Assembly: GCA_008711295.1 (NCBI GenBank)
Contig: VUYV01000088.1
Span: 2,807,812 to 2,871,811 of the forward strand
Reading direction: 5' to 3'
Length of the DNA stretch: 64,000 nucleotides
DNA from: Anarhynchus alexandrinus
Taxonomy: Eukaryota; Chordata; Aves; Charadriiformes; Charadriidae
Part shown: positions 1 to 64,000 of the stretch, piece by piece
How the letters are laid out: every line of letters begins with the position of its first letter
Numbering within the stretch: the stretch's first letter is position 1
Program-made: the position numbers and the translations under genes
The notes under the pieces: model-generated
The model's database searches: none
Told to the model about the DNA's origin: nothing
The model's input: only the letters and a program-made list of their open reading frames with translations

Positions 1-261
1 AGGGGGAATGGCTTTAAACTGGAAGAGGGCAGGTTTAGATTGAACATTAGGAAGAAGTTTTTCACTTTGAGGGTGGTGAGGCACTGGAACAGGTTGCCCA
101 GAGAGGTTGTTGAGGCCCCATCCCTGGAGGTGTTTAAGGCCAGGCTGGAGGTGGCCTTGGGCAACCTGGTCTAGTGGGAGGTGTCCCTGCCTATGGCAGG
201 GGGGTTGGAACTCGATGATCTTCAAGGTTCCTTCCAACCTTAACCATTCTATGATTCTATG
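1..261 (+). mobile_element. CR1 LINE, 3' end fragment
   Basis: This is the 3' end of a CR1 non-LTR retrotransposon in plus orientation, cut by the left window edge. It contains the decayed end of the reverse-transcriptase ORF (the stretch reading like '[22 protein letters not shown]' in family terms, visible at about 36-105), then the CR1 3' UTR. It terminates in two direct copies of ATTCTATG (246-253 and 254-261), the octamer tail typical of CR1. It lies just beyond the predicted 3' end of WDCP copy A. It is 5' truncated and inactive. Confidence 0.93.
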
Positions 262-1121
262 TTCCAAAGTAACTGTTACACAGGATGAGCCTTCCTTTCC
301 CAGAAGCTGCTGAGCATCTCCCTGCCACTGCAAAGTACTGAATGAAGTCCTTATTTTGCTGACACAGCTTCTGTTTTACCTACTAACCTGGCTTTGTCTC
401 AACCTGTGAATTGTTATTGCTTTTGCCTCTCCAATTCTCTTCCCCGTCCCAGCGAGCAACTAGGTGGGGGCTCAGCTGCCAGCTGGGCTCAACCCACCAC
501 AAACGATGACACACGTGACAGCCACTGCCCCAAATCCACACAGAGAGACATTATTGGTGGGCACAGGAGGGGAAAGGGTTTTGCTTCTGCACACTATGGA
601 TATTCCACATGACCATACTTTGTCCCAAACTCCATTTACCTAAACCAGCGCTTCCACCCTCAGTAACACCAGTGCAAAACCACACACGCTTCTGCAGGCA
701 CTGTTTCTAACCAACAGTGGGATAGTTCAGGCTTCGACAGAAGTGACAAAATGGGGGACAGCACTGCGTTTTCAAGGGTTTCTTTATTATGCAAGTTTAC
801 TATCATCTAAAACCACCAACATATTAAAAACCAAGATGGAAACTTTAGCTCGGAAGCTTGTAAGAATGCACGTTTTCAACCACTGATACAAAGAAGACTT
901 GGTCTATACTGCAAGAGGCATTTTTAAAAAATACTGCTCAGTAGAAAAAAAGTTAATGTTTCCAAGGATCAAATAAATAATTTACAGTGATATGCAACAA
1001 AAGAAATTACGGAAATGCGACAGAGATTTGAGACAGACTGTTGTTTAGAATTTGCAATCTACACAGTAAATTTAAAAGTCTCCCATCGTTAAGATGGGCA
1101 TTGCAAAATCACTGTGAAAAA
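262..1121 (-). other. 3' UTR and 3' flank of WDCP copy A
   Basis: No coding potential is seen between the CR1 tail and the WDCP-A stop codon. The part nearest the stop (about 783-1121, read on the minus strand) is the likely 3' UTR. It is AT-rich and contains a candidate poly(A) signal at 783-788. The rest, 262-780, shows no feature I can name. Confidence 0.5.
783..788 (-). terminator. Candidate poly(A) signal of WDCP copy A
   Basis: TTTATT on the plus strand is AATAAA on the minus strand, about 335 bases past the WDCP-A stop codon. It is the first canonical hexamer I noticed downstream. Cleavage would be expected at about 755-775. This is inferred from the hexamer and its spacing only. Confidence 0.45.
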
Positions 1122-1393
1122 TTACATTTTACTGCTGGGCTGTTCTGAAGCACTGCTGCTGTCTAAAGCGTTGGAGGAGCAGTTTCTAAGGACTTCCAAA
1201 GAGCTCGTGATATCCAGACTTTCAGAAGAAGCGGGTCTGCACCCTTCCGTAGAACTGATGATGTCCAAAGTTTTGGAAGAGCGGGCACTGTAGCCTTTCG
1301 CACTGGCATCTCTTACGACTATCTCCTGCATGGATGTAAACATTAACGGAACAAAGCCCTCGCTGTCCGCTGTGAGAACAATCCAAGATGAAC
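1122..1393 (-). CDS. WDCP: WDCP copy A, last coding exon
   Basis: The acceptor AG is at 1394-1395, after the run CGTTTATGTGTCTTCGCAG. The exon opens with the last two bases of a split Gly codon and reads on as [16 protein letters not shown], which matches the copy B last exon residue for residue over most of that block. The stop TAA is at 1122-1124. After the shared VRD motif the copies diverge. Copy A continues with a Ser-rich tail holding three imperfect 17-residue repeats (1280-1230, 1229-1179, 1178-about 1137), which copy B lacks. Confidence 0.88.
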
Positions 1394-4300
1394 CTGCGAA
1401 GACACATAAACGTCTGTTTATAAGTTTTCCTGTAATTGGGTATGTTTAAGGTATAAAACATATTTCTTCTAAAATTAAAGTTAAATGCTTCTGTATGTTT
1501 ACAGTTTTTCTAGGAAAAAAAAAGTATGGGGTGGTATAATCTCAAAAATAAAAGACAGTTAACAACTACGCGAAAGAGCTTTCTGACCCATTTTGCCACT
1601 AGGAGACAAAATTATAATAAATGCTCGCTTCAAATAAGGAGGAGGAATGAAATTCTGAACAGAATTCATAAGCATCCAGACTTGTTTTTAATTAGGTATT
1701 CGTAAGCTACTTCCCAGTGCTTAAGCTGTGCAGATACTGTAAAAAGCAGAAAATTATTACATTAAATGACAAATTAATATCATAAAACCAATTTAGAAAC
1801 CACTTCTATTATGTAATTTCAATGCAATTAATTCCAATAAACACAAGGAAGAAATACTGTGCAAACCCCACCTCTCTGGTCCATTTGCTATTTGACTTCA
1901 CATCATCCTTAGCATTATTTTTACAATTTGAAAGCGTTTACTGAATCCAAACCACTGACTTCTACCAATTCATATAAACCAGAAAATTTTCATACTTGTA
2001 TCCGCTAAGTTGATGAAGAAATAAAATGGAGCTTGTGGGGGTGAGGGAATTCAGAGAAACATTTCCAGCTGTTTGTAAATTTAAATTACGTAACTTCATG
2101 TCATAAGTAAGGTCATGAGAAGATTGTAGCTTAAAAGCACGCAACCCTTTAATCTTTTGGCTTAATGTCTCGTTTGGACCAAACTTCAAAATCAATACAA
2201 TTCAGAAATTTGAAAATACCATTCCTACTTTGCCCATTTATCTAGTAATGTTTGTAAAATTAATAAAGAAACCTACAGTAAAATTTATCTAGTAAATACG
2301 TGATGATTACTCATTCCTGGGCAACCAATTCTGTTAAGTTTACATTTTTAAGCTAAAAATGAGAAATGGAAACTAACATAGGCAATGGGGCCATTTTTCT
2401 TGCCAGAAAGAGTTGTTGTTCAAATTTCATAGCTCAAAATAAAATTCCAGTCTGAAAAATTAACAAATCAGTACCTACAAAACTGCCTACTGTTATCACT
2501 GCATCTATCACATGTTTCTGGGTTGTGTCACAACGTTATTAAAATAGTCACCGTGTTTCAATACAGGTAACCAATTCTGCAATGGGTAACGTAAGATAGT
2601 GGTAAGGACCTTTTCAAGACTCAGTTGCTAGTGAACTATGCCACTACAGTTTTATCTAGCTATTGGAATACTAAATATATTCCAACAACTACTTGAAGAA
2701 AAATAAAATTTGCACAATGGCGAGAAGAGCCGCCTTAAGGCTTTGGGATAGGTGCTCAGTAATCTGCAAGTAGGCAGGCAGCAGACAGGGCAGGCGAGTA
2801 GCTGGAACACGGTTTAGAGAATATCCACAGTGGTGGGAGATCATGTCCCAGAAGTGTGTTTCCTACCTTTGCCAAAAGGCAAGACACTTGGGATTGACGC
2901 ACACACAGACACACAGGACCAGAGTGGGATGAACAGGTAACAGCAGAGGAGACCATAGCAATAAGAAAGGTAGTTTTCTTCACAGCCAAAACTGAAGTGG
3001 AATGCACTGCTAAAATTTATAGAGCTACTTTTGTGTTTACAAAAAACTAGAGGATTTGGTAAAGGAGAGCAGATGCTGGAACTACAGATCAAAATTTAGA
3101 AAACTGTATTCCAAAACCACCAGTCAACTCTAATCTCCTCATTACTCAGACTTCTCTATTTAGAATAGCTGAAAATAAATAAAATACTGGGTGACAGTAA
3201 TTTTCCTGTATAATCAGCTACTTGCTAAGGGGGTATAAGGGGATATCAATACATGAAAGTTTGCTCTTTTTTTTTTTAATATGATGTAAAAATTCTTCTC
3301 AGTAGAAGCCCAGAGAAGAAGCTTTATGCTATAAAACAAATGAGCAAGCTTTTGTTCATAATCTTTCATTATGTATTCCTTGTTTTTTTTTCCAGATGGG
3401 ATTATGGATATTGCTATTGCTCACTGAGAATGTTGCATGTGTTTGAAGTGTTTGCATTATTGGATAATTACAACGTACCATGTTGCATTTCTACAAGAGA
3501 GAGATTGAATATCTGCTGGACTATATTTAGACGGAGTTTACCACCACAAAGAATAACAGCTCGTCTTTCATCTGAGTCACTTCTGGAAAGCTGCTTCTGT
3601 AAATTCAAGAAAGAATCATTAGATACCGTGATGTATATTTAAGCAGAGATGTCAAAATAGCATTAATCAAAACAGGATCACAGACATGCCTTAAACTACA
3701 TCATTTAAAGAAAGTCAAATGCTACATTCATTGAGACCCATTTGCAAGATTTATACTTCCAGGTCTCAGCTCTCAAAGTAATGATCTGTGAGCGATAGCA
3801 GCAAGTAGCTCTGCTAATTCAGCATGTGTCAGAACGACAGGAGAGGAAATCATACACTGCTGCTGAAGCAACCATGAGCTTCACCCACAGCGCAATCCTG
3901 GCTCTCACCCTCCCACCGGCGAGGGATGTTTTCCTGGGGAGTCTGTAAAGCTGCAGGTTTCCCATCCTCCCCTCTCCCTGATGCACAACTTATGAAGACA
4001 TGAGAACTGCCCATGAATGTTTGGGACAAGGAACAGACTAACGAATCAGAAGGGCTTGTTTGTCTCACCTCTGACCATCACTGCCCCAAGCTATAAAATC
4101 CAAAAAGCATCTTCAAAGAATATCCCCCACAGGGCAGAGCAAAGCATTTTTAAAATCTGCGAGAGATCAGTTGTTACCAAAACTACAAACTCTGTCTTTG
4201 CATAGGATAAAATTCACACAACCACATCGCTTCCCAGGGAAGCCTTGATAACATCTCCGGGTCATGACAAAGCCACGATAAAGTCAATTCCGACTCCTTT

Positions 4301-7300
4301 TCCATGCTGTGGACAGACCCATCCATCCGCAAGGAGGGCGCATGGTAGTGGGGAGGTTGGAGATGCACACATGCTCTTTTCCCCCTGCACTGATGAACTC
4401 TGCCCTCTCAAAGACACTGTTCATTTGGGACATTTTGGGTTTCCTCAATATTTTGTAAAATACAGCTAATAGCTCAGGCAGTAGAGAAAGGATCAGGGCT
4501 CAGCGCAGGAGGTGAGGATCCCTGTTCACCTGGTAACGATTTCTGAATCAAATATACTCTGATGGAAGTTAAAACACAGCATTTCCTGCCAAAATTTCCA
4601 ATGCCACTTGTAATTCAAAAGTCAAATGTTTGCTTGCCACAAATCATCAGTGATCACAATACGTAGGAAAAATTGTAGCATTACTTCAATTTGCAAAGCT
4701 CCCCCACGAAACGTAGCTGATCCAGCTCTTGGAACACCAAGACAAGCTGATAAGTAACTCAGTTTCAAACTATACGTAAAAAGAGAGCTGAATATAAAAA
4801 CGTAACAAAAATTTGTGCTGCCTCAAATTGACATAGGCTTCTAAACAAACACCTCAGATAAACGAGACACCAGACTTGCTGAGGGAAACTTTCGCTTTTC
4901 AGAGTAATGCCCCACATATAATTAAGATTTCAAAGAGCTAGAAAAATTACAGTTATTACAATTATTAAATATTTCCAATGGAAAACAGTGAAGAGAGTGA
5001 GGGAATATGATCTAGGACCTAAGAGTTCAATGCTACAAAAGTTGAGAATAGTAATTTTTTGCAACAATAAAGCTGAAAAATAAGAGCTTATTGAAAGGAA
5101 AACAGCACTTTAAATGACGTTGAATATTGACTAACCTTTATTAATCTGAATTCTAAACGAGACCTAGCAGATTTGTGCCATGTTTTGATAATCAAGTAAC
5201 TTACACATTCTAGCATGAGATTTGGAAGTGCCTTCTTTCAGCCAAGGAAAGTGTCTTTCACATGAAATTTGATTTTAAATCCATTTGTAAGCTATGTTAA
5301 TGGAATTATCTATTACGTCCCTAAGGGTCTCTTTCCTTGTCAGATGGTGCTCTCAATACTAATTAGCAACAGTTCAGTTTCAGAGCCAAAGCTTTTCGTT
5401 GTTTTGTTATGTTTCAGTCTTCATTATTTCAGTTGTCCCCACAGGAGGAGGTGAGATTGATACCAATTCCCATACATGGAAATTTTCACTTGTCTAAATC
5501 TCTAAACAGAAAGCTTCAGAAGTTGCCTATGAAAAACATTACCTTCCCGGAACTTTACACAAGTCTTTAATTCTGCAACTGAACCGTCACACGTGGGTTC
5601 TCTGGAGTCCCACCAGCACCTGGGCAGAAGGTACGCCTGCCTGGGCCAGAGCCAACGAGCTCAGCCCAGCGCGAGGCGGGGACAGGGAGCTGCACATTCC
5701 CCAATAGGACATCGCTTCAAAAACGCTGAAAGCCTGCAGAGTAATGGGACTTGTAACATTAGTCTCACCTGCAGGAGCAGGACAGAAATTTAATTCTACT
5801 GACCATTACATGATAATGGTCTTTTTTTTCCAGAAATGCTCTGGTTTTACCACTGGTACAGACAGCTGTGCAAGAATGAAAGCACTACTACAGCATCTGT
5901 CTGAAACGGGAATAATTTTAGATACATTAGTTTAAGTTTAGTTTAAAAAATTACCTGAAATATTTCCCTCATTCTGTCTCCCATCAGAGAAAAATACAAA
6001 TACGTAGTTTTAAAAGAACTGTAAATAGGGATTAAGATGTAACTACGGGAACAGCAGAGAAGAAGGACAACAAAAACAAGCCAGGCTTACGTAAAGCCTA
6101 AATAAGTCTAAATAAGACTCCTATTGGATTCACCTGCATGCAGCAAGATCATTCATACATACTGAATTTGTATGTACTAAACATTCATAGGATGTCATCC
6201 TTCCTGAGCATTATCTGACAAGAGTTTGTGCTTTAAATTCATACAAAGAACATACATCCATAAACAGCTTTTATCATTAAGGCTTCCAATATTAAAATTA
6301 CCTGGCAGGTGATGTTAATAAAAGCAGGTTCCTGAGAAGATGGGTAGACTGGAAGATTTCTCTTCCCAGATTTTAGCAGCTCAGTTAATTCACAGACATG
6401 ATGCTGTAATTCTGTGAAGTTGCCAGACAGTTTTTCTACATTTTTCGAAAAGTAACTCGCCTCCTTTTCACTTAATAGGTTATTCTTGTAAGAATTTGGT
6501 ATTTTGGAAGCTGCATCTGCCTGCCTTTTGGGAGATGTTGTCTTGTTAGAAAACGCCAGCGATGTGGCAGACAGTGCCACAGTCCGATTAACTGGTTCAG
6601 CATCGAGAGACTCAAGACCTGGAGGAAAATCCATGGAAATCTTTTTATCTTTGAGGTCACTCACGTTCAACAACAAGCTTTGTTCATAAACAGGACTCTT
6701 AATTTCTTCAATGAGTTTCCTTCTGCTGGTAGGGGACTGAATGGCAGCACGATCTGGTATCAAGAGTCCACGGCTGAGAGGGTGAACATCTGCAGGGAGA
6801 TCATGAGCTATGTTTGAAAGGTTCAAATTGGAGCTCCCACTAACTGATGAAGATGTTGAAGGACTCATTTCAAATATTAGTTCCTTAATCATCAGTCGGA
6901 CCATATATTTGTCTGATCTTGAAGAGGGAAGAAATGCAGGGTCAGTGAATTTTTGTCTTCCAACCAGTATCAGTAATAATTTATTGGTCAGGAAGCACAA
7001 ACCCTTTGGTTTCTCATTTTTCTCTAGCTGAATTTGCTGAATATTGGGTAAATTGGATGAAGTCAGTGAATAGACTAAAATAACGTTACAAGTATTGGAG
7101 GCAACCGATACAGTTTGAGTTTTGGCATCAAACGCCATTATATCAGGAACCAGAATGCCTGGGATGCTAACTTTTTTGGTAGAGGTAACCTTTCTTTCAA
7201 AAGTCACCAAGATGAGGTGTGAAGAATCTTGGCCGCTTCCCGTTAGGTAGTCCTTGGGCCTCAGATGAAGAAGAGGACTGGAATCAGCACCCTGCTTGCT

Positions 7301-8164
7301 AGAAAGTATGTGAGTTAGATCCACAGGAGATGTAACAACAGACAAGGACTTCTCAGAGTCCAGTGACTTTCGCCCCCCATCCATGGAATACTCTTCCTCA
7401 CCACATAAGCTGGACTGCGAGGGGAAGGACTCTGTTTCAATGCTCACTGGAACTTCAAATGCAACACCAGCATTTAAGCCACAGATCTTGTCTAGAGGAA
7501 GCTCAGTGGCAACAGCAACTTGGAAATTCAGAGTCGCTTCTACAGCACAGATGTAGCCTCCCACATCAAAGATTGGGCAAAAAGAACAAGGATCCAGTGT
7601 TTTCTGAGCATCATCCCAAATATAAGAATGAAGGGCACTGCCTACCCCGACTACTAAGCGGTTGCCTTCCTTTGTCCAACAAGCACAGTGGATGAGACCG
7701 CTGCCTTTAATATCTGCTTTAATTCTGGAGTTGTTGAGATGAACAGAGTGTAAGACGGAGGCATCCCGTGTGGTTAGCACAGCCAAGATCTCCTTCTTCG
7801 GATGCCACACGCAGCCTTGGGGAAGCACTGGAAACGGCTCACTGATGTCACATATCTGAGAAACTAAGAGCTTATTTCTTTCTGTAACATTAAAACAGAG
7901 CTCCCAAACGGTGATATGCTTTTTATGTTGAACAGCAAGCAGAGCTGGGGCATCAGGGGGACAAGGGCCCCAGTACAGTCCATGGACATGTTCAAACTGA
8001 CCGACAACACTTGAGTCACCAAATTTCGGTTCTCCATTATGAAGGTGTAAAGAAGTTAGTATCACCTGTTTCCCATCTGTCCAGGCAATGCCATGCACAG
8101 GGTGAATTGCTTGGTATAAGGCATTAAGGCCAGTTCTCAGCAGCTTTGCCTTTCCTAGCTCCAT
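1122..8164 (-). CDS. WDCP: WDCP copy A (WD repeat and coiled-coil containing protein paralogue), whole coding span
   Basis: Minus-strand gene with three coding exons: 8164-6302, 3596-3479 and 1393-1122. Joined they give 750 codons (621 + 39 + 1 split Gly + 89). The protein begins [16 protein letters not shown]. The first roughly 460 residues form the WD-like propeller region with conserved blocks such as [20 protein letters not shown] and [14 protein letters not shown] Ser-rich linker follows, then a short predicted coiled coil (about residues 568-598), then the C-terminal exons. Human WDCP is about 720 aa; from memory it is reported to bind the SH3 domain of the kinase HCK and appears in an ALK fusion, but its cellular role is poorly known. 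All splice sites are GT/AG, with phases 0 and 1. Copy B (36301-38220 and on) is a tandem paralogue with the same structure. Copy A is not next to FKBP1B, so it is probably the duplicate. No frameshift or stop is seen. Confidence 0.9.
1137..1280 (-). repeat. Threefold 51-bp coding repeat in WDCP copy A
   Basis: Read on the minus strand, three in-frame units follow each other: 1280-1230, 1229-1179 and a shorter 1178-about 1137. Each starts with two serines and carries a Leu-Asp pair (SSKTLDI, SSESLDI, SSNALDS), followed by Ser/Glu-rich residues. The 51-base spacing keeps the frame. The units differ at many bases, so the expansion is old, yet the frame is open to the stop. Confidence 0.75.
1394..3478 (-). 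other. Intron 3 of WDCP copy A
   Basis: About 2.1 kb between the middle and last coding exons, phase 1, GT at 3478-3477 and AG at 1395-1394. It is AT-rich. I see no exon, no CR1 and no clear repeat in it. Confidence 0.8.
3479..3596 (-). CDS. WDCP: WDCP copy A, middle coding exon
   Basis: A 118-base exon on the minus strand. The acceptor AG is at 3598-3597 (TTCTTGAATTTACAG before the exon) and the donor GTACGT starts at 3478. It starts in phase 0 and ends after the first base of a Gly codon. It encodes 39 residues including [20 protein letters not shown]. The matching copy B exon reads [20 protein letters not shown]. That aligned similarity with conserved intron phases is what identified this exon, since the exon is too short to stand out alone. 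Confidence 0.87.
3597..6301 (-). other. Intron 2 of WDCP copy A
   Basis: About 2.7 kb, phase 0, donor GTAATT at 6301-6296 and acceptor at 3598-3597. Mostly AT-rich and featureless. One GC-enriched patch lies at about 5585-5780 with several CpGs (see findings). No coding exon was recognised in it. Confidence 0.8.
6302..8164 (-). CDS. WDCP: WDCP copy A, main coding exon (start codon to propeller and coiled coil)
   Basis: This 1863-base stretch encodes residues 1-621. I chose the ATG at 8164-8162 because copy B starts with the same MELGK. The context is strong (A at -3, G at +4), and the reading frame further upstream is intronic pyrimidine tract. The exon itself starts at 8183, right after a TTTGTTTAG acceptor. 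Visible blocks are residues 1-37 (identical to copy B), [66 protein letters not shown] and IQQIQLEK. Residues 568-598 look helical and heptad-like. The exon ends in TGCCAG followed by GTAATT. Confidence 0.95.
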
Positions 8165-8183
8165 GATTTTTAATGTGAGACAT
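8124..8183 (-). promoter_or_regulatory. Overlapping upstream ORF at the WDCP copy A start
   Basis: The main exon of copy A begins exactly with ATG at 8183-8181, just after the acceptor AG. That ATG is out of frame with the WDCP start 19 bases later. It opens a 19-codon ORF ending in TAA at 8126-8124, inside the WDCP coding region. Its context has T at +4, weaker than the WDCP ATG. Such an overlapping uORF would be expected to lower WDCP-A translation by capturing scanning ribosomes. Copy B does not have it in the aligned position. The ORF is seen; its effect is inferred. Confidence 0.5.
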
Positions 8184-10540
8184 CTAAACAAATCAGACAA
8201 AAAAGAAAAAAGTTATTGTAGAAGATAGAGGATAACACCTGTACGATTATTTAGCTCATAACCCTGCCGATGCTGGACTCTTCCTTCCAATAAAGTCAAT
8301 ATACACATAATGTTCATCTATGCTTAATCCCCAACCATAGAACTTTTTGTTTATGGTGTTTCCACAGTGAAATGCAATTTTAAGAGAAATAAAATTTGCT
8401 GTTTACATAGGCTTAGTCTGCTGCATTTTCATCACAAGACCAGTTCTTTCATTCTAATCAACAGGTTGCTGCTTCTCAGAATATTTTTTAATTACTTCAG
8501 TATTAAAAATTTTCAAAATATCGCCTCTCACTCTCAGCTTCATGGACCATTTGTGATCAGATAAAGTAATCCCTTACAAGTATAACTGAGCATTAATGCA
8601 TTATCTATAAATCTGATCCTGTATTAAGTGGGTGAGAACGAGGCATTTGTATAGTTATTCCAGAAAGCTCTCTAAAAAAGCAAATGCAATTTTGAAGAAA
8701 GTTAGGATCAAAGCAGATTTTTCTGAGGTAATGCATGAGGAAAGAATTTAAAAGAACTTAGAACATGGGAGAGGAACAGACCCATCTACCTGAGGCACAA
8801 ATCGTACAATGAGTGCATATGAATTACTGGATTATAGGCAGAAAATAAAACAACAGAAAACTTGCATTCCAGTTATTTTTGAAAAAATAGGTTACATGAT
8901 TTGCCGGATGTCTCAAGAAAAGCCTTTTCAATTCTCTCTACATAACAGCTTCAAGAGGGAGAATGGGAAACTGCCAGCAATTATTATTCTCCGTAATCCG
9001 TAACCAAGTGTCTGGGACACCCAGAAGCCATATGCAAGGCACCAAAACTTCAGAAGGGTACAGGATTTTACACATATTTCTCGTTTTTGAGCTGTGAGTA
9101 ATCCCTACTCTGTGCACAGAAGCCAATTCAAAGGAATTGATGTTTTCCTCACTTAAGATTTTCTGTAGGATTTGGCTCAGCTGCACAGCCATGGCACAGA
9201 ACGAGTTGCAGCTTTAGTAGGAAACATAAGAAACAAGACGTGTTTGAGAAAGTCAAATTGTCAAACTGGAAGGGTTTATCACAATGTGCAGGGCCTGGCA
9301 CTACTCGGTATTTTAATTAACTATTTGTGCATGATCCCAAACTTGGAGGAAGGGGATTGGAAGAGTGGATTTCAGAGACTAAAATTAGATAGAAAAATTT
9401 ATGTTATGATGATCAAGATAAGATAACTTCTCAAACTAGTAACAAGCGCAAATAATATACTTAGTAAAGGAAAAAAACCTACGTGGATACCTCTTCAGGA
9501 ATAATTCCCTGGGTAGCAGTATAGCAAAAAAGAATCTGGCTTACAGGGGATCACAAATTTAATATTTCAGTAATGTGAGAATGTTGTCAAATAAGACCAT
9601 CTAGAATGCTTTTAAGAGGGATGCCATACATGAGGGAGATAATTACCTCCCTTCCTCAGAGCTAACAGTATTTCCACTAGAGTACTGAGCCTAGTTTTGA
9701 GTTTAACTGTCCAAGGATGATGGAAATGCTTAACAGAGCTCAGGGATCAGAGAAACATGAGAAGTGGGTTCACTCAGTTTGGAAAAGACTGTGAGTGGAA
9801 ACTTGCAAACACCCACCAGGCTGCTGACAAGAGAAGACTGATCCATTGTTGTCCAGGTCTACTTGTATAGCACAAGATAATAATCAGCTTAGTTTCAACA
9901 AAGGAGATTTAGGTCAGCTATTAAGTAAAATTCTACCTATAAATGATAGCTAAGCATTGAAGCAGGTTACCTTGGAAAGGGGGAGAAGGCACTCCATGAA
10001 TTTCATGACCTATAAGAGCCAATTAAGTAAATGTCTGTCAGGGATAAGTTTAAGTACACTGGATCCTGCCTCACGGCAAGAGAGCACTCGAGATATCTCC
10101 CAATCAACTTCTCCACCATCTACCTGGCTCTCCTCTAAACTCCAGTATAACCGAACTCGATCTCGTTAAGCAACCGCCGCTTGTGGGAAAACCAAAGCGT
10201 TAGTTGCTCGTTCTTTAGGACTCTGAATCACGTGTACACTGCTGGGCAATACTTACCAATGGAAGAGAGATGATAATGTGCCTCATAAGATATGCTGAGA
10301 TACTAAGCCTCCTGGGCCATCTGGACAGTTTCCCCTGATGCAAGAGATGTTTCACACTATCCCGTGTGGGCCTGGAAAGCAAAAGCAGCAAAACACCCAC
10401 TGGTCATCACACTCCGGTCACCTGGTGCCCAAACCCCCCTTCCCTTGGCCCACCACTGCTTCCAGCTGCGCACCCCATGGATGTTCCATGGATGTTCCAT
10501 GGATGTTGATGGCATCCAGCTGCACAGGCCACGGTGCTCA
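8184..10540 (-). other. Probable intron 1 of WDCP copy A (5' UTR intron)
   Basis: The acceptor at 8185-8184 (poly-pyrimidine run, then TTTAG) shows that a non-coding exon lies upstream, most likely in the CpG island to the right. A candidate donor with consensus GTGAGG sits on the minus strand at 11017-11012, after GGCGG. Another, GTACGTG, is at 11414-11408. The intervening DNA is AT-rich and I see no gene in it. Confidence 0.55.
10475..10507. repeat. Three tandem copies of an 11-bp unit
   Basis: CCATGGATGTT occurs three times head to tail at 10475-10485, 10486-10496 and 10497-10507. The 11-base period does not keep a reading frame, which argues that the open frames crossing it are not coding. 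It lies on the left shoulder of CpG island 1. Confidence 0.85.
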
Positions 10541-11430
10541 GGGTGTCAAGGTGTGCCGCTGCCGCCGCGCCTCCCGCCAGCCGCCTCCTCCCCGCTGGGC
10601 AGCCCCTCCGCAGCCGCCCCGGGCCTCGCCTCACGCCCTCGCCCTGTCCCCGGCCCGGCAGAGGCCGAGCTCCCCCGGGGCGGGTGTAGCGATGCTGCCA
10701 CAGCCCTGCGGGCAGGCCAGGGTGCTCGGCGAAACACGGCGCCTGTCCCCAGCCCCTCTGGGCAGCCGGCGGGGTTGGGAGGAGACGCTGCAGGGGACAC
10801 TTCGGCAGCCACCGCCGCGGCGGGGCACCGGGTGGCCATGGCAAGGGAAAAGGCAGAGCGCCCAAACCCGCCCGCCCGCGCCGCTTCCCCCGCGCCGCCA
10901 CCCGCCCGCACCAGCGAGCTGCCGCTCCCGCCGCGGGCCCGCCCGCACCGATATTCCCCACCTCCCACCAGCGGCCCGCCCGCTCCTTCTCCTCCCCGCC
11001 ACGGCCAGCAGCCTCACCCGCCCGCCGGCTCAGCCCGGCTCCGGTGAGGCGGTCCCCGCCACCGTGCAGCGGAGCGCGGCGCTGGGCTGTGGCGGGAACC
11101 TCCCCGCCCGCGGCCCGGTCCCGCCTCCCCGATGCCCAGCCCCAGCACCGCCCGGCCGGGAGGGGCGGACAGCGGCGCTCTAGCCGGGCACGCCTGAGCT
11201 CTATGACCCCGCGGGAGGCGCCTACGAGGGGCGGGCGGTAGAACTACAGCTCCCAGGAGGCAACGGGGCGGGGCGGTGGCGTGTCCCGCCTACTCCCCCC
11301 CCACTCCCCCCTGCGGCGGGTGGCGCGCGCCGTCTCCTCAGGGCGCCCCAACGGCCGCCGCCGCTGAGGTGACAGGGACTTGTCCTCTCCATCGCTCCCG
11401 GGGGTGGCACGTACCGTGCAAGTTTCAAGA
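10540..11430. promoter_or_regulatory. CpG island 1, likely WDCP copy A promoter
   Basis: A sharp change to very GC- and CpG-rich sequence within AT-rich DNA, with many GGGCGG-type (Sp1-like) boxes, for example around 11225-11275. It lies 2.4-3.2 kb upstream of the copy A coding start, on the correct side for a minus-strand gene whose 5' leader is spliced. The long open frames here on both strands (about 10338-11183 plus, 10407-11017 minus) follow from high GC and lack any recognisable domain. It may also fire to the right, but no partner gene was recognised there. Confidence 0.75.
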
Positions 11431-14400
11431 ATTATTTGGATCCTTCTGTGCAAGATAACGATGCAAAATGAGATATATGCCTGCTTTGTTTTGTACCTTT
11501 TCTTTTTTTTTCCTTGGTGTTAGAGTCGATCAGAAAATGGTATTGTCTCAACACTTGGGAAGTCACACTTAAGAAAGCATATAAATACGATACAGAACTA
11601 CTTCATTACAAATTCTTTGGTCCTGAATTATTGCACTGGGCATAACTTCTAAGTCTCTGAGGCCTTTTTTAAAGTTAATTATTTTGCAAGACTGTGCCAC
11701 TTTATCACTACTTAGCACTGCAGAGCAGTCTGATCATCGTACAGTTTTTGAAACCCATATTTTTGAAGGATGTTGAAACACTGGAAAAGGTACCTTAAAG
11801 AGCTGCCAAAGGTATGAACAAAATGCTTGAAATGGTTGCAAGGTCAAATATGTAAGTAGCTCAAACTTACTGAAAGAGGAACACTGAGTGGTGACTTGGC
11901 TATACTGCATGACTGCCTTTCCAGTGAAAAAAAATCTCAACGAAATAGTTCTTTTAAGTTAGTGAAGGAAGGTTTAACAAGAGCCATGGATGGATTCAAA
12001 TAATTAAGGCACAGCTGTGAGTTTGATTGACCACTCGAACAAACTACCAACAGAGCAGATCCTCTACATGCATCTTCAAGTTAAAACTTGGTGGCTTTTA
12101 GGGACATTATTTAAATGCAGATTTTGTGGCAGTCACAGACTAATTTCTGAGCTCAATGTATGGGGTTTAGATGAAATTCGATGGCCTGTGATGCAGGTGA
12201 GGATATCTATGCATCTGTGGGTTACAAGTTAAAATTCCATGTACTGTTTCAATCCCAAAAAGCTCAATGTAATTCGACTGTTTTATACCTGACAGGGCAC
12301 CTGCAAGATGCTGAACGGTAGGTGGGTGTGTTTTAAGGACTGCAAGGAGTAAGAACTCTTCTTTTACGTGATTATACTGGAAAAGGTTTGTGGAAGAGAA
12401 ATTCCTGGCATTCAAACTGAAAGTAGTTAGTTTCCAGCTTTTTTTGGAAGCTTTTTCAGCAAAGGAGAAGTGGCCACAGGATAAAGACAGGAAAGTCTGG
12501 AGGTGGAGAATAGGATTTGTTTGAACTGTTGTATTTTTGAAATGAAAGAGCCAGCTTCAGACCCTTAACACTATGAGTTGCAGTAAATTAAAAAAAAAAT
12601 AATAAACACAACTGTTTCTAAGATAACGAATAGATTTCTAAGGTTGAATTTTTAGTGTAGAAGGATAAGCAGTGGACCCAAATGCCAGCTTTTCTATGTT
12701 GCTCCACAAATACACTGTCAGGCGTATGAGAATTTATCAAAAAATGAACACACACAGTTATGGTTTCTCCTTTCTATTTTCCTTTTCCTCTATCATTAAC
12801 AATAGGCAGGGTGCAATTGTATAAAGAAAAAGCCCAAACTAGCCCAGAATTGAAAAGGAAATCTGAAAAATTGCCTGTAGAAATTTACTCTTATGTTCAC
12901 AATATATGTTAATACACTCTCAGGGTTAGCGCCTTAGTATATTATGCCTCTCAGAGAGGTGAGCAGAGACGAGCCCTCCTTGAGAGATGGCAATGGAGAT
13001 AATTTTATTTGCTTTTGTTCTTTTAGCTGTGGGAAGTACACACTTAGCACAGTTATAAGAACAGAACAGCACTAGGAATTTCTGCTCCCTCTTGCCTGTG
13101 CCTGTGTTGCACCTGGTGGGTTGGTAAGGGTTGTTTTGCAGTTTTCCAGTTCAACTCCCTTCTCTCTGCAAGACTGCATATGCTTGAACACTCAATACTG
13201 TATTACAGCAGTGACTGGCATAGAAAGTGCCTGGGGTGGTTGGTTCTGTGCATTGCAGAGGGTAAGAAGGAGCCTGTGCTTTCAATCTTGTTCTCCCCAT
13301 GGGTAAAAAATAAGAGTGAAAAATACACGTCCTAAGGCACTAATGATATGCCCTGTGATTTTTTTAGATTGATGGTGATGTGCTTTGAAAATGGTGTCAA
13401 GCCACCTATAAATAAGAAAACTTTTAGGGACGTGTTTCATCAGTGAGACCGGCCATGTAGCGTTTTACTCGGTGGCCGGCACCGGAGAGCCGGCTCTGAG
13501 CTCTTCCCCTTGTGTTTAAGGCAGTTAGCCACCAGAGGGCTTTACTAGACAGTAACAGTTTGCTGAGTATAATTATATTCCTGTAATCTCTCAAAGAGTC
13601 TTGCTTTCATATAAACTTAAATTGACCATCCATATTAATATACAGAAATAAACATTTAAAAATAATTTTATTGGGTGGAGAGACGACAACTTAAGAATTC
13701 CTCAGAAGATATTTTCACATTAAATGTTTATTTTTGTTTCCTATGCCTATAATTATACAAATAAATATTTTTAAAGACTTTTATTTTCATCATGTAAATT
13801 CTCTTATATGTATAAAGGCTAATTGAGTTCTACAAATGAACTAAAAATATCAGCAAAACTTGTGGTTATTTGAAAATCTGTAAAATACGGTCAGTTGCAT
13901 AATATTTTGATTGAAATGGAATTATCTCAGCCTACAAGAGTGCTGGGATGGTGTGTAGGTAGTTATTATTGGACCTAGGTGTTTATTTCCATGCCCAACA
14001 GTGTGTATCTTATTTGCATAGCCACAGGCTGGTTATTTCGCAATGTAGAAGAGGATGAAAATTGCTGTAGGCTACTTGGCCAGTAGCCACTAGCCACAGC
14101 TAGTCCCACAGCCATGATGTGCATAGCCACAGCACTTATTTCTCAGTTGCTGTAATGCTAATAAACATCTCGTTTTCTTTCTTTTTTCCCCCAGTCTTTT
14201 CAAGCTGTTTACTGCTGATATATATGATGCAGCTGTTACTTCAAGGATTTAAATGATGCAGAACCCCTTAGGAGATGTATATAAGGTAGAAACGGGGAAA
14301 TGAAATTATGCAAGGAAAAGTGTTTAAAAAACTGAAATTATAGAATTTGTTTGCTATGGTCATGCTCATTTAAAACACACATTTTGTCGTTTAAAAATAT

Positions 14401-15076
14401 GTGCTTACACTGAGTCAGACTTATCCTTAAACACTGAACAGTCTCACAAATCCGTTCTCAGTCCCTGCACTGAGAATAGATTTGCGTTCTCATAACTTAA
14501 TTTGTTGTATCATTTGGGTGTCTGCTTTTCAAATTAGTTTAAAACACAACATTAATAAGAATATAGGACAGTCTGAGAAAGAAGAGTTATGAATACCTGT
14601 TAAAGGGAAAGAATGGCAGGGAAACAAGGTGAAATGGGTGTGATGGGGAGACATGCTGTAGAGTTATTATTTATGCACTCTGCAGATTTTTTTCTTTGCT
14701 TTTATTGAATATGTACACATTCAAAGAATGTAATGTTATAAGGGAAAATAATCATTTGAAGATACTTCCTGTTAACTTCATAAGCGTCATTTAAAAAAAA
14801 AAAATTCATCCAGGTTATGGACACTACTGACTGAGCAAGCTGATCTCATCATCATATTTCTTAATGGAAAAACTTAATGAGGCACTTTCATGTAATTTAG
14901 ACCCCTAAAATATGATGTGGTAAAGCCTAAGATCAGTAGCTAAAAGGTATAGATGTTTTGTGTGCTTTTTGTTATTAGATTAAAAATGTTTCTTCTTGAT
15001 TTGGGGAGGTGATTAGTAATGAAGATAATAGAAGATGAGCAATTTTGCAGAAAATTACCTAGACCTGAGTCAATAT

Positions 15077-15204
15077 GATGCTGTACCAAGAAGGCAGACA
15101 TCCTTGTGGGATGTGTGAACAGGATTATTGTGTGCGAGATGATGCTGTAACAAGAAGGCAGACATTGTTGTGGGATGTGTGAACAGGATTATTGTGTGTG
15201 AGAC
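15077..15204. repeat. Tandem duplication of a 64-bp unit
   Basis: Two head-to-tail copies start with GATGCTGTA at 15077 and 15141. They differ at only a few positions (for example CATCCTTG against CATTGTTG, and TGCGAG against TGTGAG), so the duplication is fairly recent. No reading frame or known element explains it. Confidence 0.9.
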
Positions 15205-17311
15205 ACATGAGTCTCTTGTCTGTTCTGCTTGGCTGAGTAAAGCCAGAAGGGGTCACAGTATTTCCATAGTGTAGGCAAAACTGATTTTTGTGCTCTGTAG
15301 CAGATCTTGCAGGGGGTTCCTTGTGGCTCCAGGCTTTGAGGTATGGAGAGGATCAGTGAAAATGTTTGGGATTAGGACAACGACAAAGTGAGTGGGAATT
15401 ACTGCTTTTCTCTGCAGCAGTAGCTACCACACCTCATCTCCTGAAGCAGCTACCATTCCATGTCTCCTGGAGCCTGCCTTAGCAGGTTGGACTTCAGCAG
15501 GTCCAACACTTTGGTGGTTGTTGTAGAGACAAAAGAGAAATAGGCTCTTGTCCAAATTAGTCCAGACATGTCCATGCCTAAGAAGGCATGGGCAATGCGG
15601 AAAACTCATACAGGGATGTTTTGTCACCCCCTGCAGTTGTTCACGCTGTGACAGCCTATTTTTTCTTTATGTAAAAACCTACACCAGTGCTTTTTCTGTG
15701 TCTGAAACAGGCCTTCAACTAAATTCTACTAACTGCTGCAGTTTAAGAGAGATACTGGATGCTCGCATAGAGCAGAGTAACAAAAGGTCCAGGGTGGATG
15801 TCTATGAGAGAAACTGGAGGAGTGGTATTGCTTAGAGAAAAGAAGGCTAAAGGGAGATGTAATGGACATAACAGTTTTCAAGTATTTAACAGACAGCTAC
15901 AAAAGACAAAGGACATAAACCATGAATAGTCAAAATCTCTGCTTTGAGGCAGGAAAATGGACCTTTCAGTCCACTAGCATAAAGCTCTATGTGAAATGAA
16001 TGTACTTGCACTGCTGTGAAAGTGCTACAAAGTAAAAATTAGTCTCCTGACTAGTCACACAGTTTGTTGTGTACCATAAATACGTGCAAAACCAAAATAA
16101 CATCATATATATTAAAAATGAGATAGTCTTTTGAGAGTCTTTCTGTTTTAAAATTGATTTGCATAAAGAATTATGTTGTAAATGAGGACTTTTGATATGA
16201 CAGTGTTCCTTTGGAATAATCTTTCCAAGGACATTTCAGGCATACCTCTTCAGAACAAATAATATCTTCTTTTAAATTACACATCCTTGTAACTGTGGTT
16301 AGTCTAGAACCAAGATAATATACAAATCACATCCTTACAGATATTTAACAATATCATACAAGAGAGACTGTTCAAATCTCAATCTTTCTAGTAGGCACCT
16401 GGAGTTCCCTTTTACTTGTGCCACTGTGTATAGACACCTTTTCTCCTTCTTCATATATCTTGCTGTGAGAACCCTTTCTTGTGGCAGTAAACAATTCAGT
16501 CCTAGATGCTTCTGTCTCCTACTGTTGCCTTTTTTGTTTTCCTTTTATGTAACTAATCTGCAAAAGCACTACTTTCATCTTTGCTACTTCTTAGGTTAAT
16601 CCTGCATTTCAGGCACACTGTTATCATGCACAGTTTTCTTTTATGCTATTAACAGGTACAAGTGTTTTGAGATAACAGTGTATCAATGTAGATCTGTGTA
16701 GCTACATTTTGTGTTGATAACAATATCATTGATATCTAAATAAAATGTTAATAAGGAAAGGTAGACATGGAAACGGAGATGACAGCTGGATACAAGTTAC
16801 ATGAGCATAAGAATATTTACAAACTGAATGTGAAATCGTGACTTGTTTGAAGTTCAAGGGAAATTTTGACAGAAATTTGCAGTGGAGCCAGTATTTTGAC
16901 TTATGCTTTTTTTGACTTATTTGACTTATTTTTAGGTGAACTAAGTTTCTGAAGGAAGGATAACAAGGGAAACAATTAGCATCATACTTACAAATCAAAT
17001 TGTGACTAGTTTGTTATGTGTTGGTTATGCTATCTATGGTAGCTAAAGTGTAAAGAAATGCAACTAGTGGTATTACAAAATGCAATAAAGTGTTAAACTT
17101 AAAAATAAATTTATTGATAATTACAGAGACACAGAATTCAGTGATAGATAAAAGGTATGAGATATGACAGCAGTGGGCTTGTTAGTAATTTGTTGGTGTG
17201 ACTTAAGGATCATGATGCCTTCTCCACTACGCTGTCATAACTCGGCAGCTGAGCTGTAGGTTGAATTGAGAAACTGATCCACTTTATAAGTGGTTTGGTA
17301 GGTATTTTTAG

Positions 17312-17347
17312 CCATGTAAATTTTTGGGTCCATGTAAATTTTTGGGT
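17312..17347. repeat. Tandem duplication of an 18-bp unit
   Basis: CCATGTAAATTTTTGGGT is present twice without change at 17312-17329 and 17330-17347, and a third copy begins (CCATG) before the sequence departs. It looks like simple slippage. Confidence 0.88.
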
Positions 17348-20124
17348 CCATGCATTTCCATCCAGCGACTGCAGGATGAACGAACACGGGTCAGTGGAGA
17401 ATGAGGCGGCCTTTCACCAGTATTGCTGTGGAAAACTTCACCTCAGCATCCCACAGCTAAATTTCAATTAGGACACTAGAGCTTTTCTTACATGGCAAAA
17501 GTTTATTCTTTGATTGCTGAAATTATTACATTATTGTGAATTTTGTACTAATTTTTTAAATAATGTTTGTGGACTGTGTCTTTCTGTACTGCCTTTTATA
17601 TTTTTGAAATGTTTGATTTGAAGGAAGTGACTGTTGCCTCTAAAGTGAACTAATGGTTTGCATTTGTCTGGGGTTTTGGTTCCTTTTTGTCTGCAGTGTT
17701 TAGATGTACTGCTTTCCTAGCTGCGTACTCCCTTGTCTGTTAAGATGTCATGGTGCCTGCTGACAAGTGGGATGGATTCTTGCCAAAGGACAGAGGTTGT
17801 CGAGTACTAATGGTTTTAACTGGCAAGCCTGTATAACACTGCAAATGTCACCTCCTGTGCAGGAAGTCTTTCTGTGCCAGTACTGAACTTTGGCACCACA
17901 TGCCTCCAAACATTTGATCACACCTGGCTGTTCACACATATGTGTCAAATAATAGTGGAGGAAAGGGAAGCATAAAGTTCAAGGACAGTATTGGCTCACT
18001 GCAAGCAGAGGCTGAATTGCACTGAGCACTTTGGGAACTCGTATGAGAGGTACCCAAATGTCATTAGCTGGGAGATAATGGCAGTCCTCTACTTGTCCGT
18101 TAGATAATAGCACCAGCAGGGAAATACTGCTTCTGGAGTATTCTTCAGCAAAGTGAATTTGCATTTAATGTAAAGATTGTGCAATTGCCTCAGTCTGTCA
18201 GAAAAATGAAGCCATAATATTGACTGATTAACATGTATATAAATATATAAAATGCATAGTAACATATAAAACACTAATACATAAGCTAATTTCTGTTGTG
18301 TGGGACAAAGGAAAATAAATTCATACTTTCAGGTGTGAAATTGCATAACCCCTGGGATTTACCTCGCCTGACTTCACATGCTTAAAAATTAGGTCAGATG
18401 AGTGCAGGTCTAAAGGACTGAACTGTTTCATAATTGCAATCTGGTACTATATATTGTTTTTTTTAAGAACAAGTTAGATAAACATGTCAGGAGTTACTAA
18501 AGAATATTTGGCACTGTCTTGGGTTACAGAAAAGGACTCTTCAGCTACATATTGGATGGGGTAAATGGTCCAATGTTTGTGGTTTTCTGTTAAGATAGGA
18601 AAACCTGAAAGTAAAAATGGCTAAAAATATGTTCATTGTCCAAGCTGAGGAAAACGTAGATAAAAATGAGAATCAGGGGAAAGGAAGTTAGGCTTGATGA
18701 TGCTATTTATACTATTTCAGTGGTTGAAAATATATTAACAGAAATTGATACTTAAGATTTTTCACATGAGTATAGATAATAATATGCTGGAGTAGTAGAG
18801 GAAAAGAGGGAAGGACTAGTTGAGGGTCATGCAGGGCCTACTTTATACACTTCCTGCAGTGATCTCTCACTTTAGCTATTATGAAGCATATCAAAGTAGT
18901 ATTTCATTGTGCAAAGTCAGCATCATAGATTGGCCAGCAGAATTTCAGCTGACTTTGATTTTGTTGTATTTAATTTTTATATTGTTTCATTATTGTTCTT
19001 ACAAAATTGTTTTCAAAAGAAAAAGAAAAGAAAAAGCCTCTCTGGCATGTAAAACTTCTGTTGTTAGTGTTTTCACAAGGAGTGGGTCAGTACAAGAAAC
19101 CACAAAGAGTAAAGCAGACTGCTGCATGCTTAGCAGCAGAGTTATGGAAAATGTAAGGTAAGTTTTAACTTTACTTTGAAGCAGATTGTACTTTTAAATA
19201 AAGATATACCAACTCCTAAAAGTATACTAGGATGCATATAAATGTGCTGGATAAAGATGCAGAGTAATTAAAATGGAAATTTAGACTTTCTGGTATGTTG
19301 TTTATTCCCCACAGGGGAAACATTTTGGAGGAGCTGGTACACCATTTCATCTTCTGAGTGCCACCAGTATGGCATACGGAGTGTAGTCATTCTGCTTTGA
19401 CTTCTAATTTAAGATCCTAGTCTTTCTAGCTTTCCTCTGTTTTAATTACAGAAGACAGACTCCCCTACAGGGTGACTGGACAGGAACCTAGCACCAGTAG
19501 TCTCATAATTCTTCCGGAGGAGCCTGTCCTTTCTGCTGGTGAAATAAGGAGCCTTAAAGAGGAGGTTAGTGCCTTCATGAAATTTAGGTGAACAACTCCT
19601 TTTTTCTAAACTGTTTGATTTTGGCCCTATAAAATAGCACTTCTGGAGGATGGTGAATGCTTCTCAGTCTATGCTTTTCTCCTATTCACAGCCTACTGTC
19701 TGCTTAACTTGTTTAGTACAAACTCTTTCTATCTTTCCACATGCCTTTATCACTGTGCAAAAAGCTTCCGTGCAGCTTGTGCTTAATAGAACAGTCGTCT
19801 TACATCTCTCTACTTCACTGATTCTCCATCTGTTCTCCATCCAAACCAAAACTGAAAATTTATCCTCTGCTTTGCATAAATCTTTTCAGCACTTCTTCCA
19901 GTGCTTTTATTACTTTCAATTTTAACTTTACAGCCCTGTATATATACAGACTCTGTATAAGGTAGTTCTGCAGTGCACTGCACTCATAAATCATTACCTG
20001 AAATCAAATATTTCTTAATTCAATTGTTTTCCATTTTTAAGTGCATGTATATGATTTAAACACTTATTTTCAAATATATGTACATAATAGTGTGTTCATA
20101 AATGAGGGGGGGCAGTGCTATTCT

Positions 20125-20227
20125 TTAACATAATACAATTTTAATTTTAAAGTCAGATATATAGTATATTTTTCCATATATAACATAATTGTATTATGTT
20201 AAAGTCAGATATATAGTTTATTTTTCC
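20125..20227. repeat. Inverted repeat overlapping a direct repeat
   Basis: TTAACATAATACAATT at 20125-20140 is perfectly complementary to 20187-20202, giving a 16-bp stem with a 46-base loop. A direct repeat beginning TTAAAGTCAGATATATAGT occurs at 20147-20175 and again at 20199-20227, 52 bases apart. Together these suggest a partial duplication with a hairpin, or a remnant of a small palindromic element. Confidence 0.8.
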
Positions 20228-22849
20228 TAAGCCTTCCTATAAAATGTTAAGTGTCCAACCATATGAACTGGGGTCCTCATTTGTTACCAGACTAGTTGTG
20301 CTGAGTGATGATAGCACTTTCAGGCAGATTAGTTCTTACTTAGGTTCAATAACCCTTGAATCATACAGCAGGAGAAAATAATGTCACCAAAGTATAACAA
20401 ATCCAGAAGTCCATTAGGCATTACAGAACTAAGTTTTTGACTTTTACAGCCAGTTATACCCTGAAACTAATTGTTTTGTCATCTAAAAGTTTATTTGCCT
20501 CTTTTTATCTCCACCAAACCAAACTTTGATAGCTGTTCAAAGAAGCTCCTTTCACTCCTCTTCTTGTCAACATTCAGATTGTTTTATAGAAGAGTAATAC
20601 ATGAAAAATTAAAATGGTAGTGTGAAAGACTGACAACAATGTGTCTAGTGATAATTGTAAGTTCTGAGGGATCTTTGATGCCTAGATACTCGCTGATCTC
20701 TGCTAGTTAAGATTTTCACCTTCTCAGAATTCCCCTTTTGGCTTTTGCAACAGTGCTAAGGCACAAAGCTGAAAAAAGGTGGAACGTGGGTATTTCTCTA
20801 GCAACAAGGAAGTCCTTATGAATAATGTATGTAATGAACTCAAAGAAACTATACTGTACTAAAAAAAGTGTCTTGATGTGTTATCAACCTGATAGGCTCA
20901 ATCCCATTTTTCCTCAAGTTCATAAGTTCAGAGTGCAGGACTGTTCCATGTAACATATTTTTTGTTATATTTTATTTTGATTAGCTTCATTTCAAGTGGA
21001 CTAAACTATGGGACTACCACCCATCGAAGATAATATCTGTGAGAAAAAATCTCTTTTAATTCTTCCTTTAGTTGAGCCTAAATAGTTCTCTAAAATACAT
21101 CATCCCATCATTCTAGTTAGTTATAATTAAATTTTATTTTACTTGGCCATAGCATAAATATTGTAAATATCAGATACTGTTGTGAGAAACAAGGATGTTG
21201 TTCAAGTGTATTTGCAGGATTAGAAACATCTGCTGCTTCAAAATGTGCTATGTCATTTAGAAATCTGATAATGTCTTGTCTCACCGTACTAAGTCTGTGA
21301 ACCTCTGTGTTACTTATTTGATTTCAATGATTTGGGCTGATTTGAGTGAAGGAAAGCATGAATTATCCCAGATTTTTACAGCAGTAATAATATAAATACC
21401 TTTTTGAAGACAATTTTAATGCAAAGTAGCGGGCAATCCAATTAATTAAGTAACTGTACAGTAATAAATGTGTTTGATAGTTAAAAGGTCAGATTTATTT
21501 TATTTTGGTTTGTTGTGGTTGGTTGTTTTTTTTTTTACAAACCAGAATGGTCCTTGAGACTGCTTAAAAAGATCTTTGAGAACACGGTAGTACAAATATA
21601 CCCAACTACATTGCATACCTGGGGTTGTACGTGATTTGGAATGATGATTCCTTTGTCTCTGGGAAGATACTTGCATGAGAAGGACATTATTTCATTCAAT
21701 GAATTGAAACTGTTCCCCTATTTCAGGAATTGAAACCATTCCTTATAAGACTTCTGGCTGCATCACTGGAATGGTACTAATGCCAGACCTCCAAACCCAT
21801 TAAGTGCCTCCAGGCCGTAGACCATAGACCATAGACTTCTGGATTCAGCCTTGGTATGGGGTGAAGTATTGTAACTGGATTTTAGCATATCTGTGCCCTA
21901 TAAACAGGCTTGCCATGGTTCCCAGGCAGAGAAAAAAGACTCTCCAGAAGTATTAACAAGACCCAAAATACACAGTATGAAAAAGTAAGTCTTAATAGTA
22001 GCTTATATAAGTCTCATTCCTTTTATGTTTTCCTGAATGTACAGGATGAAGTGACCATAACTTTCCATGGTTTCTGCTGGGGCCTGTCCAGCAGTACAAA
22101 ATGCTAGGCCTCACATACGTGGCTACTCATTACACTTTACACATCTCTTTACATTTAGAGGAAGAAAAGTTAGGGGGTTCATTCAGTTCTTCCCTTATGC
22201 CTATTTCTGTCACCATAATCGTGATAGTTTAACTTCTGTGAATCTGTCTGCCTGCTTCTCAGATGTATCTGTATTGCCTCTTGTCTCTGGTGGTGAGGTT
22301 CATCTGACTAAATGTAAATGTTTGTATTTAAACTAGCTTTTGCAGTCAGTGGAAAGGAATAGGCACTTATTTACTTAATAGGGATCATTCACCACAATCA
22401 GTTTTAGAAATCTATGTTAAAGCATGAATAATCTACTGTAGAAGTGCTTTTCTTTTTTTGATTGATCATACAGGAGTCTAGATGACAAGTTCAGTGTAGA
22501 CACCTGCATTTAGCCAAATGAAGTTTGTGTTCAACGTCTTTGATCCTTAATTTACCTTGCAAGGTGTTTTCTTTCTCTTCTGTGTGCATGTATAAATCTA
22601 CGTGCTGTGTAAGACACTGACAGGAGACAGTGATGCAGCCTTTTTAGTAATTGAACATTTTCATATAAAAATTAAGCATTTCTGAAAACGTTGCAGGTTT
22701 CCATGGGATCCAGCTGGAACAGTAAAGAGACCCTGAAGCAGTTTTCCTTTTTTTTTTTTCCCATTCCTGGTTTTCCTTAATGAATATAAATGCTCTTTAG
22801 TTGTATTTTCTTCAACTTTTGTGTGGACTGTACACCTGTATTAGCTAAA

Positions 22850-22855
22850 TTTATT
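22850..22855 (-). terminator. Candidate poly(A) signal of WDCP copy B
   Basis: TTTATT on the plus strand reads AATAAA on the minus strand, about 330 bases beyond the copy B stop codon at 23185. That is a similar distance to the one in copy A. It is only a hexamer and spacing argument. Confidence 0.35.
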
Positions 22856-23184
22856 GTTACTACATAATTTTTAGCATAATATAGTTTCTCCAAGAACATC
22901 CTGACCACAATTAAAGTAGAGGCTAGTCTCTCTGCTCCAGTCCATTGGCAGCCATTAATAACAACAGCTGTGGTAAACTTCACTCTAGGTCTGATCCTTC
23001 AGAAGAAATCATGAGGGTCCAGCCAACCCTAGGATTTAGCTATGGTGTAACCATGCCACAGATTTTACACTTAAAATACATTGAAAGTAGTGAAGACAGC
23101 TTTCTAGTCACTCAGTTTCTGACACTGCAGAATGTCTCTGTGTTGTAGTAGAAAAGAAGGTCATTAGCATTCTTTGTTCAGAAA

Positions 23185-23351
23185 TTATGTCACTCTGCTT
23201 GGTGGTCGCATTGAAATGCTTTTTTTGTGGGATTGACCTCCACAGACTTCTGAACTGTCAGTTCCGTCTCTTATGATTATCTCTTGTGTTGCTTTGAATA
23301 TTAACGGTACAAAGCCGTCCTTGTCTGCAGTGAGCACAATCCAGGAAGAGC
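23185..23351 (-). CDS. WDCP: WDCP copy B, last coding exon
   Basis: The acceptor AG is at 23353-23352 (after TTTTTGTAG) and the stop TAA at 23187-23185. It completes the split Gly and encodes [20 protein letters not shown] followed by TQEIIIRDG, then a 25-residue basic tail. Copy A has [16 protein letters not shown] in the same place. The exon is 35 codons shorter than that of copy A because the Ser-rich repeats are absent. Confidence 0.88.
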
Positions 23352-26300
23352 CTACAAAAATTAAGCAAAAAAAGAAAATGAGTGTACTGCTCTGGTTATG
23401 TAATATGTACAAGCACGTTTTAAAAAGCCAGACAGCACGTAAGCAGAGCAGGCTTTCTTTTTGTGCACTAAAGCCTTATTACGCTAATGACATTAAGGTC
23501 TCACAATCCATGTTAAACACACCTTTGTGTAAATGCGAAGGGGGGCTAAATGAAACGTCTTGAAAGGTTTGAGGCGTTTTGTCCCTTATTTTAATCAAGT
23601 TGAAAGACAAGGTGCATCTTTGCTAATTCTGATAAACTGTAAGTATTTCCATTTTCTGAAAACTCAGGCAGCCTTTCCATGCTGACTTTTGTTCTAGTGA
23701 CATCTACTTCTGTTATCCTTTTTGCTCCTCTGCTCTACCCAAATGATGTTGAAGAAATCATAAAACCTGAAAAAGTTGGCAAGGAAAATGATTGTGCTGT
23801 ATTTGGTCTAGAAGGAAGTTGGAATTTCCATCTCCTTTACTGTCAAGCCAAGATAGTTCAGTATGTTTTCAAATTCATATAGCAAATGGAAGGATGTTAC
23901 ACCTTGAAGATGATGTACAAAAGATATCATGATTTATAAAAGATTATGTACAAAAGCTGATATAATAAAATTTCTTGTCCTGTAATTATTTATTGAATCT
24001 TCTCATAAAGAGAATGAACAAAATCTGAATGACATTTTTAATTTTTTTTTGTGTGTGTGAAAAAAAGAGTCAAGATTAAAAAACAAAGACATCAAAATCA
24101 TTCAGGTTCACTTTCTGTATTACATAGAAGTAGAAAATAAAGCTACTCCCCTTTGTATTTTACTTTCCTTTGCAAATCAGCTTGACAATGAAGCTGTGTG
24201 TACCATATATGTACTTTTTAGTGATTAATCTGTTTCCTTTTGGACTGGACATTGCAGTTCTTATAGAAAATAGTGAATTCCTTATTTATCTTTTTTCAGT
24301 TTGACATTTTATGAAAAAGAAAAAAATTCTGTGGCAACTGAAAAGCATTGTGGGAGCCCTTGTATCACATGTTTTTCTTAGAGCATGTGATCCTGTCATT
24401 ACTGAGCAGGGACATTAGCTGGGATCTGAGGTAAAGAAAGCCATGTTATGTTTTGTGGTTGAAATTTTTAATTTTGGGAGATTAAACTGTATTTTGAAAA
24501 GGAATGTGAAAAAAGGATGTGTAGAAAATCCAGAAGAACCATGCTTAATTTTTGTCAGTCATAACAAAGCACGTTCCTGGACAAGGCAAATCTCCCCTCC
24601 TTATACTATTAACAAAGCACTTTTCCAGGCTGCTGCATGATTGCATGTTGTCATGTCACCTGTTACATCATAAGAAGATTGTCATTCCAAACCATGAATC
24701 TTTAATCTTCTACTCTTAATACTTTCTTTCTAATTCTGGACAGACCTCAGATTCCATAAACAATAGGACTGAAAGTGGAAATTCTGCTGTCCAAATCGAT
24801 AGTTACATTGTTGGTCAAATTGATAAAGCATAATCTTTTGTCAAACTCTCGGGACTTTTTAGTTTCATCCATTGAAACGCTTAAAATTCTCTGTGTCATT
24901 GGTAACACTTGCTTTGAAGCATATCCCACAAGGTATTTCAATGGTGGAGAAACCTTGTGCAGGATGTAGTACCCTTTTGCTATGCATAATTATTATAAAG
25001 ATGATGGGCTGAAAAGAGGGACTTCATTGTGCTTATACCAGGGCAGGTATTATGACAGGCTATATTTAGTACAGGTAATGGTATTACAGTCCTGGGCTTA
25101 AAGTGCACATGAGGAGGCCAAGTTCATTGCTTGCATGACTCTGATGATCTTCATGGCCTTGCTGTGTGTGACTATGAATTTGGCCAACAGTTGTGAACTT
25201 CTTTTTCCCAATATATTCCAGTTTAAGTGTTTATTCATAGTAAAAAATGCCAGCCTGTCATTGCAATACAAGCATGCTCTTCATTGCGTTCCCTTTAATT
25301 ATACAGTATTAAAGGATGGGAGTGATATTTTTAAACATCACATTTAATATTCATGCCTTGTGGCAAAGGAAAGATTTTGGAATATAAACCTGTACTGATC
25401 GGAACTGAATAAGGAGGTACATAACTACTTCTGCCCCAAACTTGATAATTTTGCAAGATTTTGGTGAGTTTAGAAAGCGGCTTGTTTCAGTTATTCTTTT
25501 TGCTGTCAACAAACAGACTCAATTTCAAAAGAGCTGAGCACCACATTAAACAGAAAGAGGGACGTGTTAGGATGATTCTGAGACATTGTCTTTTTGATAT
25601 CGCTGAAATGTAATGCATGAAATTGAGGAGTGATGTTTTGTTAATTAAATTTTAAATATTCAACTGTTCTATAGAGCTGAAAATAGGTTTTCTCACAGGA
25701 CCATTATTTATTATTTTCACACTGAATTCTAAATTGTTTTTTGCATTATGGGCATTTGTTTCCACAATCAAAAACTGGAAGTACAGGTTAAAAATGGGTT
25801 GTGCCATGCAAGGGCAAAAGCCTGCTGGGAAATAGCTCAGGCCTCTACAGCAAGTGGAGTTTTTTCATATATGCCTCCACTGCACTGTACAGTCAAGAGA
25901 GATTGTTGACAAAAATATGAAACCTGCATATCCTTATTTTCTGGAACAACTCTCAGAAACTGCTATAAGCCAGAGGAAAAGTGAAATGGCCCAATGGGTC
26001 TTGGATAAAGGCAGCTCTGCTGATCAGTGTTGTATTTGTAGCCCCTTTTCTTCATCCTTGTGGTCAACAACAAGGAGATAAGCAGAATATGAATGGCAGA
26101 ATGGTGCATATTTTAGATTTCTTTTTCCCACTGTCCTTGGTGCCAGCACCAGTAACATCCCAGGCTTGGTTTCTTTTTCACCAATAAGCCTGTTATATAG
26201 CAGTCTGGTATATAACCTGATATATATATATATAAACTATATATATATAAACTATAGCTTATATTATTACTTTTCTTTTTGATTTCACCAACGGTTGAAT

Positions 26301-29300
26301 TCATTTCTCATAAGACAGAGTATACCAATTAAGCCAATATGTCTCAGCTTGTCAGGGTTTAAGACAAGGGGTAAGACAGAGAGTAATTTATGGATCTCTC
26401 AGTGTGGAAACCTTGCAAGGAGATCATAATTATAGCCAACTACTGTGTACTGTAAGATGATGATATACTTAGACTGTGATGAGAAAAGCCATCAGAAGCA
26501 TTATAGAGAACTAGCTAAAAAATAACAGGATGTATGTTGCTGAGAAAGTAGCATACATGAACAGACAGGGACAAGGTGAATCAAGAGACCAGTCTGGGGC
26601 TAGGTTTTCCCTAGTTGCTTCTGTTCTTACAAGTTAATCAGTGGTGGGTGGTAGAAATGTGAGACTGGCAAATTAGAACATTGAGCTTCATTGTTTATCT
26701 TACATTAAAATAATCCCAAATGCTACATGATACATATATATATATATATATATATAATGTTCTGAGAATGAATTTTTCTCCAACCTACTCTCTGTTGTCA
26801 CGTCTGGGACATGCTTATAAAGATGGGCAAAACAAAATGCCAGAAGGTCTTAAGGAAGCATTTCTATTTGCAGGCATTACAGTGTACTGATTATTTTCTC
26901 AGCCTTCCTCTGTAGAGGCATCTAATATATTACTCTGGTAATAGGTAGTTCTGCAGTTACTTAGCATTCAAGTGATTTCAAGAGACACTCTGCCATATTT
27001 CAGACAAAGAAAAACACATACTTATCAAAAAAAGTTAGCTATCTCAGTTTACTACAGTATGGGGTAATAACTGTACCACAAATGCCTCTTTTAAGCTAAA
27101 AACCTTAGGTGAAGTCAGATACCAGAAATAAAAAGAACATACCGTGTTTCATTTCAATAACAGGCAGATCAAACAGCTGCTGGACTAAATTCAAATGGAT
27201 CTTGCCATCACAGAGGAGAACATCTTTTGTTTCTTCAGTAACTGCTCCATTTGAAAAACTTTTCTTCAAATGCATATATGTAAAAGAAAAGATCTTGTTA
27301 AAGGCTTAGACGTTGTGCCTGAGTTCTTTTAACCATTCCTCTGCTCTTACTCCTTTCAGTTCTTTAGTCATTTTGCTTTTTCTTTGTCTGTCTTTTTGCT
27401 ACAATTTATAGATGATACCATCATGCAGTGCAATTCTAAACACAATCTCACAGTCCCATGTGAAGAGGAATATGCCTTTTTGCTTTTTGCTTTGTGTGCT
27501 TATGCAGCTCAAAACTGCATCAGCCCCGTATATATAATGAATCGGGTCATGCATATATGCGTCCATTGGGCCCTTCTGCCTGAAGAATCAATTCAGTGGA
27601 AGGGAATATATCATGCCTGGAATGAAGTTGTCCAAGATGCTACCAGAGCAAATGAGTACTCTGCTCAGTTTCAATTGTACGCGTGGGTGGTTTTGATAGT
27701 CCTTGGTCAGCTATTCCACCCCAGTAAAATAACCTCAGTCCTGACACAGAGAGAATTGCAGAGACTGGACAGTGACAGTCTCTCTGAAAAGCTGTCATAA
27801 CAAGGTAGCTTGCGCATCCTGTGGCTTTCTTTGAGAGAGAGGGAATGTATGGATTTACAGCCCTGGAATTTGCTCTGACATTCACTAAAAGAACACACTT
27901 GCATATTCATGCTCCATGAAGTTTAGCTGGCCTTGAGAATCAACACCTTTGTGTTCCATCATTGTTATTACTGCAAAGTGCAAGGACCACAAAATAGTTG
28001 AGCTAATATGATTATGGAGTGGATATATATTTGCATTTACATTTTCCTATCTGCTATCATTTGAAAGTCATTTTAGCATTAAAAATTTTCCAGGGACTCA
28101 ATACCATTATAAAATATAGGTGAATTGGACATTTTCTTCTAAATATACTTTGCTAAATATATTTTACTAAATATACTTGCTATGCTTTGTCCTGTGAATT
28201 TCATTTTGTTCTTTCCTCTTCGTACTTTCCACCTGTGTAGTTCCCATGTGTTATGGTATTTTTTCCTTTGGCATCCCTTATGTTTGCAATCCCCCCAGAT
28301 TTAACATATTTGTTATTTGAATGAACAGTCTATGTATCCCATTTCCTAGGCTTTTCTGGTTTGTACATTCAGAAGGGATCCAAGTTAATGTTTTACAATG
28401 GGTTGAAGAGATGTCATGCATCCTAACTCTTATTCTAGTCCTACCCTGTCTGTGTCCACTTCGTACCCTTGAATCTTTCTTGCTAGTATGAAACTTACAG
28501 TGGAATGACTTCACAACCACATCTTCTATTTCTGTGCATAGTAATCTATCCTTTGACTAAATAAACGTCTCTTTTAATGCTTGTCTTCATTTCTAATTCT
28601 GCTGTCTTCTGACTCAGTTGTTCTCTCAGTGAACACATGCTTTTTTGCTGTGTAACAACCTTTCTAAATCAATCACTTTCATTTTTCTGTACATATTATG
28701 TATGCTGTCATGCAACCACATTGCATTCTGTAAATCAGAATGTCTACCGACTGTTGCAAAAGTACTTTTTCCCCACTCTGTCATAAATTGGCCATGCAGA
28801 TAGTCTATGGCTGATTGTTACTTATTTATGTATTATGATTGATTGAAGATGTAAGAACCATAAAAATATCTTTCCATTAAAAACGTAAACTTCCCAACTT
28901 TCAAAAGTCTTCTCATCTCTTTCCCCTTTCAAAACAGCCAGAAATTTGTTGCTGTGTAATTAATAGGGAAATACGTAAGGAATGCATCAAAGGAGTACCA
29001 TTTTCTTCATCATAAAGGTACAGTAACTTTATTACAGCTATAATATATAACAGAACTTCTTTGTCATTTTTAGGTCTCTTCAAAGTATATAGTACTATAT
29101 TCTGTTGAACCTAAATACACTTAAAACACAATGGGCTGAATGTTCAGCAATGAGCATGTGTTTTGCATTTACATTGCAAAGATGCTATTTGCCTGTACAG
29201 ATATTTGTGCAAAGCTTTTCATTGCTGCATATTGTGGATTAGTACATCTAACAACTACTTCATTTTCCTGAATTCAGGTTGAAATAGCAGAGTTTATTAA

Positions 29301-32300
29301 AACTTGTACCTCAGTTAATGAGTTATAGAAAAATGCGGACTGTAAATGAGACAGGCACATTGCCTTGACCCAAGTGGTGCATTTTTTCACGTAGGTATGC
29401 TTCAACTCAAGAATAATTGGAAAAAAATCTAGCTGTGCCTCTGTTGACTTGAAATCAGTTGAATGGAAATGTATGTTACAGGTGACTTTGTTCTAGTATG
29501 TCTCCTACTTAGCCTTGCAATTTATTGTTGGAACAGCTATTAAAAGCAGAAGACATTTTTGTATATACAAAACTAGATGGCATCTATTTTTTATCCTGAC
29601 CAGTTTTTCAAGTACAGATCTCAAAGCTTAAGTTTCAAGTTGTTTGTCTTTCATCACTTGTAAGAATTCATACTAGCTATTCTCTCTGTCTTTGTCATAT
29701 ACTTCTGTTTATAATGATAAACTTAATCATCTTTACATTTTATTTTTGTCTCCTGGCAAATTCTGTCAGGTCAACAATCTTTCTCTGTTTTAATCTTCTA
29801 ATTATTTAGCCTTTCTTTTTTATGTTGAGTTTAAGTTATTATAACATGACATCTCTTTAGGGAATATGTTCACACACATCATATCATATATTAACTGATT
29901 TAAACGCATGCCTTCTTGAGAGGTAGGTAACTGTTAGTATTCCCTTTTTATAGATGATCAAATCCTTACAGAGGAAGATTAGGAGATTCATTCAAGGTCA
30001 TGCAAATAATTTGTGACTGAGTTAGAAATACAACTAAAATCTCACCTCAGTACTTCCCATTTTCGTGCCTTAACCCAAAGACCATTTTCTAGTCAAATTT
30101 AAATTTAATCCACCTCTTCCCAAAATATGTATCTCTGGTTTTGCTGTGTTGTTATTTATGTCCAATAGAAGCCAGAGGATCTTGTCATTATCATATATAA
30201 AAGCCCCTAATGTTAGTTGTTTTATCCTAAACCAAAGTTTATTGGTAGACTAAGAACATATTAATCACAGAAGAAATAAATATATTTCTACATACATGAG
30301 TGGGTATTTCTAGATTAAGTTTCTTTAGCCAACTTCTTGTAGTGTGCCAGGTCCAACTCTCCCTCAACAAAAAATCCAACAAAAAGAAACCATCAATTCA
30401 AGAATTGTTTTCCTTTATCCGTGCCAGCCTGCCCCTTGATCAGATTTTATAACCTATAAAGGGTCTTCTGGGCTGCAGCCAGTCCATCACAGTGTTGCCA
30501 AACTGTCTTTCAAAACTCATGGTTTGGAATGCAAATATATATGGGAAGAAAATAATTTACTAAGGCAAAAAGAGTTCCTGGATTAGATGTTATAGTCCAT
30601 ATGTCTGCATGATAAATAAACATGTCTTTTATTACTTTTTTGAACCCTACTGAGCAGTCAGCTAGTTCTGCCTTTTGACCTTTTTCACTATTTATCTTAT
30701 ATTTCCTAATGCACTATGCTTGCCTGGATGCAGAGATCATCTTCATGAACTTAAATGCAACGACTGATGAAACAGTGGAATATGCTACCAATCAGAATTG
30801 TTTTCACTAACATTGGGTTAGTGATCGATTGCAGTTTGAATGGGTTTTTCTTGCACATGGATGTCTAGAAATGTTAAATGTTTTCCAGATGAGGCCTCAT
30901 GGCTGTGTTGCCCAGTATTGCATTACTTACTGGGTGTACCTCACTGATGTACCCACAGATTGTCTTTGTTCTTTTCATATACGTGTCACATTTTTGATTC
31001 ATAATCATCTTATTGTCACTTAACACATGCAAGCTTTTTTCATCCTTGGTTGTTCCTGGCTAATGAATATCCAGTTTACAGCAGAAATTCCTTCTATTTA
31101 TTCTGGAATATATCACTATCCAGTTCAAATTAGTTCATTTCAATCATTTATTTTTTTTTATTCTGGATGCTAAGGTCATCAAATTACAGGTGCGATATCC
31201 TGATCCTCTATTGACTTCTTCCTATCCTACTACTGACTTTATGCTGTATGTAGATTTTATTAGCATATCTTATCAGAGCATTAATGAAACTTTTAGATTA
31301 ACCTGAAGACCAATCATGAGAAAATCCTCTAGTAAATGTCTTCCATTTTCTTTTATATTACTATCACTGTTTACTATCACTGTTTACTATCTTCCTTCCA
31401 GGTAATTCCTTAACCATTTTACATTTCTTCTATTAATCCCTATTCTCTGCTGTTGAACAAATAATTTCCCCTGTGACATGATTTGAAGTACTGTACTGAA
31501 TTACAGGTATTTTAAATATTCTTCATATCCTTTGTGTTAATAATCTGTTCTTTTATAAATGAAAGGTATCAGGTTAGTCAGTCACATAATATGCATTGTA
31601 AGATGAATAGTGCTATAGTTGCCTAAAACTCTGTTTTCATTTTCTTAAACCCTTGATTTCAGCTCTTCGTGTTGTGCTTCAGTAGTAATTTCAGTTTTGA
31701 TACCTTAGTACCCATTAGTCAGCTTGCTTTTGCCTTTACCCCCCACATTCATTGTGTGGGATGAGAAAAAAATGGTAAATTAAATAGACGTGGAGGATCT
31801 GGCCGAGAAGACAATGAAAAGAGAGTTAGATGTCTAAGGAAGAGCACTGAAGAGGAATGAGAAATATGATTTTTGATATTTAAAGTGCTGTGTGTCATTA
31901 AGTCTTGTGCAGCATTGCCACTGGTAGTTTTAATTAGGTTTGGCAGCCTGCACTGTTCCCCTTTCCTCTCATGATTTCTACTGTTGCTGTGATTCCTTTT
32001 TGATTTTTGATGGGTCCTGAATTTATTTTGATGGAGATCTTAATATCTTTGCTTGCCCTTATGTGGGACATTCCAATTGCAACCTTAATTAACCTGTCAG
32101 AGAAGCATAAGCCTGTAAAATGTTTGCATTGGAAGCGATCTGAGGTGCTCAGGGGTGCTTAAATCCCAGTGCAGTTTGCATTTATTGTGCACATCAGTAT
32201 TTCAGATGATATGATGCTAGGATTTCTCTATTCTTGGCTCCTTGTTAATAGTGCTGCAACTACCGTTTCAGATATATTGTCATCTAAGATATATCCTTTG

Positions 32301-35300
32301 TCCTCGTGCTTGTGCTTCCATGATCTTTGTGTGTGGTTTTTTTTTTTTAACTCAGATTTTTACTTTCTTTACACAATACAAAAACTTGGATTCATTTTTG
32401 AGATTACGTATTCCTTTTCCTTTGCGTCTATGTATCCAACAAACAAATCATCTGGTCTAATAAAAGGTATTGTGTCTCCTCTACAAACCCTGCTTGTCTG
32501 CTATTGATCAGTTTCAGAACATTGTTGTCAGAATTTGTTCTTAACAAATTCCTCAACCTTTGCTCAAAATGTTATCCATGCATTAATCACACCTTGTCTT
32601 GACTACTGCAGGTCTTTATTTTACGGTCATCCTAAATCTCTTCGCTCTAAACTTCAGGATGGCTGACTAGTTTCTTACTCCAGGGAGCAGCCACATCACC
32701 TTCCTTTTCCATCATTTTCATGACTTTCTTTCTATTGCTTAACCCAAGTCAAAATTGCCCTTTGGATTTCAAAAAGGTTCGTGGTCTTATTACAGCTGAT
32801 CATTGCAGCCTGGTCTTTGCTCATTTTACTGTGCCAGCCTTATACCCCCCTTCTGTATCTCTACTTCATGCAATTGTATCAGAAAAACCTTATTGCCATA
32901 TGTTTGCATCCTTTCTATTCATCTCCCAGCTCTGTGTAAAAAATTGTTTATTTTATAGCTGACCTTGGCAATAAAGTTTCCCATAGTAAATTGTATGAAG
33001 ATGCTATAAAAGTACAAATTGACTTGTATACAATTATTGGTGGGTGCTAAGAAAAGGAAATCATGGTGACTAATTACTGTAAAGATATTTATTTCCTGTT
33101 TAATTATGCAATCAATGCTCTCAGTGATATATACTTTTGACATAATACTGCTTGTGAGCAAAATCTAGGAGTTTTAAGATATTCTTCCGTTTAAGATGAA
33201 TCTTATTCCTCCTGGAGAGGTTTGCCTAAATGCCATTAATTTCAAATCCAGATTGGCTTTATTTCCACTGTAATTAGCTTTTGAATGAGGCTATTTTAAA
33301 TATTCTGCAGCTGTTCCTTTTCTTGGGGAAAGGGATGAAAAAAGTATCTTTTTTCAAAATGAAACAGAAAAAAATCTGTGACAGAGCCTCATCTCTTTCT
33401 TTTTTTTTTTCTTTTTAAATAATATCCTTTTACTGTGTCTGTCTGTCTGCTCTCCTACACTATCCTGAATCACAAGTCTGTATGTGATGAAAGAGCAATA
33501 ATATTTGCTTTTCAGGGTTGAATGATCAAGTCACCTCTGGTGGCTGAATGCTATTACACAAGTGATAGTGCAGTGACATTTCCAAAGTGTGAGTGATCAT
33601 GTTTTTCTTTTATGGCTATGGGCTACAAAGAATATAAATTCTGGCAGTACTGCATGGACGTGACTTCAGAGGAGTTATAGTTAGGCTAGCACTAACAGAA
33701 TAAACAAAGATTTTTAAGACTATTTAGTGGGCAGACATTATGAATTATTAAGTAATACACATTCTGTTTTATATTATGGTTTTCTAAGCAGAACTGGAAA
33801 CACACATAAATATGTCAATAATGCTTCTGCACAAGTGTTCATAATTGCCCGTTAATTATTGCTACATTTTTATCTATTATGTTTTAAACTTTCCTGTTAT
33901 GTTTTTAATGCATAAATAGGGTTATGCAGTACTGATCATTATGTTTTATAGTACAATAGATTTCTCAATCAAGATTGAGCCTCTGCCGTGCTAGGGATTA
34001 TACAAACACTTAAGAAGACATGCATTTGGCACAAAAAGCTGAAAGATAATGGCCATATTATTGACTGGACTGCAGTGTTCCTAAAGCTTAGAATGTTTTC
34101 CACAGGCTGATATTTATATCATAAAGCAATAAAGCTATTTCCTGACTTTTTGCACTGTGAACACAGAGCCTGGCTGGAACCCACAGCCCAGCTGGTCTCT
34201 GAGCTCACAGAGCGCTAATCAACTCCTGAAGGAGGAACAAGGTTCAGATGTCTGAATCCAAACTAATCAAAACAACTATTTTCTGAGAAAATTATTAGCT
34301 GCCTATGAAGCAAATATTTCCCTGTCTGTCTGGAGGCCTTTTTGCCATCAGTCTATTTTTCATTATTTTTTGGCATCATGCTGTGATCCTGTTAGATTTC
34401 AGAAGAGGGGCTGAACTATGCAAGGCATTAGTTGTGAGACTTACACAGAAAAGCTATGTGTGTCAGAAAGACATTAAGTGGCACTTTTTCTGAGTCATTA
34501 TAATGCAGTACTAGTGGTGCTTTCTGCTGGCTTAATGTGGAACTAACCTTTTCAGATAAGTAAGAGTCTTCCTTTCTAAATGTAGTTAGTCTAGCAGTAT
34601 TTTAGAAGCACTAATATTTTTTCTTTGCTTCCAAAGAAAAAAAGAGGTTAATTAATTCTTACTGCTTGTGCAAGCAAATGTGCACAGTGACTTCAGATCT
34701 GAGATTAATGTTAAGTGTCAGAAACAAAACTTCTCTTTGGAAAGGTTAATCCAATTGAATCCAAGAGATAAGGCTGCTTGCTAAATAAATAAGTTGATTT
34801 ATGTTAAGAAATCAGAATTAATTTGAACATGCTGGGGTAACAGAAGGGCTTGCTTCTTGGCAAATAAAATCCTAAATTATTTAAACAGACATGTTGCTTT
34901 TTTCACCAGAATTTGTAAAATGTATTCAAGTTAAATTATTGACTACTTCAGACCAAAAGCTTTGCTTTTATCCAGAGTACCTAACATACTAGAATCTGCT
35001 TAAATGCCAAGTAAACAATTGCTAAACGTAATGAATATGATTTAACTGAGTTACCATTCCCTTAATGAATGTTTAAAGAGGGGTACTTAGGTGCCTGTCT
35101 GGATTCCTTTAAAGTAAAATGAAGTCAAATTTGTTTGACAAGTACATACTTCAGCATCATCACAATGTAATGTATTACTTTGACATAATGCTGCTTATGT
35201 TGCAGTAGATAAGAATGCATTTATAATTGGCATCTGCATCCTGAAAGAGACCCCAGTTTTAGCAGCAATACCACTAGCATCAGCATGACTAAAAATATTA

Positions 35301-38220
35301 TCAGTTTAATGTTAGTATTAGTGCGAATAATACTAAGAATAATAGCCAGAAATAATTACCCAACTTACATTCCTTAGTTGAAAGTCTTATTGAAGCCAGT
35401 AGGAATTTTGCCAAAACAAGGGTCGGATAGGAACATGGTGATTTGACATTCGTCTATTTATTTAATGAAATTACAATTGCATATTGACAGATATTTTCTT
35501 CAGAAAATTTGAAGTGGTAACATTTTTCTCAAATTGTCTATGTCCAGCTCTGTGAAGATTAGTGGTGAGAAATTAAAGTAGAATTAAGCCAACTTCATGT
35601 CATGCCCATCTGAATTTTCCATAAATTGAGATTCAATACTTTGTTTCAGCCTTCATGAGACTCTAGCTATCTTCAAACTTTGGATCTGAGCCGGTGTTTG
35701 AATTTATTTCATAGAATTATCATAGAATCAGAATGGTTAGGGTTGGAAGGAACCTTAAAGATCATCTTGTTCCAACCCCCTTGCCGTGGGCAGGGACACC
35801 TTCCACTAGACCAGGTTGCTCAAAGCCCCATCCAGCCTGGCCTTGAACACCTCCGGGGATGTGGCATCCACAGCTTCTCTAGGCAACATGTTCCAGTTTC
35901 TGGTGGGCTACTGCACCACCCTACTCATAGGCTCATCTCTACACTAAATTAACATATAAACCTTTTGTACATTAACAACTGTTTGGCTCTGTTTTCTCTC
36001 TTTGACAGATGCACAAAAGATCAGCTAGTGTCCAAGACAGTTGTGCTTAATCAAAGAAGAGCAAACAGACACAAATCTCCCATGTGAAGTATCCTCTGAG
36101 TTACCCACATCATCCTGAGTTATTGTTTCAATGACAAATTATAATACTATTTTAAATTAAGCTTGATGCCACTCAGGTTACATTTCTCATGTGTTGATAA
36201 GAATTAAACTGCATCCTCTTGATTTAAAGGTCAATAAATACAAGATTGTTTAAAAATTCAATGTCCTATCACAATATTTTTAAGCTGACAAAAAAGTTAC
36301 CTGATAAGTGATATGAACGACAGGTGGTTCCTGTGAACACGGATAGGCTAAAGATATCCTCCTCCCGTTTTTAGCACAGTCTGTTATTTCAGAAAGACTC
36401 AGTTGTAACTCATTGAAGCTGCCACAAAGCCTCTCTAAATTTCTAGATATGTGACTCATTCCTCTTTCACTTGGCAAATTGTTGTTTTTAGGAGAACTTG
36501 ATGTTTCTTGGATCACATTGAACTGCACTTTAGGGGAGGTTGGTCTGCTGGAAAGCCTGGTAGGTGTTCCAAAACCAAGAAGAGACACTGAACGCTTGGT
36601 AGGTTCAGCATCCAGTGTATCCAAGGCCACCGAGGCATCACCTGGGAGCCTTTTTTCATCCAGATCGCTCACACTTGATGAAGAGCTCTGCTCATAACTA
36701 GGGCTTTTTGCTTCTTCATTGAGTCTTCTCCTGCCACTAGGAGATTGAATAACTGTGCTTCTTGGTATTAGCAGCTCCCTGCTTTGAGGTTGGTCTTCTG
36801 TGGCAATATTTTCAAATAACTTTCTTTTTCCAGGAATATTCACAGAGGATTCAAAGTTATAAAACATATTCTGCTTTGTCTCAGGCAATGCTGAAGAATC
36901 TTCTTCCAGCATCAGTTCTTTGATCATCAGGCGCATTACATACCTGTCTGAACTTGAAGATGGAATGAGACTAGGCTCAGCAAACTTTTGCTTCCCAATC
37001 AGAATCAATAGGAGTTTATCTGTCAAAAAGCATAGGCCCTTTGGTCTTTCATATTTTTCCAGCTGTATTTGTTGAATATGAGGCATGCAAGAAGAGGTTA
37101 CTGAATACACCAAAACAATGTTAGAAGTATTAGAGGCTACTGCCACAATCTGAGCTCTAAGGTCAAAAGCCATTATATCAGGAACCAGAATACCTGGGAT
37201 GGTGACTTTTCTGGTGGTGGTTACCTTCCTCTCAAAAGTCACCAAGATCAAGTGAGAAGAATCTTGACCATTTGTGGCTGCAGAGTCTTTGCGTTTCAGA
37301 GTAATAAGAGGACCAGGATCAGACCGACGGTGGTTTGCAAGGATATGGGTTAAATCCACAGGACCTGACGAAGAAGAAGCAACTGAATCAACACCTGATC
37401 TATCTGAATCTGTGGACTTTCTTCGCAGGTCCATGGAGTATTCCTCATCACCAAGCACCAGAGCAGACTGTGAGATTAAAGAACCAGTTTCTGTACCAGA
37501 TGGCACATCAAATGCAATGCCCGCATTCAAACCACAGATATTATCTAAAGGAAGCTCAGTAGCTACAGCAATTTGGAAATCCAGTGTGGCTTCTATAGCA
37601 CAGATATAACCTCCCACATCAAAGACTGGGCAAAAGGAGCAGGTACTTAGAGTTTTCTGAGCATCATCCCATATGTAGGAATGCAGAGCACTGCCTATAG
37701 CAACTACTAAACGATTGCCATCCTTAGTCCAGCAAGCACAGTGGATAAGCCCACTGCTTTTGATATCTGCCTTAACTCTAGTATTGTCAGTACGAACAGC
37801 ATGCAAGACTGAAGCGTCTCTTTTTGTAAGCACAGCCAAGACCTCCTTCTTTGGATGCCAGACACAGCCCTGGGAAAGCAGTGGAAACGGCTCACCAACT
37901 TCACAAGTCTGAGAAATCAAGGGTTTGTTCTTCTCTGCAGTGCTGTAGCCCAGCTGCCAAATGCTAACATGCTTTTTATGCTGAACAGCAAGCAGAGCTG
38001 GGGTGTCTGTAGAGCAACATGGGCCCCAGTAAAGCCCATGAACATGTTCAAATTGACCAACAACACTTGAGTCTCCAAACTTTAGTTCTCCGTTATGATA
38101 GTATAAAGCAGTCAGTATCACTTGCTTCCCATCTGTCCAGGCAATTCCGTGCACGGGGTGGATGGCCTGATATAAAGCATTGAGGCCAGTTCTCAGCAGC
38201 TTTGCCTTTCCCAGCTCCAT
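23185..38220 (-). CDS. WDCP: WDCP copy B (WD repeat and coiled-coil containing protein), whole coding span
   Basis: Minus-strand gene with three coding exons: 38220-36301, 27263-27143 and 23351-23185. Joined they give 735 codons (640 + 40 + 1 split Gly + 54). The layout matches copy A: a WD-like N-terminal region, a Ser-rich linker with basic QSP..RR motifs, a short coiled coil at about residues 587-617, and a C-terminal domain split over two small exons. Introns are much longer than in copy A (about 9.0 and 3.8 kb). FKBP1B lies head-to-head on the right, the arrangement I recall for human WDCP, so this is the positional orthologue. The C-terminus differs from copy A after the shared IRDG/VRDA motif. 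No disabling change is seen, so both copies look functional. Confidence 0.92.
26221..26255. repeat. TA-rich microsatellite with ACTA interruptions
   Basis: A (TA)n run is interrupted by AAACTA twice, so a TATATATATATAAACTA-like unit is duplicated. Simple sequence inside WDCP-B intron 3. Confidence 0.85.
26734..26756. repeat. (AT)n microsatellite
   Basis: An uninterrupted AT dinucleotide run of about eleven units inside WDCP-B intron 3. Likely length-variable. Confidence 0.9.
27143..27263 (-). CDS. WDCP: WDCP copy B, middle coding exon
   Basis: A 121-base exon on the minus strand. The acceptor AG is at 27265-27264 (after TATATGCATTTGAAG) and the donor GTATGT starts at 27142. It encodes 40 residues including [20 protein letters not shown] and ends in EMKH plus the first base of Gly. 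Phase 0 in and phase 1 out, as in copy A. It is one codon longer than the copy A exon, and its first ten residues are poorly conserved. Confidence 0.86.
27423..27800 (+). other. Unidentified ORF antisense to WDCP copy B intron 2
   Basis: From the first ATG (27423) this frame stays open for 125 codons to a stop at 27798-27800. The frame is open to 27384 upstream without an ATG. A pyrimidine run ending TTTATAG sits just upstream (about 27396-27411), resembling a splice acceptor. The peptide has a central hydrophobic Trp-rich stretch and a Gln/Asp/Ser-rich end. I recognise no domain. Length alone is marginal in AT-rich intron DNA, so chance is quite possible. Confidence 0.2.
29925..30095. repeat. 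Old MIR/L2-like fragment
   Basis: The stretch from TTTTTATAGATGATCAAATC through ATTCAAGGTCATGCAAATAA and on to TGCCTTAACCCAAAGACCAT follows the familiar order of the CORE-SINE/L2 family in its reverse reading ('cattttacagatgaggaaac ... cccaaggtcacacagc ... cctaaccact'). It is heavily diverged. The family call is from memory of the consensus. Confidence 0.5.
33975..34065. repeat. Old interspersed repeat fragment, family not assigned
   Basis: The run CTCTGCCGTGCTAGGGATTA, followed by a TACAAACAC stretch, resembles a motif ('gtgctaggcgctgtacaaacac') common in an ancient amniote repeat. A second related piece is at 46495-46575. I cannot name the family with confidence. Confidence 0.35.
35710..35935 (-). 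mobile_element. CR1 LINE, 3' end fragment
   Basis: Minus-oriented CR1. It opens with CATAGAAT octamers (the reverse complement of ATTCTATG), then GGTTGGAAGGAACCTTAAAG and the rest of the CR1 3' UTR, reading back toward the end of ORF2 at about 35900. It lies in intron 2 of WDCP copy B, close to the donor. It is 5' truncated and inactive. Confidence 0.93.
36301..38220 (-). CDS. WDCP: WDCP copy B, main coding exon (start codon to propeller and coiled coil)
   Basis: Encodes residues 1-640. The start is the ATG at 38220-38218 (AAAAAGATGG context), the same MELGK start as copy A. The frame is open 36 bases further upstream, but without an ATG. Residues 1-37 are identical to copy A, and so is [20 protein letters not shown]. 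In those 37 codons I count 13 synonymous and no amino-acid-changing differences. Copy B differs mainly in the linker between about residues 455 and 580, where it has its own Ser-rich stretches ([12 protein letters not shown]). The exon ends TATCAG followed by GTAACT. Confidence 0.95.
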
Positions 38221-38286
38221 CTTTTTAAGCTTTTTGTCTACTGGTAGTTGTTCCAAAGTAGGGAATCCATGGAATTCACTTGCAGA

Positions 38287-38475
38287 TCATGACGAAAATT
38301 TTATCTTGTATCTCCTTCCCTTCCTTTCCAGAATCAAGCTGGTTTTTCTGCTAATAATCCAAGAGCCTATATTGTGAACTCCTTCCCAGTAAGCCCGCAG
38401 CTGCTCTTCTAAGTATAAATCCATGTCAAAGCTGCTTTTGCTATGTCTTTTCCTGGGAGGAGTTATCATCTTCAT
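38287..38475 (-). other. 62-codon ORF just upstream of WDCP copy B
   Basis: An ATG-to-TGA frame on the minus strand, 38475 to 38287, ending 66 bases before the WDCP-B start codon. The peptide is basic at both ends and has a plausible folded middle (SFDMDLYLEEQLRAYWEGV). An acceptor-like run (ATTTTTAAATATATTCCCAG, then CAG) lies upstream, at about 38541. If the exon really starts there, this ORF would sit in the 5' UTR of the WDCP-B mRNA as a non-overlapping uORF. I do not recognise the protein. Chance remains a serious alternative. Confidence 0.3.
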
Positions 38476-41400
38476 GTGATGGCTAACAAGGTTTAACCAA
38501 TTACTGTACGTTTTCGTAGAAGTCTATTTTTAACTCTTCACTGCTGGGAATATATTTAAAAATAACACTCTAATACCTTGACCTTCAGTGAACGAGGGTC
38601 TTTAATGAAGGCTGGAGAGAGATCATACACCATTAAGCCGAAGTATTAAGCTACAGCCTGAAATAATGACCTGACACTTCTTTCAGCCAGCCTTTGAAGG
38701 ATAAAAGAAGATTTAAACATACCTGAGAACTATACAAGGCAGATTGCAATCTCTGATGGACAGCATCGTTCAAAGATACAAGATCCTAAGTGGCTATGAA
38801 AGGGAAGTAGAAAAGGGAAATCATGTTCTCTTCTGTTAGTAGTTAGAAGAGAATGAAGGAAGGTGAGATTTTTTTTTTTTAAAGCAAAATAGTGTAAAAG
38901 CAAAGACAGCTGATTAGTGTTCATTTTACTGGGACAGATTTCCTAGCTACAAATATATATAGATTTCTTTCTTGGTCTTCCCAGCCACCTGTGTCTGAGG
39001 ACCGTTCCCTTGTCATATAGCCAAATGCAAAGAGGAAGCCAAAATTTTCCTGTTTTCCTAAACCCTGCAGTTTCTACAGTATGTAAAATAATATCACGCA
39101 AAGATCCTAGAGTTGACAAAGACCCAACCAATGAACTCATGTAAGACAGTGGGGCCGTGTGAGGACACGCCAATTTGTTTCAGTTGTATTGTTTTGGGAC
39201 CAGAGCTGGTTCAGATGGACTGCCTTGGGTGTCTCCATTCTTCCCTCCTTTTCTGGGTTTAGCTTGGACAGAACTTGCATATCGCTGAACATAAATTGTC
39301 AGGGTGGGATTCATTACTTGAATATAACCAACCATTACTATTTTCAATACCCTAGGATATCTGAGACAGCCACACTGGCTGGCAGATATGGCATACGACT
39401 TACAGAAGAGTAGTGCCATTCTGGAGTGGCAGCTGGCAACATAGAGATGATCCCTGGATAGTCCCTAGACTGTCTAAGATGGTATTAGAAGCTTATGTAC
39501 AGGTAACTGAATCCTATCCTCAGCATCTTTTTGTAGTTCTTGTTTTGCCAGCATCTCCTTTCTGCTTTGATGTAACTTGTTTCTCTTTCTGTTTGCATAA
39601 AAAAAAATAATGTGAATAAATTAGGCCTGGGCAGAGGTTTACAAATTATCAGTATAAACACTATGGTTAAAGATGTAAGACTTAACTATACACATTCTGC
39701 ATGTTTGGCTGATTTATATTTTATGTATTTTTATGCTACTACCTGGGAAAAACAGACCTCTTGTTGAAGGCAGTTGGACTTCTGTTGTAAGAATGTTTTT
39801 AGTATTGTTTTTCCACGTATATTTACTGAGGATGGTGAGTACCAATAAAGAACTCCAAATTTATGTAAAGTAATCATACCGTATTCACAGCTACTTGTTT
39901 TTTGTAGATTATTTCATGAAGATTACATTCAAAATCAAAACTTTCTTATATTCATAAAGGACAAGCCAGCAGTGATGACCGGAATAGGTAAAAAATAAAA
40001 AGTTAAATATGCAGGTTAGAAGACCCCTTTTTATGCAAGACTCCTAAATTTTTGGTGCCTGTTGGTGCTTGCAGTGAAACCATGGGTTTTAATGATTTTA
40101 CTTTACCCATTGCTGACACAGATGCCCAGGCCACACTTAAGATGCCACACTGCCACACCTGTTTCACTAGGAACTCTTGACTATTCTGCACTTCCTCAAA
40201 GTGGTAGCAGGATTATTGTGCCATATATTAGTGGTAGCTTTTTACCCATAGTAGTTATAATGAATAGGTTACACTAAAATACAATCCCAGCAGCTCCACA
40301 AATTTGCAGAGTCTGTGTAAGACATTTTTGTTTTGCTTTAAAATAATGCTGTTTCGCTGCTTTGCTGTCTTCTGGATGTGTTTTACTGAAACTGATAAAG
40401 CTATTCTTTAGCACAGACATCTCATCTACATTCTGAATGGTGCTTTAAATACTGTAACAAAGCTATGTTGCAGCTGGATTCTAGCAACCTAAAATGTGTC
40501 TTGGATGCAGAAACTTCTGCCTCAGTATGACTGAAATGCTCAGATGTTTCACTAAGGATGATGTGTGTTCTGCTAGCTATGCAGACATCTTGAGATCATG
40601 GAATACTCATGTGGAACATTGGACTTTCTTTGCTTTTTTTTTTTCATTTCATCATTTCTCATAGCATGCCAGAGGGCGATAAAAGGCTGAATCTATGAGA
40701 TTTGCCAGTAACAGAATCATCCTCAATTTTGGAATTCAGGGTCTCCCACAAACACTGAGGTCTTGAAAAATATTTGTAGCAGAGCCACAATGAGCTTTTC
40801 ATCTAGCTCTGAAAGCATTAGGAAATAGGACTTCATCTGATGTAGTTATGTTTATTTCTTGTTATCTCTAAGATACTCAGATATAAAAATTACAACATCC
40901 ACAAAGTCTCACTGGCATGGTAGTGAGGTGATAAGGTAGTGACACCTGATTTATTCACAGCTGATTTCTGCTTCATCCAGTGTTAAGATCCTATTCACCT
41001 CCTGTATCACATAATATCTTTATGGTAGATTTTTTCTAGAAAGTCTGAAGCAAATGAATAAAGGTGCTTAGTAGATAAGGAGTTACTTGGGATCAAAGCA
41101 AATTCCAGATGCAGACACAAGGTGAATGAAAGAGACAATGAACTTTTGTTTGACACAGCCTCATTTTTAAAAACAGGATAAAAATAGAAAAGGGGAAAAC
41201 CAAGTTCCCCTCATTGAGCTAGCATATTTTTTCCAGAAACTGGTAAAACATTTAAATAATATTTCTGTGTCACCTTGGCATGCACAGATCTATATAGCAC
41301 ACACTATAAAGGCCAGTTACTGAAAACTGTCCTGGCAATACTACAGTTTTCCTTTGAGACTTGGGAAAGCAATTTGACAAGTAGTCTGTTAGTACTGTTA

Positions 41401-41606
41401 GTAATCTGAGACACTCCAGTGAGCAACCACAGTCTTTACACTGATACTGAGCTAGATTTTGATCCTATTAACATCACTGTGCCTCAGATTAACTTTGGTA
41501 TAACTCAGATCAGGATGTCACCCATAGTTTAAACAAGGTGTTTCAGCTGGTGGCACCTTGGCTGGCTCTCTCCTGCGGAGTGATTCCAGCCAGCCAGTCT
41601 CTGTTG

Positions 41607-41678
41607 CTTAGAAGTAACGTGCAAAGTTAGCGTACAAAGCTTAGAAGTAGCGTAGGTTGTTAGAAGTAGCGTACAAAG
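41607..41678. repeat. Cluster of short imperfect repeats with CpGs
   Basis: TTAGAAGTARCGT occurs three times (near 41608, 41641 and 41660), alternating with GCGTACAAAG twice (about 41630 and 41669). The spacing is irregular, 19-33 bases. The cluster sits in a slightly CpG-enriched pocket (41570-41705) within AT-rich DNA. No known element was recognised. Confidence 0.75.
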
Positions 41679-43251
41679 TCCAAAATTGAACGCCACCCAC
41701 CGAGCTGCACATAGCTGTTAGTAGCTGTGAGTTCCCATGGTTCCTAATGAATGTTGGAAAATTAATCCAGCCCTCATTGTTGCAGAGGTTGAGCTACCCT
41801 TTTTTATAATACTGATTTTATATTGCTGTTTTCTCACATTGCTATACTTACTATTCACCTGTCTTGGGAAATGGTGAATACATTTTGAGTTCAATATGGA
41901 TCAGAGCTAATGAGTTCCAGGCTCTCTAAGTGTATTTGCCTGGCTATTTCTTGTCCAGTGGGAGATCGGTATCTAAATGTCTCTGTGGATCTGAGTTCAG
42001 TGCCTTGCTGGAAAAGCTGAGATTCAGACTTAATTTTGTCCTTTATTCATGGTAAAATAACTCTTTCCAGGCTAAATCTTGCTTCAAGTTAATTAATTTG
42101 ATGTTAATATTGCTGGTGACTTCAGAGGAAGACAGATGCAGCTCAATATGTAATAAAAACATAAAAGTAGTAATTTTTCTAATACTAATTTAAGTCAACT
42201 TTATAAAACATCTAATGCTTTGTGGCATTTTTCCTTCAAAGATATTTCTATGTAAAAACACTCACCATGATTTCACCAATTTAAGTTGAGTTTAACGCTT
42301 GCAAGAAGCTTGAGCAATGTATTTATTTTCCCACATTGACATTTCTTTGCCTTGAGATCCTATTTAAAAAAAATAGTTATCTGTCACAAGCTAACTGGAA
42401 CAGAATGTAAAAATGGTGCACAGTTAATAAAGATACAAAATATGTAATCTGTCAGAGCGGATCTACTGATCGCACTATGTAAATCAGCATTCTTTTGACA
42501 GTGATATGTCTGTGTGCTGTTACTGCTCTCAGAATGGGATTTAACTCACTAGCTAGCATGTTTTTGTATGTATGTCACGTAAAATGGGAAAGATCTAATG
42601 CAAGACTGTATTTTTTACATAAATATATTTAAGAAAACTGTTAAGAAGATTGGTTAATTAAAAAAAACACTTATACAAATTATTGCATAAAGGTAAGGCC
42701 CTGATCTTTTCTATGCAGGCTATATTCAAACTAAGGAGACATCAGGCAGGAAAGTTGTGGCTTCTTTCTAAGACTATTTCTTTTGTACTTGCAGTGCCAT
42801 GGTCTTACCTTTCTTGAGTGCCTGCCGGGGCCAAATGTAACAGGCTAGCTTGATCTGTCATCTGCTAAACAGAGGCATCTAGTATGGAGACACATATGAT
42901 GGAGGAGACATTGCTAGAGTACAGATAAAGGTTTTGCAGCTTCTTGTAGAAGTTCACAAATTCTGTGAACTCACTTCCACACTCAGTGATATGCTGCTAG
43001 ATGGCAGCTTTCCAAATGTAGTAAGTGTATGACTGACTGCAGCCAGTCCTTTGACCTCCGATGTGACCTCCAATTCTCTGAAATCGCCCTGGATCTCAGG
43101 GAAGCCACCAGAGATGTTCCATCATATCATTCCAACCTGAGCTATCCATCAGTCTTGCAGGAGTGTTGTCAACAGTCCTCTTCATATTTGTGGTTCCTGG
43201 AACTCCATCTCTTCTCTAATAGAAAGGCAAGAATCACACAATTCTAACATA

Positions 43252-43275
43252 GCAGTCCAGTCCAGTCCAGTCCAG
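43252..43275. repeat. Pentanucleotide microsatellite
   Basis: The five-base unit CAGTC/GTCCA is repeated about four and a half times. Simple sequence, probably length-variable. Confidence 0.9.
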
Positions 43276-46200
43276 GAGGAGTTGGCAAAGCATTTGTTAA
43301 TCTCCCAAGCCTTCCCTTTTGTGGTTTAGAGTGAGACTCTTGTGGTTCATTGGGCTGGGGAGAAGAGAACCAAACCTTTTCAGAAGGCCACTTCATTCTT
43401 CCTTCCAGCAAGACTGTTGGGCTCTGTGTTTTTCTGGCTTTCACAATGATAAACAAAATAGGTGAGGAATTAGGAAGGAAAGAACATAAAGGGTGGTTAT
43501 GCAAACATGGTCACAGAGAATGAGACTCATTTCATATTTAATTGTAGGAGTGGGATTCACCTCACAAATTAACATTTCTACATTGAGGTATATACATATG
43601 GCTGCCTACATGAAAGTAGTACCCAAGCTCCCACTGGGCAACTGAGTTGAGCCTCACCTCACTAACATATCTCGAGACATACGCATTATAGTTGTCTAAG
43701 TCTGACCCTGCTTACTGATTCGCTTAAAAGTCAGTGGTGAGAAATAGACACTTTTAGGGCATGATTCATTCCATCCTAAAGTACCTAAAATAGATAAATG
43801 AATCTTGCTTTATGAGCCTAGCTGAAGTACTCAGATAGGACATGGTTATGAACAGATGAATGCCAAGGAATGGTGGTGCAGTCATTACGCGCATGTCTGT
43901 TATAACTAGTACATTTATCAATGATCAGCCCACTGACAGCCCTTTCTAGAGCTACGTTTCCTACATCCCACATCCCTCCCACCGCTGAATGCACTCTCTG
44001 TCTCAGACCACTATTTTGTAACTTAATACTCCCATCTCTATATGCCAGTCTCTTGTGCTTGTTTTATAAAGCAATCAAGTTTTTGATGGTGTTCTTAAAA
44101 AGGAATATTTCCCAAGCTTGAGCTGTGTTTGTGTGGAATAGAATCGTAAGGAAAGTGATAGAAACTCCAGTACTTAATGTTATTAAAATTAGACTAGACA
44201 GAAGAGTATGAAATGTTCTTTAGGAAACATTCCTGTCTTGGCAAAGAGAGGGAATGAATGATCTAATAGGTCTTTCCATCTGTAAGTCAACATTCAGCTT
44301 CCAAATTATGCCAGTCTTTTTCTTTCATAAGCATTAAATGTATTTGCTTTTGAAGATGTCTCTTCCTAGTACCTTCTTTTTTACATGATGAGCTGAATTT
44401 ATACTTTTGAAGTGATATTTTTATCATTTGCACCAAACACATCAGATAACTTAGGAACGTCTTGCATGGCGAAATGATAAATAGATTGCTCCCATTTGAA
44501 AGTGACTTGAAGAAGAACTAAGGATAATAATATTTTTAGCAGATACATATTTATCCCAGCTTAATAATTTGTAAGGGTCACTTAAACTCTGTCTACACTC
44601 AGAAAATAATTTATTATTGTAATGTAAGTCAGGACAGTACAAGCCTGACATAACCCTGTATTGAAACTGGTTGGTTGACGGTGTAGACAGACTCAAACTC
44701 TTAGCAACGTCTATTTTGGAAAGTGCACTAGAAGGCAAATTTCGTAACGTATATCAAAATCAGTTTCTTCTGAATCACGTGGATTCCAGTACCTGTTCAA
44801 GCATTTAAACCGTAGTTGAGCATACTGATTGAGAAGGATCATGGGGTCTCTCTCTGAATCTAATTTTGCTTGATGTATGGGGTGTGTATGATGAAAACAC
44901 TTCTCATGGCCAGGTTACATGCATAGTTTTGCTGTTGCTGTCACTGGTAGAGCTGTTCTACTTTAGGGATGATTACGAGGCAATTTCAGAAATATCTGGG
45001 GAGAGCTGCTTCCCAGCTGTATTTGGAAACCCTTGTAACAAATCACCTTTGACTTGGTCTTCTCTAGAAATGTTCTTGCTAGTTAAACTTAGCAGAATCT
45101 CCCTACCTCTCTTACCACAGTGTAGACAAATATATTGGTGAATGTGTTCTAACACAAACCTGGTAACTAAAATGAAACAGTGGTAACATTGTGCTGCTAT
45201 CCACCTGCTTTTTTTAATAGTTCACCTATAACTTTCTGTGTAAGCTGATACAGAGCTATAGTGGATGGTGACTTTAATCCATAACCCTTGGGCTAGTTTA
45301 AGTGTTAGGTAGAATTTTACTGAAGGTCCTGCGGTGTCTAAATTTTTACTGAAAGTCTGCAATGGTTCTGTTTTGGCCTTCTATTTTGTCTCAGATAAGG
45401 CCTTAATTTAGAGGGAAAAAATAAAAAGACTGTCCTACTTCACTAGTAGGAAGGATCAGAAATTTTTCCACTTGAGGGTCAGTTTAAGCCTAAATACCTG
45501 TTCTCCAGGATTCAGCCACCACATAGTTGCAAAACCCAGAATGGCTGACTCAGCCTTGCCTTTCTGTAAGAGAGCTAAAGGCCAAATGCTGGGTCAACCC
45601 TGATGAGAAGCTGAATACCAGAAGGATTAGTGTTTGTGTTTGTCCTAGAGATGAATGCAAAAAGCCCGAGATTTTTAGTGGTGGTTGTTGATTTGTTGAC
45701 ACTTACCTAGAGTAAAGCTGTCCCTGGAGTATCATACAAAAAAAACCCCAACTTTTTACAGTCTTTCTGTGCTGTCCTGCTGATAGCTGTCCTGCTATGT
45801 GTACAACCTGCCTCTCTGCCTGCTGATCTTTAGTTGTAACTTCAGATCGTTTTGATTGGGAGGTTCTAGAAACTCATTAAATAGTGTCAGAATTGCACAT
45901 GCAGAATGAAGGAAAACAAATACTGCCTTAATTTTCTGAATCCATTACCCAGCTCCCTTGATTCATTTATCTGGAGGATTGAGAATGCCAGGTAATTTCT
46001 TTTCCACAGTTGCATTTTCCAAAATCATCGAAAGACTAATCAGAAGCTTGTAGCTAATATTTGTGGTTTGTTTGGTTTTCTCCTGTTGTTTGAACTGCTT
46101 CCAATATGTCTTGCCAGTGACATTTCTTCACCACGCAGAATAAATACCGAAACTACAGAGAAAAGAGTTTTGCTGGAGAAAGCAGCAAATGTGTTGCACT

Positions 46201-46494
46201 GTAAATACAAAGTTTCTCAAAGTCACTGACTTCCTTCTGTAACTTCCATGGCAAGGAAATGACAGAGCTGGAATAATTAGTTTACTGTTTATAGATCTGA
46301 TTCCAGTTCTGTTTTGTTCAGTTTGAAAGATAGACTTACTCACATTTTGTAGTCCATTTTTTGCTCTGAAAGATTGGATGGAAGAAAAATTTCATCCTCT
46401 TGGGCTGTCTGCTTATGGTGTTGTTATTATTGGAAATTTTATTTGTGAGACCACATTGCATGACCCCGAGTTTAGGCTCTGGGCCCCAAGGTGT

Positions 46495-46575
46495 TACATT
46501 TATTTATAATAAAAGACAACCTCTGCCCCTGAATTATGTGCAATCTAAATAGACAAGGCAGAATGATCATTCTCC
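46495..46575. repeat. Old interspersed repeat fragment, family not assigned
   Basis: The run AAAGACAACCTCTGCCCCTG, followed by CAATCTAAATAGACAAGGCA, matches the order of a motif widespread in sauropsid genomes ('agacagtccctgcccc ... cttacaatctaaatagacaagaca'). The fragment at 33975-34065 looks like an adjoining part of the same family. Confidence 0.4.
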
Positions 46576-46934
46576 TTATATAAGTGAAATAGTGAGGCAC
46601 GGAGCAATTCCGAGCATATCTTCAGTTCAGCAAGCTGGCTTCGAAACGGTAGGCAGTGGAGCAATATCAGTGCAGCAATCTGCATGTGTGCTAATTAGCC
46701 TGGATGGATGCTGCAGCTTCAGATTTATATTGCATCTGAGATGCTAGCTAGTTTTTACACATACCGTTGTGCAGTGCCCAGCAGATGTATTAGCCACTTT
46801 GGAGCATTATGCATTGCAAACAGAACCAAAGTAATTTAGGGTCATGCAGTCAATTTCAGAACTGTGGTTAACCTCACTACCACTTCTTCATTTCCTTCTC
46901 TTCTTCATTCTGCAGGAAAAATATTACAGACTCA

Positions 46935-47330
46935 TAAAGCAATTTAGGGGAAGAGATCTTTGGAGGCCATATGGTCCAACCGCTTGCTTGAAACAGGGCT
47001 GACTTCAAAGTTCAATCAGGTTCCTCAAGGCTGTGTTTGATAACTCATCTTGTGAAGCCTTTTTCCCTACTTTTAGTCAGAATTTCCCTTGCTGTGACTT
47101 GTGTCCATTGCTTCTTGTCCTTTTGTTGAGCATCTCTGAGAAGAATGTGGCACAATCCTCTCCACCACCCACTAGGTAGTTGTAGGCAGCAACTGACAAC
47201 CTTCCTTAGATTTGTCTTCTGCAGGCTGAACTAACCCAGCTCTCTCACCCTTTCCACATTGTCCAGCCACTAACCACATTGCACTGATCGGACTTGCTCC
47301 AGTCCATTAGTGTCGTTTCTGGTACTGGGG
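46935..47330 (-). mobile_element. Diverged CR1-like LINE fragment
   Basis: Minus-oriented and well decayed. Recognisable CR1 pieces in order are TGGAGGCCATATGGTCCAAC, a CTTGTGTCCATTGCTTCTTG block, GCAGGCTGAACTAACCCAGC with TCTCACCCTTTCC, and GACTTGCTCCAGTCC. These are the usual succession of the CR1 ORF2 end in reverse. It is much older than the copies at 1-261 and 35710-35935. Confidence 0.75.
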
Positions 47331-50300
47331 AGACAGAAACGTGTGACAGCGTGAGTCCGTCTGAACACAATAATCTAAACCCACGTTTTTTTCTAAGTGG
47401 TAAACTGCATTGATCTCTTCTGGAAGTGAGCTCCATTAGTTATGTGCTGGTCTTGTGGAATTTTTGCCTCCATTCCTGAGTGTAAGCTACCAATTTCAAG
47501 GCTCTGGCAGCTGGTGGTGTATACCCTGGTGAGCTGGAGCTCTTCCCTGTACGTACATGAGGTGACCTCACCTAGTCCTGTAAAAGGCTTTGAAGATCAG
47601 GACAAAGACCTTCATAATGACTCATATTTAAGTGCTGTGATAGAGAATAAGTGAATATCTGAGTTGGGAAGAGCCTGGTGAGGCAGAAGAGAATGCCAGA
47701 GGTGGCAGCTTTCAAGTCAGTTTTAGTGCTACTGAAAAATTCTGGCTGCAGTTTTGCACTCATAACTACAGCTGCAAGAGGAAAATACTGATACAGATGT
47801 GGATGAGGAGTTCCAAGAGGAAGATGAAGATTCAGAATAACTGCTTCAGGAGGAAGCTTTATTCTGTTTGGGGGCATTTGCAACAAGTATCATTTGGGAG
47901 GAGGTGGCTGTGCTGCAGATCTGTGGTAACCAGCTGTGGTGAGAAGAGAGACAGTCCTCCTATGACAGGCACGTTGAGATTTTTGTTATGTTTTGATCTG
48001 TTCATCAAATGGCCATCACTGCGGGCACACTATCAGAATTGCCCTGGGGACCTGCTTTGAGGGAAATCACTTATTCTGGCCTGACACTGTTTTTTTTTTT
48101 TATCAAGGCTAGTGAGGCACGGGAACATTCACAGTGACATGACCTGCTGAGCTGGGCAGGCTGGTGTTTATTTTGGTCGTTTTTTTTCCGGTGGGATGCT
48201 GGTTTTGCGTGTCCTGTACACTTTTGGATTAAAATTACTTGATGGTGCATGTTGGTTCAGTGAGGGGAAAGGTCAGTATTTGTAAAATATTTTTAGTTTG
48301 CTTTCACTATTTGTTCATAGAACAGTGGTTAGATTTCAAAGTAATGCTAAATCCTTCTCCATGGGTGCTGGTGAGGCAAATGTGTATTGTCTGGGGGTTT
48401 TTGTGGCCTCTATGAATTTATACATTTGCAGCATTTGTGCTTTCCACTTATAGGCAATTTAGTGCTTTGGTCTTCCAGAGGTGTTCTTCATGTGCATATG
48501 GAATCTATTACACATGATTTATAGATCCTTTGTAGATTTAAAAAACAGTGAAGAATGGGATTTGACAATATAGGAACTATGAATTAAACTATGAACTAAA
48601 CTAAACCACCCTAAACATTTGAAAATTGTTTGTCTTCCTAAAAGTGGAAATGCATAAATAGTTGAAAACAGTGCAGGCTGTAGGGCTTTTAACTAAAGAA
48701 AATTAGATATTCAGCTGTTAGACTTTGAGGTTTTGGGTTTCTGCAAAACCTCATAATAACTGTGATCAACTTGTCCTCTTTGTGACCACTGAGGAATCTC
48801 AGATGTTGGACTCATGTGGTTCCATCACAACATTTGGGAACCCTCTGCTTTTCCAGGCTGCTGTTTTTGTTGCCAGGATAGAAAGACATGCTGTGGGGAG
48901 GTTTTGTGGTAAACCGCTGTTCAGGAAGGTGAGCTCTACAGAGCCTTGAAAGCTGAGACTAATGGACTTTATCCTTGATACAGATACGCTGGATCCCAAA
49001 GGGGGAGGAGGTGGATGTCGTGCAATAGCTTTCAAAAAGCATTCTTTAAAACACTAATCTCCTGGTCTGCTTTGATAATTTGGTTTTAGCAGTTTCCTTG
49101 GTCATGGACTTTCCCTCGTAGCCCCTTTGTCCTCTTTGCCTCTTCTCCAGTTCTCTGCCAGTCCTAAAACGCTTTCCTTTGTATTTCAGAGGCTTTTGTG
49201 AAGATATGGGGCATTCCTTGCTTCAGTGTTCTCTTCCAAGATCTTCATATACTGTCTAGTTGTTAAGAACAGTGTCTTTGAGGACCTTGATGCCTCAGGT
49301 GGATACAGTAAGGTGAAAAATAACATTATTTGTTGTTCAGTATCTGTGGTGACAAAGATTTAAAAAAATACCCAACAATTTTGAGATACCCTCTACAGAT
49401 CCTTTTTCTGTCTTGGAATTTGGTCTCACCTGCCTTTCCATGTGCTTGGGAATCTGAGTGTAGGGGATCTAATTAGCTGATGCCCAAAAGAAGCTAAATG
49501 TCTGCATTTAAGGACCCAGCACAGGGCAAGAGGCCATGGGATAGGATGCTTATAAATGCAGTAGATTTAGACCTGGATCAGTGCTTGGTCACTCCTAATC
49601 CCTTCTTGTGGCTTATGTATTATGCTGTTGGTGGGTTTTGTTGTTATTATTGTAAGTTTGACTGAAGATGCTGGGATCTGTGTGTAAGGCCTGTTATTTC
49701 TGATGACGCTTCACATAGATATTCTGTGTCCGTTCTGATCTATATTTATTATGTGATTGAGTCCAATCTCCTCCTGTCACAAGATGCGACTTGGGAACAG
49801 CTGTTCTTCCACCATCATGGAGAGATGTGTAGCCCTGACCAAAGGAAGTATATACTTACAAAGACTAAACGGAACCCAGCAAAGTATAAATTGCTTTTAT
49901 TCATCAGAGTTATGCCTTCTGATGTTCTGATTGTCTCAGAGGACACAGACCTGGAGCCTGGATAAAAGCAGCCCTTTCTTGTAAAGTCAAGGGCCCTACT
50001 TGGACACTGTGTACCTTGAATTTCACTTTGTAACTCCCTTTATATGCTCAGCATTTGCTGTGCTATCCTTGCTGCTCTGTAATGACTCTGAGGCACATCT
50101 GGAATTAGCAATGTTCATGTTTTCTGTGCCACTTATCTCCTTCTTGGCATTTTCCTCTTTCTCAAATGCATTTTTAGTATCTTACTACTGATCAGAAATT
50201 AAATGACATTTTGAGATTTGCACTGAAAAAAAACTTTTCTGAATTTGCACTATTACAGACCTGTTCTGATGAACTGAAGTGAGTGCCTGCTTATTCTACA

Positions 50301-50996
50301 TGTGCTACATACAGATGCAGAATTAACTGGGATGGGAGGCAGGCTAAAGGAATCCTTGTCCAGTCCTCATTACCGCTTCTGAACTTGTGTGAACCCATGC
50401 TTTGTCCTCACTCGGCCACTTTTTGGGGAGCTTCATCTAGCCAGCCCCAGTAATTTTGGAGTGTCTGACTCACAATAAAACATATATACAATACAGCATG
50501 CGGGTGAACAGTTAGTCTGATCAGAATAGCGGGAAAAGCCGCATGGAGATGGTCGGTACAGTTCAGAGCATAGATACAAGGGCCACATTATCACAGTTAC
50601 AAAACAACACAGTAATTCCCCAGTTCAGTCATCCTGACAACTGCCCCGTGTAGATGAAGATCCTTTGGAATGGAATCCAGTTTTTAACAGATAAAAATCC
50701 TGAAAAGCAATGTCAGAGAAGCGCAGGTTGGAATTAGACGGATACAGACAGCTCTTTCAGTTGGAAAAATGATGATGTTGAGGCTCTGTTTTCATTTTTT
50801 AACCCAGAACACACAGAACTGTAAACAGAACTATACCTTTAGAGTCAGTGGAAACCGTGAGATTCACGTACACAATAGTTTATGAGGAAATAGTATTTTT
50901 CATCTATTTCGGGTACACTTGTCAGAAGTAGTTGTAGCTCTTGCACAGGCTTTTGAATTTGTGATCTCACATCACAGGAACCCCTGAGCAACACAT

Positions 50997-50999
50997 ACC
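50997..50999 (-). other. Candidate donor of WDCP copy B non-coding exon 1
   Basis: On the minus strand AAATCTAG is followed by GTATGTGT, a strong donor match, with the exon ending at 50999 and the intron starting at 50998. The exon would run rightward into CpG island 2, with its start perhaps at 51050-51300. That would put the WDCP-B start within a few hundred bases of the FKBP1B ATG and make the promoter bidirectional. This is an inference from the motif and position. Confidence 0.4.
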
Positions 51000-51372
51000 T
51001 AGATTTTCTTATTTAAAACACGGATTAGGACAGGACGTTGTAAATTGCTTTGCGCGGTGAAACGCGGGGTACCTCCAGCGGCCCGCCGGAGCCCTGCCGC
51101 TGCCGTGCAGTGCGGGGGTACCGCCGCCCGCTGCTCCCGCTGCCCGGTACCTCCGCCCGCCCGGTGGGAGGAAGATGGGGATGAGGGGGGAACGGTGGCA
51201 AGACCCCTGGGGAAGCGCTCCGCCGGGCACCACCGGGCAGACAGCCGGCGGGGCACCCCGCTAAGGCGAGCCCTGCCCGGGTGGAGGGCAGCAGCCCCCC
51301 GCCCTCCCCCAAGGCCGGGGGCGGGATGCCGGCGGGCAGCCCCGCCGCCGCCGGGCGCCCCTCTGCCGCGGC

Positions 51373-51373
51373 N
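51373..51373. other. Ambiguous base (N)
   Basis: A single N lies five bases before the FKBP1B start codon in extreme GC context. It is a sequencing or assembly uncertainty. It does not touch the coding sequence but falls in the initiation context. Confidence 0.95.
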
Positions 51374-51377
51374 CGCC

Positions 51378-51414
51378 ATGGGGGTGGAGATCGAGACCAT
51401 CTCTCCGGGAGACG
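51378..51414 (+). CDS. FKBP1B: FKBP1B coding exon 1
   Basis: The ATG at 51378-51380 has a strong start context (GCC before, G at +4). Twelve codons plus one base encode MGVEIETISPGD and the first base of Gly. The donor GTACGG starts at 51415. The 5' UTR runs back into the CpG island; its start cannot be fixed from sequence. Confidence 0.92.
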
Positions 51415-54243
51415 GTACGGGACCGTGGGGGAGAGCAGCCCTGCGGCACGGGGGCGGAGGGGGCGCCTGGGTCCGACCGGCGACCCGAGCCGGCGGGTGT
51501 CGCACGGGGCTCCGAGGCCAGGGCGGGGTAGGGAGGCAAGAGAGGGAAGGCGGCGCCCCGGTGCGGGGAGGCGGCGAGGTGCGGGAGGGAAGGCATGGCC
51601 GCCCCCGCACCCCCGCCCCTGATGCGGGAGAGGGGCAGCGGGGCCAGGCGGCCGCCCGGCGTCCCGGCGGCGGCGGGGGGAGCTGGCGGCTCCCCGGGCG
51701 GCAGCGCCGCGGCTGCCGGCAGCACCGGCAGGGGCGGCAGCAGCAGCAGCAGCAGGGGCGGCGCGGGGGCTGGGGATTTTTCTCCGGCATCCGCTGACAG
51801 CTGCACAAACCGGGCGGGCGCGGGGGGCAGCGGCGGGGCCGGGCGTTCGGCCGGGAGCGCGCCCTGCCGAAAACTTTCCCCGGTTCCTCGCCCAGTCTCG
51901 CCGGGGGCCGCCGGGCGTTTGTGTCAGCATCCCTCCCGGCGTGGCGGCGGCGCGCCTGCCGCCTCCCGGTTCAACCTGTGATGCTGGCGAGGGCTGAGGT
52001 GCAGCCCGGCTGGCGATAACCTCTGCCTGGCGCAGGCTCTGCTTTCCAGGGCCAGTTCGTGGTGTTCTGCCCTTCTGTGGCGTTGTAATACCATTTCATT
52101 GGGGTTTTGGTTATTTTTTTATTTATAAGAGGACGCCTTTTCTAACACACAGCCATATGTATCTATATAATGGGCCGGATTCATCCTTGGCTGATACACA
52201 ACCGTAAATAATTTGTTCAAGTCGGTCTCAGCTTAACTTTCTTGGCCTCCTTTCTTTTCTTTGTGCATGCTTTTAAATTGGCTTCTCCCTCTGTGCTGTT
52301 TAGCTCTGGGGACCAAATTCTTCTCTTGGTTGCACAGATGTAAAAGCAGAATGCTTATGTGGGTGTAAGTAATGTTTCTGGGTTGAGAGTAGAAAGAAGG
52401 GTGGAACTTAACCTCGTAATAGTACTTCTTAGCTATTAAATATATCAAGGCTGTCTTTGTAAGCAATACGCTATTCCAAATAAGGTTATATGGATTAGTT
52501 CTCTTGGTTGCAAGTCTTAATCAAAATCAGCTGACTTTAAATACTGTCTTTAAACCACTGTTAGTCAGCGGTCTTGAGAATCTCTGCTTTTAATTCAGCT
52601 TTGATGTGGATTTATGTAGCTTCATTGACTTTGCTGGTGTTATACTCACACAGCAGAGCATGTGTCAGTAAGGTCTGATACTCCTTTTCTCAGATCTCTG
52701 TATAATAGTGCCTCATTTGAACAATACCTGTTTTACCAAGGGTAGGATTCATCTCACATAACTTTTCTCAGGTTAGGTGGCTAGTCTAAAGCAGTCTTCT
52801 AGTTTTTTTCTGTAGTCATCTCCAGAGAATAATTCATCTCACCTCCCTCTGGATCATCTGGGTTTTGCTCACAGCACTGCTAATTCTCCACTGTCAATAG
52901 GGGAAGCCCAGGAGACCGGCATGTGATAGTTGCCTGTGTTTTAGATGGCTAAAGTTAAATGAGATGAAACCCACTTTAGGGTTACAGTGGTGCCTTGGCT
53001 GGATACCTATTGTACTGCGCTTTGTGCAACCCACAGCTAGAGATATTGCAGCCAAATGCAAGCTGATGAACAAGGCTGATCAGAAGATGCTTGGAAGCAC
53101 CATCTTCTCAATTTCATGTTATAAATCTTGGTTCATCATATTAGCCTGCCCTCCTGCCATTTAGTGCTCAGGGTGGTTTTGGCATATAAGCCCTAAGTAC
53201 ATAGCTTATGTGTTACTTGATGTTTTATACCCTGCGATGCACCCTGTAATGCATAAATTATCATGTTAATTCAGACTAAAGAAGCCAGAAAGCCAACTAA
53301 GATGTGAGCCTCAGTTTCTATCTAAATCCCCAGTTTCTAGCTTTCTGGCAAGGATGTTCTTTAATAATTGGTCTCATTCATACTTTTAAGTTCTTCTGAG
53401 CCTGAGCCCTGCCCTGACCAACGTTACTTCAGAAATCAAGTTTAGCTGTTTTAATATGCCACTGGCACGTAGTTGAGCCTGGAAAATCTTCCCCTAGCTT
53501 TTAGTGCCTTTGGCAGTACCTAGAACAGGTAAAATGGAAATGGTAATTTCATTTTCCAGTGATAAGAAAATAATTTAAGCTTTCCTTTCAGAATGAAAAT
53601 TTTAGGAGGCTCTTACTAGAATTTAGTGTATCACTGCTTTACTGTTGCCCAATGCTACAAAATTAAACTGCCTTTGTATGTAAAAAAATTTTTTTTAAAC
53701 CCTTGCCGGCTAATTAGAGCTGTCTTGAGTGAAAGGCATTAGAAATGTGAATGCAAACAGATATTTTTCACAATGTCAAACTAAGACTTTATTTGAAAAA
53801 TTATAACAAAAACATTCTGTTGTTTTTAAGGTTATAATCCATTAGGTTTTTAAATTTTTTTAATCCATAAGGTTTTTAAGGTTATAATTTTAAGGTTATA
53901 ATCCATTAAGTTTTGACAGTTCTTTTGCACTTAGAGAATGTAAATGCATATATAATGCCCACATATATAGGGAAAATTATGTGAGGAAAATATTATTTGG
54001 CCTAACAACTAAATAGGAGCCAAGCTGGGACCTTCTACCCTAAACCATGCCCATTGCTGTCTTGCATATTAGTGATTTGATAAAGCATAGTCAATACAAA
54101 TATCAGTCTGGCATTTTCCTCTTGAAAGATAAACCTGCCTAGCCACACAGATTACTCAGAAATAATAAAAGAATAACCTTTTATAATTTTAACAGGACGG
54201 ACATTTCCAAAGAAGGGTCAGACGTGTGTGGTGCACTACACAG
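51378..54243 (+). CDS. FKBP1B: FKBP1B (FKBP12.6), 5' part, exons 1-2 only
   Basis: Two plus-strand coding exons join (phase 1) to give MGVEIETISPGDG then RTFPKKGQTCVVHYTG, the N-terminus of the FKBP12 family. Glu-Ile at positions 4-5 and Lys-Lys in the FPKKG motif fit FKBP1B rather than FKBP1A, which has Gln-Val and Lys-Arg there. The product is a roughly 108-residue cytosolic peptidyl-prolyl isomerase that binds FK506/rapamycin and stabilises ryanodine receptors, RyR2 above all. Only the first 28 residues plus a split Gly are present. The active-site body lies in later exons, which I did not find before 64000. Exon boundaries match those known for human FKBP1B. The neighbour is WDCP-B, head-to-head. 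Confidence 0.93.
51738..51755. repeat. (CAG)6 trinucleotide run
   Basis: Six CAG units, flanked by GGCGG, lie inside CpG island 2 in FKBP1B intron 1. Not coding in any recognised gene. Confidence 0.9.
53825..53912. repeat. Imperfect AT-rich tandem repeats
   Basis: The motif AAGGTTATAATCCATTA and shorter variants (AATCCATAAGGTTTTTAA, AAGGTTATAATTTT) recur four times, partly overlapping. It looks like slippage in AT-rich intron DNA. Confidence 0.8.
54196..54243 (+). CDS. FKBP1B: FKBP1B coding exon 2
   Basis: A 48-base exon. The acceptor TTTTAACAG ends at 54195 and the donor GTAAAG starts at 54244. It completes Gly-13 and encodes RTFPKKGQTCVVHYT plus the first base of the next Gly. It includes Cys-Val-Val-His-Tyr, where the Tyr lines the FK506-binding pocket in this family. 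Confidence 0.93.
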
Positions 54244-55189
54244 GTAAAGGCATATTCTAAGTATTCTTTTGATACCAACTGCTTTGCATTCAAGAGTGAT
54301 TTGCCATTTCAAATGTGCTTGTTGTATTTTTTGCTTTGTTCTGTCACTCATAATCCATTTGATTATATTTTAATGTGTTTCCTGTATATTTCACTTCTAG
54401 CTAGCCATTCCAGCAGTTCTAGATGCAGGATCTAGATGTGCCTGCTAGTAGATTTGCCAAGTGTAGCATTCAATGGTGAGAGGTTAACAGATGAAACTGT
54501 GGACCTGATTCTTTAAGCCATTATACTAGCTAATGAAATCAAGCGTGTAACAGTGAAACTGCTGGCTTCATATTTTCCAGCCTCTGATCTTGATACAGAT
54601 AATTAATTATTGTATATATCTTAAAAGCATGTGTCTATGTATTGGCAGTAAAATTCATTCCAGATTGAAAAGATCAATACAAGGTCTATTTTACACCTGC
54701 TTTATGGACTTGTGTGAATCTTAAGTGGTGAGTTAGTTAATGGAGCTGGTTATGCTGCACCTTTGCGCAGTGGGAAAACATCCTTTAAATCAGTTTGTAA
54801 CATTATGTTTTGTATACAGTTATGTAAATTGTCAAAGGAATGCAAAGACCTCTGCAGTCCGAGTTCCCAGCTGGGAAGTTCACATCAAGAGCTATCATTT
54901 TATGGGGTCTTTTCCTTAAGAAGGCAAAACATAGGTGATGTGGGGAGGACAGCTACTGATCTGGGCCTAGATCCATGAGGTAATGTTTTCCTCTAGCGTT
55001 CAGTGTTATAGGAAAGTTCTCACTGGTAACTGTTGCTTTCTTTCAGTTTTGTACTTGCTTCTGTAGCTTACAGCTGGACGAGGTGGAGAGCATTTTCCAG
55101 TAAATATAACTAATGAAGTAAACCTGTTTGTGTTTTCAAGAAGCTTTTTGATATAGTTTAAATAATATCACTCTTCAGAAGGTTATATG

Positions 55190-55262
55190 GGAGTCAGTGC
55201 ACTGGCTTGGGATATAGGATGTCTGGGTTTAAGCTCCTATACATTTGTATATTCAGAGTATT
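55190..55262 (+). repeat. tRNA-derived SINE (MIR-like) head
   Basis: GGGAGTCAGTGCACTGGCTT, then GGATGTCTGGGTTTAAGCTC, follow the order of a tRNA-derived SINE head, with a degraded B box (GGGTTTAAGCTC for GGTTCGAATCC). It is old, 3' truncated and inactive. Confidence 0.5.
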
Positions 55263-57779
55263 TTGATCTGATGAGGATTTCTAGTTTGAATTAGAAGTAG
55301 TTAAACACATGGGCCTCCCATGCCAGTCTCAGCTCTTACAGACATTCCTCTGTAACTTAGATCTGAAAATAGATGTTTTCAAACTATTTTTGTGAAGATG
55401 CTGAAAGATATGTTTCTGTTCCGGTCCAAACTTCAAAAGTTTTTATGAAATAAAATTGGCACCTCCCACCCCCAGTTAGTTCGAGTTAAATTTAAATGTC
55501 AGAACTGAAATAGGCAAAAAAAATTGAGGCTGGTGGCTCCCACAAAGCACAATTTTGCTGGATAATTTCAGAGAGAGTGTGAACGGTAAATGTGGAAAGA
55601 TAACAAGGTGCTGCATACTTTTATTGATATTAGATACCATCTTAGATGAGGCTATCATAAGCTGGCTTTGACATAAAAGACTTTATGAAAACTCATTAAA
55701 TCAATCTCCAGCGTAGACTGTGCTTCCTCCATATACCTTGCTATTGGTGCTATGCAACCCCTCTAACTCCCAGATTAGAACAGATATCAGAAAAAGCTTA
55801 TTGTCTCAGTACCAGCACTGTTGCAATGTCTAAGCTGTCTTTGGTGGTCATATTTTTAAAGGGAGCCTTTGATTAGTGGATAAAGTGTTTTCTTCCAGTG
55901 GTCTGTAAAGCATGTAGGAAAGATGACATATGAATGTCAAGTTTTAATTTAAAACTGGTTTATCTGAATACAATATAACTTCTTTTTATACTGATGCAAT
56001 TCTGGATGTGCCTGGGATTCATCTTGAAATGGTCTCTGTCTTATTTACATGATCTCATTAGACCTCACTGTACTCAATGCTTATCCTCACCACACTCCTG
56101 TGAGTCCTCCTTTAGGAAGTGGGTAGCTAAATTACAGAGGTGCCCTCAGAGGTATCCAGAACATCTATCTTGTCATCTAAAATGAGAGTTAGGAAAAATT
56201 AAGATACCTAGGTGCAAGGAAATGATCCAGAAATCCTGCTTTCCAGAGCTGCTTAATATTGGGATCATGTAGAGCTCACAAGTTGTCTCCGTGTTCAGCC
56301 TATGGGTCACTCTGGAACTATGCATGGATACCTGTAGGGAGGTGTTGTAGTCTGTGAAGTGAGGGAACCATGCACTGACTGGACTCCACCAAGATCTAGA
56401 GATCAGTTGGATCCTGAGAGGAGCCTGACCTCACTTGAGTGCTCTGAGCACAGCTCTGAAACCAGCATCAAGCACAGCAGAGACAGCTGCTTTCAGTCAA
56501 AAACATGGCCTGTGGGAGCCCACTTTATGTATAATAACTGGACAGTTGTTTCGGACATGGCAAACCTGTGCTCAGTTGCCTTTTCCAATAGAAGAGGGTC
56601 ATAGCTCTATTTGCCACATCCTTAACTTTGACCATTCCATTCTTGGGGAGGAGGAAGCTGAGATTTCCTGCTCCCTCCAGTTTAGCCTGAGGCATTCAGC
56701 AGTGAAGAATGCAAGAGCCATGGGCAGGAAAAGGAGCAGGCACTAATGCAGAAATATTGAAGGAGTTGTATTCTAGTCCCTGTCTTTAGGGATTAATTCT
56801 GTACTTTTTTTTTTTTTATTCCAATTATTTTCCCAGGGGGTGGTGCCTAGTTTTGACAGCTTGGTGGGCCGTGTAACTTCTTGCAGCAGCCCTTCCACTC
56901 TCACACACACACCATGTGGCAATACAGCTCCTTAGCACAAACATGGTTGGCTCCATGATTCCGTGAGGGCTGGGATTCTTGTGCATGCATAGAAAAAAAA
57001 CATTGCCTGTCCACTAATTATTCATGTGTCGACAGTTCCAGCAAGGAGGAGGAGGAGACTAGAAGGGGCTTGCTTCTGCCAGAGCAAGTTACGAGTTTTT
57101 AAGGAGACTCAAATGAGGAGTGGGCTGTGGGCTCTGTTTTGTCTTGCTACCTTGTCTTGCCTTCCCTCTCCAGGAGTCTCATAGATGTGCATTTACCATG
57201 TGATGGGGAGTGATGGCAGAAAGCATGGATGGGAGGGGACTGCTAGCACTACAGAAGTAAAAGGCCTGTAGCTTGCTTCTGAAGCGTCTTTGGGAAAAAG
57301 GTTTTCAGGAGCAAGCTATCTACATGAGTTGTCCTGGCACTCCATGCTGGAAAAACTCCAGAAAGGACCCAAGGCTGGTACCCTAGATGTTTGGCAGTCC
57401 TGTCTGCTCATGCTCCAGAATCTTATGATTCGTGCATCGCCAAGGTACGGATTCAGCAGGGTAGTCTCTAGTCTGATGACCCTACATTCCAGAGAAGTGG
57501 GAAGTGAGAACTGGAATCTCCTCAAGATGAAGGAGAAATGTGATCAAGTTTTACACTTTTGCTGTCAGTGCCGCAGCTATTAGGCTGTTATATGTGGCAG
57601 CTTTGCCTCTTTCTCTCCTTGTTTGACTAGATGCATAATCTCAGGAGCAGACTTTGTGGTCAGATCCCCAAATGCATTGTGGTGCCTTAATGGACAGACC
57701 TAAGTTCCAGTGGCAGGAGGAGTTAAGGTGCAACCTCACTAGGGAACAGTTTAGGAGGAACCTCTTAGTTTAAGTAAAT

Positions 57780-57842
57780 ATTTTTCTTCGGTTTTTTTGG
57801 TGGGTTGTTTTGTTTGTTTTGGTTTGGTTTGGTTTTTTTTCC
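57780..57842. repeat. T/G-rich simple sequence
   Basis: A run of TTTGG, TTTTG and T tracts ending in eight T. A similar run occurs at 21495-21537. Simple sequence without other content. Confidence 0.8.
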
Positions 57843-58740
57843 TAAGGAGTAGTTCTTGGCTGCTTTACAGTTAGAGCAGGATTTTTGGATTACCCTTCAG
57901 AAGTACCTAATTGCCCTTTCTGACTACACAAAATGCCTTAGTACCTAACTTTGGTACTGTAAATCACTTGCTAATTTTTCAGCTTTGCACAGCCTGAGTT
58001 AAGTACACAAATAGATGCTCAAGATCATTGCAGAAGATTAGATAGGAGGAATGTGACAGAACATGAGAGAGTCCCGATCTTAGTATGTGATGTAAGAATG
58101 TGGTCAGATTCCCGTATGTTTTACCTTTGCTAGAAATTATTACATTTGTTAAATTTCTTTCTTCTCAACCAGCATCTATGTTGTGTCTCAAAAGTTACCT
58201 GACGCAATATTAAAGTAATGGGATTAATAGATAAGGTAGTGCATTGGCACCGAAATGTATTTCCAGCAGCAATGGTTTGTGTCATGTTTTTGTCAGAGAT
58301 TTCATTGAGCAAGCTTCTGAAAGCCTTTGGCAATCTGCTTACTCCTTCTGTTTTCCATCTGCAAAATGATAGTTGTAGTTTGTCTGCCTCATGCAGATAG
58401 ATTGCAAGCAATCTGGGATATGAACTGCCTCCTTCTTCATGCCTAATGTAATGGCGTCCTAATCTTGATTGGGTTTTCAAGTTTCATTGTAGTACTGACA
58501 GTAATACAAGTAAACAAATTACAGTGTCATTAGTCCTGGAGTGTATCAACAGAAATGAGGCATTTTCTGCAGTTTTGTTTCCTGTGGCTTAAATTTGTTG
58601 ACTCTGGCAACGGGAATTAGCAGTGCAGAATTTTCAAAGATTTATGAAGGTGATGATACAAAATGCGTATTTCTTTTAGTTAGAAATGCCCTTAAACAAG
58701 ACCTTTGCTGAGGTTGTGAATGCTCTGTCTGGAGACTGTG

Positions 58741-58985
58741 GCAGTGGTAAAACCTGCACTCTGGGAAGCTGAATCCCATTCCTGGTCCTTCTCTTAGATG
58801 ATGGTGTGCCCTCAGACAAATTTTGTGTATGCTTGTCCCAAATCTGCTCTTAATAGTGAGAGGGCAGCTTTTTTTCCAAGTTATTCAGAGCTGACGTTCT
58901 CTTGTGTTGTCCCATGTAGCTTGTGGCAGAGCTGCATTCTCAACCTCTTCATCCTGTAAATCTGTGATAATAATACAATTACTCT
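58741..58985 (+). repeat. Possible MIR-like SINE, interrupted
   Basis: The end (CCTCTTCATCCTGTAAATCT then GATAATAATACAATTAC) matches the MIR-type 'cctcatctgtaaaatgggataataatac' block. The beginning (GCACTCTGGGAAGCTGAATC, CCCATTCCTGGTCC) could be its head. The middle does not fit, so it is either interrupted or only the end is real. Confidence 0.3.
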
Positions 58986-59146
58986 TTTTAAGGAACTGAT
59001 GATATTCAGTATTTGTAGTGTGCTGGGACAGACTTGTTTGAGTGAGACTATAAAGGCACATTAATCATTAATTACTTATTAAACTGGACTTCTATTGGAC
59101 AAGATTTTGCATAGACTTTGTAGGCTACAAAATTGCACCAAATAAA

Positions 59147-59455
59147 TTTGGAATGGAATGGTTTTCAGTTGGAAGGGACCTACAATGGTCATCTAGCCCA
59201 ATGGCCTGACCACTTCAGGGCTGACCAAGAGTTAAAGCATGTTGTTATGGGGGTTGCCCAGATGCCTCTTAAACACTGACAGGTTTGGGGCATCGACCAC
59301 CTCTCTAGGAAGCCTGTTCCAGTGCTTGACCACCCTCTCGGTAAAGAAATTCCTCCTAATGTCCAATCTGAACCTCCCCTGATGGCAGCTTTGAACCATT
59401 CCCATGTGTCCTATCACTGGATACCAGTGAGAATAGATCAGCACCGCTCTCTCTA
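59147..59455 (-). mobile_element. CR1 LINE fragment with readable ORF2 end
   Basis: Minus-oriented CR1. A minus-strand frame at 59444-59232 still reads the end of the CR1 reverse-transcriptase protein ([20 protein letters not shown], then [20 protein letters not shown]). It lacks the usual octamer tail; the left edge, with TTGGAAGGGACCTACAATGG, is the 3' UTR. A 5'-truncated fragment inside FKBP1B intron 2. Confidence 0.93.
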
Positions 59456-62400
59456 TTTCAATATTTCAGTACTGAGAAGTTGATTTTTAATTTTTTTTTT
59501 AAATGCTTAAAGTGAAATTCGCTATTGAAATAAATGAATACTACTCCATTTATTTCAGCTGAGCTGTACAAATTCATTCTGTTTTAGGAAGCAGGCCTTT
59601 ATTTAAAGAAGAATAAATGATTAATCTGACGACAAACTCATATCACTTTCTTTTCCTGTATATTACCAAAATTACTTTATATTGTTTCTTTAGCTTTGGC
59701 AGTGGCGTAGTCTTGAGAGTTATGATTGTGTCTGTGAAGTTGAAAGCTTTCTTTTTTTTACCTTTTTATATAACAAAAGCATACGGCATAGATGCAGATT
59801 AACAGCAATTTATAGAGTATGCTTGATTTATCATGATTAAAAAATGCATTTTCCATTTAACACAATACAAATATAATGCAATTCCCTTGAAATAATTCTT
59901 GCCAAAAAGAGAATAGATCTGCCTATTTTTCTTGGATCAAAATCAACTCAGTCTTAAGCATACGTAGCAATAGCCAGAGATTTGTCTATACTGACATACT
60001 CCCCAAAAGACTAACGTAAATTCAGAATAACTTTGCAGAGTATCATATATTTGTCTATAAGCCTTGATATCTGCATGCCTGGATGTACATTAGCTTTGTG
60101 TGAAAGCAGTTTGTGCCAGGTAAGTACAGCAGTGTGTTATTTCTCTGGTCCTGCTTTCAGAAACATCTATATCACTTCAGTAGGAGCTGTGCATGTGTAT
60201 CTGAGAGGAAAATTGAACTAGCTAAGGAATTTAATCAAAATTCTTTGTCTCCAGGAAGCTGTCTAGCTGGGTTTGGAAGAGGATAGTGAACACTGCAATT
60301 AGAGTTATCATTAATAAGAATTGTATTGTAACAGACGTTATAATTGAGCCTTGAATTATAGCCAGCTAAATCTTGATTACCTAGAAAGAACTTAATTGTT
60401 TTATCGAGCATGTTCCCAAGATATATTATACCAGGAGAGTGTGATATCTGTCCATCTTTTGGGGCCTGCCAATTTTCTGTATTTTTTTTTTTTACTTAAA
60501 GTAATCTCTTCAGATTGCCCTGGTTTGAAAGAATGAAAGCCTTTTACTTCTGCAGAGATCTTGGTGGCAGCTAAGCACTTAGAAGCATCCTTTCTCTTTG
60601 GTGAATCATAACTGCAAAAAGTAGTTTTACTCCTCAGTGAAGAATGTAGTATTTTGCTGCCCCTCAGAAATGATTTGCAAGTCTTAAAACTCTCTCAATA
60701 AAAGGAGTAAAATTCTCGTGTTTGCTTATTTAATGTAGATTGGGTACCTCTGGAAATATTTTAGCAGTGACTTCAGCCTGATAGTGATCAGAGTCAAGAA
60801 GCAAAAGTTTGAGGTGGAGAGATTTCTTTTATACATTTTGCTGCCAGCTCAGTGACTGATTTCAGGTATATTATGTGCTCTTTCATTTCTAAAATTTGAC
60901 AGAAAAAGGAGGCTGTGCTTCTCAAAATTGTCATGAAATTAATGTTTGCAAGTACTGTGAGACTCACTGTAAGAAGAGCCTATTGACGTGAAAAAATGAT
61001 TTGATGAATAAAAAAGGTTCAGAGATTTGTAAGAAAAAATGTAGCAGCTTCAGCGGCTGAATTAGTGACTTTAAATTGAAAATACCAGATTGTTGCCTGA
61101 TGGAAAAGGATCAGCATAATAAACTGTGGCCTCAAGTTTCCCTGTTGCTCCTCCTTTGCACAGAAAGCTGCATTGCTGTGTACTGTGCCCATCGCTTTCA
61201 CTGAAATTACTTGTGGTATGAGATGCTATTTAATGTCGGTAATTGAAACAGAAAAGGAGCTTGGAATTATCCAACAGCATTCCTATTGGCAACCTCAGCT
61301 GAGAAGTGGTGGTTTGACTAAGAATTGGAAGTCTCTTCCGTTAAAGGTGGTCCCTATGGCATCGAGGTGTTATTTGGGTGGCTGCTAATATGCTTTGTGC
61401 AAAGAAAGGGAAGACTTCAGGATTGCCTGTTAACAGTCTTATATTCGTTTAGGAAAAAGACAGGATGAGTTTCTTTCTTGCAGAGTGAAGAAGATTATAA
61501 AGAGATTTCTTCAAGATAACATACATGGTCACTTTCCCCCTGACAGAGACTTCTCTGTCAACATGAACCGTGCTGAATGATTTGGTGGCTCCTAGCTTCG
61601 ATTTTAGAGCATCTACTAACCTCTACAGGATTTCCTTTCACAGAGGGATTGTAGCATCATGCTCCCTTCCTATTGTGCATAGAAATGAAACTGCTAGCAA
61701 ATAATTAAACCTCCTACTCCTGCCTCACAAAAGCTTTGTAGAATTTCAAGATACTAAAAAAAAGGTTCACAAAGCAGACTATCTAAAGTCCCAGAGAACT
61801 AATAGCCTCTGTTCATCAAGTTTTTAAAAGTTCAGAACTGATCCACAATAGTGCCATCTTTTCAGTAAATTAGATTCTTGTTTTCAAACAAAATATTTTT
61901 GCTGGGTCCTCTTTGCACATATTTTCAATGATCCCAGTGTGCCACTCCACCTACTTACAGCTCATACGTATATTTAGGGACTATGACTCCAAAAGTTTGC
62001 ATCAGTTCTTGGTCATTAGAATTCCAGGTCCTCACAGAAATGACATAATTTTCTAATAATTTATGCCCCCCAAAAATGAAAGAATTGCTGAAACAACTGT
62101 TGGAACTGGCGCTGCCTTGTGCAGTGACTAGTATTTGTTAGTGTAAAATGTACAAATGATTACTACATCAGCTAAATGAGAAACTTTATCAGCTGGCACC
62201 AGTTATAGGCTTGTCGCTCTTTATTGGCAAAATAGAACTGACATCACTGTATTTACCTAATTAAGAAGTCTAAATTGAGAGCCAGTTACCTTAGGCTACC
62301 TAAATAGTTAGCCTTTGGATATGCCTCTTTCTCTATTGATTAGATAAAGAGCTTAAGATGGCTCCTAAGTCAAGCAACTCAGTTAGGCAGGGTTTGTGGA

Positions 62401-63945
62401 AGGGTTAATAGTTTTAATTAGACAACATGGGGTGTCATCTCTGTGCAGTGGATACATGGCAGCCACATTTCAGGTGTGTTGCCTAAGCAGTTGCTGTGTG
62501 GCCAGAGATCTCCACAGGCTTGTGATCTTCAGAGCTCAGTGGGTTGGTCCTAGTGCTGCAGTGATGTGCGTGGGAGATCCCGGGGGGGGAAACCATCGCC
62601 AAGGAGCTCATTCAGTGCCCATCTTTTGGCGCTGGTAAGCAGTTGAACAGGCGGCCTCAGAGAAAACATACTTCTGGGGGAAGCGGTGATTCAGCGCTGG
62701 CATGAGTTCTGCTGAGTCTTGCTGAACCAGTGCCAGGGGGCTGCTAGGGGGCTTTATATTGAAAGCGACATCTCTCAGTTAAGATGTATTATTTAGCATT
62801 AGTTACTCAAGGGCATTGTAAATCTTACAATTTTTTTTTTCTTCACAAGACTGCTGGCTGGAGAAGTTTGTGCTCTCTTCCACAGCATTCAGTGTGAGGG
62901 ATCTTAAATGTCATAACCGCGGTGTCATCAGGCAGAGCCAGTGGATCCTGTAGCTGCCACAGCAGCAGATCCCTGCAGTCAGGCAGCGTAGTCCTTTATC
63001 GTCCATCCAACATTCTGCATCTTCTAAAACTCAGTGTTAACACAGTGGTTGTGAGGCACATTGGATTTGTAGCTCTCCTTCTGTCTCTGCTTATGGTATC
63101 CCAAGTCTGATTTCCATTTCCAGATCTTTTGCATTTAATCTTGCATACTTACTGGTTCTTAGTTGTCTCCTGCTGCTCTAAATCACTTCCCTTTGCACAT
63201 TTAATGATGCGACTACCTTGTTTTAGCAGGATTGTCTTCTTATATTCTGTTCTCAGTGAGAAATTGAAGACTTTTGATTTGGTATGGGTGATTTCCTCCT
63301 GGTCAGAGGAAAAGGCCTAACACTTAATTAGTTCATCTTCCAGTCTATGATTGCTACAAACAGTATGCTCCCTGATGCATTGGTTCTGTCTAGTTCTAAA
63401 TGACCAAAGTGATAATGCTATTTTGCTACTTCCAAACCCATTGAAGCTGCTGCTGTTGCAACAATAAAAGTAGCAGTTTTCTGTTAAAATTCTTTACCCT
63501 GTGTTAAGGGGGAAAAAAAACCCAACAAAAACAAACCACAAAACAAACAAATGGTTGTTTGGAAATTACACTATAATACTTTATAGATATTGTAGTTATG
63601 GGAACTTATATTTTCATTCTCTTCTGTGGATAAATTTCTGTTTATGCTATAAGCATGGGTTTCCAGGAAGAGAGGAGGGCCTTGTACTTTCGGAGGTGAA
63701 ATCTGGCCATATCTAGGGCACATGAAAGAAAATAGAAGATGAGTCGCACAGTGGACAAGGTCCTGAGGTATCTCCATGAAGTGTTGCCATTTCCAGACTG
63801 GAACGTACAATTTTCAGCCTGAAGAATTGAAGTAAATTTTGTTGTTGTGAAAGCTGTAATTTTGGTGGAAAAACCTTTCCCACAAATTTTATTTTGAAGG
63901 TTGAGGATCTGAGACTGAAATTCCTAGGCTAGCTGCCAACTCTAT

Positions 63946-64000
63946 ATCATGGAATCACAGAAGGGTTTGGGTTGGAAAGTACTTTTAAAGATCATCTAGT
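63946..64000 (-). mobile_element. CR1 LINE fragment, cut by the window end
   Basis: Starts at ATCATGGAATCACAGAAGGG, then GGTTGGAAAGTACTTTTAAA and GATCATCTAGT, the CR1 3' end in minus orientation. It continues past the right edge. Confidence 0.88.

Follow-up and report, generated by a model that had tools for sequence, protein, structure and literature searches.

A tandem pair of WDCP genes in Anarhynchus alexandrinus and the probable loss of one copy in mammals

Two intact WDCP genes lie in tandem on the minus strand of a 64,000-nucleotide stretch of Anarhynchus alexandrinus DNA (contig VUYV01000088.1; hereafter the window). Copy A encodes 750 amino acids and copy B 735, each running from ATG to stop without interruption. 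Each gene consists of three coding exons; the first intron is in phase 0, the second in phase 1, and GT-AG borders are present in 4/4 introns, confirming the earlier note's description of two complete genes with equal exon number and phases and intact splice sites. Exon 1 of copy A (6302..8164, residues 1-621) was defined by the PF15390 profile, the open frame and the splice sites, and scores 985 bits against the Pfam WDCP model PF15390 (cut-off 25.3). Exon 2 (3479..3596) and exon 3 (1122..1393), which carries a long A-type C-terminal tail, were defined by frame and splice sites. An AATAAA is present 333 nt past the stop (window 788), and the gene spans 7.0 kb here. Copy B was modeled in the same way: exon 1 (36301..38220, residues 1-640) scores 1038 bits with the same profile and cut-off, and it is followed by exon 2 (27143..27263) and exon 3 (23185..23351), the latter with a short B-type tail ending in SRVT. 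Its AATAAA lies 329 nt past the stop (window 22855). An open reading frame in copy B intron 1 (27333-27800, plus strand) had no match in a Pfam search. Spliced copy A is encoded by contigs of 2.6-2.8 kb with all three exons (proteins P0129-P0131). A spliced copy B transcript was not seen among the short-contig B proteins examined, 6/6 of which read through the exon 1-2 junction.

The gene order at the locus is MFSD2B, A, B, FKBP1B. FKBP1B was located on the plus strand, as coding exon 1 (51378..51416, 13/13 residues matching) and the core of coding exon 2 (54195..54245, 17/17 residues). The search covered the window and a further 10 kb and recovered no more of FKBP1B than exons 1 and 2; an SF3B6 query gave a best match of only E 6.4. 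The distance from the copy A start codon to the copy B stop codon is 15.0 kb; the 12 kb proposed previously fits only if the count starts at a CpG island that lies at 10.5-11.5 kb. This unstranded island (10501..11500; GC 0.71-0.77, CpG observed/expected 0.79-0.89) lies upstream of copy A and is likely its promoter. Another, found by the GC/CpG scan at 51001..52000, spans FKBP1B exon 1 and may possibly act head-to-head as the promoter of copy B as well. The mammalian order is presumably MFSD2B-WDCP-FKBP1B. Since A has MFSD2B as its neighbour and B has FKBP1B, position is neutral on which copy is the mammalian orthologue.

The predicted product of each copy is an adaptor in which a WD40-type propeller is followed by a disordered linker, a coiled-coil helix and, at the C terminus, a small domain. 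The AlphaFold2 model of copy A exon 1 suggests a putative propeller, then a disordered linker and then a coiled-coil-like helix. Strands fall at 25-220 and 314-430 in this model, which is weak (mean pLDDT 47), and the helix at 566-598 has a pLDDT of about 44-62. Foldseek searches with the weak model returned PP2A B55 and the WD-repeat domain of WDR91 among the top PDB matches, with TM to target mostly 0.4-0.57. Pfam propeller models gave matches only below their own cut-offs.

The two proteins share 62% amino-acid identity, with dN 0.26 and dS 1.37, and synonymous sites are close to saturation. A blastn self-comparison (E 1e-5) confined the similarity to exons 1 and 2; the introns share none, as had been noticed before. 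Recent duplication or gene conversion was rejected because no low-dS tract is present, the lowest 60-codon window, at the N terminus, having a dS of 0.76. A PF15390 profile search of the whole 1.19-Gb assembly (10 candidates scored) gave 6 matches, the three exons of A and the three of B, and no third WDCP copy or pseudogene elsewhere in the genome was among them. In 11 bird and 2 turtle species, chosen for having both copies available, identity to the window copies is 0.77-0.93 for A and 0.79-0.93 for B.

Both types are widespread. Among the matches listed, at least 127 of 287 WDCP proteins are A-type; they occur across birds, in ratites and songbirds alike, and in alligator and turtles. The loss of the copy A open frame in related birds, which the earlier note had named as a refutation, was not seen. 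In trees with elephant shark as the outgroup, the A clade (birds, alligator, turtles) has support of 100/100 and the B clade (birds, crocodilians, turtles, squamates, tuatara) 100/99 and 100/100 in two trees. All 19 lepidosaur rows among the matches listed are B-type. Six amphibian rows form one clade, and coelacanth and ray-fins branch outside both A and B. The fish proteins (ray-fin, coelacanth, elephant shark) and those of amphibians belong to the same family and are of similar length, but the fish proteins fall outside the A+B split. Both copies have been kept in birds and turtles, and probably in crocodilians too.

Both genes are already in RefSeq under the automatic names "WDCP" and "WDCP-like", and these bird, turtle and crocodilian models are by sequence the orthologues of A and B. 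The names do not match the clades: emu has "WDCP" for A and "WDCP-like" for B, whereas in the turtle Carettochelys the two names are the other way round. No study of the pair was among the literature matches listed. The suggestion of a lineage-specific or overlooked sauropsid gene fails for birds in its first part and is only half right in its second, both genes having RefSeq entries already. The inference of an old duplicate holds, given the divergence and clades that extend beyond birds.

Mammalian WDCP resembles both copies in matching PF15390 over nearly its full length, and A in its long C-terminal tail. It differs in being the one gene seen, against two here, and in the faster evolution of placentals (stem 0.67). 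Deep WDCP branching is nearly a star. In the best tree mammals join A with modest support (89/81); an AU test did not reject an A+B clade with mammals outside (p 0.215), and mammals+B had p 0.048 against it. A second topology test used 700 columns, excluding residues 712-750 of A (the tail core). All five topologies then stayed within the AU set (p-AU 0.133 to 0.677). The best was amphibians+(mammals+A); mammals+A, at 0.389, was neither best nor excluded, mammals outside A+B had 0.479, and mammals+B was lowest at 0.133 and was excluded by bp-RELL (0.017) and c-ELW. A tetrapod-stem and an amniote-stem date of duplication were not separated by the topology tests. At strictly polarised B-derived sites mammals have the ancestral residue at 5/5; at the six strict A-derived sites they share one and are ancestral at three. 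With amphibian-only polarity mammals pair with B at 2 sites and with A at 3, and with fish-only polarity with B at 2 and with A at 1.

The C-terminal tails are distinctive. The copy A tail is about 60 residues long, and the short B-type tail ends in -SSVT or -SRVT. A strict A-tail pattern is present in 114 of 127 A-type proteins (7 more were recognized by eye and 6 end before the tail), in 0/96 B-type proteins and in 1/48 mammals. The mammal set comprised 48 rows among the matches listed, a set without marsupials or monotremes, and 23 had a testable tail of at least 30 residues; the other 25 lacked an anchor or had tails shorter than 30 residues. These tails come from related species, so the tests are dependent. 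The turtle A tail was matched by 16/23 mammal tails at <=10/1000 shuffles and by 18/23 at <=50, leaving 5/23 with no match even at 50/1000, and the turtle B tail by 0/23 at <=50/1000. Six mammals chosen by hand had been tested earlier. Of these, dugong, elephant, rhinoceros and leaf-nosed bat scored 47-73 against three A tails, with 0/3000 shuffles in 12/12 comparisons, and the 18 mammal-B comparisons scored 15-22 (at least 442/3000). Mammal tails did not match the frog, salamander or sturgeon tails compared with them (at least 248/3000). The tail of the frog Ascaphus resembles turtle B (score 42, 0/3000) and also turtle A (13/3000) but not alligator A (1240/3000); for the salamander tail there was no match to A or to B. 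A 35-nt piece of the copy B 3' UTR is weakly similar to A-tail DNA, with 2/500 shuffles in one DNA-level comparison and 15/2000 when dinucleotides are kept. It scores 26 versus 17-20 for eight other stretches, and nine protein-frame comparisons gave lowest values of 38, 87 and 89 of 2000 shuffles. If this relic is real, the tail may predate the duplication and would say less about mammals.

The best explanation of these data, and as a whole a probable one, is that the duplication preceded the mammal-sauropsid split, that mammals lost B and have a WDCP derived from A, and that both copies have been under purifying selection since they arose. An origin of the pair in the sauropsid stem after the mammal split, with mammalian WDCP equidistant to A and B and no loss, is unlikely. 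It would fit the AU values for mammals outside A+B in both tests and the single strict A-derived site that mammals share, and the possible relic in the B 3' UTR would make the tail ancestral. Against it stand the matches of mammal tails to A and never to B, their failure to match frog, salamander and sturgeon tails, and the best tree.

The earlier note took copy B, next to FKBP1B, to be the mammalian orthologue and A to be the extra gene. B adjoins FKBP1B, may share its CpG island and is retained in the AU set once the tail core is removed; however, A lies within that interval too, towards MFSD2B, mammals+B ranks last of the five topologies, and the mammal tails match the other copy. The orthology looks reversed, and the B assignment is highly improbable. 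Of the checks that had been recommended, the gene tree upheld the old pair and pointed away from B as the orthologue; synteny was neutral. The divergence and intron data refute allelic copies, a duplicated stretch of assembly and a processed copy alike; no evidence for any of them was found, and their probability is negligible. Identity this low and near-saturated synonymous sites (dS about 1.4) mean that A and B are not alleles, and they fall in separate, well-supported clades. Intron positions are conserved and intron sequences are not, and for 8 species of bird and one turtle both genes are listed on a contig of identical length.

Under the preferred reading, the difference in copy number seems to come from a loss in mammals and not from a gain in birds. 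Such duplication with unequal loss is ordinary, though older here than had been supposed. One WDCP gene between MFSD2B and FKBP1B would have given rise to a tandem copy, introns included, in the amniote stem or earlier, once the coelacanth line had branched off. Copy A would have retained or gained its long tail, and copy B would have a short, frog-like one. Mammals would retain the A lineage as human WDCP/C2orf44, the presumed orthologue, B not being found in the mammal rows compared, and lepidosaurs would retain B alone, judging by the matches listed. The wider scenario carries about even weight: a two-gene locus in the amniote, perhaps tetrapod, ancestor, kept whole in birds, crocodilians and turtles and reduced to B in lepidosaurs and to A in mammals, with B perhaps using the FKBP1B CpG island and a fast-evolving placental WDCP that gained an SH3-type motif.

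That linker motif, P..P.R.[NS][LVI], occurs in 15/48 mammal rows and 0/239 others among the matches listed. Motifs of this kind reportedly bind the SH3 domain of Hck. Hck SH3 binding was rejected as an ancestral function, as the specific motif is found in placentals only among the matches listed. SH3-like motifs of a looser form, however, are present in the final 40% of the sequence in non-mammals (169/239) and mammals (38/48), so the comparison says little. Human WDCP is an ALK fusion partner. Human WDCP/C2ORF44 is reported to partner RUVBL1/2 and the co-chaperone R2TP (PMC5974087), and WDCP again appears as a RUVBL1/2 partner in a second report (PMC13153604). A and B most likely share one function, with regulation or partners split between them.

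The chicken row named "WDCP" is B-type. Because reptile and bird names do not follow the clades, transfer of human WDCP functions (ALK fusion, RUVBL1/2 partnership) to chicken "WDCP" probably goes from one paralogue to another. The two-copy locus with opposite losses would offer a clean natural test of the roles of the tail and of the second copy. If the proposed history is true, human WDCP is one half of an ancestral pair whose B partner was lost unnoticed.

The two WDCP genes lie in tandem on the minus strand. In the gene models, copy A has coding exons at 8164-6302, 3596-3479 and 1393-1122, encoding a 750 aa protein, and copy B at 38220-36301, 27263-27143 and 23351-23185, encoding one of 735 aa. 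Intron phases are 0 and 1 in both copies and every border is GT-AG. The introns measure 2705 and 2085 nt in A and 9037 and 3791 nt in B, and self-comparison of the window detected no similarity between those of A and those of B. A search of the 1.19-Gb assembly with the Pfam WDCP profile (PF15390) reported six matches, each on one of the six A/B exons. The tandem pair described in an earlier note is borne out. Of 710 aligned residues, 443 are identical in A and B, and a simple count gave a dN of 0.26 and a dS of 1.37, which is close to saturation. Exon 1 was compared across 13 species, and A is the more divergent copy in 12 of them (mean 1.28-fold).

Three protein searches, each covering the best 120 of 693 or 694 matches, yielded 287 distinct proteins, classed by best match as 127 A-type, 96 B-type, 48 mammal, 10 fish and 6 amphibian. 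Within these lists A is 93% identical to Athene and 92% to Columba, and B is 95% identical to Gavia; protein similarity thus identifies the source as a neoavian bird. Trees of 37 and 45 hand-picked rows, rooted on elephant shark, gave strong support to an A clade and a B clade, with coelacanth and ray-fins outside both. Birds, turtles and crocodilians occur in each clade, the alligator alone representing crocodilians in A. Among the matches listed, both copies are present in at least 11 bird and at least 2 turtle species, and all 19 lepidosaur proteins are B-type, a list depth that leaves room for a lepidosaur A. A and B are on equal-sized contigs in Dromaius, Rhinopomastus (119,676 bases for A and B alike), Bucco, Heliangelus, Hylia, Bombycilla, Melospiza, Athene and the turtle Carettochelys, and are therefore very likely on one chromosome or scaffold in these nine species. 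The A and B rows of Calypte, Merops, Apaloderma and Tinamus name contigs of unequal size.

Three rows of the search results, P0129-P0131, are complete A proteins of 749-760 aa from 2.6-2.8 kb contigs. They look like spliced A transcripts, since the A gene spans 7.0 kb here. No spliced B was found among six B proteins (P0033, P0040, P0041, P0042, P0045 and P0051), because all extend beyond the exon 1-2 border. Several B-type records of 676 aa (P0038, from Anser; P0040-P0042, P0045 and P0051) terminate within intron 1 in similar sequence and possibly represent a short isoform or genomic contigs.

Which copy mammals have was addressed from several sides. In the predicted proteins of the database, no mammal was named among the best 120 of 693 or 694 matches to B exon 1. 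The list reaches 868 bits, below snake, sturgeons and coelacanth, and its unnamed rows are B-type with 90-91% identity; a mammalian B as conserved as these would have been listed. The best tree placed seven placentals beside A (support 89/81). AU tests on it gave p 0.048 for mammals with B, 0.215 for A with B without mammals, 0.195 for mammals with amphibians, 0.139 for amphibians with A and 0.033 for amphibians with B. A test of five fixed topologies drew on 50 rows, 17 of them mammals, and on the 700 columns with residues in 80% or more of the rows. These columns end at A residue 711, short of the core of the C-terminal tail. The p-AU values were 0.389 for mammals with A, 0.133 for mammals with B, 0.479 for mammals outside A and B, 0.36 for amphibians with B and mammals with A, and 0.677 for amphibians beside mammals and A. 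AU excludes none of the five topologies; bp-RELL and c-ELW exclude mammals with B. The main body of the WDCP protein cannot settle mammal orthology. At strictly polarised sites, mammals hold the ancestral residue at all five B-derived positions, and at the six A-derived ones they share one, keep three, differ at one and vary at one. These diagnostic residues speak against B and only weakly for A.

The tail is more informative and differs between the copies. Past a conserved IIRD block, A proteins have about 60 residues, whereas the B tail has about 25 and in most cases closes with -SSVT or -SRVT; placentals reaching the protein end have a tail like ..SQSLDPGPSLEIFRDYTAQSLDTTG.. in this region. 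Of 48 mammal rows, two are without the anchor motif and 23 have tails under 30 residues, leaving 23 testable. In shuffling tests that ignore kinship among mammals, 16 of these matched the turtle A tail at a limit of 10 per 1000 shuffles and 18 at a limit of 50, while five were unmatched; even at the looser limit, none matched the tail of turtle B. Six hand-picked mammals compared with three tails of each type gave the same pattern, A matched and B not, the weakest A matches being orangutan (1, 10 and 101 of 3000) and marmot (97, 115 and 23 of 3000). The tail of the frog Ascaphus scored 0, 2 and 18 of 3000 against turtle, alligator and lizard B, and 13 against turtle A; a salamander tail clearly matched none of the A or B tails tested. 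Read most simply, these results mean that one tail was inherited by both mammals and sauropsid A. As a caveat, 35 nt of the B 3' UTR resemble A-tail DNA (15 of 2000 shuffles), and the tail might therefore be older than the duplication.

The gene order is MFSD2B(+), A(-), B(-), FKBP1B(+). The mammalian order is MFSD2B, WDCP, FKBP1B, and the order here is the same with WDCP doubled. Two plus-strand open frames with an MFS_2 match (PF13347), located some 15-17 kb beyond the window's left end, are taken to be MFSD2B exons. FKBP1B exons 1 and 2 were found at 51378 and 54195 (+); no later exon turned up in the window or within 10 kb beyond it. Of the CpG islands, the one at 10.5-11.5 kb is likely the promoter of A, and the one at 51.0-52.0 kb covers FKBP1B and may also serve B. 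The single N of the window, at 51373, is within this latter island, five bases ahead of the FKBP1B start codon. Between A and B, at 15075-15203, a 65-nt unit occurs twice head-to-tail (94% identical). An interspersed repeat at the window's left edge (4-261) recurs inverted in B intron 1 (35721-35897) and downstream of FKBP1B exon 2 (59268-59403), 77-87% identical; the copies are presumably CR1-type elements, as a guess. A 155-codon open frame at 27333-27800 (+), antisense in B intron 1, is without a Pfam match and is probably chance. The flank left of copy A (L007), partly N, holds fragments resembling by eye a retroelement reading frame.

The predicted model of A exon 1 is weak (24 sequences, mean pLDDT 47); it suggests propeller strands, a disordered linker and a single helix. 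Its structural neighbours in the PDB are diverse WD40-type proteins. The linker motif P..P.R.[NS][LVI] occurs, among the matches listed, in 15 of 48 mammal rows (P0235, P0242, P0243 and 12 more) and in 0 of 239 others. It is a possible SH3-binding gain in placentals, though SH3-like motifs of a looser kind are common in mammals and non-mammals alike. C2ORF44/WDCP is reported as a partner of RUVBL1/2 or a client of R2TP (PMC5974087, PMC13153604), and the ALK fusion is mentioned (PMC4695188). Among the literature matches listed for WDCP/C2orf44, no title or abstract opening dealt with a WDCP pair, and neither name was in the best 10 of 497 matches for paralog, chicken, turtle and gene loss.

The earlier note was right that the duplication is real and old, whereas its assignment of B as the orthologue and A as the extra gene is most likely reversed. 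The pair arose by an old tandem duplication, with losses unequal between lineages. Events of this kind are common, and this one is of some use for gene naming, orthology and the transfer of function.
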